The notes below the pieces were generated by a model. It did not search any database and was not told where the DNA came from. It was given only the letters and a program-made list of their open reading frames with translations. 63,818 nt of DNA from a virus: the IMG/VR virus record IMGVR_UViG_3300020020_000030, positions 1 through 63,818 of that record; one strand, 5' to 3'. How positions within the stretch are numbered: position 1 is the first letter of the stretch; each line of letters begins with the position of its first letter. A program made the position numbers and the translations under genes. Positions 1 through 63,818 of this stretch are shown here, one piece after another.

Positions 1-122
1 TCGTCCCAGTCCGGCTGACCGTCGATGAGGTCGTCGATCCCCCGCCGCACGGTCCCGTGCAGGTCGTCGTCCGCCCGCTCGAGCCGGGCGCGGCGCGATG
101 CAGCGAACTCCTCGACCTTCAT
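1..122 (-). CDS. MuF-like protein, 5' fragment (duplicate copy)
   Basis: This is the first 40 codons of the MuF/protease gene found in full at 61241-63808, present again because the contig ends overlap. The ATG is at 122-120 and shares bases with the TGA of the portal gene (119-121), the usual coupled start. It is not a separate gene; in the closed genome it is the same sequence as the start of the full copy. Confidence 0.9.
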   Translation of the reverse strand, partial: MKVEEFAASRRARLERADDDLHGTVRRGIDDLIDGQPDWD

Positions 123-130
123 ACCGCGAC
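1..130. repeat. Terminal overlap, left copy
   Basis: Bases 1-130 match bases 63687-63816 at every position except position 4 (t here, g there). After the match the ends diverge at once (c at 131, t at 63817). A near-perfect overlap of about 127-130 bp at the two contig ends is typical of a short-read assembly of a circular or circularly permuted molecule, so I read it as one locus present twice rather than a true long terminal repeat. Joining the copies restores the portal/MuF gene junction without a break. Confidence 0.9.
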
Positions 131-1912
131 CAGGTGCCTCGTCGGGATGTCGTTCAGGTAGGTGCGCAGGAGTGAGCGATCGTGCGTGGCGCGTTGCACC
201 AGCAGTGCCGTCGTGTACGAATCGAGCGCGCTCTTGAGGTCATCCGGGTCCACGCCCAGGTCCGCCCAGGTACAGGATGACCAGGCATCCTCGAGCAGCA
301 GGTTCGCCTCGGCCGCGGTGATCTCCGGCATCCGCAGATACAGCGCGACCGCGTCGATCCGGTCGGAGACCTTGCCGCCGAGTCGGTTCTTGAGCCGATT
401 GCCGGCACGCTCGAGGGCGCGGAACACCATCTGCTCGGATGCCGCGACGGTCTCCTCCGGGATGTCGTTGACCGGGTGGTCTGCGATCGACGGATCGGGC
501 CGGGACTCGCGCATGTTGTCCTCGGCCGCGGTGACGATCTGGATGCCCAGCAGCCGGAGCGCCTGCTCGACCTGCTCGGGGGATGCCGAGCCGGAGGCGA
601 CCTTGCGGATCAGGAAGTCGCGGCGCTCCTCGTCGGTCGGGGCGTCGTTCTCGTCGAAGCCGTTCTCCCGGCGCATCGTCTCGGCCTTGAGCTCGCCGTG
701 CTCGTAGAGCTCGATGGATTCCTTGGAGCGGTTCGGGCGCATCCGCAGCTGCGAGGTGTCCGCGCCGATGCCGAAGGTCGCGGCCTCCTCGGGATCCATC
801 CCTTCCGCCTCGAGCACAGGGCGCAGATAGCCGATCGTCAGCGCGGAGGTGATCGCCTTGAGGAGCGGCTCGCTGTGCGCTTTGATCGCGGACTCGTCGA
901 CCTGCCAGGCGCCCCAGTGGTTGACGTCGGCGATGCCGGTGAGCACCTCGGGGGGCATGTCCATGCCGAGCGCCAGTCGGCCGATGGCCTCCTTGCGCAG
1001 CTCGATCGCCTGCGCGTCGAGCTCGGACCAGAACGTGAGGTGCTGCACCTTGTCGATGTATTCGCCGGCGACCTGCAACACGATCGGCACCAGCGCGGAG
1101 GCATCCTGGCGGTTGCCGATCGCCGTCTCCATGACGCCGATCAGCATGTTCACGAACGCCTGCGCGCCGGTCGCGGCGGGCGCCTGCGTGGCCGGGTCGC
1201 CCTCGTTCGCAGGGGGCTGCGAGGTCGGCATCGTCGGGAAGCTCATCTCGGAGGGCAGGATCAGCAGGCCGGCACCGGCCAGGCGCGAGTCGAGTTGCGC
1301 GGCGACGTGCATCGTGAGCTTGTTGATCTCGGCGAGGATCGGCAGCACCGCGCGGGTGGGGCTGTTCGCCTTCCACGGCTTGCGCGGGTGCGCGCGCCAG
1401 AGCCGCATCACCAGCGAATCGTCGTCGGTGATGTCGAGATTCAGGCCCGGCACCCGGAAGGTGTCGTTGGCCGACTTCTTGATCTCGGTCGAGGCGATGA
1501 CGTGCCAGACGTCCTCGTCGCCGTCGTCGACGCCGATGACGTACGCCTCGCCGGCCACCGTGTAGTGGATGCCGAGCGATCGGAGCATCTCGCTCTGGCC
1601 TTCGGGTCCGCCGAACAGCGCGGCCATCGCATCCAGCGCAAGCTGATTGGTGGTCTCCTCGCCATTCTCGGTGGCGGTCAGGATGGCGCGCGAGAGCAGA
1701 TTGCCGACCCAGTCCACGGCGTAGCGGTACTCGCCGACGGTGTCGTAGAAATCCCAGCCGACGTCCTGCCACTCTTCGCCGGTCGAGCTCTGCCCCTGCA
1801 CGTTGACGCCGCGCCGAGCCTTGCCGATCGTGTAGTTCTTGGCGGCGGCGTAGACCGCCATTTGCGCCGGCTGGGCCAGAACTTCGGACCTGAAACTCGA
1901 CGGTCGTGGCAT
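119..1912 (-). CDS. Portal protein
   Basis: A 597-residue protein with the length, position and composition of a siphophage portal, the dodecameric ring at the capsid vertex through which DNA is packaged and ejected. It has the charged N-terminal region, a central segment rich in acidic residues and Trp, and a long helical C-terminal part. It follows the terminase and precedes the MuF/protease gene, the canonical order. The start is ATG at 1912 behind a GAGGGGGG ribosome site; its TGA overlaps the next ATG. The family call rests on context and overall pattern, since I cannot align it here. Confidence 0.85.
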   Translation of the reverse strand: MPRPSSFRSEVLAQPAQMAVYAAAKNYTIGKARRGVNVQGQSSTGEEWQDVGWDFYDTVGEYRYAVDWVGNLLSRAILTATENGEETTNQLALDAMAALFGGPEGQSEMLRSLGIHYTVAGEAYVIGVDDGDEDVWHVIASTEIKKSANDTFRVPGLNLDITDDDSLVMRLWRAHPRKPWKANSPTRAVLPILAEINKLTMHVAAQLDSRLAGAGLLILPSEMSFPTMPTSQPPANEGDPATQAPAATGAQAFVNMLIGVMETAIGNRQDASALVPIVLQVAGEYIDKVQHLTFWSELDAQAIELRKEAIGRLALGMDMPPEVLTGIADVNHWGAWQVDESAIKAHSEPLLKAITSALTIGYLRPVLEAEGMDPEEAATFGIGADTSQLRMRPNRSKESIELYEHGELKAETMRRENGFDENDAPTDEERRDFLIRKVASGSASPEQVEQALRLLGIQIVTAAEDNMRESRPDPSIADHPVNDIPEETVAASEQMVFRALERAGNRLKNRLGGKVSDRIDAVALYLRMPEITAAEANLLLEDAWSSCTWADLGVDPDDLKSALDSYTTALLVQRATHDRSLLRTYLNDIPTRHLVAV

Positions 1913-1990
1913 CCTGCCCCCCTCGTTCCGGGAGGCACGCAGAAGCGCACCCCTTCGGGCGGCATCCTACAGCCGGGACGTGCTCGCGCG

Positions 1991-2347
1991 TTAGGAGTCC
2001 TCGTCGCGACCTTCGTCGAAGTGCACGTACTGGGAGACCAGATACGACAGCGCGAGCCACCCCCAGAACAGCCACCACATCCAGCCGAGCACCGGATGCA
2101 GGAAGCTGACCAGGAAGCTGACGATCATGATCAGCGTGATCCACGGACCCGCGCACCAGGGACAGGTGATGAGCTTCGCCCACGGCCCGTCCTTGGTGAC
2201 GGTCTGCCACCAGACCCGCACCGCGATCGCCGGCGGATAGTCGTCGAACACCACGATGCGGGTCAGCCGAGCTGCGCCGATGATGCCGACGATGACCGCC
2301 AGGATCGCCGCCCACCAGGTGATCTCGTAGCCCTCGATCTCGATCAT
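1991..2347 (-). CDS. DUF1360-like membrane protein
   Basis: A 118-residue protein with a hydrophobic N-terminal segment (about residues 10-27) and two or more Trp-rich hydrophobic segments after residue 70. Between them lie FDDYPP (about 35-40) and LITCPWCAGPW (about 60-70), the signature I associate with DUF1360 membrane proteins common in phages and actinobacteria. Function is unknown. It overlaps the previous gene by four bases (ATGA) and is followed by a 78-base gap before the portal start. Confidence 0.75.
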   Translation of the reverse strand: MIEIEGYEITWWAAILAVIVGIIGAARLTRIVVFDDYPPAIAVRVWWQTVTKDGPWAKLITCPWCAGPWITLIMIVSFLVSFLHPVLGWMWWLFWGWLALSYLVSQYVHFDEGRDEDS

Positions 2348-2622
2348 GTTCTGGCCCTCTCGCCGATGTAGATGTAGACCCGAGCGCCCTGCTGGTTGAC
2401 CTTGTCGGTGCGCCGGTAAGCGTACTCGGCCGGCGCCGGCACGTCATCGGTGCGCGGGATCTCCTTGTCGGCCAGGCGCAGGATCGCACTCGTCGACATC
2501 CGGGCCGACGCGAACAGCCGGATCGGCTGGCTGTCGTGGGTGAACTCGGTCAGCCCGTCCATCGGGCCTCCCCGGAACTCGACCAGCACGGTCCCGTCTG
2601 CGTTGCGCGGCGGCTCGATCAC
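2344..2622 (-). CDS. Small protein with FxGGPxDG motif
   Basis: A 92-residue soluble protein. Near the N terminus it carries VEFRGGPMDG, a motif shared with its upstream neighbour (VGGPWDG at 2619-2879), so the two look like diverged paralogues. Such FxGGPxDG proteins recur in actinobacteriophage late regions; I know of no established function. Both junctions are four-base overlaps, which argues for translation from the terminase-portal transcript. Confidence 0.75.
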   Translation of the reverse strand: MIEPPRNADGTVLVEFRGGPMDGLTEFTHDSQPIRLFASARMSTSAILRLADKEIPRTDDVPAPAEYAYRRTDKVNQQGARVYIYIGERART

Positions 2623-2879
2623 GCTCGCGGCCTCTCGAGCCCCTCGTACTCGAACGCGACGTAGCCGGCACGGGTGAGCCGATCGCGACGGGTGTAGATG
2701 TGCATCATGATGCGGATCGTCGGGGAGCGCTCGCCGGTGAGCAGCTCGTCGAAGGTGGGCGGATCGAAGATCGGCGTCTCGAGCGGGATCCGGTAGCCGT
2801 AGCCGCCGGCCATCACGGTGCGCCGGTTCCCATCCCAGGGCCCACCGACGAACTCGGCCTGCACCGGGTGCTCGGTCAT
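2619..2879 (-). CDS. Small protein with FxGGPxDG motif, second copy
   Basis: An 86-residue protein beginning MTEHPVQAEFVGGPWDG. It shares the N-terminal motif with the next gene downstream, suggesting duplication and divergence, but the rest is not obviously similar. The C-terminal half has a Tyr- and Arg-rich stretch (HIYTRRDRLTRAGYVAFEYEG). It starts one base after the upstream stop. Function is not known. Confidence 0.72.
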   Translation of the reverse strand: MTEHPVQAEFVGGPWDGNRRTVMAGGYGYRIPLETPIFDPPTFDELLTGERSPTIRIMMHIYTRRDRLTRAGYVAFEYEGLERPRA

Positions 2880-2880
2880 C

Positions 2881-3066
2881 TCAGTGCTCGTCCATGTGCG
2901 CGTGCGGCGGAGGCGCCGGCGGCAGCTCCTCGTTGACGAGCTCGATGTGCGAGCCCGGGAAGCCCTCGCCCTCGGGGACGATGCTGACGTTCTTGATCGT
3001 GGCGCGTCGCAGCTGACGCTCTTCGACCGGCGTCGCGTCGGCGTCGATCCAGTCCATGTTGCTCAT
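2881..3066 (-). CDS. Hypothetical protein
   Basis: A 61-residue acidic protein (MSNMDWIDADATPVEE...), chosen to start at 3066 because that ATG overlaps the upstream TGA in the ATGA pattern used throughout this operon. It ends in a Pro/His tail (PPAPPPHAHMDEH) that could bind metal. I recognise no family. Confidence 0.7.
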   Translation of the reverse strand: MSNMDWIDADATPVEERQLRRATIKNVSIVPEGEGFPGSHIELVNEELPPAPPPHAHMDEH

Positions 3067-3332
3067 GCTTCGACCTCCGCTCTCGGATTCTCGATCTCGG
3101 ACTTCTCGAACGGGTCTGGCCCGACCCACACGGTGAGCCGGTCGGCGACGCCAGTGGCCTCGACGTCGTAGCCAGTGACGGCGGGACCGGGGTAGAACCC
3201 GATGATCGGGATGATCTCCGGCTCGTTCACGATCGCCGTCAGGAGCAGCTGGATGCGCGGGACGTGCACCGCCATCGTGGTGCCGCCCTGGCGCAACAGG
3301 ATCACCGCCTCGGTCTGGATCGACTCGTTCAT
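3063..3332 (-). CDS. Hypothetical protein
   Basis: An 89-residue protein (MNESIQTEAV...). The longer reading frame starts further upstream, but the ATG at 3332 overlaps the previous stop as ATGA and is preferred. The middle is hydrophobic and beta-rich (VNEPEIIPIIGFYPGPAVTGY). It has no recognised domain and sits in the small-gene train between large terminase and portal. Confidence 0.7.
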   Translation of the reverse strand: MNESIQTEAVILLRQGGTTMAVHVPRIQLLLTAIVNEPEIIPIIGFYPGPAVTGYDVEATGVADRLTVWVGPDPFEKSEIENPRAEVEA

Positions 3333-3853
3333 GAGTGGTCCAGCCACCCGGCGCGCTCGAACCCCTCGCGGAATCCCATCATGTAGCCGTTCAGCCATTG
3401 CCGACGCAGGCGATCCTCGATCGGCTCCTCAGCCATCGTCGTCTCATCGGAGCTGCGGATCTCCCAGTCGTCGGCGTCGCGCTTCTCGGCCGCGGCGATC
3501 TTCTCGCGCTCGGCCTGGCGATCGAAGAGCTCGGCAGCCTCGTGGTCGCCGGCCGCGCAGCGGTCGCGACCCTCGCGGGTGTAGTGCGCGTGCTCCTCGC
3601 CATCGACGACGGGATGCTGGGAGCGCCAGCCACCGCCGGAGGCGATCATGCTGTCGCGCATCTCCGTGGGGAGCACCATCACGCCGCGCGAGCCGGCACG
3701 GCCGCGCGCGGCGGCGATCTCCTCCTCGGAGGGCGTGCCGAACAGGATCTCCGGCCCCTGCGCGAGTGCCGCCTTGCGCCGGTCGGCGGTGTTCGGCACC
3801 TTGTGCCGGCCGGCACGCTCGTCGTCCAGCCAGTCCATCTGCTCAGTCGTCAT
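3329..3853 (-). CDS. Hypothetical protein
   Basis: A 174-residue highly charged protein, rich in Glu, Arg and Ala, with long predicted helices (around residues 40-55 and 95-130). It ends in an aromatic segment (QWLNGYMMGFREGFERAGWLDHS). It starts and ends in four-base overlaps with its neighbours. I recognise no family; location suggests a packaging- or head-related accessory. Confidence 0.72.
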   Translation of the reverse strand: MTTEQMDWLDDERAGRHKVPNTADRRKAALAQGPEILFGTPSEEEIAAARGRAGSRGVMVLPTEMRDSMIASGGGWRSQHPVVDGEEHAHYTREGRDRCAAGDHEAAELFDRQAEREKIAAAEKRDADDWEIRSSDETTMAEEPIEDRLRRQWLNGYMMGFREGFERAGWLDHS

Positions 3854-4026
3854 GCCGCCAGCCCGTCTCGGATGTTCAGGCGAGCGGCTGCGCGATCGGC
3901 CTCGCGCTCGTAGGGGAAAGGGATCGGGTGCCGGCGGATGTAGTTGCCCTGGTGGTCGACCAGAGCGACATACCAGGACTCGAACGGGCCGGGGCCGGGG
4001 AAGCCCACGACGACCCAGTGGTTCAT
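3850..4026 (-). CDS. Hypothetical protein, 58 residues
   Basis: A short frame (MNHWVVVGFPGPGPFESWYV...) starting at 4026, whose ATG overlaps the TGA of the large terminase, and ending in an ATGA overlap with the next gene at 3853. The perfect coupling at both ends is the main evidence that it is real. It is aromatic- and Pro-rich at the N terminus and basic at the C terminus. Function unknown. Confidence 0.72.
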   Translation of the reverse strand: MNHWVVVGFPGPGPFESWYVALVDHQGNYIRRHPIPFPYEREADRAAARLNIRDGLAA

Positions 4027-5483
4027 GACGCCCTCCTCGTGGTGATCGTCGCCAGCGCCCGCTGAATCTGCGAGCGCTTCTGGGGTACGATACTACGCCC
4101 CACCGGCACTCCGAGGTCAGTCTTGCTCGAGCCCTTGTAGCGCATGAGCTCGGTCGCGCACCACACCATCGCGTCGAGCCGGTTCGGGCTCTTCATCCCG
4201 GGAACCCAGGTCACGAGCTCGTCCTCGAGATCGGAGGTGACGCCGCGCATGTTGCCCTTGGCGTCCGGCTTCTGCATCTTGGAGTGGAAGCCGCGGTGCT
4301 GCTCGTACAGCGCCGCGATCGGCTCGGCGCGCAGCCGCTTGCCGTCGACGGCCTTCGCCTCGATCACCCGGCCCTCGTACCCGTGCGATCGGAGGGTGTC
4401 CTCCACCATGTCGCCGCCGTAGTTGCGCTCGACCACCATCGCGTCTGCCTGGTAGAGCTCGTACGCGGTCTTGGCCTTCGCCGCCCAGCCGGCGGGGCTG
4501 TACTTGCCGGTGAAGTCGTCCAGCACGTAGAACCCGTCGTCGATCTTCGCCGCGACGATGATGCCGGTCTCGTCGGACGCCTTGCCCTGCGATCCGGCCG
4601 GGTCGATGCCCACCACGACGCGATCCCAGGATCGGGTATTCGGGTCGATGTACTGGAAGAGCTCGGTCGACCACAGCGCGCCCTCGACATCCTCGAGCAG
4701 CTCGGCCTCGAGCTCCTGCCGGCCCTTGCGGGTGCCCATCAGCGGCTCGATGACGCGGCGGATGTAGCCGGCGTCGAGGTTGTGGATGTTGATCGAGGTC
4801 GGCACCCGCACCAGCACGGTGCCATCCTCGGCGAGCCGGTCCTTGGTCCACTGGATCGGCAGCGGCGAAGAGGTCATCACCGTCTTGGCGCCGCCGGGCA
4901 GGCCCGACTGCCGGAGCCCGAATTGGTAGTTGGACCAGACCTCTTCGATCAGGTCCATGTGGCAGGGCTCGTCGAGCCAGCCGGCACCGTGCTCCGGGCC
5001 GCGGAGCTTGTTCGGCTCCTCGGCGGAGAACCCGAACGCCTTCGCGCCGTTCTGGAAGGTGAACTCCTTGAGCGCGGGCTTCCAGTCGTAGGTCTCGCCG
5101 GCGAGCTCGCACGCGCGGATCAGCCCACCGTCGGCCTCGACCATCGTCTGCCGGAAGTCGGTAGAGGTGCGGCCGACCAGCGCGATGCGGCTGACCAGCC
5201 GGGTGATCTTGCGGGCCCAATTGCTCGCCGCGCGGGTCTTGCCGGTGCCACGGCCGGACATGTGGAACCAGTTGTCCCACCACGCCCCCGCCGGCGGGTA
5301 CTGATCGGCGCGGGCGTGCGGGTAGGTGTACTCGTCGTGCGGCTCGCCGTTGCAGGTGCGGCCTCGGGCGCAGTACCAGACCTGCCGGCCGCTGGCCATC
5401 GCGGCATCGCGACGGCGCATCACCTCGGCCTGCGCCTTGGGTGAGAGCCGGCGCATCAGGTCATGCGGATCCGCGGTGCTCAT
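4023..5483 (-). CDS. terL: Terminase large subunit
   Basis: A 486-residue packaging motor. The N-terminal ATPase has Walker A SGRGTGKT at residues 76-83 and Walker B GWLDEP with Asp171-Glu172. The C-terminal RNase H-like nuclease shows its acidic residues in GIDPAGS (Asp294), VVERNYGG (Glu352) and RLDAMVW (Asp near 438). The enzyme docks on the portal, pumps DNA into the prohead with ATP and cuts the concatemer. Length is normal. It overlaps the upstream 110-residue gene by four bases and belongs to the minus-strand late operon. Confidence 0.95.
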   Translation of the reverse strand: MSTADPHDLMRRLSPKAQAEVMRRRDAAMASGRQVWYCARGRTCNGEPHDEYTYPHARADQYPPAGAWWDNWFHMSGRGTGKTRAASNWARKITRLVSRIALVGRTSTDFRQTMVEADGGLIRACELAGETYDWKPALKEFTFQNGAKAFGFSAEEPNKLRGPEHGAGWLDEPCHMDLIEEVWSNYQFGLRQSGLPGGAKTVMTSSPLPIQWTKDRLAEDGTVLVRVPTSINIHNLDAGYIRRVIEPLMGTRKGRQELEAELLEDVEGALWSTELFQYIDPNTRSWDRVVVGIDPAGSQGKASDETGIIVAAKIDDGFYVLDDFTGKYSPAGWAAKAKTAYELYQADAMVVERNYGGDMVEDTLRSHGYEGRVIEAKAVDGKRLRAEPIAALYEQHRGFHSKMQKPDAKGNMRGVTSDLEDELVTWVPGMKSPNRLDAMVWCATELMRYKGSSKTDLGVPVGRSIVPQKRSQIQRALATITTRRAS

Positions 5484-5812
5484 CTGATCTCCCAGGGTCC
5501 GCCCATCGTGCCGTCAGGGTCGATGATCGCGTTGTTGCCGTGCGGCTCGGTGAAGCGCGGGTCCATCGCGGCGATCTTCGCGTACGGGATGTGCATGTCG
5601 TACGCGATGAACGCCATCATCGCCCGCCGGATGTAGGTGGTGGGCGAGCAGTCGCGTCGCGCCGCGGCCTCGACCAGCAGCTCGAGCAGTCCGCCGTGCG
5701 GGATCTCGATGTTCAGCCGGGAGGCGTAGCGCGACCGGCGCTTGTTGCCCACCTTCGCCGCGACCTCGCTCAGTGCGCGGTCGCGCCAGCTAGGGCTCGT
5801 CGGCCGGGGCAT
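5480..5812 (-). CDS. Hypothetical, possible ribbon-helix-helix protein
   Basis: A 110-residue basic protein between the probable small terminase and the large terminase. Residues about 33-70 (SRLNIEIPHGGLLELL followed by a helix and SPTTYIRRAMMAF) read like a strand-helix-helix unit of the ribbon-helix-helix type, which would suggest DNA binding. It overlaps the upstream gene by 23 bases, so translation is probably coupled. It could assist terminase DNA recognition, but that is inference. Confidence 0.65.
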   Translation of the reverse strand: MPRPTSPSWRDRALSEVAAKVGNKRRSRYASRLNIEIPHGGLLELLVEAAARRDCSPTTYIRRAMMAFIAYDMHIPYAKIAAMDPRFTEPHGNNAIIDPDGTMGGPWEIR

Positions 5813-6458
5813 CGGGAATCTCCTCGACGTCGATGATGTCGGCCTCGATCGCGGGTCGGAAGCCCTCGTGCGCGAGGATCACGTCGACGATCTGGGTGTA
5901 CTCGGCCTCGGTGGGCGTCACCTCGAGCCGGGTGGGCGCCTTCGCGCCGGAGATCATGGCGTGCAGCGCGAGATCCTTGCCGGCCTGATCGTGCCAGCGC
6001 AGGCGATCGGTGTTCGGGATCTTGTCGCCGGTCTCGGCATCCAGGAAGTAGGGAGCCGCGGCCATCGCGAACGAGCGCGCGATGAGCTGCTCGGCGCGCA
6101 TCACCTCGACCTGGCGCATGGTTTCCCAGTCCTCGGGCGTGTGCGTGGCCGCGAGGGCGCGGTAGAAGTCGCGTTTTGCCTCCGCGGCGCTCGCGAACTC
6201 GAGCGCGCGGGCGATCTCCACGAATGGGGCGCCCATCAGCCGCATATTCACGCAGGCGAGGTCGCGCGCGGTCAGATCGGACGTGATCGCAAGGTCTCTG
6301 ACGTCATAGTCGGGCGGTGGCAGCTGCGGAATGACCGTCCGGGCCTTCTTCTCGGCCTCATTCGCGCGATTCTGCCGGTCGCCGCGCTTTTTGCGGCCCC
6401 GGGGCTTGTTCACGTCGAGGAAAGTGACGTTGTCCTCGTCGTCGGGAGGCTCGGTCAC
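5790..6458 (-). CDS. Probable terminase small subunit
   Basis: A 222-residue protein directly upstream of the large-terminase region. A basic N-terminal stretch (RGRKKRGDRQNR, about residues 20-31) is followed by a helical segment resembling a helix-turn-helix (LTARDLACVNMRLMGAPFVEIARALE, seen in pieces around residues 62-87) and an acidic C terminus (DIIDVEEIPD). That arrangement, DNA binding then oligomerisation then contact with the motor, is typical of small terminases, which choose the packaging start. The GTG start at 6458 overlaps the preceding stop as GTGA. The call relies heavily on position. Confidence 0.65.
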   Translation of the reverse strand: MTEPPDDEDNVTFLDVNKPRGRKKRGDRQNRANEAEKKARTVIPQLPPPDYDVRDLAITSDLTARDLACVNMRLMGAPFVEIARALEFASAAEAKRDFYRALAATHTPEDWETMRQVEVMRAEQLIARSFAMAAAPYFLDAETGDKIPNTDRLRWHDQAGKDLALHAMISGAKAPTRLEVTPTEAEYTQIVDVILAHEGFRPAIEADIIDVEEIPDAPADEP

Positions 6459-6622
6459 TCGATATTCCGCCGTTTCGCGTTCCGGGCGAGCATGTCGCGC
6501 ACGAAATCGCTCCGCGTGGCCTCGCCGCGCTGCTTATCGAGCCGTTCGAGCTCGGCAGGGGCGAGCCGGACCCGCAGATAGTGCCCGCGGGCTTGGTCGA
6601 GCTTGGGAGGGCGCCCTTTCAT
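6455..6622 (-). CDS. Small ribbon-helix-helix-like protein
   Basis: A 55-residue basic protein (MKGRPPKLDQARGHYLRV...). The pattern of a short strand (HYLRVRLA), a helix (PAELERLDKQRG) and a second helix (TRSDFVRDMLAR) fits Arc/MetJ-type ribbon-helix-helix DNA-binding proteins. It is the first gene coupled to the packaging operon and may regulate it or assist DNA recognition. It has no clear ribosome site; a TACAGT hexamer ends six bases upstream of the ATG. An in-frame ATG at 6628 would add two residues. Confidence 0.65.
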   Translation of the reverse strand: MKGRPPKLDQARGHYLRVRLAPAELERLDKQRGEATRSDFVRDMLARNAKRRNIE

Positions 6623-6628
6623 GGCCAT

Positions 6629-6634
6629 ACTGTA
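6629..6634 (-). promoter_or_regulatory. Possible -10 box for the packaging operon
   Basis: TACAGT on the minus strand, six bases before the ATG at 6622, the same spacing as at the convincing leaderless promoter near 10.05 kb. No good -35 box lies 17 bp upstream, so this is a weak call. Confidence 0.3.
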
Positions 6635-6662
6635 CCCCGGCCGGCACCCGGAGCGCTGAGAA

Positions 6663-6893
6663 TCAGTACGCGGACCAGCGCAGGAGCGTTCCGAGCCCGC
6701 CGGCGACCACCGTGCCGCCGGTGAGCAGGAACAGCGCCCCCACGAGCAGCCAGAATCCGAAGATCACGGCCGCGACCAGGAGCACCACGAGAGTCAGCAC
6801 CCCGCAGATCTGGAAGAACCTCTCGAGCGGCGTGTCCCGCGGGTCGGGCGCAGTGGTGGGGGTGGGCAGGGTAGGCGTTTCGACGTCGTCCAT
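6663..6893 (-). CDS. Small two-helix membrane protein
   Basis: A 76-residue protein with an acidic, Pro/Thr-rich N terminus (MDDVETPTLPTPTTAPDPRD) and two closely spaced hydrophobic segments at about residues 30-48 and 50-68 separated by a short turn. ATG 6893 is chosen for the GGAAGGA site seven bases upstream. The topology would suit a holin, but it lies far from the endolysin and at the head of the packaging operon, so its role is open. Confidence 0.72.
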   Translation of the reverse strand: MDDVETPTLPTPTTAPDPRDTPLERFFQICGVLTLVVLLVAAVIFGFWLLVGALFLLTGGTVVAGGLGTLLRWSAY

Positions 6894-7454
6894 ATCGGTT
6901 CCTTCCGGGGATTCGAGGACTGAATCGTACCCCACTTGTCAAATCGCCTTGCCAACCGCGCCCACCCGGGATACCTTGGGCCTCGCATACGCACCTCGAG
7001 CGCGGATGTCGCACGGCTGGCAGCCGGCGCACACGGGTCAGAGCCGGAAATCGCTCATTGCCCGGTAGCGCGGGCCCGTAAGACCGTCACAGGATCACGC
7101 CACCGACGACGGTGACTGCGTCCCGGGAGACTCAACGCGAAAGCGGTCGAGCCGGGCGGTGGTGGTTACCAACGCGCATGCGTGCAGGGAAAATCGGGAG
7201 CGGACTGTCCCCCCACTGAACTTCGAGCGGAGCCGACGGAGCGCTAGCGGAGTCGGGCGCCCGAGCTCGCGATGCACACCGAGCGATCGCACCTCCGCTG
7301 GCGCTCCGGTGCTCGGGCCGGATCCGGCGTATTCCGTACCCCGCATATAGCACAGCCTGGGTATTCTGGGGTACGTATATCTCGTGGGACTAGGTCCACC
7401 CGTGCGCTAGGCATGCTGTGCCGGCTGGGCGACTCCGAACGAAACCGCGCGGGT
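6894..7454. other. Intergenic region with structured repeats
   Basis: About 560 bases between divergent minus-strand units, with no convincing gene on either strand. It contains the interleaved inverted repeats at 7237-7318 and several GTACCCC heptamers. The minus strand just before the 6893 start has TTGACA at about 6942 but no well-spaced -10. The frames across it have the composition of shadow frames. Confidence 0.6.
7237..7318. repeat. Interleaved inverted repeats (possible pseudoknot)
   Basis: CGGAGCGCTAGCGGAG at 7237-7252 pairs with CTCCGCTGGCGCTCCG at 7293-7308 (one non-Watson-Crick position). Inside that loop, GCCCGAGC at 7259-7266 pairs with GCTCGGGC at 7311-7318, outside the first stem. 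The two pairings interleave, as in an H-type pseudoknot, and each arm is itself nearly palindromic. Function is unknown: a structured RNA, a protein-binding region or an origin-type element are all possible. Confidence 0.5.
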
Positions 7455-7487
7455 GCGGGGGAGCGCGCGCGCGGCACGCTCCCCCGC
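7455..7487 (-). terminator. Terminator of the 7.5-8.1 kb gene
   Basis: An 11-bp perfect stem, GCGGGGGAGCG at 7455-7465 with CGCTCCCCCGC at 7477-7487, six bases past the stop of the minus-strand gene. The minus strand then continues through GGTTTCGTT, a weak T-rich tail. Confidence 0.65.
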
Positions 7488-7492
7488 GGGCG

Positions 7493-8098
7493 TCAGACGC
7501 CCGTAGCCGCTTCCGCCGCGAGCGCGCGAGCGCTAGCGCGGTCAGCGGTGGACATGGCCGCAAGCGCTGACTTGACCGCTTCCGTGGCCGCGTCACGCTT
7601 GACCGCGAGCGCGTCAGCGTTCCGCGTGTCGCGGGCGTGCTCCCGCTCCGCTTCCGCGTGCTCCCGCTCCGCTTCCGTCAGCGCTCGCGTGGCCGCGGGC
7701 GTGGCCGCGAAACCGCGGAGCGTTCCATCCGCGAGCGCGGCCACGCTGACCGTGACGCCCGCTCCCGCGAGCGGAGCGAACGACGGATACTTGACCGCGA
7801 GCGCGGCCACGTGCTCCGCGGTCAGCTTGACCGTGACGCCCGCCGCGAGCGTGACGCCCGCGAGCGTGGCCGCGGCGGACATAGCCGCGGTTCCGATAGC
7901 CGCCGGGCGTGCCGCGTGCCGCGCGCGGTTGACCGCGGAGCGGGTGCGAGCGACCCACGCGAGCGACTCCGCCACGCGGCGGCGGGCGTCGCTGACGTTC
8001 CCGCGGAGCATGTCGCGGCGGGTGATGAGCGCGGCCACGCGGCGGAGCGCGGCGGGCGTGGCTGACTTGCGAGCGGCTGACTTGACTGACTGACCCAT
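7493..8098 (-). CDS. Unrecognised Ala-rich protein
   Basis: A 201-residue protein with no family I recognise. It has a basic N terminus (MGQSVKSAARKSATPAALRR), an Ala/Val-rich hydrophobic middle at about residues 75-100 that could span a membrane, and a charged, helical C-terminal part with a direct repeat (EREHAEAEREHA). ATG 8098 follows a GGAAAGGA ribosome site and a minus-strand promoter at 8151-8179. It forms a two-gene minus-strand island, each gene with its own promoter and terminator, between the early and packaging regions. Confidence 0.72.
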   Translation of the reverse strand: MGQSVKSAARKSATPAALRRVAALITRRDMLRGNVSDARRRVAESLAWVARTRSAVNRARHAARPAAIGTAAMSAAATLAGVTLAAGVTVKLTAEHVAALAVKYPSFAPLAGAGVTVSVAALADGTLRGFAATPAATRALTEAEREHAEAEREHARDTRNADALAVKRDAATEAVKSALAAMSTADRASARALAAEAATGV

Positions 8099-8150
8099 GA
8101 TGGATCCTTTCCGGGTTGTGCTCCGCGGGTGCGGAGCGGGTGAGATACCC

Positions 8151-8179
8151 ACGATAGGGCATAAGCGGCCATAGTGCAA
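8151..8179 (-). promoter_or_regulatory. Promoter for the 7.5-8.1 kb gene
   Basis: On the minus strand TTGCAC (8179-8174) and TATCGT (8156-8151) are separated by exactly 17 bp. The start codon is 53 bases downstream behind a good ribosome site. Confidence 0.55.
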
Positions 8180-8448
8180 CTTGACCGCGGAGCGCTCGCG
8201 GCACGCTCGCGGCACGCTCGCGGGTGCGAGCGCTCGCGGGTGCGCACCCGCTCGCGCGCGCGCTGCGCGTACGCGCGCTGCGCATGCGTGCGCCTCACGC
8301 GCACGCGGGCAGGCGCCCGGCCGCGCGAGGCCGGCACCCGAGCTGCGGGAACCCGCGCGGGTGAGTGGCCGGCCGGCCGCGTGCGTCGCGCGCCCGCGCG
8401 GTCAATCAACGATCAACGAGCGCGGGCGCGTCAACGAGCGCACACGAA
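8180..8448. other. GC-rich repetitive spacer
   Basis: About 270 bases without a supported gene. It is made of alternating GC runs with short repeats (GCTCGCGGCAC twice near 8200, GCGCGCTGCGC repeated near 8260-8285) followed by a stretch with several copies of TCAACGA (8402-8440). I see no promoter in it. Confidence 0.55.
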
Positions 8449-8477
8449 AGGCCCGCCGGTCAACGACCGACGGGCCT
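8449..8477 (-). terminator. Terminator of the 8.5-9.7 kb gene
   Basis: AGGCCCG at 8449-8455 pairs with CGGGCCT at 8471-8477, and inside it CGGTC/GACCG closes on an AAC loop. On the minus strand the stem is followed by TTTCGT. It lies 15 bases past the stop of the minus-strand gene. Confidence 0.7.
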
Positions 8478-8491
8478 CGCGCGGGTGAGCG

Positions 8492-9697
8492 TTACGCGCT
8501 TGCGTTCGCGTGAGCCTCGACGTCGGCGACCATCACCGCGACCTGCGCCTGCGCGGCCTCGCGGAACGCCCGCGCCATCGCGGTGTCGGCCTCGGCCTTG
8601 GCCGCACGCACGACGTCCGCGGGCGTGCCCGGAACGTAGGGCTCCGTCGCCATGCCGACGCGACCGCTCGGCTCGGGCGTGGGCTCGGCCTTGCGCACGC
8701 GCTTGCCCTTGACGTTCGCCGCGACCTTCGCCGCGCGCTCGGCCGTGGCCTTGCGCTCACGCTCGGGAGTCGCCGAGATCGGCGTCTCGAGCGCGCGCTC
8801 GCTCCACTCGCGGGCGAGAACCTCGAACATCTCGTCGAGGGTCGTCGTGATCACGAGCCCGTCGCGCACCTTCGCACGCAACGCCCGGATGAGATCCGGC
8901 GTCGTGGCCTCGGCCAGCGACTTGACCTTCGCGGGCCCGGGCTTGGGCGTGCTCGCGGGGGTGAGGTGCTGCCCCGTCTCGACGCTTCCCGCGAGCGGGT
9001 CCGGCCCGCTCTCCGGCGTGCGCGGGGTGACCGGGCCGGAACCCTTGTCGCCGCCCTCGTTCGCCTTGCGCTCGGCCTCGCTCTCGCGCTTGTCGCCAGC
9101 CGTGCGCGCCTTGCGCTCGGCCTTGGTCTCGCCCTTCTGGGCTTCCTTCGCGCTCTCGTCGTGCGACTGCATGGCCGCGCGCCCGTCGGGAGTGTCAACC
9201 ACCGTCGACGCCACGCGGGTGCCCTTGCGACGCGCGTTCGCGGCCTTCGTCGTGGCGATCTCGGCGTCGGCGATCGAGATCATCGCGCTCTCACGTGTGC
9301 GCTTGCGCGCCGCGGCCTGGCAGGTCGCTTCGAGTCCGGCCTTCGCGCCCCCGTCGGCGACCTGCGCACGGGCGATCGTGACGAGACACTCGAAGATCAA
9401 CGTCTCGTCGGCCTTCGAGAACCCCTTGCCCGCGAGGGTGCTCTCGTACGTGCGAGCGACGAGCATCGCGGTGTCCATCGACGTCGCGCCGAACCCCGCG
9501 GGGACGAGCGCCTTCGCGTCGGCGTAGAGCTCGAAGATCTTCTCGGCGATCTCGGCGACCGAGAACCCCGTGTAGGCGAGCATGTGACGCACACGCGGGG
9601 CGAGCAGCTTGCGGTCACCGAAGTCGGCGACGATGCTCTTTGCGCGGGTGAGCGTCATGCGGGGGGACGTGCTGGTGGTGCTGGTCTTGCTAGCCAT
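8492..9697 (-). CDS. Unrecognised protein with long charged linker
   Basis: A 401-residue protein in three parts. Residues about 10-160 look folded and helical (LTRAKSIVADFGDRKLLAPR, then FSVAEIAEKIFELYADAKAL). Residues about 180-240 are a low-complexity Lys/Glu/Arg linker (KAERKARTAGDKRESEAERK). The C-terminal 110 residues are again helical. It resembles nothing I can name; DNA binding or an assembly role is possible. ATG 9697 has a GAAAGGG site, and the promoter is 96 bases upstream with a hairpin-rich leader between. It is transcribed away from the early plus-strand operons. Confidence 0.72.
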   Translation of the reverse strand: MASKTSTTSTSPRMTLTRAKSIVADFGDRKLLAPRVRHMLAYTGFSVAEIAEKIFELYADAKALVPAGFGATSMDTAMLVARTYESTLAGKGFSKADETLIFECLVTIARAQVADGGAKAGLEATCQAAARKRTRESAMISIADAEIATTKAANARRKGTRVASTVVDTPDGRAAMQSHDESAKEAQKGETKAERKARTAGDKRESEAERKANEGGDKGSGPVTPRTPESGPDPLAGSVETGQHLTPASTPKPGPAKVKSLAEATTPDLIRALRAKVRDGLVITTTLDEMFEVLAREWSERALETPISATPERERKATAERAAKVAANVKGKRVRKAEPTPEPSGRVGMATEPYVPGTPADVVRAAKAEADTAMARAFREAAQAQVAVMVADVEAHANASA

Positions 9698-9712
9698 GAT
9701 CGGCCCTTTCGT

Positions 9713-9785
9713 GCGAGCGGGTGCTCGCTCTCGTGTCACGCTCGCCCCTCGTGGGGCGAGTCGGGCTTTCGGCGAAACCGAAGCC
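9713..9785 (-). promoter_or_regulatory. Structured mRNA leader
   Basis: Between the promoter and the start at 9697 the minus-strand leader holds three consecutive hairpins: GGCTTCGG with CCGAAAGCC (9785-9764, one bulge), CTCGCCCC closed by ACGA on GGGGCGAG (9760-9741, 8 bp), and GCGAGC closed by ACCC on GCTCGC (9728-9713, 6 bp). The last stem ends just before the GAAAGGG ribosome site. The arrangement suggests control of translation or message stability; no known riboswitch class is recognised. Confidence 0.5.
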
Positions 9786-9792
9786 GTCTCCG

Positions 9793-9821
9793 ACGGTACA
9801 CCGTGGCCTAAGTCTTGTCAA
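9793..9821 (-). promoter_or_regulatory. Promoter for the 8.5-9.7 kb gene
   Basis: Minus-strand TTGACA (9821-9816), a 17-bp spacer and TACCGT (9798-9793). The -35 box is perfect. It faces away from the plus-strand promoter at 10030 and shares the intervening region with two operator palindromes. Confidence 0.65.
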
Positions 9822-9833
9822 GCCCTAGTGCGG

Positions 9834-9853
9834 GCAGGTGTTACGACACCTGC
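9834..9853. repeat. Inverted repeat upstream of the minus promoter
   Basis: GCAGGTG (9834-9840) and CACCTGC (9847-9853) flank TTACGA. The 7-bp arms lie 13 bases upstream of the minus-strand -35 box, a position suited to a regulator site. It differs in sequence from the phage-wide palindrome. Confidence 0.45.
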
Positions 9854-9876
9854 ACCTAGCGCGTGATAGACCCCGG

Positions 9877-9896
9877 ATTCCCGAACGTTCGGGAAT
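9877..9896. promoter_or_regulatory. Operator palindrome 1
   Basis: ATTCCCGAACGTTCGGGAAT is a perfect 20-bp palindrome and one of six copies in the genome. It lies in the divergent region between the minus-strand promoter (9793-9821) and the plus-strand promoter (10030-10058), together with copy 2. Confidence 0.75.
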
Positions 9897-9969
9897 GCTG
9901 CGAGCCTCGCGTGACGTGTCGCGCACATCACCCGCCTGCCCTCGCGCGAGGCCGGCATGCCGGCTCCGC

Positions 9970-9985
9970 TCCCGAACGTTCGGGA
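9970..9985. promoter_or_regulatory. Operator palindrome 2
   Basis: A 14-bp perfect core CCCGAACGTTCGGG (9971-9984) with slightly degraded flanks. It lies 45 bp upstream of the -35 box of the leaderless promoter and 93 bp from copy 1. Confidence 0.72.
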
Positions 9986-10029
9986 ACCGTGGCCCCTCAC
10001 GCGCTAGGCGCAGGCATGCCCGCGTCGCC

Positions 10030-10058
10030 TTGACGTAAGGCGACGGCGGCCCTAGGCT
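10030..10058 (+). promoter_or_regulatory. Leaderless promoter of the first early operon
   Basis: TTGACG (10030-10035), a 17-bp spacer and TAGGCT (10053-10058). Only six bases (TTAGCC) separate the -10 box from the ATG at 10065, so transcription should begin at or next to the A of the start codon. No ribosome site could be present. Leaderless messages are common in actinobacteria. Confidence 0.7.
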
Positions 10059-10064
10059 TTAGCC

Positions 10065-10427
10065 ATGACAAATCACCTCGACAGCCCAGCCACGCTGGGC
10101 GCAGGAGCGCAAGCGCCTGCACACCTGCCCACGATCGAGCGCCTGCGCGCCCTCGAGCGCGACCTCTGGTTCGCGATGCCGCGGTACACCGACCGCGAGA
10201 ACATGAGCGCGAGCGAGAGCGCACGTGAGCGCGCGCTCGATCACCGGATCTTCGGCCACGTGGCGCCCGCGCTCGACGTGCTGAACAACCTCATGCACGG
10301 GCGCGCGGGCCAGGGCCAGCCCGCGTGTGACTGCGGTGAATGGCCGCAGCTCAACGCGATCGCGGCCATCGTGCCGGGCGAGCGCGAGCACACGCCCACG
10401 TTCGCAGACTTCGGAGACTTCGAGTGA
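10065..10427 (+). CDS. First early gene, unrecognised
   Basis: A 120-residue protein (MTNHLDSPATLGAGAQ...). Residues about 22-55 are strongly helical and charged, followed by ALDVLNNLMHG and a CDCGEWPQ segment with two Cys that might bind metal. I recognise no family. It is the first plus-strand gene of the early region and probably starts a leaderless transcript. Its stop overlaps the next GTG. Confidence 0.75.
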   Translation: MTNHLDSPATLGAGAQAPAHLPTIERLRALERDLWFAMPRYTDRENMSASESARERALDHRIFGHVAPALDVLNNLMHGRAGQGQPACDCGEWPQLNAIAAIVPGEREHTPTFADFGDFE

Positions 10428-10624
10428 GCGCGCTCAGGCGCCCGAGCCTGTGGGCACGCAAGCGCGAGGAGCGACTCTCCGCCCTGATCGAGCACCTGCT
10501 CGATCTCGCCGCGAGCACGCCCGACCCCGCCCGCGCGCACGTGCTCGACCGCCGAGTCTCGTCGGTGTTCGCCACGTACGACGCGCACGTGGCCCGGCAC
10601 ATGCCCGCGTGGAGCCCCTCGTGA
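10424..10624 (+). CDS. Hypothetical basic protein
   Basis: A 66-residue Arg-rich protein (VSALRRPSLWARKREER...) starting at a GTG that overlaps the preceding TGA and ending in a GTGA overlap with the next gene. The length, coupling and helical composition support a real gene; the function is unknown. Confidence 0.65.
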   Translation: MSALRRPSLWARKREERLSALIEHLLDLAASTPDPARAHVLDRRVSSVFATYDAHVARHMPAWSPS

Positions 10625-10773
10625 GCGCGTCGCGCTGCGTGCGCCTGCGTACGCTCGCGAGCGTGCTCGAGGGCGCGCTCGCCTACGCGCTCGCGGCCGG
10701 CGACCGACGCTGGTGGCGCACGCTCGCCCGCCGGCACGCGCGCGTCACGCGAGAGCTCGCCAGGTGCGTGTGA
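10621..10773 (+). CDS. Hypothetical very basic small protein
   Basis: A 50-residue protein with an Arg-rich helix (DRRWWRTLARRHARVTREL). It begins with VSA, as does its upstream neighbour, from a GTGA-coupled start, and the two may be related. No family is recognised. Confidence 0.6.
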   Translation: MSASRCVRLRTLASVLEGALAYALAAGDRRWWRTLARRHARVTRELARCV

Positions 10774-10841
10774 CTATGGCACGCGAGCACCTACCCGCCC
10801 GCATGGGATCAACAAACGAACCGACCTGGGAGTCAACAAAG

Positions 10842-11177
10842 ATGAGCCCTTCCGCGCCCAAGCGCACGACGTACGTGCGCCCCTTCCGCATCCGCTGGGA
10901 TCGCATCGCAGCTGCTCTCGTGCTCGGGCTCGTGCTCGCCGCGCTCGCATGGTGGTGGCTGACGATCGCCTCTGAGGTCAACGAAGATCCGTACGCCGGC
11001 GTGCCCCGATGCACCGACGCGATCGCGGATGCCGGCGGCATCTGCCACGGCGAGCCCCTGCCCCCGTGCCCGACCGAGGACTCACACGACTGCTACTGGG
11101 ACGCGCGCACGATGGGCAACGGCACGGGCCGGAGCTTCATCGACGAGGGTGGTTCCCAAACGTTCGGGAATCCCTGA
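10842..11177 (+). CDS. Single-pass membrane protein
   Basis: A 111-residue protein with a basic N terminus (SPSAPKRTTYVRPFRIRWDR), one hydrophobic helix at about residues 23-42 (IAAALVLGLVLAALAWWWL) and a Cys-rich C-terminal domain (Cys in CTDA, GGICH, PPCPTEDSHDCYW) that should be outside the membrane. ATG 10842 is chosen for the GGGAG site nine bases upstream; an in-frame ATG at 10776 would add 22 residues. Its last codons are written in the operator palindrome at 11153-11170. Function unknown. Confidence 0.7.
   Translation: MSPSAPKRTTYVRPFRIRWDRIAAALVLGLVLAALAWWWLTIASEVNEDPYAGVPRCTDAIADAGGICHGEPLPPCPTEDSHDCYWDARTMGNGTGRSFIDEGGSQTFGNP
11153..11170. promoter_or_regulatory. Operator palindrome 3 (one arm altered)
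   Basis: TTCCCAAACGTTCGGGAA differs from the perfect palindrome at one base (A for G in the left arm). It overlaps the end of the upstream coding sequence and lies 79 bp upstream of the -35 box at 11249. Confidence 0.65.
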
Positions 11178-11248
11178 CCCTCACGTGATGCGCACTTGCG
11201 CATGGCGTGCGGCACGTGTGTACAGGCGGGCAGCCGGCACACGTGGCC

Positions 11249-11277
11249 TTGACATAAGCCCTGCCCAACCCTAGGCT
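11249..11277 (+). promoter_or_regulatory. Early promoter
   Basis: TTGACA (11249-11254), a 17-bp spacer and TAGGCT (11272-11277), the best match of the promoter family. The start codon at 11314 follows a leader of about 30 bases with a GGAAAGGA ribosome site. Confidence 0.75.
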
Positions 11278-11313
11278 TGCACTAGCAAGTTGATCCCCGG
11301 AAAGGACACTCAC

Positions 11314-11613
11314 ATGACCGCCACTACCACCTGCACCCGCGGGTACACCAACGTCCCGCCGTACGAAACGGCCCCGCTCGCGCAGGTCAAGCCCTCCGCG
11401 AAGTACGCCTACGCCACCCGCCCCGCGGGCACCGCGCCCGCCGTCGAGCGGGCCTACGCCTCGATCAACGAGGCCCGGCGCCAGCGCGAACTCGCCCGCC
11501 GTCGCAACGAGTGGGTCTCTCACCTGCTCGAGCGCGTCGGCCCCCGCGAGTGGGTGCCCGTGAACCCCAAGCTCCGCGTCATGTACGCCATCCCCACGCC
11601 CGCCAACGCCTGA
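11314..11613 (+). CDS. Hypothetical protein
   Basis: A 99-residue protein (MTATTTCTRGYTNVPPYE...) with a Thr/Pro/Tyr-rich first half and a basic helix at about residues 48-75 (YASINEARRQRELARRRNEW). First gene of the second early operon; the ATG follows GGAAAGGACACTCAC. Function unknown. Confidence 0.72.
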   Translation: MTATTTCTRGYTNVPPYETAPLAQVKPSAKYAYATRPAGTAPAVERAYASINEARRQRELARRRNEWVSHLLERVGPREWVPVNPKLRVMYAIPTPANA

Positions 11614-11631
11614 CCCCGGAAGGAACAGACC

Positions 11632-11913
11632 ATGCGTTACACCATCATCATCGACGACCTCGCGCTGCCGCGTGCCACGTACGCCGGCGCGGACACGCTC
11701 GAGCAGGCCAAGCAGGAGCTCCGCATCCACCTGGCCGCGCACCCGAAGTCAACGAACGTCGTCGCCGAGGTCGCCGAACCGGGCGACCAGCACCCGCGCT
11801 GGGTGCTCGTCGCGACCGCCCGCAAGGGCATCCGGTCTATTGCCGGAGCAACCCGTACCCCCGAGGGCATGCTCGTCATGCCCACCCCCGAGCTCGCACC
11901 CGCGAGCGTCTGA
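11632..11913 (+). CDS. Hypothetical protein
   Basis: A 93-residue protein beginning MRYTIIIDDLALPRATY, with alternating strands and one helix (LEQAKQELRIHLAAHP), suggesting a small alpha/beta fold. The start follows a GGAAGGAACAG site 18 bases after the previous stop. Function unknown. Confidence 0.72.
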   Translation: MRYTIIIDDLALPRATYAGADTLEQAKQELRIHLAAHPKSTNVVAEVAEPGDQHPRWVLVATARKGIRSIAGATRTPEGMLVMPTPELAPASV

Positions 11914-11926
11914 CAAGGAGCAAGAG

Positions 11927-12931
11927 ATGACCACTGTGATCAAGGCCGGAACCGCGGCCGACTTCCTGGGCATGGTGCCCGCCCTGCTGGGCTACGTGCC
12001 CACCGAATCCGTCGTGCTCGTGCTCTTCGAGGGCGCGCGCAGTGTCGGTGCCATGCGTGTCGACGTGCCGACGCAGGGCATGGACCTCAACGAATACGCG
12101 AGCACGCTCACGGGCTACACCGTGCGCAAGGCGGGCGCCGACGGGGTGGCGGCGATCGTCTACACCTCACGCCCGCACGACGAGCGAGCGCTCGCCGTGC
12201 TCAACGCCCTGCTCGTCCGGCTGAACGACCACGGGATGCGCGCAGTCGACCTGCTCTACGTGGCCGGCGATGGCTGGGGCTCGCTCATGCAGGGCGGCGC
12301 ACCGCACCCGCACGAGGAGATCGCTCCGCACCCGGATGCCCCGCCCGTGCAGGCCGGCGATCAGGCCGCGAGCGCGAAGCTCCCGACCATCAACGAGCAG
12401 TACGCCGCCGACGTGATGAGCTACGTGGGCACGTGGGCACCCGACGAGGCGACCGAGCTGCTCGACCTGTTCGAGCTCGTCACCAAGGACGGGCGGATGC
12501 TCGCCCACCATGCCGGCCGGGTCATCGACGCGCTCGACAAGCCCGCGCTCCGAGACATTGGACTGGTGCAGTGGACCGGCGACTACGCCCGAGGCGAGCT
12601 CGCGCTTGAGGCGCAGCTCGCGTGGGAAGAGGGCGTCGAGTACCCCGCTGACCTGGCGATGGTGATGTGGGGCGAGGGTCCGCAGCCGGACGTCGCACGC
12701 CTCGAGCATGTGCGTGCCACCATGCGTGAGCTCGCCGCGATCTGCCCCACCTCCGGTGTGCTGGCGACGCTGGCGTGGATCTCGTGGGCATTCGGTCGCT
12801 CGACCGAGGCCGACGCCTACGCAGAGATGGCGCTCAAGGCGAACCCCGAGCACGGGCTGGCCGAGATCGTGCGCTCGTTCGTGAACGCCGGCCACCTCCC
12901 GCAGTGGGCGTTCGAGGCCAAGCATGCGTAG
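11927..12931 (+). CDS. DUF4192-family protein
   Basis: A 334-residue protein whose N-terminal part (ADFLGMVPALLGYVPTESVVLV, with the following GARSVGAMRVDVP) matches what I know of DUF4192, an actinobacteria- and phage-specific family of unknown biochemical role. The C-terminal third reads like tetratricopeptide helices (LAWISWAFGRSTEADAYAEM, then ALKANPEHGLAEIV). ATG 11927 sits behind AAGGAG. It ends with an eight-base overlap onto the next gene. Confidence 0.8.
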   Translation: MTTVIKAGTAADFLGMVPALLGYVPTESVVLVLFEGARSVGAMRVDVPTQGMDLNEYASTLTGYTVRKAGADGVAAIVYTSRPHDERALAVLNALLVRLNDHGMRAVDLLYVAGDGWGSLMQGGAPHPHEEIAPHPDAPPVQAGDQAASAKLPTINEQYAADVMSYVGTWAPDEATELLDLFELVTKDGRMLAHHAGRVIDALDKPALRDIGLVQWTGDYARGELALEAQLAWEEGVEYPADLAMVMWGEGPQPDVARLEHVRATMRELAAICPTSGVLATLAWISWAFGRSTEADAYAEMALKANPEHGLAEIVRSFVNAGHLPQWAFEAKHA

Positions 12932-13196
12932 CAAGAGCGGGTGGCTGTCGCCCGCCGCCCTGCGTGACGGACTGATCGAGGAGTGGGCGATCGACATGGG
13001 CGAGGCGCGTGGTGTCACCACTCGCCATCGCATCACGCTCGGCTACGCCGGCTTCGGGAGCGAGCCGCACCAGTGGGTCGTCACGCGCTGGCGCTTCGAG
13101 GGTGAGGCCAAGGTCGAGGAGCACAAGTGGTGGTTCGTCAAACTCAACGAGGCGCGCGATGTGTGGAAGCGGCAGGTGCAGCGCACGGCCACGTGA
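12924..13196 (+). CDS. Hypothetical protein
   Basis: A 90-residue protein (MRSKSGWLSPAALRDGLIEE...), Trp-rich and strand-rich in its second half (QWVVTRWRFEG, HKWWFVKL). It overlaps the DUF4192 gene and is the last of that operon. Function unknown. Confidence 0.7.
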   Translation: MRSKSGWLSPAALRDGLIEEWAIDMGEARGVTTRHRITLGYAGFGSEPHQWVVTRWRFEGEAKVEEHKWWFVKLNEARDVWKRQVQRTAT

Positions 13197-13215
13197 GCAG
13201 GCGTCGCGCGACTGC

Positions 13216-13244
13216 TTGACATAGGGTTGCCCTAGTGCCAGGCT
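13216..13244 (+). promoter_or_regulatory. Early promoter upstream of dprA-like gene
   Basis: TTGACA (13216-13221), a 17-bp spacer and CAGGCT (13239-13244). Transcription should start near 13251, just ahead of operator palindrome 4, which could therefore block initiation or elongation. Confidence 0.68.
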
Positions 13245-13259
13245 GGATCTAGTCAACGA

Positions 13260-13281
13260 GATTCCCGAACGTTCGGGAATC
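13260..13281. promoter_or_regulatory. Operator palindrome 4
   Basis: The longest copy: a perfect 22-bp palindrome whose inner 20 bases are ATTCCCGAACGTTCGGGAAT. It begins 16 bp past the -10 box, inside the leader of the dprA-like message. Confidence 0.78.
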
Positions 13282-13306
13282 GAACTCCCCGGAAGGAGCC
13301 ACGCCA

Positions 13307-14215
13307 ATGCTGCGTGCAATCACACCCGAGCGCGAGGCGCTCATCATCCTGTCCCACCTGACCGAGCCCGGCGATCACGAGGCCGCGCACCTGGCTCACG
13401 CCGTCGGCCCGGTCACGGCGGTGGACATGCTCGTGCACGAGCGGATCGCCATCCCCTCGGAGGCGCACGCCGCGCTCGTCCGTCGCACCAAGCCGCGCTT
13501 CCGAGCCGGCATCGTGACCGAGGTGCTCACCCTGTGCGAGCGCTCGAACATCGACGTGCTCATCCCGAGCGACCCGGAGTGGCCGACCGAGCAGTTCGCC
13601 ACGATGGGCGACCAGGCACCGCACGTGCTGTACGTGCGAGGCAACGCCTGGGCGCTGGCGATGGAGCGACAGCATCGCGTCGCCATCGTCGGGGCACGAG
13701 CGGCCACCAGCTACGGCGAGCACGTCACGGGCGAGCTCGTCGCCGATCTGGTGAAGGACCACGTGATCGTCAGTGGTGCCGCGTATGGCATCGACGGTGC
13801 CGCGCACCGGATGGCGCTCGCGGCCGGCGGTCAGACCGTGGCGTTCCTCGCCGGCGGAGTCGACCGCCCGTACCCTGCCGGCCACGCCAACATGATCGAG
13901 AGGATCGCGGCATCCGGCGCCGTCGTGAGCGAGGTGCCGCCCGGCAGTGCGCCTACCAAGTGGCGGTTCCTGCAGCGCAACCGCCTGATCGCCGCGCTCG
14001 GCGACGCCTCGATCGTGGTCGAGGCGGGCTGGCGCAGTGGATCTCTCAACGAAGCCGGGCACGCCCGTGCGTTCGGCCGTCCGGTCGGCGCCGTGCCTGG
14101 TCCCATCACGTCCGCGGCAAGCGGCGGCACGCACCGTCTCATCCAGGAGTTCGGTGCTCACCTCATCACGAGCGCGGCAGATGTCCGCGCTCTCACCATT
14201 GGAGAACAGTCATGA
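13307..14215 (+). CDS. dprA: DprA/Smf-like DNA-processing protein
   Basis: A 302-residue protein with the Rossmann-like DprA core: VAIVGARAATSYG near residues 125-137, SGAAYGIDGAAH near 156-167, LAGGVDRPYP near 182-191 and RNRLIAALGDASIVVEA near 223-239. Bacterial DprA binds single-stranded DNA and loads RecA. The N-terminal segment is helical. ATG 13307 follows GGAAGGAG. In a phage it may aid recombination or protect single strands beside the Rad52-like and SSB proteins encoded later. It leads a long run of coupled small genes. Confidence 0.85.
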   Translation: MLRAITPEREALIILSHLTEPGDHEAAHLAHAVGPVTAVDMLVHERIAIPSEAHAALVRRTKPRFRAGIVTEVLTLCERSNIDVLIPSDPEWPTEQFATMGDQAPHVLYVRGNAWALAMERQHRVAIVGARAATSYGEHVTGELVADLVKDHVIVSGAAYGIDGAAHRMALAAGGQTVAFLAGGVDRPYPAGHANMIERIAASGAVVSEVPPGSAPTKWRFLQRNRLIAALGDASIVVEAGWRSGSLNEAGHARAFGRPVGAVPGPITSAASGGTHRLIQEFGAHLITSAADVRALTIGEQS

Positions 14216-14634
14216 CCGACACCACCCTCACGCAGCTCGCGCTCGTCCAGCCCGGCACCAAGATCCTGTTCAACGCACAGGAGTACGTCGTGGTCGAGCA
14301 CGCCCGCACCCGCACCAAGATCAGCCGGACCAGCGACGGCAAGATGTTCGTGCTCTCGATGAACGCGAGGGTCGCCGAGGTCGGGCGGGACAACGACGCG
14401 CTGGCCGCGGCGCTCGCCGCCCGCGAGGAGCGGATGGCCGCTCGCAACGGTGCCGCGTACACCGCTCGCCCCACCCTGACGGTCGGCACCAAGGTGCGCT
14501 TCGCCGACACCGCGCAGACCCGCAAGGCCGGCATCGCCGGCGAGGAGTCGGTCATCGTCCGGGTCAACACCAAGACCTACGGGCTGGCGAACGGCTACCG
14601 CGTGACGCCCGGGCTGGTGGAGGAGATCAAGTGA
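14212..14634 (+). CDS. Hypothetical protein with two small beta domains
   Basis: A 140-residue protein. Two similar beta-rich units, LVQPGTKILFNAQEYVVVEH (about residues 10-29) and LTVGTKVRFADTAQTRKAG (about 90-108), are joined by a helical linker, suggesting a duplicated SH3- or KOW-like fold. It starts by ATGA overlap with the dprA-like gene, hinting at a joint role. Confidence 0.7.
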   Translation: MTDTTLTQLALVQPGTKILFNAQEYVVVEHARTRTKISRTSDGKMFVLSMNARVAEVGRDNDALAAALAAREERMAARNGAAYTARPTLTVGTKVRFADTAQTRKAGIAGEESVIVRVNTKTYGLANGYRVTPGLVEEIK

Positions 14635-15098
14635 AGATCCACTCCGACATCCTGACGACGCGCGACGTGTACGCCGCGACCAGCGCGGCCGGCATGCGCG
14701 GCGTCACCGCCGAGCGGCTGGAAGAACACGGCTCGCGCTCCCGCGCTCGCTCGTTCGACGTCACGCTCCGGGGCAACTCGACCCGCAAGCCGAACCCTGG
14801 CACCGGCGGGCGGTACTTCGACGAGGGTGAGTACGCCGCCACGTGGGACGAGTGGGGCATGTTCATCCACGCGCTCTACGAGGCGGACCCGAAGGCCCTG
14901 ATCGGGGACTACGGCCCGCGCCACGTCTTCGAGCAGGCCACCCGCCTGCGCTTCGAGGAGCTCACCGCCAAGGACGCCTGCCGCAACCACGTGTGGAAGA
15001 GCGGTGGCCCGATGATGCGCGAGTGCAAGAGGTGCCAGGCCCTGCACGACTACGGCCCCATCCACGAGCAGTACCGAGCGAAGGCGAAGGCAGCATGA
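14631..15098 (+). CDS. Hypothetical protein with C-terminal Cys/His motif
   Basis: A 155-residue protein from a GTG that overlaps the previous TGA. The C terminus has CRNHVWKSGGPMMRECKRCQ, an arrangement (Cys, His, Cys-X2-Cys) that probably binds zinc. The middle is aromatic and acidic. Family not recognised. Confidence 0.7.
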   Translation: MKIHSDILTTRDVYAATSAAGMRGVTAERLEEHGSRSRARSFDVTLRGNSTRKPNPGTGGRYFDEGEYAATWDEWGMFIHALYEADPKALIGDYGPRHVFEQATRLRFEELTAKDACRNHVWKSGGPMMRECKRCQALHDYGPIHEQYRAKAKAA

Positions 15099-15352
15099 CC
15101 GCGTACGCAGACGAGCCCTCAACCGACGGGCTCAACCACCTGCAAGCCACGGCCCTCGCAGCTGCGCCCGGCGCGAGCCTGCTCTACACCCGCATGGAGG
15201 TGATCAACGCGATCACCATGCGGCGCAGGGTCTACGCCCTGACCCGCGACCACAAGGAGATCGTGCGCCTGCACACCCGCGAGGCATTCGCCAAGCGGGA
15301 GTGGGCCGGCTACTGGGTCGGGGCCACGTCGGTCCCGGTCGTGCGGCGATGA
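15095..15352 (+). CDS. Hypothetical protein
   Basis: An 85-residue protein (MTAYADEPSTDGLNH...), mixed alpha/beta, Arg-rich in the second half. The ATG overlaps the preceding stop and the stop overlaps the next ATG (ATGA at both ends). Function unknown. Confidence 0.68.
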   Translation: MTAYADEPSTDGLNHLQATALAAAPGASLLYTRMEVINAITMRRRVYALTRDHKEIVRLHTREAFAKREWAGYWVGATSVPVVRR

Positions 15353-15618
15353 CCGCCGACGACATCGCCCGCGACCTCATGGTCAACGGCTTGCAGGACA
15401 CCATCGAGGACGCGCTCCGCTCGGCCGCGAAGCAGGGCGAGGCGCTGATTCAGGGCAAGTGCGACGAGTTGGTCAAGCGTTACGACAACGCCTGCGCCGA
15501 GTACAAGCTCGCCATCGAAGAGGGCAACTACGAGGTCAAGGCGTACGAGGTCTACGAGGACGCGCTCATGGATCTCGTGCACGAGTTCGCCGCCGCAGTA
15601 GGGAGTGACGAAGCATGA
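15349..15618 (+). CDS. Hypothetical helical protein
   Basis: An 89-residue, almost wholly helical acidic protein (DLMVNGLQDTIEDALRSAAK, later CAEYKLAIEEGNYEVKAY) that could form a coiled coil. Coupled at both ends by ATGA overlaps. Function unknown. Confidence 0.68.
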   Translation: MTADDIARDLMVNGLQDTIEDALRSAAKQGEALIQGKCDELVKRYDNACAEYKLAIEEGNYEVKAYEVYEDALMDLVHEFAAAVGSDEA

Positions 15619-15914
15619 GCACAACGAACATCGGCATCATGGTGCCGGCCGACCTCGATCGCGAGGCCGGGCCGGTGTACTCCGCGTACCGCTCCGACAC
15701 CGGCATGGAGTACGAGCTCTTCGAGTGCGCCGATGGCGTGGGCGCGCTCATCGGGTCGAACCACGAGGACGTCGGGCTCGTCACGTGGTGGCGCACCGGC
15801 TCGCTCGAAGAGGGCACCGAGTGGATCGACGCGCAGCTCGTCGACGAGGAGGCGGACACCGCGCTCGCGATCGACGGCGTGGTCATCGCACAGTCGAGGA
15901 CGGTGGACCTGTGA
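15615..15914 (+). CDS. Hypothetical acidic protein
   Basis: A 99-residue strongly acidic protein with an alternating strand pattern (MEYELFECADGVGALIG, VGLVTWW) and a C-terminal IDGVVIAQSRTVDL. Coupled by ATGA at the start and GTGA at the end. No family recognised; very acidic small phage proteins sometimes mimic DNA, but nothing specific supports that here. Confidence 0.68.
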   Translation: MSTTNIGIMVPADLDREAGPVYSAYRSDTGMEYELFECADGVGALIGSNHEDVGLVTWWRTGSLEEGTEWIDAQLVDEEADTALAIDGVVIAQSRTVDL

Positions 15915-16135
15915 CCGAGCCCACCTGCAAGGGCACCGACCGCATCGTCTCGGCCGAGCGGATCAAGCGCGCGATCTTCACGACCGAGTGGCGGACCTGG
16001 TGCCCGCACTGCCTCAAGAGCGCGCCCTTCCGGCGCGCCGAGGTCAAGCCCGGCGGCGGCTACGCCCGTCGCTACGACCCACATCCGCCGGCGCAGGTGG
16101 ATGTTCCACGTGAAACATCCGAGGAGGACGAGTGA
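15911..16135 (+). CDS. Small zinc-binding-type protein carrying a parS site
   Basis: A 74-residue protein with a CPHCLK pair (about residues 31-36) after TEWRTW, likely half of a zinc site, and a basic middle. The codons for its last residues (DVPRETS) are written within a perfect parS palindrome at 16102-16117. GTG start overlapping the previous stop. Function unknown. Confidence 0.68.
   Translation: MTEPTCKGTDRIVSAERIKRAIFTTEWRTWCPHCLKSAPFRRAEVKPGGGYARRYDPHPPAQVDVPRETSEEDE
16102..16117. promoter_or_regulatory. parS-type ParB-binding site
   Basis: TGTTCCACGTGAAACA matches the consensus for chromosomal centromere sites bound by ParB/Spo0J (TGTTnCACGTGAAACA) at every defined base, with the sequence extended by A and T on either side. 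It lies inside a coding frame. I see no ParB gene in the phage, so host ParB is the likely ligand if the site is used. Confidence 0.7.
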
Positions 16136-16467
16136 CCATCAACGAACGAGCGGCCGAGCTGCGCGCCGCGATCGACACGTACGACGCCGGCAACCCGCCG
16201 GTGAACAAGGCCGGCGCACTGTTGCCCGGCGCCAAGGCCGAGATCGTGGCGGTCGACCCCGTGATCGAGGCGGCGAACGCCCTGCTCGGTCTGCTCGGCC
16301 AGCCCGAGTCCGTCGACCCGGAGTTCCGCGAGCAGATCATCGAGGTCATCGAGGGCACGTTCGAGGCGGCGGACGGGGACAGCAACGACCACGAGATCGA
16401 GCTCTTGCAGGACGCCCGCGACCTGCTGGCGCAGGTCATCCACTACCAGCACGAGGAGGAGCAGTGA
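16132..16467 (+). CDS. Hypothetical acidic helical protein
   Basis: A 111-residue protein, acidic and helical (VDPVIEAANALLGLLGQP, then REQIIEVIEGTFEAADGD), starting at a GTG that overlaps the preceding stop behind GGAGGACGA. Function unknown. Confidence 0.7.
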   Translation: MTINERAAELRAAIDTYDAGNPPVNKAGALLPGAKAEIVAVDPVIEAANALLGLLGQPESVDPEFREQIIEVIEGTFEAADGDSNDHEIELLQDARDLLAQVIHYQHEEEQ

Positions 16468-16826
16468 GCAGTCACATCGAATGGGTCCATGCCCGCCACG
16501 TACAGGTGGCCGGCATCGCCGAGCCCGGCGAGTTCGACAACGACAGCGACCAGAACGAGGTCGGGTGCGTCACGATCACCGACGAGAACGGCGACGGCAT
16601 CTGCATCGAGGGCCGGCCGGAGGATCTGATCGAGTTCGCGAAGCGTGTCGTGATCGCGGCGAACACCGTCGCATCCGACACCAACGCGAGCGCGAAGCTG
16701 CGCTCGCTGTACGGCATCACCGATCCCCTCGATCGGGAGCCGAGCCAGATCCATGAAGAGATGGGCAGGCAGGTGCTGGACGACCAGTACTTCGAGCCCG
16801 AGTACAACGACGGAGGCATGCAATGA
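16464..16826 (+). CDS. Hypothetical acidic protein
   Basis: A 120-residue protein (VSSHIEWVHARHVQVAG...), with a strand-rich acidic first half (VGCVTITDENGDGICIEG) and a helical second half. GTG start inside the previous stop, ATGA overlap with the next gene. Function unknown. Confidence 0.68.
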   Translation: MSSHIEWVHARHVQVAGIAEPGEFDNDSDQNEVGCVTITDENGDGICIEGRPEDLIEFAKRVVIAANTVASDTNASAKLRSLYGITDPLDREPSQIHEEMGRQVLDDQYFEPEYNDGGMQ

Positions 16827-17200
16827 CACGACCAGAAACCCACGCGGACCTGACCGAGTACGAGCGCCAGGGAGAGACGATCTTCTCCTGGCAGTACGGA
16901 CTCGACAAGCTCCCGAGCGTCCAGCACCACATCGTGCAGGCGAAGATCACCGCGCTCAAGCTCGGCCTCGAGGTGGCGCAGACCGAGGTGCGCACCGTGC
17001 TCACCACCAAGGAGCTCGACGCGAAGCTCGCCGAGAACCAGGAGAAGTGGGATCTCGGCATGGTCACGTACGACCAGCTGCTCAACCGCGCCGTCGAGTA
17101 CGGTGACCTCGACTGGCAGGCCCGCAACGCGGCCACGTTCTACGCCAACCGTGAGGATCTCACGCACCCCTCGAAGATCTTCGAGGAGGCGGACGCCTGA
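16823..17200 (+). CDS. Hypothetical helical protein
   Basis: A 125-residue protein, largely helical with a Lys/Glu heptad-like segment (TKELDAKLAENQEKWDLG). ATGA overlaps on the upstream side and a one-base overlap downstream. Function unknown. Confidence 0.68.
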   Translation: MTRPETHADLTEYERQGETIFSWQYGLDKLPSVQHHIVQAKITALKLGLEVAQTEVRTVLTTKELDAKLAENQEKWDLGMVTYDQLLNRAVEYGDLDWQARNAATFYANREDLTHPSKIFEEADA

Positions 17201-17712
17201 TGGGTGCCGACATGACGATCGCGGTCTGCCGCGACGTGCACTACTCCAAGCCGGCACAGCGCTGGATCAAAGAGCGGCCGATCGACCCGCCCAACCACGG
17301 GCTCGCGATGCAGAGGTCGGCGGCGCTGACCACCCTGCTCGCCGAGGCGCGCATCCTCGCTCTCGATCCGGTGCCGGACAACTACGAGGATCTGTTCTTC
17401 TGGCACCCGACGTTCTACGACCGGGCGGAGGAGACGACCGAGCCGACGTTCACCGACGACGAGGTGCGCGAGATGATCCGCGACGGCGTGGCCAAGGTGT
17501 TCGAGTACTGGCGCGACACGACCACGCTCGTGCTCGACGACAAGTGGTACATCGCCACCGGCGGGCTGTCGTGGGGTGATCCGCCCACCGAGTGCTACGA
17601 CCCGGTGTGCATGATGGACGCGATCAGCCTGTTCGACAAGCCGATCACCGTGGCCGAGCTGCGCGTGGCATGGGCGCAGCTGCCCGACGAGCTGCGGGTG
17701 CCGGCGTCATGA
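17200..17712 (+). CDS. Hypothetical protein
   Basis: A 170-residue protein (MGADMTIAVCRDVHYSKP...). The first residues resemble those of the gene at 19239 (MGADIHSMVEV), perhaps a shared short N-terminal motif. The C-terminal half has a strand pair with Trp (TLVLDDKWYIATGGLSWGD). Function unknown. Confidence 0.7.
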   Translation: MGADMTIAVCRDVHYSKPAQRWIKERPIDPPNHGLAMQRSAALTTLLAEARILALDPVPDNYEDLFFWHPTFYDRAEETTEPTFTDDEVREMIRDGVAKVFEYWRDTTTLVLDDKWYIATGGLSWGDPPTECYDPVCMMDAISLFDKPITVAELRVAWAQLPDELRVPAS

Positions 17713-17897
17713 CCGAGCCCCGACTGTGCGAGGCCGTGGTCATTCGCGAGACCCGCACCGACCCTGCTGAATACTGCGAGGAGGAGGCCCAGGAGGGCTC
17801 CGACTTCTGCGTTCGGCACGACCCCGAGGAAGCGCCCGAGCGCGACCCCGAACCGTTCGATCGGGACTGGCCCGACGAGCACAGCGACCGTCTCTGA
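17709..17897 (+). CDS. Small Cys-containing acidic protein
   Basis: A 62-residue acidic protein with Cys at residues 7, 23 and 33 and a FCVRHDPEE motif (Cys-X2-His); the spacing could bind zinc. ATGA-coupled. Last gene before a 30-base gap with a fresh GGAAGGA ribosome site. Function unknown. Confidence 0.65.
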   Translation: MTEPRLCEAVVIRETRTDPAEYCEEEAQEGSDFCVRHDPEEAPERDPEPFDRDWPDEHSDRL

Positions 17898-17927
17898 CGG
17901 TCACCATCCCGGAAGGAATCAACAAGC

Positions 17928-18440
17928 ATGGGCACACGAGGATTCTGGGGCGTCCGCGACAACGGCCGTCTCCGCACCACGTACAACCACTTCGACAGCT
18001 ACCCGACTGGGCTCGGCGTGAGCATGGTCGAGTTCATCCAGGGCACGGACATGTCCACGCTCGGCGCCAAGGTGTTCGACCTGACGCTGGTCGAGGAGCA
18101 GGACAGCCCCACCCCCGAGCAGATGGAGGCGCTGGTCAAGGCCGGCACCTGGGAGAACGTCTCGACCGGCGGTGACTGGTACTCCGCACTGCGGGGCACG
18201 CAGGGCGAGCCGGAGAAGATGATCGAGTCCGGGTTCTGGATGGGCCAGGGCTTCGACCCGACGCAGGCCAGCGACTCCTGGCTCGAATGGGGATACCTCA
18301 TCGACCTCGACGCCGGCGAGCTGCTCGTCTACGACATCGCGTACGAGAAGGATCCGGTCATCCGCCGGCGCATCCCGTTCGCCGATCTCGTGGGCGTCAA
18401 CGCCAACGAGATCATGAGCGCGATAGAGAGCGAGGACTGA
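17928..18440 (+). CDS. Hypothetical protein (MGTRGFWGVR type)
   Basis: A 170-residue protein beginning MGTRGFWGVRDNGRLRTTYN with FDSYPTGLG soon after. This start is one I associate with a conserved phage and actinobacterial family of unknown role. It is acidic, with IDLDAGELLVYDI near residue 125. It has its own GGAAGGA site. Confidence 0.7.
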   Translation: MGTRGFWGVRDNGRLRTTYNHFDSYPTGLGVSMVEFIQGTDMSTLGAKVFDLTLVEEQDSPTPEQMEALVKAGTWENVSTGGDWYSALRGTQGEPEKMIESGFWMGQGFDPTQASDSWLEWGYLIDLDAGELLVYDIAYEKDPVIRRRIPFADLVGVNANEIMSAIESED

Positions 18441-18441
18441 C

Positions 18442-19239
18442 GTGGGATCGCACTCTTTCGAGGACGTCTACCACGGCCCGCTCTCGGTGAAGGAGGCGTA
18501 CTCCGAGCTCGTCGAGCAGGCGCGCCTCGAGTACGGGCACGACCCGTACAACGGCACCATCTCCACGACCGGCGGTGTGCACCTGGTGCAGACCCAGCCG
18601 GTCACGCACGAGGAGGCGGTGAAGCTGGCGGAGACCCGCATCGACAAGCTCTCCAAGTGGGAGCAGTGCGAGGCGATCCCGCTCGTGGTGCAGACGCCGG
18701 CCGAGTACGTGACGCTGGCTGACACCGAGGTCGGGCTCGTGGTCTCGGGCGCCGTCTACAACGACCCGGCCCTGCTGCAACAGGCTGCGCGCAAGGCGCT
18801 CCGCCTGGGCAACGGCGTGGAGATCACCGAGTGCTCACTCAAGATCGAGCGCCCGTCGTTCAACCGGGTCGCCAGGGTGGACAAGCGCGTCGTCGCGGAG
18901 GTTCCGAAGGAGCCTGCCGAGACGAGGTACTTCATCCTCACGGGCGTCGGCAAGATCCGCGGGGACGACCTCGACTGGGAGAAGGGTCACCCCACTCAGG
19001 CGGCGGCACGGGCCGCGCTCGAGACGGTGCTGCGGTACGACTACCACGGCATCCCGGATGTGCAGGCAGAGATCGTCGGACTGGTCCGGCGAGCATCGGG
19101 CGCACCGCTGGTCAAGGCCACGGTCAGCGCGAAGAAGATCACCGGCACGTTCGTCGTCAAGACGCGCCGGGAAATCAAGGCGGCAACCGTCGGCACGGAG
19201 CGTGCCGGCTACTACTTCTACGGATGGGCGGCAAGCTGA
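18442..19239 (+). CDS. Hypothetical protein
   Basis: A 265-residue protein with an N-terminal acidic helical part and a C-terminal basic strand-rich part (VKATVSAKKITGTFVVKTRR). GTG start two bases after the previous stop. It might be a two-domain protein, but neither half is recognised. Confidence 0.7.
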   Translation: MGSHSFEDVYHGPLSVKEAYSELVEQARLEYGHDPYNGTISTTGGVHLVQTQPVTHEEAVKLAETRIDKLSKWEQCEAIPLVVQTPAEYVTLADTEVGLVVSGAVYNDPALLQQAARKALRLGNGVEITECSLKIERPSFNRVARVDKRVVAEVPKEPAETRYFILTGVGKIRGDDLDWEKGHPTQAAARAALETVLRYDYHGIPDVQAEIVGLVRRASGAPLVKATVSAKKITGTFVVKTRREIKAATVGTERAGYYFYGWAAS

Positions 19240-20132
19240 TGGGCGCAGATATTCACTCGATGGTCGAGGTCAAGCAGGACAGGTGGGAGAGCGAGCGGCA
19301 GTGGGATGTGCCCGGCCTGCCGTGGACGATCGGCGCACCGAGCTCGCGCTGGGTCGAGATGGAGGACGAGATCTTCCCGCTCTCAAGCTGGCGCGGCGAG
19401 GGGTTCGGCAAGATCCCGCTCGACGACCGGAACTACACGCTGTTCGCGTTGCTCGCCGACGTGCGCAACGGCCGAGGCTTTGCCGGCGTCAAGACCGGCG
19501 ACCGGATCCAGCCGCTCGCCGAGCCGAGGGGCGTGCCGACCGACGCCAGCTACGCCTGGCTCGCCGTGGTCGACGGCTGGGGACCGGACATGCACAGCCA
19601 CACCTGGTTCACGCTGGCCGAGCTGCTCGAGCACCCGCTGTTCAACCAGCGGCTCGTCCGCACCGGCGCGATCACCTCGCTTGAGTACGAGCGGATCAAG
19701 CGCGAGGGCGGGATGCCGAAGAGTTGGGCAGGCGGAGTCGGCGGCGCCGGCATCCGCACCGTGAGCGTCGACGAGTACGAGGCCGGCGAGCGCGGCACCC
19801 CGTACACCCAGGAGGAGGTCGACCGCATGCGGGTGGCCTGGCGAGAGGGTGCGGCCAAGCGCGGCGAGTCGATCGAGGACGTTGACAAGCGGCTCGACGA
19901 TCACATCGCCGAGGGTCGCACGTACGTGCAGTACGTGTGGGAAGACTCCCTGCCCGACGCGATCACCGAGCTCACCGACGCGATCGAAGCGCTCAAGCGC
20001 TGGGCCGAGGACCGTCCGCCCAAGGGCAAGACGAACCACAAGGACGAGCCGGTCGACGACAGCCCCGGCTGGTACGGGCACGGCACCATCCCGCACGAGA
20101 ACATCCGCATCGTGATGGGCTTCGATAACTAA
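19239..20132 (+). CDS. Hypothetical protein (MGADIHSMVE type)
   Basis: A 297-residue protein starting MGADIHSMVEVKQDRWE, a conserved opening in a phage family of unknown function. It contains RNYTLFALLADVRNG (about residues 63-77) and HSHTWFTLAELLEH (about 120-133), then a helical charged C-terminal half. It is the last gene of the operon that began with the dprA-like gene; the next promoter starts three bases later. Confidence 0.75.
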   Translation: MGADIHSMVEVKQDRWESERQWDVPGLPWTIGAPSSRWVEMEDEIFPLSSWRGEGFGKIPLDDRNYTLFALLADVRNGRGFAGVKTGDRIQPLAEPRGVPTDASYAWLAVVDGWGPDMHSHTWFTLAELLEHPLFNQRLVRTGAITSLEYERIKREGGMPKSWAGGVGGAGIRTVSVDEYEAGERGTPYTQEEVDRMRVAWREGAAKRGESIEDVDKRLDDHIAEGRTYVQYVWEDSLPDAITELTDAIEALKRWAEDRPPKGKTNHKDEPVDDSPGWYGHGTIPHENIRIVMGFDN

Positions 20133-20134
20133 GG

Positions 20135-20163
20135 TTGCGCTAGGGCCACCCTTGGATTAGGGT
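20135..20163 (+). promoter_or_regulatory. Early promoter, weaker -35
   Basis: TTGCGC (20135-20140), a 17-bp spacer and TAGGGT (20158-20163). The -35 is poorer than in the other family members. The region is also an imperfect inverted repeat (CTAGGGCCACC with GGTGGCCCTAG) that could attenuate read-through from upstream. Confidence 0.55.
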
Positions 20164-20173
20164 GGCCCTAGCA

Positions 20174-20193
20174 ATTCCCGAACGTTCGGGAAT
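20174..20193. promoter_or_regulatory. Operator palindrome 5
   Basis: A perfect 20-bp copy, ATTCCCGAACGTTCGGGAAT, starting 11 bp past the -10 box and so covering the expected start of transcription, as at 13260. Confidence 0.76.
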
Positions 20194-20216
20194 CAGATCC
20201 CCGGAAAGGATTCAGC

Positions 20217-20729
20217 ATGGGCACATACACGGTCATCACGATCACCGGCCCGAACGAAGATCTCGCGCGCGTCAAGCTGCACAAGCTCCCCGACTTCGAG
20301 GGCTGGGACGGCGGCGAGTGGGAGCTCGTCACCACGCAGGCGCGCAGAGTGATCGACAAGCAAGAGGGCAACGTGATCCTCGAGCAGCACTACGAGCACG
20401 ACCCGATCCCCGAGCACACGATCCTCAACTCCTTCAACACCAAGTGGACGCCCGAGGGTGTCGCCGAGTGGGCAGTGAAGTTCACCGCCAAGCGGCCGAC
20501 CTTGCAGGTGGTCGTCCGTGAGGAGTGGGACAACCGCGACGCCGACGAACCGGGCATCGACGAGTGCGTCTACCGTGCCGGCGACTGGGTGCGCGAGGAG
20601 TCGAAGATCAACGGCGAGGTGCCGTACAACCTGGTCGAGATGCTCGACGCGGCCAAGTTCGCACTCACCGTGAACGACCCGGTGCCGGCCCGGATGGCAC
20701 TGCAAGCGCTGATCAAGGGGCTGTCGTGA
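20217..20729 (+). CDS. Hypothetical protein
   Basis: A 170-residue protein (MGTYTVITITGPNEDLA...) with a strand-rich N-terminal half and a Trp/Glu-rich middle (FTAKRPTLQVVVREEWDN). Its ATG follows GGAAAGGA. First gene of the operon controlled by palindrome 5. Function unknown. Confidence 0.72.
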   Translation: MGTYTVITITGPNEDLARVKLHKLPDFEGWDGGEWELVTTQARRVIDKQEGNVILEQHYEHDPIPEHTILNSFNTKWTPEGVAEWAVKFTAKRPTLQVVVREEWDNRDADEPGIDECVYRAGDWVREESKINGEVPYNLVEMLDAAKFALTVNDPVPARMALQALIKGLS

Positions 20730-20911
20730 CCGACGGGATGATCGTCGACCCGACCAACCCCGAGAAGGCGATCGCGGTCGCGACCGGGAACATGGCGACG
20801 CCGGTCTACCTGGCCGACGAGACCGAGTTGACCGGGTGGAAGCTCGTCGGGTTCGGCGACCCGGCCACCATGTTCGACGCCGAGCACCCGCCGACGGAGG
20901 AGGAATCGTGA
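20726..20911 (+). CDS. Hypothetical small protein
   Basis: A 61-residue protein (VTDGMIVDPTNPEKAIA...) from a GTG overlapping the previous TGA and ending in a GTGA overlap with the next gene. Strand-rich, acidic C terminus. Function unknown. Confidence 0.63.
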   Translation: MTDGMIVDPTNPEKAIAVATGNMATPVYLADETELTGWKLVGFGDPATMFDAEHPPTEEES

Positions 20912-21189
20912 GTGTCACCAAGACCACATGCCTGCATGGCATCGCCATCGCCATGAGTGACGGCATGATCTACCCGCTCACGCCCTGCCACCAGGCATCC
21001 GGCAAGGGTTCCGAGGTTCCGACCGGGGTGGTCTGCCGCTCCTGCTACGAGGAGGTCGACCCGCTGTACGGCGACTGCGACGTGGCGTACGAGACGACCC
21101 GGCTGGCGGCGTGGCTGAATGAGCAGGGCTGCCCGACACCGGACGCCTGCAAGAGCATCGTGCTCGGCCGGCTGGTGGTGCAGGCATGA
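20908..21189 (+). CDS. Cys-rich, probable zinc protein
   Basis: A 93-residue protein with seven Cys, including CLHG near residue 8, TPCH near 26-29, CRSC at about 43-46 and GDC near 54-56; the pairs could form one or two zinc sites. GTG start coupled to the previous gene. Function unknown. Confidence 0.66.
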   Translation: MSVTKTTCLHGIAIAMSDGMIYPLTPCHQASGKGSEVPTGVVCRSCYEEVDPLYGDCDVAYETTRLAAWLNEQGCPTPDACKSIVLGRLVVQA

Positions 21190-21878
21190 CCGCCGAGGTG
21201 GTCCCGAGCCCGAACGGCTGGCGGGTGACCTGCGCCCAGCACGGGCAGATCGGCACGGCCTCCACCGAGGGTGCCCACCAGGTCAGCGTCGCGAAGGCGC
21301 ACAACAACCAGGAGCACTGGGCCGAGGTGCGCGAGAAGCTGATCAGCGAGAGCGGTCAGCCCAAGCTCCGCTCGGTCTACCGCTCGGTGTGCAACGACTG
21401 CCACATCATCGAGGACGACTGGGCCACGCCGTCGAGCGCCGCCCGCCAGGCCCGCACGCACAACGGCACCGTGCACGGTTACTGGGGCGACGTGCGCATG
21501 AAGATCAACGAACGAAAGGACAATCCCATGAGGGACAGCAAGACCGTCGACACTGCCATCGAGCTCGCCGAGGCGCGGCTCGCCGCACTGCTTGACGAGC
21601 GCGAGCAGCTGCGCAAGCTGCCGGCCGAGCCCCCGATCAACGGCACCGTCGTGACGTTCCGGGTGCGCTACAGCGAGCACGACTCCACCCGCTACAGCTA
21701 CGCCGCGATCAAGGCGAGGGGCGCCTGGTTCCTCACCGGCATGGTCACCAGCGGCAAGTCATGGGCGGAGATCCTCGAGCTCGCGGGGCAGGACGCCGAC
21801 GTGATGGACGGCCAGCGCCGGCTCTCGTTCGAGATGTTCGTGCCCGGCAGTGGCACTCCGATCAAAGCCGAGAAGTGA
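21186..21878 (+). CDS. Hypothetical protein, possibly two domains
   Basis: A 230-residue protein. The first 110 residues contain two Cys/His motifs (VTCAQHGQIG and SVCNDCHII). A second part begins at residue 115 with MRDSKTVDTAIELAE, and directly upstream of that Met lies GAAAGGA, a good ribosome site, so the second domain (residues 115-230) may also be made separately. The C-terminal part is strand-rich. Function unknown. Confidence 0.68.
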   Translation: MTAEVVPSPNGWRVTCAQHGQIGTASTEGAHQVSVAKAHNNQEHWAEVREKLISESGQPKLRSVYRSVCNDCHIIEDDWATPSSAARQARTHNGTVHGYWGDVRMKINERKDNPMRDSKTVDTAIELAEARLAALLDEREQLRKLPAEPPINGTVVTFRVRYSEHDSTRYSYAAIKARGAWFLTGMVTSGKSWAEILELAGQDADVMDGQRRLSFEMFVPGSGTPIKAEK

Positions 21879-22207
21879 TGCACCAGCCGTTCACGCTCAC
21901 GGTCGGGAGCGTCACGATCAACGCGCTCCCGACCACCTGCCCACGGTGCGGCAAGGGGACCGGGGAGTTCTGCGGTCACTGGGCGCGCATGGAGCAGGCC
22001 GTGCGTGAACGGCTGGCCGTCGCCGCCGACCGGCGGGAGCGCTCCAACCTGAGCGCATTGCTCGAGGGGATGTCGCGCAACCAGGCTGCGCTCGCGGCAT
22101 CCGGCGAGCACGACATCGAGAACCTGGCGCAAGGCGCCAGGCGGATGCCGACGTGGCGACAGTCGCCACGCCTGCACGTTCGTCACGTGAGCGGAGATCA
22201 CAAGTGA
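21878..22207 (+). CDS. Hypothetical protein with N-terminal zinc motif
   Basis: A 109-residue protein with CPRCGKGTGEFCGHW near residues 21-35, a plausible zinc ribbon, followed by a long basic helix. The ATG overlaps the preceding stop as TGATG; a GTG three bases earlier is an alternative start. Function unknown. Confidence 0.66.
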   Translation: MHQPFTLTVGSVTINALPTTCPRCGKGTGEFCGHWARMEQAVRERLAVAADRRERSNLSALLEGMSRNQAALAASGEHDIENLAQGARRMPTWRQSPRLHVRHVSGDHK

Positions 22208-22512
22208 GCCCCGACCGTTCGCAGATCCGTGTCGAGCTCGACATGGACGAGCTCGTCGCCAGCTACGTGTTCGCCACCCGCCGGGATCAGATCGACGACG
22301 GCGGCGCCAAGGGGATCTGGAACGGGTTCGGGCAGTTCGTCGTCCGGGTCAACGGCCACCCCGTGCTGGCGGTCACGCTGCGTGAGGACAAGCAGGGGCG
22401 CGTCGTGCTCGAGACTCAACAGGTCGACGACCGAGGGCCGTTCGGCATGGCAACCCACATCGAGCTCGAGCGTGACGGCAAGGTGCCGGCTCGGACGGAG
22501 AGGACACAATGA
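22204..22512 (+). CDS. Hypothetical protein
   Basis: A 102-residue mixed alpha/beta protein (VSPDRSQIRVELDMDEL...) with strands FGQFVVRVNGHPVLAVTLRE and RVVLETQQV. GTG start overlapping the previous stop, ATGA overlap downstream. Function unknown. Confidence 0.66.
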   Translation: MSPDRSQIRVELDMDELVASYVFATRRDQIDDGGAKGIWNGFGQFVVRVNGHPVLAVTLREDKQGRVVLETQQVDDRGPFGMATHIELERDGKVPARTERTQ

Positions 22513-22751
22513 CCACCATCGCTGTGCACACCATCACTGCGAACAACGCCGCGCACGTGCTGCACGTGACCGGCTACGAGGGAGGCATGGAGCCCGGCGG
22601 CTTCACGACCAAGCTCATCGAGGCCGCGCTGGTCGCCGACCTCGGCAACCTCGAGCGGCTGGGTCGCGGGTTCGAGGGGCTGATCGCCGCGGTGCAGGTC
22701 TACAAGACCCTGCCCAACGGCGTCGACATCCTGCGAGAGATCGCGACCTGA
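22509..22751 (+). CDS. Hypothetical small protein
   Basis: An 80-residue protein (MTTIAVHTITANNAAHV...) with a His-rich strand segment and a C-terminal helix (EGLIAAVQVYKTL). Coupled by ATGA upstream and a one-base overlap downstream. Function unknown. Confidence 0.66.
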   Translation: MTTIAVHTITANNAAHVLHVTGYEGGMEPGGFTTKLIEAALVADLGNLERLGRGFEGLIAAVQVYKTLPNGVDILREIAT

Positions 22752-23023
22752 TGCCGAAGCCGTACCCGTGGGCACGACTGATCGCCGAGCTGCGCAGGCA
22801 GCCCGGCCAGTGGCGCCTGTTCCCAGAGATGACGGGCCGGCCGTTGACTCTGGTGAACCGGGTGCGGCGTCGGAACGCAAGGGCTCTGCGCCTGCCGGAC
22901 GGCAAGCTCTACGCCCGACGCGGAGCGCACCTCGCGCACCGTGACGACGCAGTCATCACGGACGTGTGGCTGTGCTTCATCCCCAACGAAAGAGAGAGTG
23001 ACGATGGCCGAGAGAGCGGCTAG
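22751..23023 (+). CDS. Hypothetical basic protein
   Basis: A 90-residue Arg-rich protein (MPKPYPWARLIAELRRQPGQ...). The pattern PGQWRLFPEMTGRP, then VRRRNARALRLPDGKLYARR, looks like a small nucleic-acid-binding domain seen in other actinophage short proteins. It overlaps the next gene by 20 bases. Function unknown. Confidence 0.66.
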   Translation: MPKPYPWARLIAELRRQPGQWRLFPEMTGRPLTLVNRVRRRNARALRLPDGKLYARRGAHLAHRDDAVITDVWLCFIPNERESDDGRESG

Positions 23024-23312
23024 CCAGACCGAGATCGACAGCATCCGCACGGTGTACCTGTCGCCGAGCGACCACGAATCCCTGCATGCGTTCGCTCGTG
23101 CGCAGGACTCGAGCGCGAGCGCGCTGATCCGCTCGTTCCTCGACGACTTCCTGAACAACAAGCTCAAGGTCGTCAAGATCAAGCCCCGCAAGACGACGGT
23201 GTGGGTCGACCCGACGTTCTGGGAAGAGGTGCGCGCCAAGGCCCAGGAGGAGAACGTCGCCGTTGCGCAGATCATCCAGGCCGGCATGGCTCGACTGCGG
23301 GGTGGCAAGTGA
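23004..23312 (+). CDS. Possible ribbon-helix-helix DNA-binding protein
   Basis: A 102-residue protein. Residues 14-50 (IRTVYLSPSDHESLHAFARA, then SASALIRSFLDDFL) fit a strand-helix-helix DNA-binding unit, and a second similar unit may follow (KTTVWVDPTFWEEVRAKAQE, then VAQIIQAGMARL), so this could be a fused ribbon-helix-helix dimer. ATG 23004 follows AGAGAGAG. It is a candidate for the protein that binds the phage palindromes, without direct evidence. Confidence 0.66.
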   Translation: MAERAASQTEIDSIRTVYLSPSDHESLHAFARAQDSSASALIRSFLDDFLNNKLKVVKIKPRKTTVWVDPTFWEEVRAKAQEENVAVAQIIQAGMARLRGGK

Positions 23313-23602
23313 CCCGGTCGCTCGAGATGACCGTATCCACCGAGGACGACGGCACCGGCGCGTCGATCATCCTCGAGTCGCACGGCTTCTCCGAGCCGGA
23401 GATTCTCGAGGTCATCACCCGCACCGCGGAGTCGATCATCCAGCGCGGCATGCGCGACAGCCCGGAGGCGGCGGAGCAGTTCGCCGGCATGAGCCACGAC
23501 CAGACGTGCGCGCAGCTCGCGTTGCAGTCGCGCCTCACGCTGATCTCGATGATCACCGAGATGGATCTCGTCGACTCCGCCGGCGTGGCCATCGAGCTAT
23601 GA
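23309..23602 (+). CDS. Hypothetical protein
   Basis: A 97-residue protein (VTRSLEMTVSTEDDGTGAS...) with helix EPEILEVITRTAESIIQRG. GTG start overlapping the previous stop. Last gene of the operon, directly before a strong terminator. Function unknown. Confidence 0.67.
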   Translation: MTRSLEMTVSTEDDGTGASIILESHGFSEPEILEVITRTAESIIQRGMRDSPEAAEQFAGMSHDQTCAQLALQSRLTLISMITEMDLVDSAGVAIEL

Positions 23603-23603
23603 G

Positions 23604-23640
23604 GAACGCCCGCCGGCGTGGGCCAGGCGGGCGTTCATTG
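23604..23640 (+). terminator. Terminator of the third early operon
   Basis: GAACGCCCGCC (23604-23614) pairs perfectly over 11 bp with GGCGGGCGTTC (23626-23636), then ATTGTT. It begins two bases after the stop of the last gene. Confidence 0.8.
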
Positions 23641-23864
23641 TTCCCCGGAAAGGAACGAACTCGAGCATACATGAAGCGAGGCCCCGCACCTCGAGTTTGG
23701 GGCCTCGCGCGGCGAGGCTCCTTGGGAGTAGCCTCGCAAGACAGATCAGTGTCCGCGCCTCACATTCTGGGGGTAGCGGGCTCCTCGACGCAAGCCCCGG
23801 AGATACATGTGAGCACTACATCTAGCCCCTGTTACCTATTTGAGACCCAGATCTGGGGCTCCCG
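23641..23864 (+). other. Hairpin-rich leader of the primase gene
   Basis: This 224-base gap has no gene. It holds two further hairpins: GCGAGGCCCC (23676-23685) with GGGGCCTCGC (23699-23708), 10 bp, and GCGAGGCT (23712-23719) with AGCCTCGC (23730-23737), 8 bp. The arms are related in sequence, so alternative pairings between the two hairpins are possible, as in an attenuator. A further AGCCCC/GGGGCT pair brackets about 23793-23859 just before the primase start. No good -35/-10 pair is seen. Confidence 0.5.
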
Positions 23865-26045
23865 ATGAGCGATAACGCGGAGCGCGCACTCGCACTGGCC
23901 TCGCTCGGCCTGCACGTGTTCCCCTGCTTCGAGTCGGGCGAGCACTTCAAGGCCCCCCGCACCGAGCATGGATTCTTGGAGGCTACTCTCGATCCGGCTC
24001 AGATACGAGGGTGGTGGTCAGCCACCCCCGAGGCGGAGATCGGCGTCGCCTGCGGCGCCTCCGGTCTGGTGGTCGAGGACATCGACCACAAGCCCGACAA
24101 GGACGGCCTCGCCTCGCTGCGCAACCGTGGCCTCGAGCCCGACCGCGAGACCTGGTGGTACGAGACGCCGTCCGGCGGCTTCCACTTCATCCACCTCGCC
24201 CCGCCGGGCGTGCCGGGCCCGACGCAGAACCACAAGCTCGAGGACGGCACGAAGCTCATGGGAGTGGACCGCCGATCGGGCGGCTCGTACTTCATCTGGT
24301 GGGACGAGGCGTGGCCCGACGAGCGCAGCTCATTCACGCCGGCGCCCGACTGGTTCCTGAACCACACCGGCACCGAGGGCGACGGCTGGGGTGGCACACT
24401 CGGCGAGTGGCTGGCGACCGTCGGCGCCGGCACCATGAGCCCGCTCATGCGCTCGGCCCTCGACAAGATCCCGCGTGAGGACTTCGGCCGCGGCGAGCTC
24501 TTCACCCGCCTCACGCACATCATCCGGCTGGCCACCGTGGACGGCGAGCCTGGTGCCGGTGAGGCACTAGAGACTCTCAAGCAAGAGTGGCTCCGCGGGC
24601 CGTGGAACCAGCCCAAGTTCCAGGCCGAGTGGAACGTCTCGCTCGGCAATGCGGTGCAGTCCAACGGCGGCGTCCGTGCGCAGGCCGAGCCCAAGGTGGC
24701 GGAGCGCACGGCGATCAGCGACTACTCGTTCTTCGACCAGAGCGAGACGCTCATGCAGATCAGGGCGTGGGCGATGGGGCTCGAGGTCAACCCGTGGGCC
24801 TGTCTGGCGATGGCCCTCACCCGACTGTCCGCCGACCTCATGCCCACGATCAAGCTCCCGGGCATCGGAGCGTTCGCCGAGGGCTCGCTGAATCTCTTCA
24901 CGGTCTTGTCCGCACCCTCGGGTGGTGGCAAGACCGCGATCATTTCCAGCCACGAGCAGCGCATGCGCAAGCGGCCGAGGCCCGACCCGTCGCCTCGCTT
25001 CCCGCTCGGCACCGGCGAGGGCATCGCAGCTCGGTACATCCGCCGGCAGAAGATCACCGCCGAGATGCGCAAGGCTGACCCGACGCTCGACCCGCACGCC
25101 GAGTACGTCGACCGCCGCATCACCTGGCAGGCCCTCGCGATCGTCGACGAGATCGACATGATCGCGGCGCTCGCCAGGCGCAGTGGCGCGACGCTCCTGT
25201 CCACGCTCAAGACCGCATGGATGAGCGACGACCTCGGCAACGGCAACGCCACGCAGGAGCTCGACCGCCAAGTGCCGGCCCACAGCTACCGGCTGTGCAT
25301 GATCGTCGGCGCCCAGCCCGGACGCGCAGAGATCCTGCTCGACAAGGATGCCGAGGCCGGCGGTCTCATGCAGAGGTTCCTGTTCGCCACCGTCGGCGAC
25401 CCGCACGCCTCGATGGACGCGCCGTTCATGCCGGAGCCGCCGCCGCTGGTCTACAAGATCAGCGACAACATCCCGTTCGATCGGCGCTTCGGCTCTGACA
25501 CGTTCGAGCCGCACCCGGACAAGGGCTGGGTGTTCACGTACGATCCGGGCGTCGTCATCGAGGTGCTCCGCACGCTCCGCGCGATCCGTCAGGAGCGCGA
25601 GGACTCCCGGCACGGCCACCGCAACTTCCTCAAGCTGCGCGTGGCTGCTCTGCTGGCGATCATGCACGGCGGCGACAGCGTCACGCGGCACTGGTTCGAC
25701 CAGGCGGAGTACGTCATGGCACACAGCGACGCGACGCTCTCCGCGCTCATCGACGTGCAGCGCCAGAGCAAGCGGGCGGAGGACGCCGCGAAGGGCATGG
25801 GCGACGCAGAACGCGCCCTTGCCGGCGAGGTCAGCATCCTGCACAAGACGTCCGATCGCGTGATCGAGATCTTGCGTCGCGATCCCGGACTCCCGATCTC
25901 ACACATCCGGCGCATGCTCACCAAGTCCATGCACGAGAACCTCGACGCCGCACTGCACCTGCTCGTGGAGCAGGGCCGGGTACGGAAGGAGGACGTGAAC
26001 TCCGCGAAGAGCCAGAAGCCTGCAGCTCGCTACTACCCGATGTGA
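23865..26045 (+). CDS. Bifunctional primase-polymerase/helicase
   Basis: A 726-residue replication protein. The N-terminal quarter is a prim-pol domain: GLVVEDIDHK with Asp72 and Asp74 as likely metal ligands and a TPSGGFHF motif at residues 101-108. The second half is a P-loop ATPase with Walker A SAPSGGGKT (Lys356) and Walker B AIVDEID (Asp428-Glu429), followed by a helicase-type region and a C-terminal winged-helix-like segment (DPGLPISHIRRMLTKSMHEN). It would prime and unwind at the origin, which probably lies directly downstream. The start has only a weak ribosome site. Confidence 0.85.
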   Translation: MSDNAERALALASLGLHVFPCFESGEHFKAPRTEHGFLEATLDPAQIRGWWSATPEAEIGVACGASGLVVEDIDHKPDKDGLASLRNRGLEPDRETWWYETPSGGFHFIHLAPPGVPGPTQNHKLEDGTKLMGVDRRSGGSYFIWWDEAWPDERSSFTPAPDWFLNHTGTEGDGWGGTLGEWLATVGAGTMSPLMRSALDKIPREDFGRGELFTRLTHIIRLATVDGEPGAGEALETLKQEWLRGPWNQPKFQAEWNVSLGNAVQSNGGVRAQAEPKVAERTAISDYSFFDQSETLMQIRAWAMGLEVNPWACLAMALTRLSADLMPTIKLPGIGAFAEGSLNLFTVLSAPSGGGKTAIISSHEQRMRKRPRPDPSPRFPLGTGEGIAARYIRRQKITAEMRKADPTLDPHAEYVDRRITWQALAIVDEIDMIAALARRSGATLLSTLKTAWMSDDLGNGNATQELDRQVPAHSYRLCMIVGAQPGRAEILLDKDAEAGGLMQRFLFATVGDPHASMDAPFMPEPPPLVYKISDNIPFDRRFGSDTFEPHPDKGWVFTYDPGVVIEVLRTLRAIRQEREDSRHGHRNFLKLRVAALLAIMHGGDSVTRHWFDQAEYVMAHSDATLSALIDVQRQSKRAEDAAKGMGDAERALAGEVSILHKTSDRVIEILRRDPGLPISHIRRMLTKSMHENLDAALHLLVEQGRVRKEDVNSAKSQKPAARYYPM

Positions 26046-26051
26046 TCCAAC

Positions 26052-26220
26052 AAGTAGGCAGTAGGTGCCTACTTCTTGGCTTCCCTCTCTGCTCCTTATA
26101 TCGCGAATGCAGCCTGACAACCTTTTCCTTCTCTGACCTGGGATTTTTATTTCAAGTCGAACGGACCAAGAAGTAGACGTCTACCGCCTACTTCCTAGAA
26201 ATAGGCGTCTACTGCCTACC
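26052..26220. promoter_or_regulatory. Candidate replication origin with iterons
   Basis: Three copies of a repeat of about 20 bp, consensus TAGrCryCTACyGCCTAC, occur at 26052-26079 (inverted), 26166-26193 and 26201-26220. The first two form a 28-bp imperfect inverted repeat (24 of 28 paired) around an 86-bp segment that is the most AT-rich and pyrimidine-rich stretch I noticed in the genome. Iterons beside an AT-rich segment, directly after the primase/helicase gene, are classic origin features. Confidence 0.6.
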
Positions 26221-26236
26221 GAGAAAGGCCCTCGCC

Positions 26237-26377
26237 ATGAACGATCTACCGGACGATCTCGCACACCCCAGAGGCGAGCACGCATCCTTCATCGCCAACA
26301 TCGTCGTCGCAGTCGTGTTGCTCGTCATCACCGCCGGCACGGTCGCCTTCGGGCTCATGCTCACAGGCGTGTCGTGA
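26237..26377 (+). CDS. Small single-pass membrane protein
   Basis: A 46-residue protein (MNDLPDDLAHPRGEH...) with one hydrophobic helix at about residues 18-43 (FIANIVVAVVLLVITAGTVAF). ATG 26237 follows GAGAAAGG. It is the first gene after the putative origin and overlaps the next start by one base. Function unknown. Confidence 0.65.
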   Translation: MNDLPDDLAHPRGEHASFIANIVVAVVLLVITAGTVAFGLMLTGVS

Positions 26378-26484
26378 TGGACCCGGAGTGGGACCAGCCC
26401 GCGAGCACGCTCGAGTTCGAGGACTCGATGGTGCGCATCCACGAATCCCTGGAAATGGAGATACCTGAATGGCTACAGCACTGA
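26377..26484 (+). CDS. Very small acidic protein
   Basis: A 35-residue acidic peptide (MDPEWDQPASTLEFED...) that starts in the stop of the previous gene (TGATGG) and overlaps the methyltransferase start by 16 bases. Coupling on both sides is the only support; it may serve mainly to link translation. Confidence 0.45.
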   Translation: MDPEWDQPASTLEFEDSMVRIHESLEMEIPEWLQH

Positions 26485-27629
26485 GTCTGTTCGCAGGCGT
26501 CGGCTTCGGCGTCGCCTGCGAACGCATGAGCATCGCCGAGCTCGGCGTCGAGAATGACCTCGACGTGATCGCGACGCGGCACGCGGCCGGCATGACGACG
26601 ATCGCGCACGACGTGTGGGATCTTGCCGGCCCGGGCGTGCGCCTGGTGTACGACCTGCTGCTCGCGGGCCCGCCCTGCCAGACCTTCTCGAAGGTCGGCC
26701 GCGGGCACGGTCGGAGGGACATCGACGTCATCGTGAACATCGCGCGCGAGATCGGGCACGGCGCGGATGCCGACCGGGTCCGGGAGTGGACCGCCCACAT
26801 CGAGGATCCACGCACCGCGCTCGTGCTGCTCCCGCTGGTCTACGCGATGCGCGACCGCCCGGAGGCGATCGTGCTCGAGCAGGTGCCGGCCGTGCTCCCG
26901 GTCTGGGAGGCGTACGCCCACAGCCTCACGATGGCCGACTACAGCGTGTGGACGGGCATCGTCGAGGCCGAGGCGTACGGCGTGCCGCAGACCCGCCGGC
27001 GTGCGGTGCTCATCGCGAGCCGCAACCACGACGTCACTCGCCCCGCTCGCACCCACTCCCGCTACCACGTCCGCCACCCCGCGGCGCTGGACCAGGGGAT
27101 GCCGCGCTGGGTTTCGATGCACGACGCGATGGGCTGGCCCGAGGGCGTGGTCGGATTCCCGCGCAAGGCCGACGGCCGCGACGAGGGCGTGGAGATCGGC
27201 GACGAGATGTACCGCTCCCGGGATCTCCGCCCGACGGATCGGCCAAGCTGGGGCGTTACCGGCAAGGCGCGCTCCTGGCGCCGGTGGGGCTTCATGGAAC
27301 GGCCGGCCACCGTCGTCACCGGCCACGGCTTCGCGACGCGGCATCCGTCGGGCGTCCAGCGCACCCACCTCAACGCGATCGAGGCCGGCACCTTCGAGCT
27401 GCGCGAGCCGTGGACGGTGTCCACTGCTCGCCTGCCCACGTTCGACAACGTGAGCCTGAGCCGGAGCTACCACGGCAACGCGGTCAACATCACGCCCGAG
27501 GAGGGCGCGGTGCTGCAGACGTTCTCCCCGGACTTCCCGTTCCGCGGCACCCGCACGAAGGTCTGGCAGACAATCGGCAACGCGATCCCACCCCTGCTCG
27601 CCGAGCACCTGATCCGAGCTGCGCTGTGA
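26469..27629 (+). CDS. DNA (cytosine-5) methyltransferase
   Basis: A 386-residue enzyme with the ordered C5-methyltransferase motifs: I SLFAGVGFG (residues 6-14, cofactor binding), IV GPPCQTFS with catalytic Cys70, VI LEQVP (Glu137; the usual Asn of ENV is Gln here), VIII QTRRR (174-178), IX RPATVVTG and X IGNAIPP. The target-recognition segment lies between about 190 and 310. No matching restriction enzyme is nearby, so it probably protects phage DNA from host restriction. Specificity cannot be read from the sequence. Confidence 0.93.
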   Translation: MATALSLFAGVGFGVACERMSIAELGVENDLDVIATRHAAGMTTIAHDVWDLAGPGVRLVYDLLLAGPPCQTFSKVGRGHGRRDIDVIVNIAREIGHGADADRVREWTAHIEDPRTALVLLPLVYAMRDRPEAIVLEQVPAVLPVWEAYAHSLTMADYSVWTGIVEAEAYGVPQTRRRAVLIASRNHDVTRPARTHSRYHVRHPAALDQGMPRWVSMHDAMGWPEGVVGFPRKADGRDEGVEIGDEMYRSRDLRPTDRPSWGVTGKARSWRRWGFMERPATVVTGHGFATRHPSGVQRTHLNAIEAGTFELREPWTVSTARLPTFDNVSLSRSYHGNAVNITPEEGAVLQTFSPDFPFRGTRTKVWQTIGNAIPPLLAEHLIRAAL

Positions 27630-27817
27630 ACGGCCGCGCCACCTGCCCGTACTGCGGCGTCGACGTGCACATGGACGGGCTCGGCGCGTTCGCGTTTGGC
27701 CCCGACGGTGGCACGACGTGCGCTGTCCGACAGCCAGGGGATACTCGGGTGTTCCTGCTCCACGGCTGGCGCCCGGAGATCTCGATTCCCGAACGTTCGG
27801 GAACGGAGGCCATTTGA
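27626..27817 (+). CDS. Small zinc-type protein
   Basis: A 63-residue protein with CPYCGVDVH near residues 7-15 and a further Cys (TTCAVR), a likely zinc knuckle. GTG start overlapping the methyltransferase stop. Its last codons (SIPERSGT) are encoded by operator palindrome 6, so coding and control overlap. Confidence 0.65.
   Translation: MNGRATCPYCGVDVHMDGLGAFAFGPDGGTTCAVRQPGDTRVFLLHGWRPEISIPERSGTEAI
27786..27803. promoter_or_regulatory. Operator palindrome 6
   Basis: A perfect 18-bp copy, TTCCCGAACGTTCGGGAA, inside the end of the upstream gene and 11 bp upstream of the -35 box at 27814. Unlike copies 4 and 5 it lies ahead of the promoter rather than across the transcription start. Confidence 0.75.
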
Positions 27818-27842
27818 CTTAGGGCAAGTGCCGTAATAGCCT
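27814..27842 (+). promoter_or_regulatory. Promoter of the recombination operon
   Basis: TTGACT (27814-27819), a 17-bp spacer and TAGCCT (27837-27842). A leader of about 20 bases with GTACCCC and GAAAGG leads to the ATG at 27868. It serves SSB and the downstream recombination genes. Confidence 0.68.
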
Positions 27843-27867
27843 TAGTTCGTACCCCAGAAAGGGCCTC

Positions 27868-28092
27868 ATGACAGATGCTCCGCTTCGACGCTCCGGCGTC
27901 CTGACGTTCCCCGGCTCGCCGACGGACGAGCGCATGGCCGCGGCCGTGCTCGTCACGCAGGCAGAGAACGGCGAGTACCACCACTTCATCCAGACCGGCC
28001 CGGGCTTCAAGTCCGTGCCAGACGCCCTCGGCGCGATGGTCGCGCTCGAGGTCGAGATCGCCAACCCGGAAGGAACCTCACATGGCGAATGA
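27868..28092 (+). CDS. Hypothetical protein ahead of SSB
   Basis: A 74-residue protein ([18 protein letters not shown]...) with central strand/helix elements ([19 protein letters not shown]). It overlaps the SSB start by 11 bases. A role with SSB is suggested only by position. Confidence 0.67.
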
Positions 28093-28660
28093 AACAGTCA
28101 TCACGGTCGTCGGCAACCTGACCGCCGACCCCGAGACGCGAGAGGTCGGCGGCGCCACCGTCGCGAACTTCACGATCGCGTCCACGCCCCGCATGTTCGA
28201 CAAGAACTCGAACGAGTGGAAGGACGGCGAGGCGCTCTTCCTGCGCTGCTCCGCCTGGCGCGAGCTCGCCGGCAACATCGCCACGTCGCTGCGCAAGGGC
28301 ACTGCGGTCATCGCACAGGGCAGGCTCAAGCAGCGCTCGTACGAGAAGGACGGCAACCGCCAGACCGTGATCGAGCTCGAGGTCGATTCGATCGGCCCGG
28401 ACCTGCGCCGCGCCTCGGCGCAGGTGCAGAAGAACTCGCCGCAGGGCCAGCAGGGTCAGCCGCAGCTCGCGTACGGGGCGCCGGCACAGACCGCCTACGG
28501 CCAGCCCCCGCAGGGCTACGGCCAGCCGCAGTACGGCCAGCCGCCCCAGCAGGGTCAGCCCCAGCAGTGGCCGGCACAGCCGCCCCAGCAGCCGGCGTAC
28601 GGCTACCCGCCCCAGCAGGGTGAGTACCAGCACCCGACCGACCCCAACACGCCGTTCTGA
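28082..28660 (+). CDS. ssb: Single-stranded DNA-binding protein
   Basis: A 192-residue SSB. The OB fold fills residues 1-110 ([38 protein letters not shown], then [20 protein letters not shown]). A disordered Gln/Pro/Gly/Tyr-rich linker follows, and the C-terminal tip is DPNTPF, the acidic-hydrophobic end that recruits partner proteins. It protects single strands at replication forks and probably works with the Rad52-like protein and resolvase. The start follows GGAAGGAACC. Confidence 0.95.
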
Positions 28661-28662
28661 GC

Positions 28663-28860
28663 ATGACCGTCGACGAATTGGGCGAGCACATCAAGCAGCT
28701 CAAGGCGCGTGGTCGCATCACCGGCGACACGGATGTCTATGTCCGCGACCCGAACGTGAGCGACGAGGCGATCGAGGCCGGCTCTCGGGGGTACGTGGAT
28801 CTCGACGAGATCCTCGTGCTCGACGGGGAGCACCTGCTCCTGTACCCGATGCCGGAGTAG
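28663..28860 (+). CDS. Hypothetical small protein
   Basis: A 65-residue acidic protein (MTVDELGEHIKQLKARGRIT...) with a strand-rich end (DLDEILVLDGEHLLLYPMPE). It resembles small proteins found beside replication genes in actinophages; function unknown. Confidence 0.7.
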   Translation: MTVDELGEHIKQLKARGRITGDTDVYVRDPNVSDEAIEAGSRGYVDLDEILVLDGEHLLLYPMPE

Positions 28861-28863
28861 GCC

Positions 28864-29313
28864 ATGCTCAACTTCCGCGCTTACGGTGTCCCGCAGGTCC
28901 AGGGGAACCACAGGGTCTCGAGGGCAGGCAAGTTCGCGAAGATCAGGGATGCGAATCCCGATCTTCCGGGCTGGCGCCTGCTCGTGAGCACCGAGGCGCG
29001 GAGGGCGTTCGGGGGAACGCCCATGCTGCTTGGGCCGGTCGAGTTGGAGGTTGACTTCTGGCTCGTCCGGCCCAAGACGGCATCCCGCACAGTCGACGTC
29101 CGGCCGCTCACCCGCGGCGGCGGCGACTGGGACAAGCTCGCCCGAGCGATCGGCGACTCGCTGGTGGATGCCGGCGTGATGAAGGACGACTCGCAAATCG
29201 TCGAGGCGACTGTGCGCAAGTTCTACGCTGTCACCCGCGACCTGCCCAAGATCTACACCCCGGGTTACCACTGGGAGCAGGCAGGCGCGAACATCACCGT
29301 GAGGGGGTTGTGA
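28864..29313 (+). CDS. RusA-like Holliday junction resolvase
   Basis: A 149-residue protein with the RusA pattern: a basic PQVQGNHRV near the start, a strand VELEVDFWLVRP, then GGDWDKLARAIGDSLVDAGV and KDDSQIVEA, in which the Asp residues of DWDK and DDSQ are the catalytic metal ligands. RusA dimers resolve four-way junctions in replicating phage DNA. Length and motif order are normal. It ends in a TGATG overlap with the next gene. Confidence 0.88.
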   Translation: MLNFRAYGVPQVQGNHRVSRAGKFAKIRDANPDLPGWRLLVSTEARRAFGGTPMLLGPVELEVDFWLVRPKTASRTVDVRPLTRGGGDWDKLARAIGDSLVDAGVMKDDSQIVEATVRKFYAVTRDLPKIYTPGYHWEQAGANITVRGL

Positions 29314-29855
29314 TGAGACTCGAGCGCGATCTCGAGGCGGCGATCATCCGCCAGATCCACGAGCACCCGGAGCGCGCCATCGTGCTCCCGGACTGGGCGT
29401 ACTGGAAGGGCCGCAACCAGCCCATCGTGTACCCCGAGGGCCTGCCCACGAAGCTGAGCCGCTACCTGTACGAGAAGGTCGTCGGCCCACTGCCCTACAA
29501 CGCGCAGCTCATCCTGCGAGACGGCGTGCACCCGCGCAACGTGAACCCGCTGCTGTTCGTCGCCGAGCCGGGCCGGCACCGCGGCGAGACCTGCCCGAAC
29601 GGCCACGCCTACGCCGGCAACGAGATGCCCGACAACTCGATGGGGTGGCGGTGTCGGACCTGCTACGTAGCCTGGCTCGAGAAGCACTCGCTCGGCCGGC
29701 TGAACCAGGGACAGCTCAACGCACGCAAGACGCACTGCCCGCAGAACCACCCGTACGACGAGGACAACACGATCTATCTGAGCAACGGCCGACGCCGGTG
29801 CCGGATCTGCAACGCGGCGCAGTCCGCCGCGTACGCCGCTCGCCGAGCGGCCTAA
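29313..29855 (+). CDS. Tandem zinc-ribbon protein
   Basis: A 181-residue protein. Two copies of a CPxGH-type ribbon occur: CPNGHAYAGNEMP with CRTC (about residues 94-120) and CPQNHPYDEDNT with CRIC (about 147-172). The N-terminal 85 residues contain basic and aromatic strands. Similar Cys/His units flank HNH endonuclease and winged-helix domains in phages, but I see no HNH motif. It may bind nucleic acid in recombination. Confidence 0.7.
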   Translation: MRLERDLEAAIIRQIHEHPERAIVLPDWAYWKGRNQPIVYPEGLPTKLSRYLYEKVVGPLPYNAQLILRDGVHPRNVNPLLFVAEPGRHRGETCPNGHAYAGNEMPDNSMGWRCRTCYVAWLEKHSLGRLNQGQLNARKTHCPQNHPYDEDNTIYLSNGRRRCRICNAAQSAAYAARRAA

Positions 29856-29871
29856 CCCCGGAAGGAACCAG

Positions 29872-30690
29872 ATGAGCACACGACTGATCGCAGAGCAGGA
29901 GGGTGGGCGTCTCACGCAGGCGCAGATCCTCCGGCTGGTGACGGCCATCGAGCCGGCACACGTCGAGAACAAGCGCGGCATGAGCTACATGGCGCAGTTC
30001 GAGGTGCGCGCCGAGCTCACCCGCATCTTCGGCTTCGGCAATTGGGACTCCGAGGTCGAGGTGATGGAGTGCCTCTACGAGACGAGGCTGGTGCAGGGCG
30101 ACGAGCAGTTCCCCGCCAGCGCGAAGGACAAGACCAAGACCTACTGGGTCGCGGCCTACCGTGCCGCCGTGCGCCTGACCATCCGCGACTACTGGGGCCG
30201 CGAGGTCTGCTCGTTCCTCGAGTACCACGTCGAGGAGAACGCCCCGCTCCCGAACCGGGGCGAGGCGCACGCGATGGCCATGACGTCGGTGGAGAGCTAC
30301 GCCCTCCGCCGCGCCGCGATCGGCCTCGGCGACCGCCTCGGCCTGGGTCTCTACGACAAGGGCTCCACCCAGCCGCTCGTGATGCGCACCCTGCAGCTCG
30401 ACGACCCGGAGAGCCCGACGTTCTACAACCCGTCTGCGCAGAACCAGGTACAGCAGGCACCCGCTCAAGTACAGCCCGCCCCCGTTCAAGTCGGCAGCCC
30501 CGACGCGGCATCCCACCTCGGCCGGCCGGCACAGCGCCGGATCGAGAACTTCAAGGAGGCGCAGGCCACGGTGCAGGCGGGCAACCAGGCGGCACGCGAG
30601 GTGGCGCCGGTCGACCCCTACATGGAGCGCGCAGCTGCGGGCATGAAGTACGACGAGCGAGACGGAAACGGAGGCCCCTACGGTGGCTGA
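29872..30690 (+). CDS. Rad52-like single-strand annealing protein
   Basis: A 272-residue protein. Residues 20-165 show the Rad52-superfamily pattern: a conserved SYMAQFEVRAELTRIFGFGN, NWDSEVEVME, a strand run RAAVRLTIRDYWGREVCSF, and GEAHAMAMTSVESYALRRAA leading to GLGDRLGLGLYDKG. The C-terminal 90 residues are disordered and Gln/Pro/Ala-rich. It would anneal complementary strands coated by SSB. Directly followed by the Cas4-like nuclease, the usual annealase-exonuclease pair. ATG 29872 follows GGAAGGAACC. Confidence 0.85.
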   Translation: MSTRLIAEQEGGRLTQAQILRLVTAIEPAHVENKRGMSYMAQFEVRAELTRIFGFGNWDSEVEVMECLYETRLVQGDEQFPASAKDKTKTYWVAAYRAAVRLTIRDYWGREVCSFLEYHVEENAPLPNRGEAHAMAMTSVESYALRRAAIGLGDRLGLGLYDKGSTQPLVMRTLQLDDPESPTFYNPSAQNQVQQAPAQVQPAPVQVGSPDAASHLGRPAQRRIENFKEAQATVQAGNQAAREVAPVDPYMERAAAGMKYDERDGNGGPYGG

Positions 30691-31831
30691 ATTGGTACGT
30701 GACACCGCACTAGAGCGAGCGATGCTCGCCGCGGTACTGGAAGAGAGGGCCAACGACGGCCGGAAGCGGCAGAAATTGGTCGGACCCTCGAGCATCGGAT
30801 TCTGCCGGGAGCTGCTTCGGGCGGACCTGTTCGAGCCGGATGTGGAGCGCGAACCGGAATCCCATTGGGCGGTCGCAGCTCATGTGGGCACCGTGATGGG
30901 CGACCGGCTCGAGACGATCTTCGGCGAGCGCCTCAATGCGGTGGCGCAGAACCGGATCACCACCTGGCTCGAGGAGCTCGGCTTCGCGATCTCCGGCGCG
31001 ATGGACCTTGTGTTCACCGGCGCCGATCAGATCTCGGATCTCAAGTCGACGGCGGATATGGGCGGCGTGCTCAGTGATCTCGCGTCGGATGCCGCGAAGA
31101 TCGAGCGCCTGCTCGCGATCAAGGACAAGGGCCGGCTCTACAACGACTGGGAGCCTGCGTACGACAACGACGGCAACGAGATCTGGGTCGACGGCGTGCA
31201 GATCATGCGCGAGCAGACCGACGAGATCCTCAAGTGGGTAGCGAAGCTGTCGTACTACTGCCAGATCGCGGTCTACGTGATGGGCGCCATCCAGTCCGGG
31301 CTGATCGACGAGAGCGGCACGGGGCGGCTGGTGTTCTACGACCGCTCGGGCGACTACCAGGAGTTCGTGGCGGTCGTGATCGACAACCGGATGATCGACC
31401 TGTTCTTCGCGATCGCGCAGCACCGGGTGCGCCAGGTGGTCGACGCACAGAAGGCGCTGGATGCCGGCGACCCGAGCCTGCGCCACGCCCTGCGTGACAA
31501 GAGCCCGTCGTTCTGCTTCTCGCCCAAGGTGATGTGCGGCCGGCGGATGCACTGCTGGGGCGGATCCGACTGGGCGCCCTCGCAGACCGAGATCACGGAT
31601 GCCGAGTACATCCGGGCAACCGAGCACTACGTGGAGGGCCACGCGCTCGAGAAGCTCGGCAAGGGCATGAAGGAAGCCGCCCGCTCACTGCTCCGCGGCG
31701 ACGGCACAGAGGCGACCCGGATCCAGGGCACTACTCCCGATGGCGTGATGGTGTCCTGGGTCCGCGGTGGATCGACGATCAACGTCGTCGAGACCGTCCC
31801 GAGGAAGGTGGAGGCCGATGCAGACGCCTAA
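30683..31831 (+). CDS. Cas4/RecB-like iron-sulfur exonuclease
   Basis: A 382-residue PD-(D/E)XK nuclease. The catalytic core is GAMDLVF (Asp108) followed by DLKST (Asp119, Lys121). Cys41 near the N terminus and Cys278, Cys285 and Cys291 near the C terminus reproduce the one-plus-three arrangement that holds a 4Fe-4S cluster in Cas4 and AddB. It probably resects double-strand ends to feed the adjacent annealing protein. GTG start overlapping the previous gene by eight bases. Confidence 0.87.
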   Translation: MAELVRDTALERAMLAAVLEERANDGRKRQKLVGPSSIGFCRELLRADLFEPDVEREPESHWAVAAHVGTVMGDRLETIFGERLNAVAQNRITTWLEELGFAISGAMDLVFTGADQISDLKSTADMGGVLSDLASDAAKIERLLAIKDKGRLYNDWEPAYDNDGNEIWVDGVQIMREQTDEILKWVAKLSYYCQIAVYVMGAIQSGLIDESGTGRLVFYDRSGDYQEFVAVVIDNRMIDLFFAIAQHRVRQVVDAQKALDAGDPSLRHALRDKSPSFCFSPKVMCGRRMHCWGGSDWAPSQTEITDAEYIRATEHYVEGHALEKLGKGMKEAARSLLRGDGTEATRIQGTTPDGVMVSWVRGGSTINVVETVPRKVEADADA

Positions 31832-32003
31832 GCCGAGGTGCGGAGCACCGCTGGCGCCCAGCACGGACAAGCGGCGGCGCTACGAGACCTGCCGGCACAT
31901 CGTGAAGCCGGGCGGTCACTGCCACCGGCACCGCACAGAGGCCGAGGAGCAAGAGGCATTCGAGCGAGCGCTCAGGCCACCGCGAGAGGAGTGGGAGCGA
32001 TGA
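31818..32003 (+). CDS. Small Cys/His-rich protein
   Basis: A 61-residue protein with CGAP, CRHIVKPGGHCHRH and a basic, Glu-rich tail; the Cys/His cluster (about residues 8-39) probably binds zinc. It overlaps the nuclease gene by 14 bases and the next gene by four. Function unknown. Confidence 0.68.
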   Translation: MQTPKPRCGAPLAPSTDKRRRYETCRHIVKPGGHCHRHRTEAEEQEAFERALRPPREEWER

Positions 32004-32788
32004 CCGGCAAGGGCCCGAACGGGAACTCGCCGCACCAGAACCTCGCGCAGCTGCGGAGCAAGCCGGTGTTCGACACGCCGGCGGAACCGGAGCGCACCAA
32101 GTGCCCATATCACCCGACAAAGAGGATGTGGACAGACGAGCGGGATGCTATCCGCGAGGCCGAGGCCCGCAGCATCGCCGCCAAGATCCCGATCGCGGCG
32201 TATCGGTGCGAGGGATGCGAGAACATCCATCTCGCCAAGCGCCAGAACGTCCGCGAGGGCTCACTGATTGAGAGGCCGCACGTGGAAGAGCCGGAACTGC
32301 CCCTGGTATTGGGCAACGCAGAAGCGAAACGGAAGGTGCTCGCCGGATTCCTGGCCGAGCATGAGTCGGCCACCACCGATGAGCTCGTGGAGCTCCTCGG
32401 CGTCGGGCGAAAGAGCATCACGCCCTACATGGCGGAGGCCGGCTGGTACAACACCCGGGGCCGACACGCCAGGTGGGTCAAGCGCGACACGCCAAGGACG
32501 ACACCCGAGCAGGCGGCGAAAGCGCAGGCGTTCGCCGACCAGGAAGCCCGGGATGCCGGCGTCGAGGTGCGGAGCACCGGAGTGCCGCCGAACTTCGAGG
32601 TGTTCAAGGGCAAGGGCCGGCACCTCAAGCCGGTCGACGACTCGATGAGCCGGCACCCGTCCGCCCAGCACGTCGGCTGGATGCCGATGGAGAACCTCAA
32701 CCCGATCATCCACATCCCGCTCGGGGATGTGGTCGCGGTGCTCAAGGCCGCGGGCTTGGAGCTGCGGCTGCAGACACGCGCGCACTGA
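32000..32788 (+). CDS. Zinc-ribbon plus winged-helix protein
   Basis: A 262-residue protein. Residues about 33-76 hold CPYHPTKR and CEGCENIH, a probable zinc ribbon. Residues about 110-150 (AKRKVLAGFLAEHESATTDE, then ELLGVGRKSITPYMAEAGWY) read as a winged helix that could bind DNA. The C-terminal part is basic. It may regulate transcription or act in replication; neither is demonstrated. Confidence 0.7.
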   Translation: MTGKGPNGNSPHQNLAQLRSKPVFDTPAEPERTKCPYHPTKRMWTDERDAIREAEARSIAAKIPIAAYRCEGCENIHLAKRQNVREGSLIERPHVEEPELPLVLGNAEAKRKVLAGFLAEHESATTDELVELLGVGRKSITPYMAEAGWYNTRGRHARWVKRDTPRTTPEQAAKAQAFADQEARDAGVEVRSTGVPPNFEVFKGKGRHLKPVDDSMSRHPSAQHVGWMPMENLNPIIHIPLGDVVAVLKAAGLELRLQTRAH

Positions 32789-32824
32789 TCATCTACCCTC
32801 TACGTGTACCCCGGAAAGGACACA

Positions 32825-32992
32825 ATGGCACTGCACATCACCCTCCACGTCGACGTGAACGACCAGTCGGCCGCGATCAAGATCGCCGAGCAGCTCAGCG
32901 CTCAGGCGATCGGATTCTCGCTCGACGGGCACTCGACGATGCTGACCATCGACGACGGCACCACGATGCGTGAGATTCAGGGGGAGGACTGA
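32825..32992 (+). CDS. Hypothetical small protein
   Basis: A 55-residue protein (MALHITLHVDVNDQSAAIK...) with strand-helix-strand pattern. It has its own GGAAAGGA site and lies after a 36-base gap containing GTACCCC, so it may begin a new transcript, though no good -35 is visible. Function unknown. Confidence 0.65.
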   Translation: MALHITLHVDVNDQSAAIKIAEQLSAQAIGFSLDGHSTMLTIDDGTTMREIQGED

Positions 32993-33115
32993 CGCGCTGT
33001 ACGCCTCTGTGACGCATCGGACCCCGTCCACGCCCAATCACACGCACCCACCTCAGATCGGCGCAGAGCGCCAGCCACCGCCTCAGCCCGAGGCGATTCC
33101 ATCGAAAGGCACACC

Positions 33116-33742
33116 ATGACCGACGCAAACCTCACCCGACTGGTGATCCTGGCCGACCGTAGCGGGTCGATGCAGATCATCCAGAGCGATATGAACGGCG
33201 CCATCCGGCAGCTGCTCGCGGACCAGGCGAAGGAGCCGGGCGCGATCCTCGTCGACGTCGTCACGTTCGACACGATCGTGGAGAACCCGTACACCGGCGT
33301 CCGTCCCGACGACATCAAGACCGACATCATCCACGCCCGCGGCGGCACCGCGCTCAACGACGCGCTCGGCTCCACGATCGCCAGGCTGGGCGAGGAGCTC
33401 GCCGAGCTCGAGGAGGATGACCGCCCCGGGCACGTGATCTTCGTCGTGGTCACCGACGGCGAGGAGAACTCGAGCCGCGAGTACACCGCACCCGCGGTCA
33501 AGGCGATGGTCGAGGAGCAGCAGGACAAGTGGGGCTGGACGTTCCTGTTCCTGGGCGCGAACATCGACAGCTTCGCGGTCGCCGGCGGCTACGGCATCCG
33601 GCCCGGCTCCACGATCAACTACGCGCCCACCCGCGAGGGCACGCAGTCGGTCATCGCGACCGCCTCTGCCGGCGTCACCCGGACCCGCTCCGGCCTGGCA
33701 ACGGACTTCACCGAGGAAGAGCGGGAGGCGGCGGGTGCCTGA
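33116..33742 (+). CDS. von Willebrand factor A domain protein
   Basis: A 208-residue single vWA domain. The metal-ion-dependent adhesion site is complete: DRSGS at residues 14-18, a conserved Thr in GGTALND (about 79) and VVTDGEEN (Asp near 112). Such domains bind protein ligands through a divalent metal. No partner is evident nearby, but the genome also encodes a Ro60 protein with a vWA domain. ATG 33116 follows GAAAGGCACACC after a 123-base gap without other features. Confidence 0.85.
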   Translation: MTDANLTRLVILADRSGSMQIIQSDMNGAIRQLLADQAKEPGAILVDVVTFDTIVENPYTGVRPDDIKTDIIHARGGTALNDALGSTIARLGEELAELEEDDRPGHVIFVVVTDGEENSSREYTAPAVKAMVEEQQDKWGWTFLFLGANIDSFAVAGGYGIRPGSTINYAPTREGTQSVIATASAGVTRTRSGLATDFTEEEREAAGA

Positions 33743-34127
33743 CACGATGACCGAGACCGAGACGCTCTCCGCCCGTCTCGAGCGGCTCGCGTCCGAGGTC
33801 ACGCTGGCCGAGAACTTCGGCCTCCGCGTGGAAGAGGACGCCAAAGGGTGGTTCCTGCAAATCACCTGCTGGCGGCGTGACGTGATCACAGGCGAGATGG
33901 GCGAGGGGCACGGTGGCAAGTTCCACCCGTCCGAGCACTCCACCGAGTCCGAGCTACTCCAAGCCGTGTTCGGGCTCTACCTGCGGTACGTCGAGCACGA
34001 GGCGCGCGAGACGTTCGAGTGGCGCGGCCGGCGCATCTATGGCCCGCACATCAGTGCGCAGGCGTTGTACGAGGTTGCCCGCAGAGTCGACGTCCGCTCT
34101 GCTCGCCACGAGGAGGATCAGCGATGA
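33735..34127 (+). CDS. Hypothetical protein
   Basis: A 130-residue acidic protein with strands WFLQITCWRRD and a conserved-looking EHEARETFEWRGRRIYGPH. GTG 33735 is chosen for GGGAGG seven bases upstream; ATG 33747 is an alternative. Coupled to the vWA gene by overlap. Function unknown. Confidence 0.68.
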   Translation: MPDTMTETETLSARLERLASEVTLAENFGLRVEEDAKGWFLQITCWRRDVITGEMGEGHGGKFHPSEHSTESELLQAVFGLYLRYVEHEARETFEWRGRRIYGPHISAQALYEVARRVDVRSARHEEDQR

Positions 34128-34366
34128 CCGATCAGGAGCCACGTCCGCTCATCGTCCGGCTCGCCGAGTACGCCACCTCCCTGCGCACCACCGCCGCCGG
34201 CATGGTCGACGCCGCCGAGAAGATCGAGGCGAAGTACGGCGTGAAGGCGGCGAACACAGAGCCGCTCCGCGACGGCATCCGCCTCTACGGGTTGTTCGCC
34301 GACGACCTCGACAAGCTCCTCCGCGGCGAGGAGCTCAACCCGTTCGTGATCGAGGGGGAGGTCTGA
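34124..34366 (+). CDS. Hypothetical small protein
   Basis: An 80-residue mostly helical protein (LAEYATSLRTTAAGMVDAAE). ATGA-coupled start. Function unknown. Confidence 0.66.
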   Translation: MTDQEPRPLIVRLAEYATSLRTTAAGMVDAAEKIEAKYGVKAANTEPLRDGIRLYGLFADDLDKLLRGEELNPFVIEGEV

Positions 34367-34368
34367 GC

Positions 34369-34545
34369 ATGGCTGAGCCCAAGGTGTTCCACATCTGGCG
34401 GCAGATGCGCGGCACGCAGGTCTACGCCGTCACTGCGGGCTCGAAGGCGGAGGCGCGGCGGCTGGTGCTCGAGGGCAAGGCGGAGGCCGTGGACTTCTAC
34501 GTCACCGGCGCCGAGTCGGGGATGCGGATCGAGGAGCAGTCGTGA
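34369..34545 (+). CDS. Hypothetical small protein
   Basis: A 58-residue basic protein (MAEPKVFHIWRQMRGTQVY...) with helix SKAEARRLVLEGKAEA. It starts two bases after the previous stop and ends in a GTGA overlap. Function unknown. Confidence 0.63.
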   Translation: MAEPKVFHIWRQMRGTQVYAVTAGSKAEARRLVLEGKAEAVDFYVTGAESGMRIEEQS

Positions 34546-34700
34546 GCACGTATCTGGAACTCGCGAAGCTCAATCTCGAGCAGGCCAACGGCCTGCAGCG
34601 CGATCAGTCGATGGGCATGATCGCCGCCGCGCAGGTCTACGCGACCATCGCGCTCACCGAGCAGGTCCAGCGCATCGCCGACGAGATGGCGACGCCATGA
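34542..34700 (+). CDS. Hypothetical small helical protein
   Basis: A 52-residue almost wholly helical protein (YLELAKLNLEQANGLQRDQS), GTG start in the previous stop and ATGA overlap at the end. Function unknown. Confidence 0.62.
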   Translation: MSTYLELAKLNLEQANGLQRDQSMGMIAAAQVYATIALTEQVQRIADEMATP

Positions 34701-34882
34701 GCACGATGATCGAGGTCGCGCTGCACATCCCGCAGGAGCGGGTGCTCAACGCCGGCTTCGCCGACGTGATGCGCTACGCCTCGCTCCGGCCGGACGGGAC
34801 CGTGGTGCTCGACTATGAGCAGCTCGGCGTGGGAATCGAGAGGGGTGATCGCGTTGGCATCTGGAAGCTCATCGAACACTGA
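34697..34882 (+). CDS. Hypothetical small protein
   Basis: A 61-residue strand-rich protein (MSTMIEVALHIPQERVLN...). ATGA-coupled at the start. Function unknown. Confidence 0.63.
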   Translation: MSTMIEVALHIPQERVLNAGFADVMRYASLRPDGTVVLDYEQLGVGIERGDRVGIWKLIEH

Positions 34883-34904
34883 CGGAGGGATCCGCCCGCC
34901 CTAC

Positions 34905-35078
34905 ATGGATGAGCAGTGGCGGGAGATGCGCCGGCATCTGAACGAGGCCAGCGAGTCTGCCGCGAAAGCGGCGGACGCCGCGATCCTCACCGATGTCCGG
35001 CACCTCATGAATCGCGCACACGTCGAGCTCGAGCACGCGATCTTCATCCGCGAGCAGATCGAGAAGAGGCGAGGGTGA
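34905..35078 (+). CDS. Hypothetical small helical protein
   Basis: A 57-residue helical protein (MDEQWREMRRHLNEASESAA...) probably forming a coiled coil. GGAGGGA lies 14 bases upstream, further than usual. Its stop overlaps the next GTG. Confidence 0.6.
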   Translation: MDEQWREMRRHLNEASESAAKAADAAILTDVRHLMNRAHVELEHAIFIREQIEKRRG

Positions 35079-35182
35079 TCTGGCACAGGCTCCGCGGGCA
35101 CTCGATCGTCTATCACCGGCTGGTCAGCGTGTCCCACCCGGACGGCTGGTTCTGCTCCTGTGGGAAGCGCTGGATCCCGTGA
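35075..35182 (+). CDS. Very small protein with CxCGK
   Basis: A 35-residue peptide (VIWHRLRGHSIVYHRL...) with GWFCSCGKRW at its end, reminiscent of half a zinc ribbon. GTGA overlaps on both sides support translation. Confidence 0.55.
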   Translation: MIWHRLRGHSIVYHRLVSVSHPDGWFCSCGKRWIP

Positions 35183-35460
35183 CCCACGTGCCCACCGTGC
35201 TCGAGCTCGTCGAGCTCGGCCTCGCCAAAGAGGTCGTGCGGATGGTGCCGGCCGGCAAGACCGGCAAGAAGTTCAGGCGCGAGGTCACGCACTGGATCTC
35301 GCCGGAAGGTCACGCCCTGCTCGGCGAACGGATGCGGGAGAATGCCGAGGCGGCGATCGCCCGAGGCGAGGGTGACTGGGTTCAGCCGCCCTCGTCCGGC
35401 ATCCTGCTCGACCTGGCACCCGCCGAAGTGGAGAACCTCATGACCGGCCCAGCCGCATGA
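35179..35460 (+). CDS. Hypothetical protein
   Basis: A 93-residue protein (VTHVPTVLELVELGLAKEV...) with a basic centre and an acidic C terminus. GTG start in the previous stop, ATGA at the end. Function unknown. Confidence 0.65.
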   Translation: MTHVPTVLELVELGLAKEVVRMVPAGKTGKKFRREVTHWISPEGHALLGERMRENAEAAIARGEGDWVQPPSSGILLDLAPAEVENLMTGPAA

Positions 35461-35633
35461 CGTGGAAACGCCATCGCACGCACAACCCCCGGAACTGCGA
35501 CAACTGCCCGCCACGGCATCCGGCGATCTGGATCCTCAATCGCCGGCCGTTCTCCGATGAGTACCTCTGCGTGGTGCACGCCGAGCGCGAGGCCGCGGCC
35601 TACGGAATTGACCCGCCCCCGCGTACCCCATAA
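35457..35633 (+). CDS. Small Cys/His protein, last early gene
   Basis: A 58-residue protein (MTWKRHRTHNPRNCDNC...) with CDNCPPRHP and later CVVH, a plausible zinc site. ATGA-coupled to the previous gene. It is the last plus-strand gene before the convergent region. Confidence 0.62.
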   Translation: MTWKRHRTHNPRNCDNCPPRHPAIWILNRRPFSDEYLCVVHAEREAAAYGIDPPPRTP

Positions 35634-35833
35634 ACTTGCGGGCAAGGAGTCGCCGACCGAGCGCAAGCTCGAGTGACTGACCGCCCTACCAAGATCGGCT
35701 AACGGGCGGAGCCGCCGACTGGGGTCAATGCTCACCTCATATGCAGTCGGAGCAGACATTAGGGAACGAGCGACAGAGGCCCCGCGATTCTCCCCGCCGA
35801 AAGGCGCGAATCTCCCCGGGGCCTCTGGTGCGC
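35634..35833. other. Convergent intergenic region with large hairpin
   Basis: Two hundred bases between the ends of the plus- and minus-strand units, without a supported gene. CCGCCC (35681-35686) and GGGCGG (35704-35709) form a weak stem. A much stronger one is AGAGGCCCCG (35775-35784) with CGGGGCCTCT (35817-35826), with a nested GATTC/GAATC pairing and a GCC-GAAA-GGC tip. No T tract follows either side of the large hairpin, so it may be a terminator helper or an RNA-stabilising structure. Confidence 0.6.
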
Positions 35834-36043
35834 CTACGCCCTGGGCAGGAGTCCCTGCCACACCAGGACGACGATGACGATGATCAGCACCGCCATCACG
35901 ATCCACGTGAACCACTGAAACCCCGTCCCCGTAGAGCCATTGCTGGCCCTGCGAGGGCGGGGTTTTGTGCGCGCGCGACGTTGGATCCTCAGCAGCCAGG
36001 TGAACGACCAACCCGGACGGTCATCGCCGGGTGCGCCGGCCAC
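35834..36043 (-). CDS. Small membrane protein, holin candidate
   Basis: A frame of 69 residues from GTG 36043, overlapping the end of the endolysin gene by 23 bases. Its N-terminal half is basic, and near the C terminus a single strong hydrophobic helix (WFTWIVMAVLIIVIVVLVWQ) is followed by GLLPRA. Position directly after the endolysin and a single membrane helix fit a holin or lysis accessory. The start is uncertain, with no good ribosome site. Confidence 0.5.
   Translation of the reverse strand: MAGAPGDDRPGWSFTWLLRIQRRARTKPRPRRASNGSTGTGFQWFTWIVMAVLIIVIVVLVWQGLLPRA
35918..35966. terminator. Cruciform terminator inside the last late gene
   Basis: AAACCCCG (35918-35925) pairs with CGGGGTTT (35958-35965), followed by T on the plus strand, and an inner AGAGCC/GGCCCT stem extends it. 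On the plus strand the stem ends in TTTTG, so it could stop early transcription running toward the late genes. It lies within the small membrane-protein frame, which weakens one or the other call. Confidence 0.5.
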
Positions 36044-37937
36044 CGTCGTCGCCGAATGCGCGAGTGAGCTCGAGGTGCGTCGCGTAGAGCTCGGGGAACT
36101 CGCTCGGGCTGAGCACGCCGTTGCCGTCAGGCGGCGGCGTGGTGTCACCCTCGAAGATCTCGAGGGCGCGCTCGATCAGCGTGTCGAGATACGCGATCTG
36201 CGTATCACCGGGGCACTCGGTGCCCTCCTGACCATCGAGCTCGCGGTGGCCGAGCACGTGGTCCCGGTCGATAGTGAAAGACACAGGCACGCCGTCGAGC
36301 ATCTTTCCGTTTAGCGAGGCCAGCAAAGCGATGTTCTGCGCGTGCGCCTCCCACTGCTCGTCCGTGAAGTCGTCACCCTCGTCGGCCAGCGTCTCGACCG
36401 CGAACGTGCGCCAATTCCAGTCCGGGCCCGCCGTCGCCGGCTTGGCTCCGGGCCGGATCATCTCGGACTGCGAGCCGTCCCGGCGCATGTACGTCGTGGG
36501 GCAGCTGCTCCGCGAGTTGCAGTACGAGAACCAGTCCATCTGGTCGACCATCGTGCCGGTCCAGTGGATCGCGTAGGTGTCGATGACCGCGTCGACCTCG
36601 ACCTCGCCGGCCATGCTGCGCGACGCCCGCTCCACCGGGTTCTGGCAGTCGGCGAAGCCGAGCGGTGCCTCGAGCCCCTGGAACGCGAACGGCCAGATCG
36701 GCTCGTACTCGACGAGACCGCGAGGATTGTCGACGCTCGCCGGGTCTGGCGGGTTCGGCGTCGCGATCTCGGTGAGGCCGTCCGGGCTGGCGTCCGTGAA
36801 GCCGCCGGACCACATCCAGTCGCGGTCGGCGGCACGCTCGAACCAGACGTCGTTGCCGTCGACCGACTCGCCGTGCGTGAAGCCGGACAGGTCGACGCGA
36901 GCCCCGCCGTCGGCCGAGCCGATCACCGGCGAGGTCGTGTAGGGCAGGTCGCGGACGTTCGCAGGGTTCGCGCCGACGATGCGGTGCGGGGTGCCCTCCG
37001 GGGGTGGGGGGTCCGTCTGGTTGAGGTCCGTCAGGTCGTGCGTCCCGGTGTCCGTGAACCCGCCCGACCAGAAGAAGTCGCCACTGTGCGCACCACGGAA
37101 CCACGTCGTGTTGCCTTCGACGTCCTGGCCGGTGATCCAGCCGTCCATGTCGGCGACGGTGCCGGCCGCGAGCGTCTGCGTGACCGGGCCGTTGGTCGAG
37201 GGGTCGCCCCGGCCGTTCGCGGAGTTCGCCCCCACCGTGCGCTGGTTGCCGGCGGGCGGAGTGGCAGGGTTCAGGTCCGCCAGATCGTGCGTGCCGGTGT
37301 CGGTGAAGCCACCCGACCAGAACCAGTCGCCGGAGAACTCGCCGCGGAACCAGACGTTGTTGCCCGAGACCGTCTCGCCTCTGATCCAGCCGTTGAAGTT
37401 CGCCAGCGTGCCGGGCGGGAGCGTCTGTGTCGGGGCGTTGGCCGTGTTCGGCTCCGGGGATCGCCCGTTCGCGCCGCCGGAACCGACGACGCGCTGCGTG
37501 GGGCCGGGCTCGGACGAGCCGACGTAGAGCTCGAAGTCGATCGTGCACCACGAGCAGAAGTCGTAGCCCCAGTAGTCCCAGAGCGTCTGGTGGACATGGG
37601 CGCCGTACCCCCAGTCAGAGCCCCAGCCGCTCGCGCCGGTGAGCCCGATCTGCTGGCCCGCGCCGACGCGCTGACCGAAGTCGACCCAGATCTCGGAGAG
37701 GTGCAGCGCTCGCGCGCGCCGGCCGTCGTCCATGTCGATCGCGATGAAGCGGCCGGTGCCGCCGCCGTTCGACCAGGAGATGTCGACGACGGTGCCGGCG
37801 CCGGGCGCGAACAGCGGGCTGCCGTAGGCAGATCCGTAGTCCGTGCCCGGCTCGCTCGAGGGCGGGTTGCGCTCGCAGCAGTGGTTGTAGTGGTTGGCGG
37901 TGACCCAGTCGGTCGTCGTCGGCAGGTTGTAGCCCAC
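36021..37937 (-). CDS. Two-domain endolysin (M23 peptidase and amidase)
   Basis: A 638-residue lysin. Residues 1-150 are an M23-type endopeptidase with Asp33 (GTDYG), His79 (ALHL) and His114-X-His116 (GAHVH) as zinc-site residues; Glu29 stands where His is usual. Three repeats of about 80 residues follow (WFRG...FFWSGGFTDTGTHDL), presumably cell-wall binding. Residues from about 390 form an amidase-2 domain with IHWTG, MRRDG, GHREL and CPGD. The enzyme would cleave both peptide cross-links and the sugar-peptide bond. Directly after the minor tail genes, so a virion-associated role is also possible. Confidence 0.85.
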   Translation of the reverse strand: MGYNLPTTTDWVTANHYNHCCERNPPSSEPGTDYGSAYGSPLFAPGAGTVVDISWSNGGGTGRFIAIDMDDGRRARALHLSEIWVDFGQRVGAGQQIGLTGASGWGSDWGYGAHVHQTLWDYWGYDFCSWCTIDFELYVGSSEPGPTQRVVGSGGANGRSPEPNTANAPTQTLPPGTLANFNGWIRGETVSGNNVWFRGEFSGDWFWSGGFTDTGTHDLADLNPATPPAGNQRTVGANSANGRGDPSTNGPVTQTLAAGTVADMDGWITGQDVEGNTTWFRGAHSGDFFWSGGFTDTGTHDLTDLNQTDPPPPEGTPHRIVGANPANVRDLPYTTSPVIGSADGGARVDLSGFTHGESVDGNDVWFERAADRDWMWSGGFTDASPDGLTEIATPNPPDPASVDNPRGLVEYEPIWPFAFQGLEAPLGFADCQNPVERASRSMAGEVEVDAVIDTYAIHWTGTMVDQMDWFSYCNSRSSCPTTYMRRDGSQSEMIRPGAKPATAGPDWNWRTFAVETLADEGDDFTDEQWEAHAQNIALLASLNGKMLDGVPVSFTIDRDHVLGHRELDGQEGTECPGDTQIAYLDTLIERALEIFEGDTTPPPDGNGVLSPSEFPELYATHLELTRAFGDDGGRRTRR

Positions 37938-37940
37938 GGG

Positions 37941-38291
37941 TCAGCCCTCCACGCTCGCGCGATCGCCGAACCGAGCGAAGAGCTCGTCCTGGTCCATGTC
38001 GATCACGTCGCGGATGCGGGTGATGATCGGCCGCTTGCGCACGTCGTGCGGCGCCAGCCGGAGCAGCCGCTTGATGAGCTCCATGCGTCGGTCGAACTGC
38101 CGGATGATCCGCTCCGAGCGCGAGTAGCCGAACGACTCCCGCTGTAGCGTGGTCAGCGCCTTGTCGGACTCGTGCTGGATGAACGGCACGATCTCCCGCT
38201 GCGTGTAGGCAGGCGGGACGGTCACGACATGCTCGTGGAGCCAGATGTCGCCCTCGAGCTCGATCGCGATCTTCACCCGGAGCTCGGCCAT
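37941..38291 (-). CDS. Hypothetical protein
   Basis: A 116-residue protein, strand-rich at the start (RVKIAIELEGDIWLHEHVV) and helical and basic later (SERIIRQFDRRMELIKRLLR). It lies between minor tail proteins and the endolysin, one base after the previous stop. It could be a tail accessory or lysis factor; unrecognised. Confidence 0.72.
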   Translation of the reverse strand: MAELRVKIAIELEGDIWLHEHVVTVPPAYTQREIVPFIQHESDKALTTLQRESFGYSRSERIIRQFDRRMELIKRLLRLAPHDVRKRPIITRIRDVIDMDQDELFARFGDRASVEG

Positions 38292-38292
38292 G

Positions 38293-38574
38293 TCACACCT
38301 CGGGCGGTGCCGGCTGGTTCGCGTTCCAGACGGCCTGCACGCCGGAGAGGATCATGCCGTCGGTGATGACGGCCTCGTCGGCGCCGGGGTCGAGCACGCC
38401 GCCAGCGACAGCGGAATCCCACGCGGCGTCCCAGCCGGGCTGCGAGGCGATCTCCCAGCGGTAGATGTTCACCCAGCCCTGCGGGTTGTCGATCGACTCC
38501 TTCGCGGCACCCGCGGTGAGACGGCGGTTGAGGCTGAAGTTCTCAGCCATGTCTGCAACGGACTTGTATCCCAT
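38293..38574 (-). CDS. Hypothetical protein
   Basis: A 93-residue protein (MGYKSVADMAENFSLNRRL...), Trp- and Ala-rich. ATG 38574 is preferred because GAGGAG lies ten bases upstream; the ATG at 38583 is only one base from that site. Position suggests a tail-tip or fibre component; no family recognised. Confidence 0.7.
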   Translation of the reverse strand: MGYKSVADMAENFSLNRRLTAGAAKESIDNPQGWVNIYRWEIASQPGWDAAWDSAVAGGVLDPGADEAVITDGMILSGVQAVWNANQPAPPEV

Positions 38575-38604
38575 GATGTGCATTCTCCTCTGTTGATCGT
38601 GCGG

Positions 38605-39357
38605 TTACGAGATGCGGCGTACGGACAGATATCCGCTGGAAGCGGCAAGGCTGACCGCGATGTCGGTGCCCGTTGCGGACGGTCCCGCCGAGACGAGGTC
38701 GCCCGCGTTCATTCTGCCCAGGTAGTACGACTCTGTGAAGTTGTTGGCAGCGCCGGGGTGGTCGTGGGTCCAGACGCCGTTGATCGGCGCGATCGTCGAG
38801 CGGTTCTCGAAGTTGGTCCGGTCGCCATTCAACGACAGCGCGTGATACTGCGCATTGCCGCTCGGCCCACCACGCATCGTCGAGCGGATCTCGTAGACGC
38901 CGGTCATCCCGATCTTGATCCAGCCGGGGTCGCTGAGCGCATCGAGCGCCGCCCCATCGCCGACGACTCCGCGCGCCCAGCCCGCCTTGTACGCCGCGAT
39001 CGTCGAGCTCGGGCCCGACTTGCCGGCCCACCAGGTGCCGGGCATCGCGTACCAGCCGGAGGCGAAGCCGGCGGCGAGACCCGGGTAGGTCAGCCCGGGC
39101 AGCGAGCCGAGCGCGAGGTAGGTCTCCATGCGCTGCAACGACGTGTTGTACCAGTGCACCTGCGCGTTGTGCAGCGCGACCCGCTCGGCGTCCGTGGTCG
39201 GCGGCGGGTAGGTCTGATTGCGCTGTGCCGTGTCGCCCCGCACCAGGCCCGGGGTGGTGCTCTTCGCCAGCCGGCGCTCGACGAGCAGGAGCCGGGAGAG
39301 GACGTCGCGGAGCAGGCCCGCCATGTCCTTCCTGATCGGAGGAATGTTGCCGCTCAC
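38605..39357 (-). CDS. Minor tail protein, possible receptor-binding tip
   Basis: A 250-residue protein. The first 60 residues are helical (a likely trimer coiled coil or baseplate contact) and residues 75 onward are Gly/Ser/Trp-rich beta structure (YHALSLNGDRTNFENRS, TIAPINGVWTHDHPGAANNF), as in collar or receptor-binding proteins. GTG start with GGAGGAGCC upstream, overlapping the preceding gene. Confidence 0.7.
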   Translation of the reverse strand: MSGNIPPIRKDMAGLLRDVLSRLLLVERRLAKSTTPGLVRGDTAQRNQTYPPPTTDAERVALHNAQVHWYNTSLQRMETYLALGSLPGLTYPGLAAGFASGWYAMPGTWWAGKSGPSSTIAAYKAGWARGVVGDGAALDALSDPGWIKIGMTGVYEIRSTMRGGPSGNAQYHALSLNGDRTNFENRSTIAPINGVWTHDHPGAANNFTESYYLGRMNAGDLVSAGPSATGTDIAVSLAASSGYLSVRRIS

Positions 39358-40508
39358 GGCTCCTCCGTATCGTCGTCGGGCTTGGTCGCGGGCGTGAGGG
39401 TGACCTGCACGGTCTCGCCCTCCGGGGTCTCCGTCACGGTGACCAGGTCGATCTTCTGCAGCTGCGACATCTGCCGCGCGTTCAGCGTCGCGAGCAGCGG
39501 CACCTGCACGCCGGGCACCAGGTCGTGGATCGTGAGGGTCTCGTTGAGCCGGATGCCGCTGTTGTCGGGCACGCGCACCTCGACCGGCACGGGCATCCGG
39601 CCGTTCAGGTTCCGCTTGGCCTGGCTGTCAAGCTCGGCCTGCGTCGGGGCGTTGGTGCCCTCCTCGTTGTATGCCGTCAGGATCATCGACCAGGGTCCGT
39701 AGTACGGGCTCTCCGCCTCGGCGCTGCCGTACATACCGTTCTCGCCGACGACGTAGACCTTCGCCGCCATGTCCGCGCCGTAGGCGGTGACGATGACCTC
39801 CTCGAAGAAGTCCGCCTCGGTGAGCGTGCGGGTGCGGCCGAGGTTGCGCGAGACGTCCCAGATGTGGATCGCTCGGCCCACCACGGTCCAGTCGATGCCG
39901 GCCGTGCGGCCCATCGCCTCGACGTGCTCGCCGGCGGTCATCTCGTACGGCAGGGTGTGCGCCGAGGTGCGCGCCTCGTTCGGCGCGTGGTGGACCACCA
40001 GGTGCGGGACCACGTTCGCCGGCGGATCCAGCGCCTCCCAGGGGCCCATCTCGTACTGGATGATGTTGCCGAGTCGGGTGGTGACCTCGGTCGGCTGGCT
40101 GTAGATCTCGACGACGTTGCCGGCCTCGTCGTATTTCGCCCGGTAGCGGTTGTCCCACTCCTTGGTCAGTGGCGTGCCCATCACGTACGCCATCACGTCG
40201 TGCGCGTTGATCTCGACGTAGTTCGCGTGCCAGCCGACGCGCCAGACCGGGCCCTCCCAGACCCGATCCATGCCGCGGTAGATGACGATCTCGGAGCGCT
40301 TCGGCTCGATCTCGGAGAGCAGCTTCGCCTGCGCGGAGCAGGCGGAGCCCTCGATGCGGAGGTCGCCCTCGCTCACGCTGTCGCGATCGCGCGTCCAGCG
40401 CACCCGCGACAGGTCGAGCAGCTGCCCTACGCGCGTCGATCCGCCCCGATCGTAGACGTAGGCCGTGTGGCCGGCGACGCACTGCCCCCCGTAGACCCCG
40501 ACGACCAC
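39354..40508 (-). CDS. Minor tail protein, Gp37-like hub protein
   Basis: A 384-residue protein resembling the Siphovirus Gp37-like (ReqiPepy6) family of tail-tip hub proteins: N-terminal beta-barrel segments (YVYDRGGSTRVGQLLDLSRV, WEGPVWRVGWHANYVEINAH), a DVMAYVMGTP motif and a C-terminal domain with VTETPEGETVQVTLTP. Such proteins form the ring below the tape measure. GTG start coupled to the previous stop. Confidence 0.75.
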   Translation of the reverse strand: MVVGVYGGQCVAGHTAYVYDRGGSTRVGQLLDLSRVRWTRDRDSVSEGDLRIEGSACSAQAKLLSEIEPKRSEIVIYRGMDRVWEGPVWRVGWHANYVEINAHDVMAYVMGTPLTKEWDNRYRAKYDEAGNVVEIYSQPTEVTTRLGNIIQYEMGPWEALDPPANVVPHLVVHHAPNEARTSAHTLPYEMTAGEHVEAMGRTAGIDWTVVGRAIHIWDVSRNLGRTRTLTEADFFEEVIVTAYGADMAAKVYVVGENGMYGSAEAESPYYGPWSMILTAYNEEGTNAPTQAELDSQAKRNLNGRMPVPVEVRVPDNSGIRLNETLTIHDLVPGVQVPLLATLNARQMSQLQKIDLVTVTETPEGETVQVTLTPATKPDDDTEEP

Positions 40509-40509
40509 G

Positions 40510-42813
40510 TCACGTCCTCGCGGTCAGGTACGCGGCGACCGAGATGTTGCCGGCAGGCTCGTTGGTCGGCACCTCGATGGAGATCAGGTACGGGATGCCG
40601 CAGCTCAGTACCGGCCAGGTCGCCGGCTTGCCGTTCGTGCCGTAGAGCAGGTGGTCGGCGCTGATCGGGTCGGTGTCGTTGACCTCCGCCCAGACGCGCT
40701 GGGTGACGCCGTCCAGCGTCAGCGTCGTCGCGGCCGGCATGAACGAGACGATCTGCTCGCTCAGCCAGGTGCTCGTGTCCACCTGGTCGGTCGGCAGGGC
40801 GTCAGGGTTCGGGTAGTACCGGATGCGCACCTGCCGCGCCGCCTCGGCGCCGGTGGTGATCTCGAGCGTGGGCACGATGTCGATCCAGTCGAGCACCAGG
40901 TTCGCGGGGATCTCGGTGTAGTACCGAAGCCAGACGCCCACGTCCTCGATGCAGTCGCTCGCGATGATCGGCGGACGCGGTGGAGGCGGCACGACCGAGC
41001 AGTCCGGGTCGGTCAGCGCTCGGCTCGTCGGGACGGCACGGCCGTCGAGGAGCAGCACCATCCCGCCGTCCTGTGCCTGCGTGACCGGGGTGCGCGTGGA
41101 GACCGAGGCGTTGGCCTCGCCCTCCCACTCGTAGACGTAGGTGCCGTCGAACAGCGTGTCGCCATCGAAGTACGGGAACTCCTCGTTGAGCGAGATCATC
41201 GCGGCGTCCATGTCGACCGTGTCGCCGCCGAGCCAATTCGAGTGCGTGGGGCCAGGAACGTCGATGGCGCGGACGATCGCCCGAACTGCGCCAGTCATCG
41301 CGACCGCCCCGACCGCGAGGCGCATCCACTGCCCTCCGGGGACGTCCGTCGCCGCGCCGGTGACGGTGCCGATCACGGTGCCGGCGGCATCCATCCAGAC
41401 CAGGAACGCCGCAAGGCTCTGCCCCTTGCTGGGGCGGACGTGGATCGAGCCGATGTAGGTGGCGTCCTCCGTGACCTCGGTGAAGTCGCCGAAGCTCTGG
41501 CCGAAGTGCTGGCCGTGGCTGGTGGCGTCGGCGGTGAAGGACACCCGAGCTGCGTGCGCCGCGTACAGGCCCGCCGTGACGCGAAAGACCACCGCCTGCC
41601 CGCTGTTGTAGCTGATCTCCCAGCCTCTCACTCCCTGCGCTCGAGCCTGCGACTGGGAGGCGTTCGCCGCGCCCACCCACTGATAGTCGATGTCCGCGAG
41701 ATCGGGAGTGTTCCCGTCGAAGTAGTCGCCGGGGTTGGTGTTCGGCTTGGCCTGCGTGAGCGCGGTCCAGCCGGTCCACGGCGACTGGTAGCTGCCGATG
41801 AACGCGCTCGCGCGCCACTCATACCTCGTGCCAGGCGTGAGACCGGAGACAGTGGTGACGGTGGTGGGGGAATCAGCGGTCGCGACCGGCTCAGTGGTGC
41901 CGGCGAGCCGGCGCTCCCAGCGATACGGGTTGACGCCGGTGACACCACCCGGAGGGCTGAATGTCAGCGTCGCCTGCGCGCCGGAAGGCGACGATGCGAC
42001 GGCGAAGCCTGGCGGCACAGCGGGGAGCGTGGTCTGGCTGACGGTGTTCGACCACGGGCCCCAGCCGCGCGAGGTGTGCGAGCGGATGCGGACGTAGTGC
42101 AGCGTGCCCGGCTGCAGCTGGACACCCGCACCGGACGGGTTCGTGACCCCGTTGACGTTCTCGTCCTGCCAGACGACCTGCCCGAAGCCGCTGTCGAGCG
42201 CCCACTGCGCCTGCTCGGGACGGTCTACCGGGTCGTGCGAGCTCCGGCCGTAGTACACCGAGAACGAGGTCGTGGCGACATCCGCGACGCGGAGATCGTA
42301 GGGCGCATAGGGCAGCACGACGTAGTTCGTGAGGCCGTGCCACTGCGTGCCCCAGACGTTGTTGAACGACGTGCCCTGCACCTCGCCGGACGCCACGCCG
42401 ACCTCGACGGACAGCGCGCCGGCAGCATCGTGACCGTGCCAGCGGTCGAGCTGCGCAACGTGGGTCCAGCCGCCGCCGATCGAGACGTTGCCGCCGACGT
42501 TCGTGTCCCAGCCGTTGCGCATGTTCCACGAGCCGTAGCCGTAGGTCGTGAAGCCCGACGTGTGCGCGTACAGCCCGACGTAGACGATCGAGCGGTTGTT
42601 CGCCTGGTCGTCGCCAGACGACCAGCGGATCTCTGCCGTGCCGCCCTGCCAGTCGACATTGACGCCGAAGGTGCTCCCCGCCCGGGGCGTGACGACCCAG
42701 TCGCCCTCCTCGTCGATGACGTGGTGCCGGCCGAAGCCGTCGACGTGAGTGGCGAGGACGCGCGGCTGCACGGTGCGCGGTGCGCGTACGGGCGGGAGTC
42801 CGGGTGCAGGCAT
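40510..42813 (-). CDS. Minor tail protein with fibronectin III and binding modules
   Basis: A 767-residue structural protein. Residues about 170-355 hold two fibronectin type III-like domains (PYDLRVADVATTSFSVYYGR; TVTTVSGLTPGTRYEWRASA). Two carbohydrate-binding-like modules follow, each ending in a YFDGxT...YxWxGxxxAS signature, the same unit repeated in the next gene upstream. A C-terminal domain may contact the hub. Likely a side fibre or tip protein that touches host surface sugars. Confidence 0.8.
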   Translation of the reverse strand: MPAPGLPPVRAPRTVQPRVLATHVDGFGRHHVIDEEGDWVVTPRAGSTFGVNVDWQGGTAEIRWSSGDDQANNRSIVYVGLYAHTSGFTTYGYGSWNMRNGWDTNVGGNVSIGGGWTHVAQLDRWHGHDAAGALSVEVGVASGEVQGTSFNNVWGTQWHGLTNYVVLPYAPYDLRVADVATTSFSVYYGRSSHDPVDRPEQAQWALDSGFGQVVWQDENVNGVTNPSGAGVQLQPGTLHYVRIRSHTSRGWGPWSNTVSQTTLPAVPPGFAVASSPSGAQATLTFSPPGGVTGVNPYRWERRLAGTTEPVATADSPTTVTTVSGLTPGTRYEWRASAFIGSYQSPWTGWTALTQAKPNTNPGDYFDGNTPDLADIDYQWVGAANASQSQARAQGVRGWEISYNSGQAVVFRVTAGLYAAHAARVSFTADATSHGQHFGQSFGDFTEVTEDATYIGSIHVRPSKGQSLAAFLVWMDAAGTVIGTVTGAATDVPGGQWMRLAVGAVAMTGAVRAIVRAIDVPGPTHSNWLGGDTVDMDAAMISLNEEFPYFDGDTLFDGTYVYEWEGEANASVSTRTPVTQAQDGGMVLLLDGRAVPTSRALTDPDCSVVPPPPRPPIIASDCIEDVGVWLRYYTEIPANLVLDWIDIVPTLEITTGAEAARQVRIRYYPNPDALPTDQVDTSTWLSEQIVSFMPAATTLTLDGVTQRVWAEVNDTDPISADHLLYGTNGKPATWPVLSCGIPYLISIEVPTNEPAGNISVAAYLTART

Positions 42814-42824
42814 GTCATCCCTCC

Positions 42825-45800
42825 TTACGGGACCGAGACGGTGAGCGCGTCGGCGTACATGCGGATGTCGGAGTTGTTCCCCGACGCAGACGTCCAGGTG
42901 TACTCATAGGTGATCGCGACGCGCATCGCCACCGCACCCGCGGCAGGCGGGTGCGACTTGCCCGAGAACACCTTGCCACCGAAGTCTGCCGGCGTGTTCG
43001 TCCAGCCGAGCAGGACGGACGAGATGATCTGGTTGGCGCCGTCGAGCCAGTGGATCGACGCCCCGACAGACCGGAGGGTAGACCCGGGTGCGGCACCTGC
43101 GGAAAGCAGTAGCGCGGCCCAGACGGATGCCGAGACGCGCGTTCCCGCGGGCAGGCCGGCCAGACTGATCCCTTCGCTGAGGATCGTGGTGTCCGACACC
43201 ACGGTGTTGCCCGGGTTCGCCCCGCTGTTGCCGAGCAGTCGCGCCCGAACGGACGAGCTGCCGACCGAGGCGAGCTCGCTCGTCCACTCGAAGGACTTGA
43301 GCGGCTCGGGAATGTTCCCCGCCCACCAGACGCCCCACCCGTTCGCGTTGAGCTCGACCGAGGGGTTGGTGGCGAGGTTCGTCGCCGCGACCACGGTGCC
43401 GGATGCGATCTCGGCCGAGGGGTACGGCACCAGGTTGAACGGCACATCCTGCACCACGATCGGCGTCGAGGGCAGCAACGCGACCGGCGTGGTGACGCCG
43501 AACATCCACGGCACTGCGGCCACCAGAACGAACTCGACGATGTAGCCCCAGGTGTCGCCGCGGTGGAGCTTCTGCTCCACGATCGGCCCGGATACGCACG
43601 TCACGGTGTGCATGACGCGGACGAGCCGGTTGACCGCCGCCACGTAGCCCTCTTCGTCGGGGATCGAGATCACCGACCCGGTCTTGCCGAGCGACTGCGA
43701 GGCATCCGGCGTGCCGAGCCACTCGAAGGCGCGGACGTTCGTGCCTGGCGTCTCGAGCTCCTCCTCGGTGGAGTCGAGCGATGCACCGTCGAAGTACGGG
43801 CCGACGTAGTCGCCCTCGACGATCATGAAGCGGTCCCACCAGAGGTCGCCCGAGCCCGCCTCGCCACCGTGGTAGAGCCGGATCGTGTTGTAGCCGGCCA
43901 GCGACGAGGGTGTGGTGAAGGTGAACCGGATCTGGTGATCGCCCGGGGTGTTGGGTGCCTGCTGGCCCGGCCCCTGACCCTGAACCTGCGTGGTGCCGTT
44001 GAGGTGGACGAACACGCCCCGGGAGTTCGAGCTCAGCGGCCCGGTCAGCGGCGCCTCGACGTGCACCGTGACCATGAGCGTGTAGAGCGTGTCCGGGAGA
44101 AGGTACGTGCGCGGGTCGGTGATCGTCGAGACGTAGTTGTCGGTCATCCCGGCGCCAGTCGGCACCATGCGCAGCGAGTGGCCGCGATCAGCGGCCCACT
44201 GCGTCGAGTGCACCACCTGCACGCGGTCGCCCACGTAGTTCTCGACGCCCATCGCCTTCACAGTGCTCGTGCTGGCGTGCGGTGCGCCTACCCAGGCGAC
44301 CTCGGTGATGTCCGGGTCGTCGGGCAGCGTGTAGCCGTCGAAGTAGGGCCCGCCGTAGCCGCCGGCCACGAGCACCACGGCGTCGATGTCGACGATGTCG
44401 CCCACCTGGTGCCCGGCTCCCGGGGTGAGAAGCAGCCCAGTGTCAACGGGGCTGCTGGTGCCGGCGACGACAGAGGTGCGGAACTCGGTCCACACATCCT
44501 TGGGTGCGGTGAACACCGCGCCGTGAGCTCCGCGAATCTGCGGAGTGAACGCCTGGTCGCGAGTGCGCGGACGCACCTTGCCGACCAGTGTGTAGGTGAC
44601 GCCCTCGGGAGGGCTGGCCGTGGTCACTGGGAGCGCTGCCCAGGAGTCGGTGGAGAGCTCGAAGCGGAGCGCCTTTGCCCCGTCCGCCGGGGTGTCTATC
44701 GTCTGCCAGCCCCTCGCACCGACAGGGTTCGGTACATCTGCCACGCCGAGCGCGCTCTGCGTGCTCGTGCTCGCGTCCGGGGCTCCGGTCCAGTCGTAGG
44801 TTGCGCCGCCAGCATCGGCCGTTGAGCCATCGAAGTACGCCCCGGAGTAGTTGCCCTCGGTCACCAGGATCGACGCAAGCTCGACGCCGGTGCCCATGAT
44901 GGCCGAGTTCTCGAGGAACACCGTCGGGGCGGTCGCGGTGAACTGGTAGCGGTAGTCCGCGAACTCGCTCGTCCAGTCCAGCGGGCCGCTCAGGAACCCG
45001 CCGGCCCAGCGCAGCTCGGGGTTCGACGCGACCGCCCGGCCGCGCACCAGGATCGTGTACGGCTGGCCCGCCACGAGATCCATGAACAGGCCCCGACCGC
45101 CCTCACCTGTGTCGTCGATGACCGTCGCCATCGCGCCGCCCGCGCTGGTCTGCCAGGAGAGCTTGCCCTCGGCACGCAGGTTGCCCGGCACTGACATCGC
45201 GGAGAGGGTGCTCGTGCTGTCGTGTGGCACGCCGGTCCAGTCGTAGATGTTGCCGCCGTCAGGGGTGTCGCCGTCGAAGTAGTTGCCGTAGTAGGTTCCC
45301 GCCACGAGCATCACGGCGTCAACGTCGATGATGTCGCCCGGTCGGTGACCAGTCGAGTTGAGAAGGAACAGTCCGGTGGCGTCGGCGAACCCGTTCCCCG
45401 CGAGGAGGGTGGCGCGGAAGTCGGTCCAGACATCCTTGGGTGCGGTGAAGGCGAGGTCGCGGGTGCCACCGATTTGCGGCTGGATCAACGTGTCCCGGGT
45501 GCGCGGACGCACCTTCCCGAGAATCGTGTAGGTGTTCCCCACGGTCGGGTTCACCGTCAGTGGAAGGTTGACGTTGTCGCCGGAGTTCACCGTCCAGCGC
45601 AACACCTTGGACCCCACAACGGGAGCGTCTGCCACCTGCATCGCCGTCGCGCTCCCGGTGGCGGGAACGTCAGCGACGCCCGGAACGTTCTGCGTGCTGG
45701 TGCTGGCATCGGGCGTGCCGGTCCATGCGTAGGTGTAGGACGGGTCGTAGAGATAGGAGGGGGAGTCGTTGGCAGTCCCCTCCCAGGCAGCGGCGTTCCC

Positions 45801-48101
45801 ACCTGCGGCGGCACGGTCGCCCCATACGCTGTCGGTCGGCGGTCCCTCGACCAAGGACGTGACGCCGGTGATGTAGGCCGCATCCGTAGCAGGAGCAGCG
45901 GCCCCGTCGATGCGCTCCACCACCGCCCAGTCTCTACCGGACGCCGAGGCTTCCGGCGTGACGATCCACGTCCAGACATTGGGGGTCAGCACGGTCCAGA
46001 CTTCCGGGTGGCCGCCGTCAAACCACACCGCGGCCCGATAGCCGGGGGCAGTTGCGAGCACCCACGCGCCGATCCAGCGGGTGTAGCCCACCGCAGCATC
46101 CGTGCCGAGCAGGTACATCAGCTGACGACCCGGGCCAGTGTGGTGAGTCGCCTTCCCCGCGACCGTGATGCCTTGAGGGTGGGGAACAGGGACGGGCGTG
46201 TTCTTGGCGAACGTCCACTCGGTGTCGTACGCCCGAAAGTACCCCTTCGGCCCTGCCGTTGTGGGGTTCGGTGCAACGTTTCGACGCGCCTTCACTGGCG
46301 TCGAGCCGTCGAAGTACGGGCCGGTGTAGGTGCCTGCCACCAGCAAGACCTCATCGACGTCGATCACGTCGCCGACCTGATGGCCCGCCGTGCTGATGTA
46401 CAGCCCGGTGTCGAGCGGGTAGGCGTCGCCCGTTGAGGCAGTGAATCGGAACTCCGTCCAGACATCCTTGGGCGCGGTGAACTGGCCTCCGCGAGTCCCG
46501 CCGATCCCGGCCAAGAGCACCTGATCGCGGGTCCGCGGGCGCACCTTGCCCATGATCGTGTACGGACCCCCGGCGGGAGGGTTCGCCGTGAGGGATATTG
46601 GGCCCTGGCCGGCATAGGTGACGACGAGGCGGAGAGCCTTCGACCTATTGGTGGGTGTGTCGACGGTCTGATAGCCAACCCCCGTCACTCCCCCGGGCTG
46701 CCACCCCGCCACGCCGGGTGCGTGAGCGACGCTCGCGCTGGCGTCGGCGGTCCCGGTCCAGCCGTAGGTGAAGTCGCCGGCCGCGGTGGTCGAGCCGTCG
46801 AAGTAAGCCTTGGCGGTGGCGGACTTCTCCAACAGCGTGTTCCGCATGATGAAGTACGCATTGTCGCCGCCACCAGGAACCGTCACCCAGACCTTCACCT
46901 GATCCGCGCCCTGCGGGAGCACCAGCGGAGCGCTGTTGATACGGACTGTCGTCCCCGGGAGCACGGTGACCATCGTGCCCACGACCTCGCTACCGATCTG
47001 CGCGGTCGCGCTCCACGCTTGCAGGTTGATCTGGACGTTCAGCTGCGGCAGGCCCGCCTCGACTTGGAACTCGGCAGAGAACGTCACGGTGTCACCCTGC
47101 AAGACCGCGCCCTTGCCGGTCGTCCACGGATCGTCGGTGACGCTTTGCAGCCAGTTCTGGTAGAAGTTGCCGCCACCGACCCGCAGGCCAGTCGGGGTGA
47201 CGGTGGCGCTGATGCCACCCTCGCTGGCCGCCCAGTGCCCGACCGCTGACCCGGTGTTCAGGCGGGGCCAGTAGTGCAGGTTCCGGCGCGCCTCGACCGG
47301 CGCGATGGGCGCCTCGAACGACGGGTTGGTGGCCAGGTTCGTCAGGAGCACCTGCGGAGCGCCCGCCGTCTCGAAGGATGGGTTGGTGACCAGGTTCTCG
47401 GCCTGCACGGTCAGCGCGCCCAGCGCCCGGAAGGCCGGGTTGGTCATGCCGTTGCCGCGCACTACGACAGCGGCGCCGGCCGTCTCCATTGACGGGTTCG
47501 TGGCGAGGTTCTCGGCGAGGATGACCTCGGCGCCAGGCAGCTCGAACGAGGGGTGCGTGACGAGGTTGGTGAGCTCGTCGTTCCACACCGCTCCGGGCTT
47601 GGTGATGTCCGCCCGCTCGGGCGGACATGCCGTGAAGAACCGGGTGTCGGATGCGCCGCAGGCGTCGGCGTGCGTGGCGCACTTGCCTGGCGTGAGCGCC
47701 GAGTTCAGCCAGGAGAACCCCGCCTCGAGCGCATCCTCGCCGATCGCCGAGAGCACTGCCCGCACGCGCATCCGGCGCGTGGCGTGGCGGACGCGGCCGA
47801 CGACGCCGCCATCCTGCACACCCTCGGTGACGCTCGCCTCGCGAGTGGAGTCGGGGATGCCCTCAATGGTGAGGGCGTGCGCACCCAGGAAGCGATGCGT
47901 GACCTCGTCCTCGACGTCGTACCAGGGGGCCTGCATGATGTTCGCGTAGGTGTAGGCGTCATCGTTCAGCACGTCGCGGATGCCGTCGCACGGCGGACAC
48001 TGCAACCAGGCCACCGGACAGGGCGCGGTGCGGGTGTAGCCCAGCGAACGAGCGCTGTTGAGCACCTCGCCGCCGCCGAGCTCTAGATAGCCCTCGAACA
48101 C
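42825..48101 (-). CDS. Giant minor tail protein with repeated binding modules
   Basis: A 1758-residue protein. The first 170 residues are a distal-tail-like domain (LELGGGEVLNSARSLGYTRT, with several Cys pairs). Then come five short ATNPSFE-type linkers (about residues 180-270) and at least five jelly-roll-like modules of 150-340 residues ending in YFDGxT...WxGxxxAS. Three share the block KVRPRTRD...FTAPKDVWTEFR. Repeated modules of this type bind carbohydrate, so this is a strong candidate for the main adhesion protein. GTG start two bases past the tape-measure stop. Confidence 0.82.
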   Translation of the reverse strand: MFEGYLELGGGEVLNSARSLGYTRTAPCPVAWLQCPPCDGIRDVLNDDAYTYANIMQAPWYDVEDEVTHRFLGAHALTIEGIPDSTREASVTEGVQDGGVVGRVRHATRRMRVRAVLSAIGEDALEAGFSWLNSALTPGKCATHADACGASDTRFFTACPPERADITKPGAVWNDELTNLVTHPSFELPGAEVILAENLATNPSMETAGAAVVVRGNGMTNPAFRALGALTVQAENLVTNPSFETAGAPQVLLTNLATNPSFEAPIAPVEARRNLHYWPRLNTGSAVGHWAASEGGISATVTPTGLRVGGGNFYQNWLQSVTDDPWTTGKGAVLQGDTVTFSAEFQVEAGLPQLNVQINLQAWSATAQIGSEVVGTMVTVLPGTTVRINSAPLVLPQGADQVKVWVTVPGGGDNAYFIMRNTLLEKSATAKAYFDGSTTAAGDFTYGWTGTADASASVAHAPGVAGWQPGGVTGVGYQTVDTPTNRSKALRLVVTYAGQGPISLTANPPAGGPYTIMGKVRPRTRDQVLLAGIGGTRGGQFTAPKDVWTEFRFTASTGDAYPLDTGLYISTAGHQVGDVIDVDEVLLVAGTYTGPYFDGSTPVKARRNVAPNPTTAGPKGYFRAYDTEWTFAKNTPVPVPHPQGITVAGKATHHTGPGRQLMYLLGTDAAVGYTRWIGAWVLATAPGYRAAVWFDGGHPEVWTVLTPNVWTWIVTPEASASGRDWAVVERIDGAAAPATDAAYITGVTSLVEGPPTDSVWGDRAAAGGNAAAWEGTANDSPSYLYDPSYTYAWTGTPDASTSTQNVPGVADVPATGSATAMQVADAPVVGSKVLRWTVNSGDNVNLPLTVNPTVGNTYTILGKVRPRTRDTLIQPQIGGTRDLAFTAPKDVWTDFRATLLAGNGFADATGLFLLNSTGHRPGDIIDVDAVMLVAGTYYGNYFDGDTPDGGNIYDWTGVPHDSTSTLSAMSVPGNLRAEGKLSWQTSAGGAMATVIDDTGEGGRGLFMDLVAGQPYTILVRGRAVASNPELRWAGGFLSGPLDWTSEFADYRYQFTATAPTVFLENSAIMGTGVELASILVTEGNYSGAYFDGSTADAGGATYDWTGAPDASTSTQSALGVADVPNPVGARGWQTIDTPADGAKALRFELSTDSWAALPVTTASPPEGVTYTLVGKVRPRTRDQAFTPQIRGAHGAVFTAPKDVWTEFRTSVVAGTSSPVDTGLLLTPGAGHQVGDIVDIDAVVLVAGGYGGPYFDGYTLPDDPDITEVAWVGAPHASTSTVKAMGVENYVGDRVQVVHSTQWAADRGHSLRMVPTGAGMTDNYVSTITDPRTYLLPDTLYTLMVTVHVEAPLTGPLSSNSRGVFVHLNGTTQVQGQGPGQQAPNTPGDHQIRFTFTTPSSLAGYNTIRLYHGGEAGSGDLWWDRFMIVEGDYVGPYFDGASLDSTEEELETPGTNVRAFEWLGTPDASQSLGKTGSVISIPDEEGYVAAVNRLVRVMHTVTCVSGPIVEQKLHRGDTWGYIVEFVLVAAVPWMFGVTTPVALLPSTPIVVQDVPFNLVPYPSAEIASGTVVAATNLATNPSVELNANGWGVWWAGNIPEPLKSFEWTSELASVGSSSVRARLLGNSGANPGNTVVSDTTILSEGISLAGLPAGTRVSASVWAALLLSAGAAPGSTLRSVGASIHWLDGANQIISSVLLGWTNTPADFGGKVFSGKSHPPAAGAVAMRVAITYEYTWTSASGNNSDIRMYADALTVSVP
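44250..46700. repeat. Tandem repeats of about 1 kb in the tail gene
   Basis: Three units within the giant minor tail gene share long similar blocks; the codons for KVRPRTRD lie near 44590, 45520 and 46550, about 1 kb apart, and each unit ends in a YFDGxT codon block near 44340, 45280 and 46310. Similarity is clear in protein and visible in DNA, implying duplication followed by divergence or recombination. Confidence 0.7.
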
Positions 48102-48102
48102 G

Positions 48103-51100
48103 TCAGGCCCCGATCCTCTCCGCGATTCGGTTCACGGTCATTGTGGCTGTCGCCTCGGGCGCCAGCGAGCCCTGCACCACGATGGCCCCGGACTCGATGT
48201 TCACCACGCGCGACGTCCCTGCGCTAACGGGAGTGCCGCCACCGGCGCCGGCGCCGGCATAGTCGCCGTACGACATCTTGCCCTGCGCGACCGCAGAGAG
48301 TGCGCGCACCGCCGGATCGACCTGGCTGAGCGGCCGGCGCAGAGGCACGAGCGCCTCGGGCCCCGCCTCGCCCCAGACCGACAGCGTGGCCTGCGACGCG
48401 ATGCCGCCGGCAGCCCGGTTGTCCTGCGTGACCGAGCGGTGGATGGTGGTGATGGTGATGGTCTTGTTGGTCGGCAGCCGGTCGAGCGAGCTCTTCACCG
48501 CGTTCGCTCCCGAGATGGCGTCGTGGTTGTCGACGTCGATGTCAGGCGTGTAGGTCTTGGCGTCCAGCTTCTCGAGCGCATCTGACGTCGCCCGGGTCTT
48601 GTCCTTCGCCTTGGAGTCGTTGACGTCGATCTTGGGGACGGCCGTCGACGCATCCATCGCGTCGAGCTTCTTCTTGGTGGCGTCGGCCTTGGTCGTGCCC
48701 GGGACGTTGTTGACGTCGAGGGTCGGCGTGAAGGTCTGCTTGCCGAAGGTGCTCATCTTGTTCGCAGTGCTCTCGAGCACCGCGCCGGCGGGGTCTCCGT
48801 TCGCGTCCAGCTTGGTCGTGTGCGTGGTGTCCGCGAAGGTCTGCATCTTGTTCGCGGTGTCCTCGAGCACAGCGCCGGCAGGATCGCCGTTCGCATCGAG
48901 CGTCGTGGTGGTGACCTTGGCCTCGAGACCCATGAGCTTCGAGACGGTGTCGTCGATGACTCCGCCGACCGGGTCGCCGTTCGCGTCGAGCGTGGTCTTG
49001 TAGACCTTGTTCTCGAAGCCGTAGAGCTGCGTGGCCGTCGCCTCGAGGGCGTAGCTCATCGGGTCGCCGTTGGCGTCGAGCGTGGTGGTGTAGGTGCTGA
49101 TCTGTAGGTTGTCGAGCTCCGCCTGAATCGCAGCCGCCTGCGCCGCCGCCTCTTCCGCGTCCAGCGCCAGCACCGGGTTGACCTCGATCAGCCCGAGCTC
49201 GTAGAGGCGCGTCGCGAAGGCATCCGCCATCTCCATGCCGGCCGACGTGTTGGCGCTGATCAGCGTCTCGACGTCGCCGGGGATGAGGCCGAGCTTGTCG
49301 GCGTACTCCTCGGCCGAGAGGCCACCGAGATCCATGCCGTCCACGGCGGCGATGACCGCATCGCGGCCAGCCTGAATCGACTTCGCCGCCTCCTCGGAGC
49401 TGCCGGTGAGGTTGTACTGCTCGCTGGCGAGATCCAGCGTGGCCGCGGCCAGGTCGAGGACGGCCTGCTGGTTCGCCGCGCCGGCCTCGGTGCTCGCGGC
49501 CCATGCGTTGCCGTTCTGGCCGAGGCTCTCATTGACCGCCCGGATCGACTCTTCGTAGTCGAGCGATGCGCTCTGCTGGTCGCGGAACGCCGACCCCAGT
49601 GTGGTGATCCCATCCGCGACACCCTCCACGGCGTCGAGCGCGGCGAGCGACTTGCCGGTGAGCAGCTCAAGCGCGTCGGCCTGCAGCTCGGCGGCTCCTG
49701 CGCCATCCTCGAGTCCGCCGGTGAGCGCCACGAAAGCGTCGAGGCTCCCCTCGGCGGCGGGCTGTGCCCGGCCCAGCGCCAACCGCACCAGGTCGGTGCT
49801 CTCGACCACGCCGTCCTCGGCGTATGCGGCATCCTCGAGCGCGGACTTGAACTCCGGCATCGAGTCGAGCATCGCCAGGACTTGCTTATCCGTGGCGCCG
49901 AGCTCCTTCGCCCAGCCCGAGAAGTTCTCGACCTGATCCTCGAGCGGGAGATCCTTCATGCCCTTGTCGAGCTCCATGAGCGCGGCGTTCAGGTCGTGCG
50001 CACCGCTCGAGGTCTCCGTCATGGCGGCACCGAACTGATCGAAGATGTTGCCGCTGTTCCACTTGGCCAGCCCCGCGATCGCCTCGTCGGCGTTCTTGAA
50101 CGGCTTCGAGAGTCCGTCGGCCGCGCCGGAGAGCTTGTCGATCGTGGCGATGAGCGACTGCTGCCCATGCGTGGCGTTCTTGACGATGCCGTCGATCTGC
50201 GCGAGCTCGCGCGCCCAGTCGGCCACGGCATCCGTGAGTGCGACGAATCCGACGACGGCGGCGCCGATGAGGCCCGCCTTGCCGAGTGCGCCGAGCTTGC
50301 CGCTGAGCTTGCCCGTGCTGGCGGCTGCTGTCCCCGCGGAGATGCCGACCTTCTCGAGAGCCCCCGAGAGCAGGCCGAACCCCTTCGAGACCGCGCCGGC
50401 GATCTTGAGCGCGGCCAGCGCGCTGCCGATGGCCATGAGCCCGCCGGCGATGGCGACCCAGGCGCCGGGAGGCACGGCCTCGACCATGTCGTTCAGCGCC
50501 TCGGCGACGCCGACCATCGTCGGTGTCAGTGGAGCCAGCGTCTCGCCGATGTCGGCGAGGATGTCCACGAACAGGCCGAGCGGATCGAGCGCCCCGAGGA
50601 TCTCGAGCAGGTTGCCGATCGAGGGCGCGAGCCGCTCGAGGTTCTCGAGCAGCTTCACCGTGTTGTCGATGGCCTGCGGCGTGACCAGGTCGTTGAGTGC
50701 CTGGCTCACGGCGTCGAGCGTGCCGCCGAAGGCGTCCCACACGCGCTGCGCGTTGCCGACCCAGTCCTCGAAGCCGCTCGAGCGGGTGAAGGCGTCGAAC
50801 TTGTTCGTGAGCCGGTCGAGCCAGTCGAACAGATCCTCGACGAGAGGCTGTGCGCCGTTGAATGCCCGGATCAGCGCCGTGCCGAAGGTGCCGACGATGC
50901 CGCCGAGCCGGGTGAGGTTGGGCCCTGCGAGCAGGATGGCCTCGTTGATCTCCTCGAACGCCGCGGTGCCGGGCTTGGTCCCATCGGCGAAGTCGTCGAT
51001 CAGGTCGCCGAGCGCGCTGCCGACCTTCTGCAGCGCGGGCGAGAGGGCGGTGACGCTGCCGCGCAGATCGTAGAAGGCGTCGTCGATCTCGTCGAACGCC

Positions 51101-52212
51101 GCCTGCGAGATGGCGTCCCCGACGTCGCCGAGCGTCTCCTTGAAGCGGTTGAAGGACTGGATCGTCGGCCGCATCGCTGCTGGCGCTGACCCGATCTCCT
51201 GGTTCAGATCCGAGAACACCGAGACGAGACCGACGACGCCGATGACCGCGGAGGTTGCGGCACCGCCGATGGCAACCAGAGCGGCGCCGGCAGCCGAGCC
51301 GAGCGCCGCGACCTGCGGAGCGGCGCTGGCGACCAGGCCGATCACGAGCTGCACGTCCTTGTCGAGCGCCGCGAACGGGTTCAGCTTTTGCAGGTTCGCC
51401 CACACTCGGCTGAGTCGCTGCGTCGAGACCTCGAGCCGGTTGATGTTCTTGGTCGAGCGATCGACAGAGTCGCGGGTCTTGTCGAGGCTGTCGACCCACT
51501 CCTCGATGTCGCCACGCGAGCGGCCGAGTGCCGCGCCGGTGCCCTCGAGCTCACTCTTGAGCCGCGCGAAGGCGACGTCCGTGCCGCCGACCTCCGCCGC
51601 CATCTTGCCGAAGGCGTCGGTGTCGCCGGCCGTGCGGATCAGCCGGCGCAGGTCTGCGTCGAGAGACTCGGTCTGCCGGGCGAGATCCTTCTCCCGCGCG
51701 ATCACCGGCTCGAGCTCGTCGCCGAGCTCGCGGGCAGCCTTCTGCATCTGCCGCATGGTCGTCCATGCGAGGACGTTCTTCTCGACCAGGTCGCCGTTCG
51801 CGTCGACGGTGCGGTAGGTCTCCTTGTTCAGCGCCTCGAGATCGAGATCGAGCTGCCTGACCGCGTCGTCGACGGTGTCGAACCCGCTGGCGAACTCCCG
51901 GAAGGTGTCCTTGTCGGCGAGGATCTCGGCGACGTTGCGCTGCATCTTGCGGAAGCGGTCGGTGACGACGTCGTTGAAGTCGTCCGTGAACCGGCGCGCG
52001 GCGAGCTTGCCCTGGGCCGAGAGCTTGTCCGCGAAGTTCTGCCCGATGCTCGAGATGCGCTTCTGGAACGACGCCTCGAAGTTGTCCCCGAAGTCCTTGC
52101 CACCCTTGGTGCCGGCGGCGGCGATCTGGTTCGCGAGCTTGCGGGCCTGAGCCGGCAGCTTGTTCCCATCGAGACCGACGAGGAACTCTACGCGCCCGAT
52201 CGTTGTCGCCAC
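48103..52212 (-). CDS. Tape measure protein
   Basis: A 1369-residue protein that sets tail length and is ejected with the DNA. The N-terminal third is helical and coiled-coil-rich, with a MATTIGRVEFLVGLD opening seen in other tape measures. Hydrophobic segments near residues 280-310 and 570-640 could insert in membranes. The C-terminal region has four to five 30-residue repeats built on TTLDANGDP. GTG 52212 follows GGGGGGGT. At about 0.15 nm per residue the tail would be roughly 200 nm long. Confidence 0.92.
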   Translation of the reverse strand: MATTIGRVEFLVGLDGNKLPAQARKLANQIAAAGTKGGKDFGDNFEASFQKRISSIGQNFADKLSAQGKLAARRFTDDFNDVVTDRFRKMQRNVAEILADKDTFREFASGFDTVDDAVRQLDLDLEALNKETYRTVDANGDLVEKNVLAWTTMRQMQKAARELGDELEPVIAREKDLARQTESLDADLRRLIRTAGDTDAFGKMAAEVGGTDVAFARLKSELEGTGAALGRSRGDIEEWVDSLDKTRDSVDRSTKNINRLEVSTQRLSRVWANLQKLNPFAALDKDVQLVIGLVASAAPQVAALGSAAGAALVAIGGAATSAVIGVVGLVSVFSDLNQEIGSAPAAMRPTIQSFNRFKETLGDVGDAISQAAFDEIDDAFYDLRGSVTALSPALQKVGSALGDLIDDFADGTKPGTAAFEEINEAILLAGPNLTRLGGIVGTFGTALIRAFNGAQPLVEDLFDWLDRLTNKFDAFTRSSGFEDWVGNAQRVWDAFGGTLDAVSQALNDLVTPQAIDNTVKLLENLERLAPSIGNLLEILGALDPLGLFVDILADIGETLAPLTPTMVGVAEALNDMVEAVPPGAWVAIAGGLMAIGSALAALKIAGAVSKGFGLLSGALEKVGISAGTAAASTGKLSGKLGALGKAGLIGAAVVGFVALTDAVADWARELAQIDGIVKNATHGQQSLIATIDKLSGAADGLSKPFKNADEAIAGLAKWNSGNIFDQFGAAMTETSSGAHDLNAALMELDKGMKDLPLEDQVENFSGWAKELGATDKQVLAMLDSMPEFKSALEDAAYAEDGVVESTDLVRLALGRAQPAAEGSLDAFVALTGGLEDGAGAAELQADALELLTGKSLAALDAVEGVADGITTLGSAFRDQQSASLDYEESIRAVNESLGQNGNAWAASTEAGAANQQAVLDLAAATLDLASEQYNLTGSSEEAAKSIQAGRDAVIAAVDGMDLGGLSAEEYADKLGLIPGDVETLISANTSAGMEMADAFATRLYELGLIEVNPVLALDAEEAAAQAAAIQAELDNLQISTYTTTLDANGDPMSYALEATATQLYGFENKVYKTTLDANGDPVGGVIDDTVSKLMGLEAKVTTTTLDANGDPAGAVLEDTANKMQTFADTTHTTKLDANGDPAGAVLESTANKMSTFGKQTFTPTLDVNNVPGTTKADATKKKLDAMDASTAVPKIDVNDSKAKDKTRATSDALEKLDAKTYTPDIDVDNHDAISGANAVKSSLDRLPTNKTITITTIHRSVTQDNRAAGGIASQATLSVWGEAGPEALVPLRRPLSQVDPAVRALSAVAQGKMSYGDYAGAGAGGGTPVSAGTSRVVNIESGAIVVQGSLAPEATATMTVNRIAERIGA
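48690..49090. repeat. 90-bp repeats in the tape measure gene
   Basis: Codons for LDANGDP recur about every 90 bp, near 48800, 48890, 48980 and 49070, with a degenerate copy near 48710. Each unit encodes 30 residues. Exact phasing preserves the frame, so copy-number change would alter the length of this part of the protein. Confidence 0.75.
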
Positions 52213-52228
52213 CGGGCACCCCCCCGCG

Positions 52229-52866
52229 TCATAGCGCTTTCTGCGCCTGAGAGAACAGGGCCATCTCTTCGTCCACGACGGCCTGGCTCACTTTATCGCT
52301 GCTGCCCCGATTCGTGGGAGCGTTCAGATCTTCGAGCCATCTCTCGAGGTCGTCGTGGGGGATCCGCTCGACGCACCAGAGGTAGATCAGGTTGAGGAAG
52401 CGGCCGAGGGGAAGGCGGAGGGGATCGACCCTTTGCCGGGCGCACGCCCCGTCGATTTCTTGCCACCTTGCTTCGGCGATCCAGAGGAGCCGGTAGACCG
52501 TGTAGGTGGGATCCCGTCGGACACCATCGCCACAATCGAGTCCACGATGCCCTTGTCGTTGTTCTCGTCACCGCCGATGAGCAGGTCGGTGGAGACGACA
52601 CCCTGCGCGACGAGCTTGCGGAGGCGCCGGTAGCCGTTGCCCTGCAAGGTGCCCTCGAGAAACTCGAGACTGCCGGTGAGCACGTCGCTCTGCCGACCGC
52701 CGCTGAGCGTGGCGGACAGGAGCACGATCTGGGTATTCGTCGGGATGTTCGCGACGAACTCCTGGCCGGCGAGCGAGAACTCAAAGACCTCGGGCTCTGC
52801 GCCCTCCTCTTCCGAGTCCTCCTGCTCGACCCGCTTGGCTGCGGCGATGAACTGTTGCTTGGTCAT
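52229..52866 (-). CDS. Tail assembly chaperone, frameshifted long form
   Basis: A -1 ribosomal slip from the short chaperone frame would continue to a TGA at 52229, adding VYRLLWIAEARWQEIDGACA, then LGRFLNLIYLWCVERIPHDD, then ERWLEDLNAPTNRG and MALFSQAQKAL. This has the look of the conserved T extension of GT chaperones and has no start codon of its own. The -1 frame is closed by a TGA at 52568-52570, so the slip must lie downstream of that, probably before about 52480. I see no textbook slippery heptamer; the exact site is unresolved. Confidence 0.72.
52387..52866 (-). CDS. Tail assembly chaperone, short form
   Basis: A 159-residue protein (MTKQQFIAAAKRVEQEDSEE...) directly before the tape measure, the position of the G chaperone that keeps the tape measure soluble and recruits tail tube subunits. 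Its folded part ends near residue 120; the tail (KQGGKKSTGRAPGKGS) is low-complexity, as expected where the -1 frame takes over. ATG 52866 has no ribosome site; a TATTCT hexamer (52879-52874) ends seven bases upstream. Confidence 0.78.
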   Translation of the reverse strand: MTKQQFIAAAKRVEQEDSEEEGAEPEVFEFSLAGQEFVANIPTNTQIVLLSATLSGGRQSDVLTGSLEFLEGTLQGNGYRRLRKLVAQGVVSTDLLIGGDENNDKGIVDSIVAMVSDGIPPTRSTGSSGSPKQGGKKSTGRAPGKGSIPSAFPSAASST

Positions 52867-52888
52867 GGGGCACAGAATACACGCACCG

Positions 52889-53389
52889 CTAGCGCGTGTA
52901 GGGTCCGAGCGTGCGCGCAGCTGCGCGAGCGATCCACGGGTTCGCCCGCTGGCCACTGACCTGCTCGATGCGCTTGAGCGGGTTGCCGTCGAACGAGTCC
53001 TCGGCGCCGCGGCCCTTGTAGTAGATCCATGAGGACTTGGGAACCCACAGGTGCCCGCGCCGGCCGGTGATCGGGCCGTGCGTGCCGCGGTGCACGTACT
53101 CGGCGTACGGCGCGGTGTTGTAGAGCGACCCCCACACGCCGTAGGGCGAGCCGGGTCCGTCGAGCGTGCCCTTGAGCGATCCGGTCAGCCGGTGCGAGCG
53201 CATGAGGTTGCCGGGTGCGTGAGATCCGCCGCGCGGGTCGATGCGCAGTGCGCCCTGCGGTGCCTCGTTCATCGCGTTGCGCAGGAGCAGGCGCATCTGC
53301 GTGGTGTGCCAGCGCGACGCATCGCCGCCGGGGGCGAACAGCGACGCGATGCCCTTGTCGTTGACCCGGACGATCGCCGTGGTAGCCAC
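52889..53389 (-). CDS. Tail terminator/neck protein, HK97 gp10-like
   Basis: A 166-residue protein from GTG 53389, whose first base is the last base of the preceding TAG. YAEYVHRGTHGPITGR and the flanking pattern (ALRIDPRGGSHAPGNLMRSH) resemble HK97 gp10-type tail-completion proteins. It lies in the connector block just before the tail chaperones. Confidence 0.7.
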   Translation of the reverse strand: MATTAIVRVNDKGIASLFAPGGDASRWHTTQMRLLLRNAMNEAPQGALRIDPRGGSHAPGNLMRSHRLTGSLKGTLDGPGSPYGVWGSLYNTAPYAEYVHRGTHGPITGRRGHLWVPKSSWIYYKGRGAEDSFDGNPLKRIEQVSGQRANPWIARAAARTLGPYTR

Positions 53390-53928
53390 TAGACCCTCCG
53401 CACCGCGATCTGCCAGGCGCCGCCGCCGACGCCGCCGATCGAGTCGAGCGGCGAGTACAGGCCGAGTGAGACCTCGACGTCGTCGGCACCGTCGTGCGCG
53501 CCTCGGAAGCAGCACAGGATCGCGCGGCGCATCGCCTGCATATCGGCGGTGTACAGCCGCACCGAGCCGAGCTGCTCCTCCATCGTCGGGGGGACGAACT
53601 TGCCGGCAACCGTCTTGCCCACCGGCTCGCACCGCGAGACGCCGACCTCGAGCAGATAGGCGAGCCCGACCTCGCACCGGGTGTTCACGCCGACGCCGGG
53701 CGTCGGGAAGTCGTCGGAGGGGAAGGCGTTGATCAGCCGGACCCACGCCTGGCCGCATCCATCCTTGCACCCGTCACTGCCGGAGAAGTCGATCACCGGC
53801 GCCGAGCCGGGCATCGGCGCACAGCGGCAGACGGGCGGGAGCCCGGATGCCTCGAGCTCCGCGCAGAGACACGCGACGAGCTCGACGATCAGCGGGTAGA
53901 CGTCGAGATCCTCCCTGAACTCGGGCAT
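53389..53928 (-). CDS. Head-tail connector protein
   Basis: A 179-residue Cys-rich protein (VACLCAEL, PVCRCAPM, DGCKDGCGQAW). Similar Cys-rich proteins occur between adaptor and tail genes in actinophages and probably form part of the neck. Start overlaps the preceding stop (TGATG). Assignment is from context. Confidence 0.7.
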   Translation of the reverse strand: MPEFREDLDVYPLIVELVACLCAELEASGLPPVCRCAPMPGSAPVIDFSGSDGCKDGCGQAWVRLINAFPSDDFPTPGVGVNTRCEVGLAYLLEVGVSRCEPVGKTVAGKFVPPTMEEQLGSVRLYTADMQAMRRAILCCFRGAHDGADDVEVSLGLYSPLDSIGGVGGGAWQIAVRRV

Positions 53929-54755
53929 CAGCCCACCGTCGTCATGCGGGTGCGGCGGGTGTCCGGCGACGCGATCACCGGGGCCACCCGCAGGCCGAAG
54001 GGGTTGTAGGCGTCGATGAGCGCGTCGACCTCGGGGATGTTCGTCTTGCCGCCGGGGAACATGCCGGCCTCAAGCTGGATGTTCACGCCCTGGCGCGCGA
54101 CGCTGATCGTGCCGGCCGGCAGGGTGCACTCGCCGCCGGTGCAGGCCGCGTAGAACTCGGTCGCCAGTCTGCCGGCAGCCCAGAGCGTCACGTCGGAGGG
54201 AGCCGCGCCGAGGTAGTACGTCACGCTGAATGCGTCCGTGCCGTGCGCGTCTTGGCTGAGATCCTGGCAGCTCGGCCAGCAGTCGCCGTCGACACGCACC
54301 AGCCGGTTGCCGTTGTCGACGCGGTACGCCGCGGGATCGAGCACCGCGCCGTTGAGCCAGACCTCGACGACGCCGCCGATCGGGCCGGGCAGGATCGCCT
54401 CGCACAGCGCCGCGCATCCGCAGTCGTTGGGGCCGGCACAGCCGCAGGAGTTGACCCACGCGCCATCGGGCCCGACGTGCGGCGCGAACCGGGTGTACAC
54501 GCCCGGTCGTACGCCAGCGAAGTTGCCGGCGTACAGCGCGGGCGAGATCATCCACGTGCCGGGCGCCTGGCATCCGGCGTTGCAGGGGCGCACCGTGATC
54601 GGGCACATCCCCACCTGCCAGCCGGTGAGACTCGCGAGACTGATCCACGCGAACGCCTCCGCTCGCGCTACGGCGTCAGGATCGAGAGCCGCGAACTCCT
54701 CGTCGGTGTACTTGCACGACCAATCCGCGCCGGGCGGGTAACAGGTGGTGGTCAT
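53928..54755 (-). CDS. Head-to-tail adaptor protein
   Basis: A 275-residue protein with a Cys cluster (MCPITVRPCNAGCQAPGTW; SCGCAGPNDCGCAALCEAIL) and a later ECTLPAGTISVARQGVNIQL. This pattern is familiar from actinophage head-to-tail adaptors, which extend the portal ring. ATG 54755 follows GAGGGAG. The Ro60 cassette lies immediately upstream on the other strand, so this gene and the tail genes after it may need their own promoter. Confidence 0.72.
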   Translation of the reverse strand: MTTTCYPPGADWSCKYTDEEFAALDPDAVARAEAFAWISLASLTGWQVGMCPITVRPCNAGCQAPGTWMISPALYAGNFAGVRPGVYTRFAPHVGPDGAWVNSCGCAGPNDCGCAALCEAILPGPIGGVVEVWLNGAVLDPAAYRVDNGNRLVRVDGDCWPSCQDLSQDAHGTDAFSVTYYLGAAPSDVTLWAAGRLATEFYAACTGGECTLPAGTISVARQGVNIQLEAGMFPGGKTNIPEVDALIDAYNPFGLRVAPVIASPDTRRTRMTTVG

Positions 54756-54813
54756 CGCGTCTCCCTCGTCGGCTGATTCTCCCATTGACGGCGCTCCGCG
54801 CGATAGACGAGAC

Positions 54814-54842
54814 TTGCAGGCTCGGCACTTGCGAGCTACTCT
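54814..54842 (+). promoter_or_regulatory. Promoter of the Y RNA-Ro60 cassette
   Basis: TTGCAG (54814-54819), a 17-bp spacer and TACTCT (54837-54842), followed at once by GTACCCC. Transcription would start near 54849, about 20 bases ahead of the first Y RNA stem, and read through all four RNA units into the Ro60 gene. Confidence 0.6.
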
Positions 54843-54869
54843 GTACCCCACAACTCCACAGCAGACTTC

Positions 54870-54999
54870 CGTAGCGGGTCGCTGAGATCTCGGTTATCTC
54901 GCAGATATCTTGGTTCGACTCCAACGGCGTGCGGGGCCTTACACGCCTCCCGCTGGGCCCGATGGCAGGGCCACCCGGGGCTCATTCCCATCCGCTACG
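54870..54999 (+). ncRNA. Y RNA-like unit 1 with permuted tRNA-like domain
   Basis: A 130-base unit closed by CGTAGCGG (54870-54877) and CCGCTACG (54992-54999). The 5' side continues GTCGC, then a hairpin GAGAT/ATCTC with loop CTCGGTT (54884-54900), matching the Ro60-binding motif shared by all units; the 3' side ends CATTCCCAT before the closing strand. Inside are a T-arm-like hairpin (TTGG, loop TTCGACT, CCAA at 54910-54924), an acceptor-like hairpin (GGCGTG/CACGCC, 54926-54947) and a D-arm-like hairpin (GGCCC, loop GATGGCA, GGGCC at 54956-54972), in the order T, acceptor, D. The unit should bind the Ro60 protein encoded downstream. Confidence 0.75.
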
Positions 55000-55004
55000 A
55001 CATC

Positions 55005-55138
55005 TTGAGACGGGTCGATCGTCGTCGGTTACCTCTTGTAAAGGGCTGGTCCTGGGTTCGAGTCCCAGTCGCGGAGCAATCCGCGGTAGCTCAGTTGGCA
55101 GAGCGGCAAACCCCGGTGGCACTTCACATCCGTCTCAA
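55005..55138 (+). ncRNA. Y RNA-like unit 2 with near-perfect permuted tRNA domain
   Basis: A 134-base unit closed by a perfect 9-bp stem, TTGAGACGG (55005-55013) with CCGTCTCAA (55130-55138). The motif GTCGATCGTCGTCGGTTA follows the 5' strand and GGCACTTCACAT precedes the 3' strand, similar to the Ro60-binding strands of vertebrate Y RNAs. Inside: T arm CTGGG-TTCGAGT-CCCAG (55052-55068); acceptor stem TCGCGGA (55069-55075) closed by the GNRA loop GCAA on TCCGCGG (55080-55086); TA; and D arm GCTC-AGTTGGCA-GAGC (55089-55104). It is a tRNA whose ends have been moved from the acceptor stem to the anticodon position. A small CCT-CTTGTAA-AGG hairpin sits before the variable loop TGGTC. Confidence 0.85.
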
Positions 55139-55146
55139 CTCACTCC

Positions 55147-55216
55147 CTGCGGGTCGCTCGCGGTCGGTTATCTACTCGAAATGGATCAAGCCCGGTCGCA
55201 ACATCCACATCCGCAG
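55147..55216 (+). ncRNA. Y RNA-like unit 3, minimal form
   Basis: A 70-base unit closed by CTGCGG (55147-55152) and CCGCAG (55211-55216). It has the shared 5' motif (GGGTCGCTCGCGGTCGGTTATCT) and the shared 3' ending (CATCCACAT before the closing strand) but only about 20 bases between them, so no tRNA-like domain fits. It may be a stripped Ro60 ligand or a decayed copy. Confidence 0.6.
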
Positions 55217-55322
55217 CACAATCTTTGCTCTGACGTCACCGCGTGAACCTCCCCCCGGGAGGAGCCGGCCAAGGCCCAGGGGCGCAGTCGGGTCAGACGG
55301 CTGCTCCCCACAACTCTGTCCA
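55217..55322 (+). other. Hairpin-rich spacer between RNA units 3 and 4
   Basis: This spacer holds a hairpin CCTCCC/GGGAGG with loop CCC (55248-55262), a GGCC-AA-GGCC stem, and a long-range pair TCTGAC (55229-55234) with GTCAGA (55292-55297) that encloses them. It lacks the Ro60-binding motif. It could be a processing signal, part of unit 3 or the remains of a fifth unit. Confidence 0.45.
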
Positions 55323-55413
55323 TTCGGGTCGCAGAGATCGGTTATCTCGGTACAGCACCTCTCAGGGGTGGGCGGGTTCAACCCCGCCGTTCCGGTCTCG
55401 ACTCACATCTGAA
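55323..55413 (+). ncRNA. Y RNA-like unit 4, next to the Ro60 start
   Basis: A 91-base unit closed by TTCGG (55323-55327) with CTGAA (55409-55413), 5 bp including one wobble. It has the shared motif GGGTCGCAGAGATCGGTTATCTC, with hairpin GAGAT/ATCTC (55334-55348), and the shared 3' ACTCACATC. Inside are a CACCTC/GGGGTG hairpin (55356-55370) and a T-arm-like hairpin GGCGGG-TTCAAC-CCCGCC (55371-55388), whose loop is one base shorter than usual. No D arm is clear. Its 3' strand overlaps the ribosome site of the Ro60 gene, so folding or Ro60 binding could control translation. Confidence 0.7.
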
Positions 55414-55425
55414 AGGGGCATCGCC

Positions 55426-63816: not shown

Positions 63817-63818
63817 TA

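Follow-up and report, generated by a model that had tools for sequence, protein, structure and literature searches.

The Cluster EG phages of Microbacterium carry an 18-bp inverted repeat in about ten copies, located in the intergenic spacers of the early arm. These phages are described as lytic and, in the passages devoted to the repeats, neither a function nor a binding protein is assigned to them (PMC7302621, PMC9224216). Cluster O mycobacteriophages possess more than 30 copies of a 17-bp dyad repeat, TGTTCGG-N3-CCGAACA, of which about a third are described as lying inside genes and most as not near promoters; the repeats were predicted to bind a dimeric protein, and none is identified in that account of them (PMC4351075). 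The temperate Cluster A phages are described as encoding one helix-turn-helix repressor that acts on many stoperators per genome, site and repressor diverging together (PMC6550527).

The locus presented here belongs to a virus record of IMG/VR (IMGVR_UViG_3300020020_000030), whose entire 63,818 nucleotides form the window of this analysis. Like the Cluster EG genomes, the window contains several perfect inverted repeats of 16-20 bp, mostly intergenic and in the early arm. Unlike the Cluster EG consensus GATCAACCYRGGTTGATC, they read TTCCCGAACGTTCGGGAA, and whereas EG sites are mostly found 14-22 bp before start codons, only two of the six window sites are similarly placed and four lie upstream of promoters. 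As in Cluster O, the dyad repeats are conserved within one genome. As in Cluster A, sites and proposed regulator diverge together, in this case within Cluster EG; unlike the asymmetric, oriented stoperators of Cluster A, the window sites are symmetric, and the proposed regulator was not found to be related to any known family of repressors. The SOS box bound by LexA is spaced as CGAAC-N4-GTTCG, unlike the window site, CGAACGTTCG, which has no spacer. Judged against the portions of the literature cited above, the novelty resides in the sequence, in the conservation of positions with a changed sequence and in the candidate regulator, the kind of repeat being already known. We propose that a dimeric helix-turn-helix regulator encoded by the phage, most likely the gene 15 product, probably uses the six palindromes as its operators.

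Palindromes and predicted promoters of the early arm

A scan of the whole 63.8-kb window at up to three mismatches returned exactly six copies of TTCCCGAACGTTCGGGAA, for 0.01 expected from dinucleotide shuffles (sd 0.10); four are perfect and two carry one mismatch (Table 1). An earlier note, made from the sequence alone, had listed six palindromes, all of which are borne out. The dyad lengths (16-22 bp) and coordinates it gave also hold, save for one broken pair at 11153, and an abundance of equal copies within coding sequence of the minus strand, which it regarded as contrary to a regulon, was not found. All six sites are confined to the early rightward arm. Five are intergenic, compared with 8.3% of the record (P about 2e-5 for at least five of six), and the sixth sits inside the last codons of gene 19. 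The distances separating palindromes from start codons are 24, 27, 64, 78, 143 and 169/180 bp. Palindrome 2 shares the divergent region between genes 15 and 16 with palindrome 1 and begins 61 bp before the rightward -35 element. Other features were observed next to the sites: a strong hairpin with a 14-bp stem and no T run (20139-20172, plus strand) immediately upstream of palindrome 5, and a C-5 cytosine DNA methylase gene (26469-27629, plus strand) directly upstream of palindrome 6.

Table 1. Coordinates of the palindromes, predicted promoters and adjoining genes in the window
Feature	Position	Strand	Remarks
Gene 15 (401 aa), candidate regulator	8492..9697	-	N-terminal helix-turn-helix-like region, putative recognition helix GATSMDTAM by alignment; palindromes 1 and 2 adjoin
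Predicted gene 15 promoter	9793..9821	-	TTGACA-17-TACCGT
Palindrome 1	9878..9895		dyad 9877-9896; between leftward gene 15 and rightward gene 16 (divergent); 180 bp upstream of gene 15
Palindrome 2	9969..9986		16-bp perfect dyad 9970-9985; C for T at position 1
Predicted early rightward promoter	10030..10058	+	TTGACG-17-TAGGCT; ATG at 10065
Palindrome 3	11153..11170		A for G at position 6; one broken pair; end of gene 19
Predicted gene 20 promoter	11249..11277	+	TTGACA-17-TAGGCT
Predicted DprA-gene promoter	13216..13244	+	TTGACA-17-CAGGCT
Palindrome 4	13262..13279		dyad 13260-13281; between predicted start and DprA-gene ribosome site; 27 bp before ATG
DprA-like protein gene	13307..14215	+	directly downstream of palindrome 4
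Weak promoter-like match	20135..20163	+	TTGCGC-17-TAGGGT, by eye; overlaps strong 14-bp hairpin
Palindrome 5	20175..20192		dyad 20174-20193; 24 bp before gene 39 ATG
Palindrome 6	27786..27803		10 bp upstream of gene 52 -35
Predicted gene 52 promoter	27814..27842	+	TTGACT-17-TAGCCT

The pattern TTGAC-N16-18-YASSCT occurs five times in the record, for 0.4 expected, and four of these matches adjoin palindromes. It also occurs twice in one relative of the window (G001) and once in another (G002), in all cases beside a palindrome. A general sigma-70 scan of the record gave no match because the -10 element is TAGGCT-like. Four of the six sites lie upstream of a predicted -35 element and two (13262 and 20175) just downstream of a predicted start. 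Promoters with 17-bp spacers had been reported near the palindromes, which four of the five pattern matches confirm; at 20175 only a weak promoter is present. The sites had also been placed just upstream of the promoters or across the transcription start. This holds only in part: as read by eye, they stand either 10-80 bp upstream of the -35 element or a short way downstream of the predicted start. The mRNA issued from the early rightward promoter may be leaderless, its ATG following at once.

The RNA of palindromes 4 and 5 is predicted to fold into hairpins with 4-nt loops, as terminators or leader structures might. That the palindromes act as RNA hairpins is nevertheless very improbable: the copies of any one genome share a single sequence instead of pairing through different bases, which favours recognition of a DNA sequence over RNA pairing, a mismatch-bounded search disclosed no compensatory pairs among the six window sites, and four of these are upstream of the nearby promoter.

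Palindromes of related phages

The TTCCCGAACGTTCGGGAA 18-mer is absent from the seven relatives first searched. Most genomes examined carry their own recurrent palindrome, each with a different sequence, and this applies to Curtobacterium, Arthrobacter and other Microbacterium phages alike. SadLad, Hyperion and OneinaGillian have GATCAACC-YR-GGTTGATC, Fizzles has GATCTACC, Phinky GATTTCCC, Sunfish CGTCTAGC-N-GCTAGACG, Kithara GTTCAGTGCACTGAAC, Beagle GCCGGT-N2-ACCGGC, and AWGoat and Wilde GGGTCGG-N4-CCGACCC. The Arthrobacter GGGTCGG repeats, whose arms are variable, might be hairpins of another kind. A further genome, G003, displays two palindrome families in successive parts of its early arm, TGTAAAG-N5-CTTTACA and TGTCGGAATTCCGACA, at 666-3037 and 4735-9072. 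In Arthrobacter phage BruhMoment, three GTTTCACGTGAAAC sites (10568, 11159 and 12320) are found in one gene of the structural region and resemble bacterial parS.

The early arms of G001 and G002 are collinear with that of the window. Their palindrome, CCCAA[AC]C-N-G[GT]TTGGG, occupies matching places in the gene 15 divergent region and at genes 20 and 52; in G002 it is also present directly upstream of the DprA homologue, as in the window. Palindrome 3 begins 96 bp before the -35 element of gene 20 and its equivalents 92 bp (G001) and 95 bp (G002) before theirs. Of 15 genomes tabulated, 13 have a palindrome at most about 270 bp upstream of the gene in the gene 15 position. The notion of a phage regulon under a sequence-specific regulator, already put forward in the earlier note, is well supported by the copy number of the sites, by their linkage to promoters and by these conserved positions. 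Outside the early arm, G001 and G002 also share with the window a Ro60-like protein with TROVE and vWA_Ro60 domains (55426-57003, plus strand), encoded inside the minus-strand late module. A Y RNA-like match (YrlA) just upstream of its gene (55045-55107, plus strand) scores 36 bits, below the gathering score, with E=1e-5.

A host transcription factor had been considered as the regulator, and the sites do stand at sigma-70-like promoters. This is extremely unlikely. In bacterial and archaeal genomes the exact 18-mer occurs about at chance level (five matches in 257 Gb, counting exact matches only), as it does in viral collections. Moreover, four phages isolated on one strain, M. foliorum NRRL B-24224, have three palindromes among them (Hyperion, OneinaGillian, Fizzles and Phinky), which argues against a single host factor.

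Candidate regulators

Within Cluster EG, the palindrome co-varies with a hypothetical protein encoded at the right end, by the first gene past the terminal repeat. Its residues 65-68 read VS[ST]T with GATCAACC, VTAT with GATCTACC in Fizzles and YSQA with GATTTCCC in Phinky, which makes three palindrome classes, two of them with a single phage each. VS[ST]T is kept across the GATCAACC phages despite protein identities of 34-46% (OneinaGillian and SadLad to Hyperion), and the Fizzles protein is 60% identical to that of Hyperion, yet has VTAT and GATCTACC. Four more EG phages and Rizwana, checked later and close relatives of phages already seen, have the palindrome predicted from the helix. A scan for four-residue windows with this pattern, over 44 orthologous groups and 9839 windows, returned five proteins; as the EG pattern had been noticed beforehand, the scan served as a check and was no blind discovery. 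The other four sit at portal, tail, tape-measure and recombinase positions, and the EG terminal protein is the sole one with the pattern in a predicted helix-turn-helix. A less stringent comparison indicated that its residues 109-113 also vary with the palindrome. In the AlphaFold model, whose N-terminal domain is confident, residues 65-68 open helix 67-82, the second helix of the helix-turn-helix. Foldseek and VIA-align gave weak matches to this model among which ParB, SopB, Spo0J and VirB DNA-binding domains recur, a likeness that is suggestive only. Pfam and PHROGs searches with the terminal proteins gave no informative match. Since the spelling of the palindrome changes in step with this helix, the protein is probably the reader.

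By position, gene 15 is the window counterpart of the EG protein. It matched nothing in Pfam or PHROGs, and its AlphaFold model was unusable (pLDDT 44). G001 and G002 encode homologues with 29-30% identity across the aligned region. Against a profile of the EG and Sunfish proteins, gene 15 ranked best of the 87 window proteins (P=4e-4, the next being 0.011), and the reverse profile search placed the Sunfish protein first with SadLad and Hyperion second. The homology between gene 15 and the EG protein is therefore moderately supported. The aligned part covers the first 57 residues and stops before the putative recognition helix, so that the helix correspondence GATSMDTAM / GEST[VI]QT[AS]L / VSSTVYG was drawn by eye. 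Profile searches detected no gene 15 homologue in Kithara, G003 and the Arthrobacter phages, whose gene 15 counterparts consequently rest on position only.

The earlier note had instead nominated ribbon-helix-helix (RHH) proteins, encoded at 6455 and 23004. Operators of another phage protein, be it the tandem RHH protein at 23004, the small one at 6455 or a hypothetical protein, are an unlikely reading of the palindromes. The 23004 protein has RHH-type matches as well as homologues in G001 and G002, and the half-sites TTCCCGAA and TTCGGGAA each appear near-palindromic by eye, which tandem RHH dimers may prefer. Its homologues were found in G001 and G002 only, none being detected in Cluster EG, and neither RHH gene adjoins a site. 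The 6455 protein is an unlikely regulator, as its EG homologues or positional equivalents do not track the palindrome: an identical QVNxRL strand of the small RHH protein goes with three palindromes in Hyperion, Fizzles and Phinky, and SadLad has Hyperion's palindrome but a different strand. Two further EG proteins, HTHa and HTHb, likewise failed to track the palindrome and were rejected together with the small RHH protein; EG RHH2 was set aside on a comparison made by eye only. Gene 15, rather than either RHH protein, is the best candidate reader on present sequence data.

Mode of action and significance

The gene 15 protein would bind as a dimer, with one recognition helix per half-site. It would control its own promoter and set the timing or the level of the early rightward operons, most likely through repression. 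From sites downstream of the start it could block initiation or form a roadblock, and from sites upstream of the promoter it would act at a distance. Repression seems likelier than activation because operators lie just downstream of starts and autoregulation is likely, but activation would be compatible as well with the sites that precede promoters. That the relatives have this arrangement with other half-sites is proposed to reflect a joint divergence of helix and operators.

Control of initiation alone does not explain all sites, as no promoter was detected close to many of those in EG. The gene 15 protein could instead use the palindromes as roadblocks in the manner of stoperators, or as sites that organise the genome, and so affect elongation or DNA topology. 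Many sites of the EG phages, Sunfish and Kithara indeed precede a start codon by 9-29 bp, and no promoter was detected around them. Cluster A repressors are described as working at stoperators away from promoters (PMC6550527), and the modelled EG homologue bears the weak likeness to ParB, SopB and VirB domains mentioned above. This reading is somewhat unlikely given that, in the window, G001 and G002, the sites stand at similar distances from recognisable promoters, and that the window sites lack the orientation of stoperators.

Beyond the operators of a gene 15 regulator in this one virus, we rate just short of probable a regulator-operator system widespread among lytic actinobacterial phages. 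Its regulator would be a helix-turn-helix protein that evolves fast and whose gene heads the early arm; it would read many copies of a palindrome specific to each phage, helix and sites having repeatedly changed in concert. If true, this would account for the dyad repeats left unassigned in Cluster EG and in the Arthrobacter and Curtobacterium relatives. Such repeats have been in print since 2015, in the descriptions cited here with neither binding protein nor function attached to them. A named candidate and natural specificity variants make the question testable by simple binding assays, and the answer would show how virulent phages control their early genes and how, without lysogeny, the specificity of their operators diversifies.

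What the first reader, a model, noticed from the sequence alone, without database searches (positions are those of the whole stretch)
54870..55413. Y RNA units show graded loss of the tRNA-like domain
Units 1 and 2 have T arm, acceptor hairpin and D arm in permuted order, unit 4 keeps a T-arm-like hairpin without a D arm, and unit 3 has no room for either. All keep the Ro60-binding ends. The set looks like duplicates evolving different effector parts, or decaying, around a fixed protein-binding part.
Basis: partly seen in the sequence, partly recalled or inferred. Interest (0 to 1): 0.7.

Follow-up and report, generated by a model that had tools for sequence, protein, structure and literature searches.

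The report
Phage Y RNA array, mixed heads
Just upstream of a phage gene for the RNA-binding protein Ro60 lie four small RNA genes that share the same Ro60-binding ends but carry different heads, one of them a rearranged complete tRNA; relatives show that the short forms are a conserved kind in their own right, not worn-down copies.

Summary
Four Y-RNA-like units (54870-54999, 55005-55138, 55147-55216, 55319-55417) lie directly upstream of an intact Ro60 gene (55426-57003). The same motif-plus-stem units occur upstream of Ro60 in 131 of 175 related loci (293 distinct units, none on the antisense strand), 1-6 per locus.

Unit 1 has T arm, acceptor-like hairpin and D arm. Unit 3 has one anticodon-arm-like hairpin. 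Unit 4 has two hairpins; its 'T arm' has a 6-base loop and fails the T-arm test.

'Graded loss' is not supported. Short units are a conserved, covarying class in phages and bacteria. Counterparts of units 3 and 4 in outgroup phages are already short, so unit 4's hairpins look gained. In phages Cashline and BearBQ the tRNA core is present or absent as a block at one site. The 'different heads on a fixed Ro60-binding part' half is supported.

Unit 4 overlaps the Ro60 ribosome-binding site, suggesting autoregulation (inferred). No unit reaches Rfam's YrlA cut-off. New variant of a known kind; the key Y RNA papers could not be read, so priority is uncertain.

The parts
54870..54999 (+). Y-like unit 1 (130 nt): Ro60-type ends, small hairpin, T arm, acceptor-like hairpin, D arm
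   Evidence: MFE z -2.5; closest relative L016 unit 1
54910..54924 (+). unit 1 T arm (4 bp, loop TTCGACT)
54926..54947 (+). unit 1 acceptor-like hairpin GGCGTG-CGGGGCCTTA-CACGCC
   Evidence: sequence; one search shows it is not standard 7-bp tRNA spacing
54956..54972 (+). unit 1 D arm GGCCC-GATGGCA-GGGCC
55005..55138 (+). Y-like unit 2 (134 nt): complete permuted tRNA in Ro60-type ends
   Evidence: (YrlA 36.4 bits)
55032..55044 (+). unit 2 anticodon-arm-like hairpin CCT-CTTGTAA-AGG
55052..55068 (+). unit 2 T arm CTGGG-TTCGAGT-CCCAG
55069..55086 (+). unit 2 acceptor stem, 7 bp, joined by a GCAA cap (TCGCGGA-GCAA-TCCGCGG)
55089..55104 (+). unit 2 D arm GCTC-AGTTGGCA-GAGC
55147..55216 (+). Y-like unit 3 (70 nt), short class
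55170..55186 (+). unit 3 anticodon-arm-like hairpin ATCTA-CTCGAAA-TGGAT
55217..55318 (+). spacer between units 3 and 4, partly conserved with L016 (GGCCAAGGCCCAG)
   Evidence: role unknown
55319..55417 (+). Y-like unit 4 in the Ro60 leader; stem TTCGGGT 55323-55329 / ATCTGAA 55407-55413
   Evidence: (MFE z -2.8)
55371..55388 (+). unit 4 hairpin GGCGGG-TTCAAC-CCCGCC (6-base loop; not a standard T arm)
55412..55418 (+). ribosome-binding site AAAGGGG of the Ro60 gene, overlapping and largely paired in the unit 4 closing stem
   Evidence: mean unpaired 0.34
55426..57003 (+). Ro60 gene, 525 aa, TROVE and Ro60 vWA domains, metal-site DxSxS kept

Best explanation
This is a tandem array of four Y RNA genes in front of, and probably co-transcribed with, a phage Ro60 gene. 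All share a Ro60-binding frame (closing stem, GGGUCG, CGGUUAYC, CAC-AUC) and differ in the head it displays. Unit 2 carries a complete circularly permuted tRNA. Unit 1 carries a compact T-arm/acceptor/D-arm head. Unit 3 carries only an anticodon-arm-like hairpin. Unit 4, in the Ro60 mRNA leader, carries two plain hairpins. Likely mechanism: Ro60 binds the frame of each unit (inferred from the motif and adjacency). The head decides what is tethered to Ro60: a tRNA-binding partner such as the nuclease PNPase for tRNA-like heads, as in the RYPER complex, or no partner, only gating of the Ro60 ring, for short heads (inferred). Heads are gained, lost or exchanged as blocks while the frame stays (shown by comparison). 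Unit 4, whose closing stem overlaps the Ro60 ribosome-binding site, may let Ro60 limit its own translation (inferred, about 35%). Shown: units, heads, conservation, covariation, block differences. Not shown: transcription, processing, Ro60 binding, partners.
For: Ro60 identity. Census: 293 distinct units upstream of Ro60 in 131 of 175 loci, 0 antisense. T arms in 145 of 263 distinct units against 0.3 expected; T plus D arms 106 against 0. Anticodon-like hairpin 114 against 11.9; in short units 28 of 60 against 2.3. Acceptor stem under fixed tRNA spacing 64.8% paired, 44.8% when strands are swapped between units (maximum 49.6%). ARAGORN finds a tRNA in 80 of 145 T-arm units after rotation, in 8 units in native order, 0 shuffled. 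Compensatory changes in 15/19 pairs of short and 23/27 pairs of long units. Short counterparts of units 3 and 4 in relatives. Cashline/BearBQ: Ro60 91% identical, same flanks, tRNA core present or absent as a block. In phages the unit nearest Ro60 is short in 21 of 31 loci against 28 of 107 other units.
Against: No transcript, binding or processing data. No promoter or terminator consensus was found at the array, so co-transcription rests on spacing alone (median gap 15 nt). The unit finder demands the motif and a closing stem, so pairing in that stem is partly built in and counts are lower bounds (it recovered only two units in prophiGD43A-5, where reading the sequence suggests about five). 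Loci are related, so P values overstate independence. In FuzzBuster and SM23 the predicted best fold of the leader is a different hairpin, and L016 has no leader unit, so the autoregulation step is weak. About half of the short units lack the anticodon-like hairpin.
Confidence: 0.72

Rival explanations
1. Graded decay: units 3 and 4 are duplicates of a tRNA-like Y RNA that have progressively lost the tRNA-like domain.
For: Within the window alone the four units can be ordered by content; the Cashline/BearBQ pair shows that a core can be absent at a site where a relative has it, and the direction in that pair is not known.
Against: Short units are a conserved, covarying class shared with bacteria; outgroup counterparts of units 3 and 4 are already short; the known difference is a block, not a gradient; unit 4's hairpin fails the T-arm test.
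Confidence: 0.1
2. Units 3 and 4, or at least unit 4, are cis-acting leader elements through which Ro60 represses its own translation, and only units 1 and 2 act as free Y RNAs.
For: Unit 4 overlaps the ribosome-binding site in the window and L017, and the same arrangement TTCGGGTCG...CACATCYGAAAGG abuts the start codon in FuzzBuster and SM23; units nearest Ro60 tend to be short in phages.
Against: Most nearest units in bacteria end 20-50 nt before the start; the best predicted fold in FuzzBuster and SM23 differs; unit 3 is far from the start codon.
Confidence: 0.3
3. The units are remnants of ordinary tRNA genes with no Ro60 function.
For: Unit 2 is close to tRNA-Thr(TGT) after rotation; database records annotate parts of such units as tRNAs.
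Against: ARAGORN finds no tRNA in the window; the order is permuted; Ro60-type ends are kept in all units and lie next to Ro60 in most loci; compensatory changes throughout.
Confidence: 0.02

Closest known systems
YrlA RNAs (Rfam RF02553; Salmonella, M. smegmatis)
   Same: Ro60-binding closing stem; permuted tRNA-like head with T, acceptor and D arms (PMC8394870, PMC11472068); gene next to Ro60.
   Different: Below Rfam's cut-off (unit 2 36.4 bits against 69). Unit 2 adds an anticodon-arm-like hairpin not mentioned in the YrlA descriptions I could read; units 3 and 4 have no tRNA-like head; four tandem units.
Salmonella rsr-yrlBA-rtcBA operon
   Same: More than one Y RNA gene beside Ro60 (PMC7790460).
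   Different: Two Y RNAs and RNA-repair genes there; four units and no RtcB in this record. The structure of YrlB could not be read, so it may resemble the short class.
D. radiodurans Y RNA / RYPER
   Same: Ro60 plus Y RNA that tethers PNPase (PMC4726728, PMC8394870).
   Different: Partner binding is inferred here; sequences were not compared directly.
Y RNAs of mycobacteriophages
   Same: Phage-borne Y RNAs have been reported (Chen et al. 2014 as cited in PMC12282133).
   Different: That paper is not held; whether arrays and short units were described is unknown to me.

Membership tests
Bacterial Y RNA (general) | gene adjacent to Ro60 | tested here: met
Bacterial Y RNA (general) | closing stem with conserved Ro60-site sequence | tested here: met
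   all four units; covariation across relatives
Bacterial Y RNA (general) | physical binding to Ro60 | not testable with these tools
   -
YrlA (Rfam RF02553) | score at or above the family's gathering cut-off | tested here: not met
   unit 2 36.4 against 69; units 1, 3, 4 no match; units in 16 related loci also miss it, so the model fits this lineage poorly
YrlA (Rfam RF02553) | T arm, capped acceptor stem and D arm in permuted order | tested here: met
   units 1 and 2 only; units 3 and 4 not
YrlA (Rfam RF02553) | modification by TruB and DusA, PNPase tethering | not testable with these tools
   -
tRNA | canonical order and cloverleaf | tested here: not met
   no ARAGORN hit in the window; only after rotation
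Ro60 protein | TROVE and vWA domains with DxSxS | tested here: met

The most novel reading that the evidence does not exclude
The array is a set of interchangeable heads on a Ro60-binding frame in which many units display an anticodon-arm mimic with different loops; in the phage they would act as decoys or lures for host nucleases that cut tRNA anticodon loops, with Ro60 holding or recycling the bait.
Probability: 0.1. Interest if true: 0.85.

Novelty: new variant of a known kind. Interest (0 to 1): 0.6.

Why it matters
It shows Y RNAs evolving as modular families: one protein-binding frame, several head types side by side, conserved from phages to Actinobacteria, and heads exchanged as blocks at a fixed site. 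That gives a ready comparative set for asking what bacterial Y RNA heads do, adds an anticodon-arm mimic to the known tRNA mimicry, and offers a testable autoregulation model for Ro60. None of the 16 related loci scanned has a YrlA match at Rfam's cut-off, so this lineage is invisible to standard annotation.

Tried and rejected
Single-protein search of viral contigs found nothing; an alignment query was needed. Wolin-laboratory papers on YrlA are not held. Promoter/terminator scan gave nothing. Pattern scans of viral contigs for the leader unit and for a permuted tRNA-Asn head returned one and no contig. RtcB partner gene: absent from the record. T-arm reading of unit 4's hairpin: rejected, 6-base loop. 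Conserved spacer motif GGCCAAGGCCCAG: nine viral contigs, one of them that of L016; the rest not followed. The idea that all short units carry an anticodon arm: rejected, about half do.

Full report
The window is a 63.8 kb virus record. At 55426-57003 it encodes a 525-residue Ro60 with TROVE and Ro60 vWA domains and an intact DxSxS metal site. Four units lie directly upstream, each with a closing stem, GGGTCG, CGGTTA[TC]C and C[AC]CATC[CT]: 54870-54999, 55005-55138, 55147-55216 and 55319-55417. Random sequence of the same composition gives 0.25 such hits per 63.8 kb strand.

Heads. Unit 2 obeys tRNA spacing exactly: T stem 5 bp, a 7-bp acceptor stem capped by GCAA, TA linker, D stem 4 bp, a five-base variable loop and a 3-bp anticodon-like hairpin with loop CUUGUAA. 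After rotation ARAGORN calls a tRNA in every trimming tried, tRNA-Thr(TGT) in the tightest one. Rfam YrlA matches it at 36.4 bits, below the cut-off of 69. Unit 1 has a T arm (TTCGACT loop), an acceptor-like hairpin and a D arm (GATGGCA loop), without standard acceptor spacing. Unit 3 has only a five-pair hairpin with the seven-base loop CUCGAAA. Unit 4 has two hairpins; the one with UUCAAC has a six-base loop and fails the T-arm criterion.

Census. I fetched 14 GenBank phage loci, 80 viral contigs and 80 genome loci that encode Ro60. A descriptor with the relaxed motif finds 293 distinct units within 2.6 kb upstream in 131 of 175 loci (window included) and none on the antisense strand; 92 loci have two or more units, and 65 carry both T-arm and T-less units. 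Lengths fall into two groups, 60-79 and 120-149 nt. With the stricter motif, T arms occur in 145 of 263 units (0.3 expected), T plus D arms in 106 (0 expected) and anticodon-like hairpins in 114 (11.9 expected). ARAGORN finds a tRNA in 80 of the 145 T-arm units after circular rotation, in 8 units in native order and in none of the shuffled ones. With the spacing of a tRNA imposed and no search, the acceptor stem pairs at 64.8%, against 44.8% when strands are exchanged between units.

Short units are not wreckage. An alignment of 35 short units from phages, Nocardia, Propionibacteriaceae and Leifsonia folds into the same closing and upper stems, with compensatory changes in 15 of 19 pairs; the 49 long units show them in 23 of 27 pairs, including the acceptor stem. 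Of 60 short T-less units 28 carry the anticodon-like hairpin (2.3 expected, maximum 7 in 200 shuffles). The L164 unit from a Propionibacteriaceae genome has the same loop sequence as unit 3, CTCGAAA.

Direction of change. The two closest relatives (Ro60 60-62% identical) carry four units (L016) and six (L017); Microbacterium phages FuzzBuster and SM23 (Ro60 about 39%) carry three each. The ends of unit 4 are most similar to those of the units abutting Ro60 in L017 (74 nt), FuzzBuster (68) and SM23 (71), all short. The unit before it is 66, 66 and 69 nt in L016, FuzzBuster and SM23, and 113 nt with a different insert in L017. So short is the likely older state at both sites; the two hairpins of unit 4 and the insert of L017 unit 5 look gained. 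This rests on few relatives, on position and on end similarity, not on a tree. Phages Cashline and BearBQ (Ro60 91% identical, near-identical flanks and first unit) differ at the second site: 135 nt with T arm, acceptor and D arm against 74 nt without, while the frame and the ATTTGGA loop are shared. Heads therefore change as blocks; the direction in that pair is unknown.

Leader unit. In the window and L017 the Ro60 ribosome-binding site AAAGGGG lies in the extended closing stem of the last unit (mean unpaired probability 0.34); FuzzBuster and SM23 have the same arrangement of motifs but a different best fold. In phages the unit nearest Ro60 is short in 21 of 31 loci, other units in 28 of 107 (Fisher P about 4e-5, related loci not corrected); in genomes the trend is weak (P 0.08). 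Autoregulation is a plausible inference, no more.

Known context. Bacterial Y RNAs bind Ro60 by the basal stem, carry a tRNA-like domain with D, T and acceptor arms and can tether PNPase (PMC8394870, PMC4726728); the YrlA head superposes on tRNA with a circular permutation (PMC11472068). Salmonella has two Y RNAs in an RNA-repair operon, and YrlA has been proposed as a competitive inhibitor of an anticodon nuclease (PMC7790460). Y RNAs have been reported in mycobacteriophages (as cited in PMC12282133). The primary papers were not readable here, so I cannot say whether arrays, short units or anticodon arms were noted before.

Verdict: real units, wrong direction of the story. The set is best read as a conserved, modular Y RNA array with different heads, not a decay series.

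Noticed in passing
L004 2198-2264 (SM23); L009 1684-1762 (prophiGD43A-5): Genes annotated as tRNA-Asn and tRNA-Thr lie within or largely within permuted Y RNA units (L004 2190-2333, L009 1687-1824); probable misannotation.
   Followed up: partly
L154 4374-4507: A canonical-order tRNA (ARAGORN tRNA-Val 4401-4473) sits inside a Y-type frame in a Chloroflexi genome, as if a whole tRNA were used as the head.
   Followed up: partly
L139, L146, L148, L154, downstream of Ro60: Anaerolineae/Chloroflexi genomes carry 5-8 Y-like units downstream of Ro60, long and short mixed.
   Followed up: partly
L124 2193-2302: A Nocardia carnea Y unit passes Rfam's cut-off for the nematode stem-bulge RNA family RF01656 (42.0 against 38 bits).
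   Followed up: no
window 55217-55318; L016 2355-2480: Spacer before the last unit shares GGCCAAGGCCCAG with L016, where it is unusually structured (z -5.5) though not in the window (z -0.9).
   Followed up: partly
window 48103-52212, minus strand: Large ORF, probably tape measure, with repeated TLDANGDP peptide motifs; the next ORF (42825-48101) repeats NLATNPSFE-like motifs.
   Followed up: no
L003 2423-2442, L004 2418-2437: In FuzzBuster and SM23 the leader can form CUUC.ACCC-UUC-GGGU.CGAAG, which would compete with the Y fold: a possible switch.
   Followed up: no
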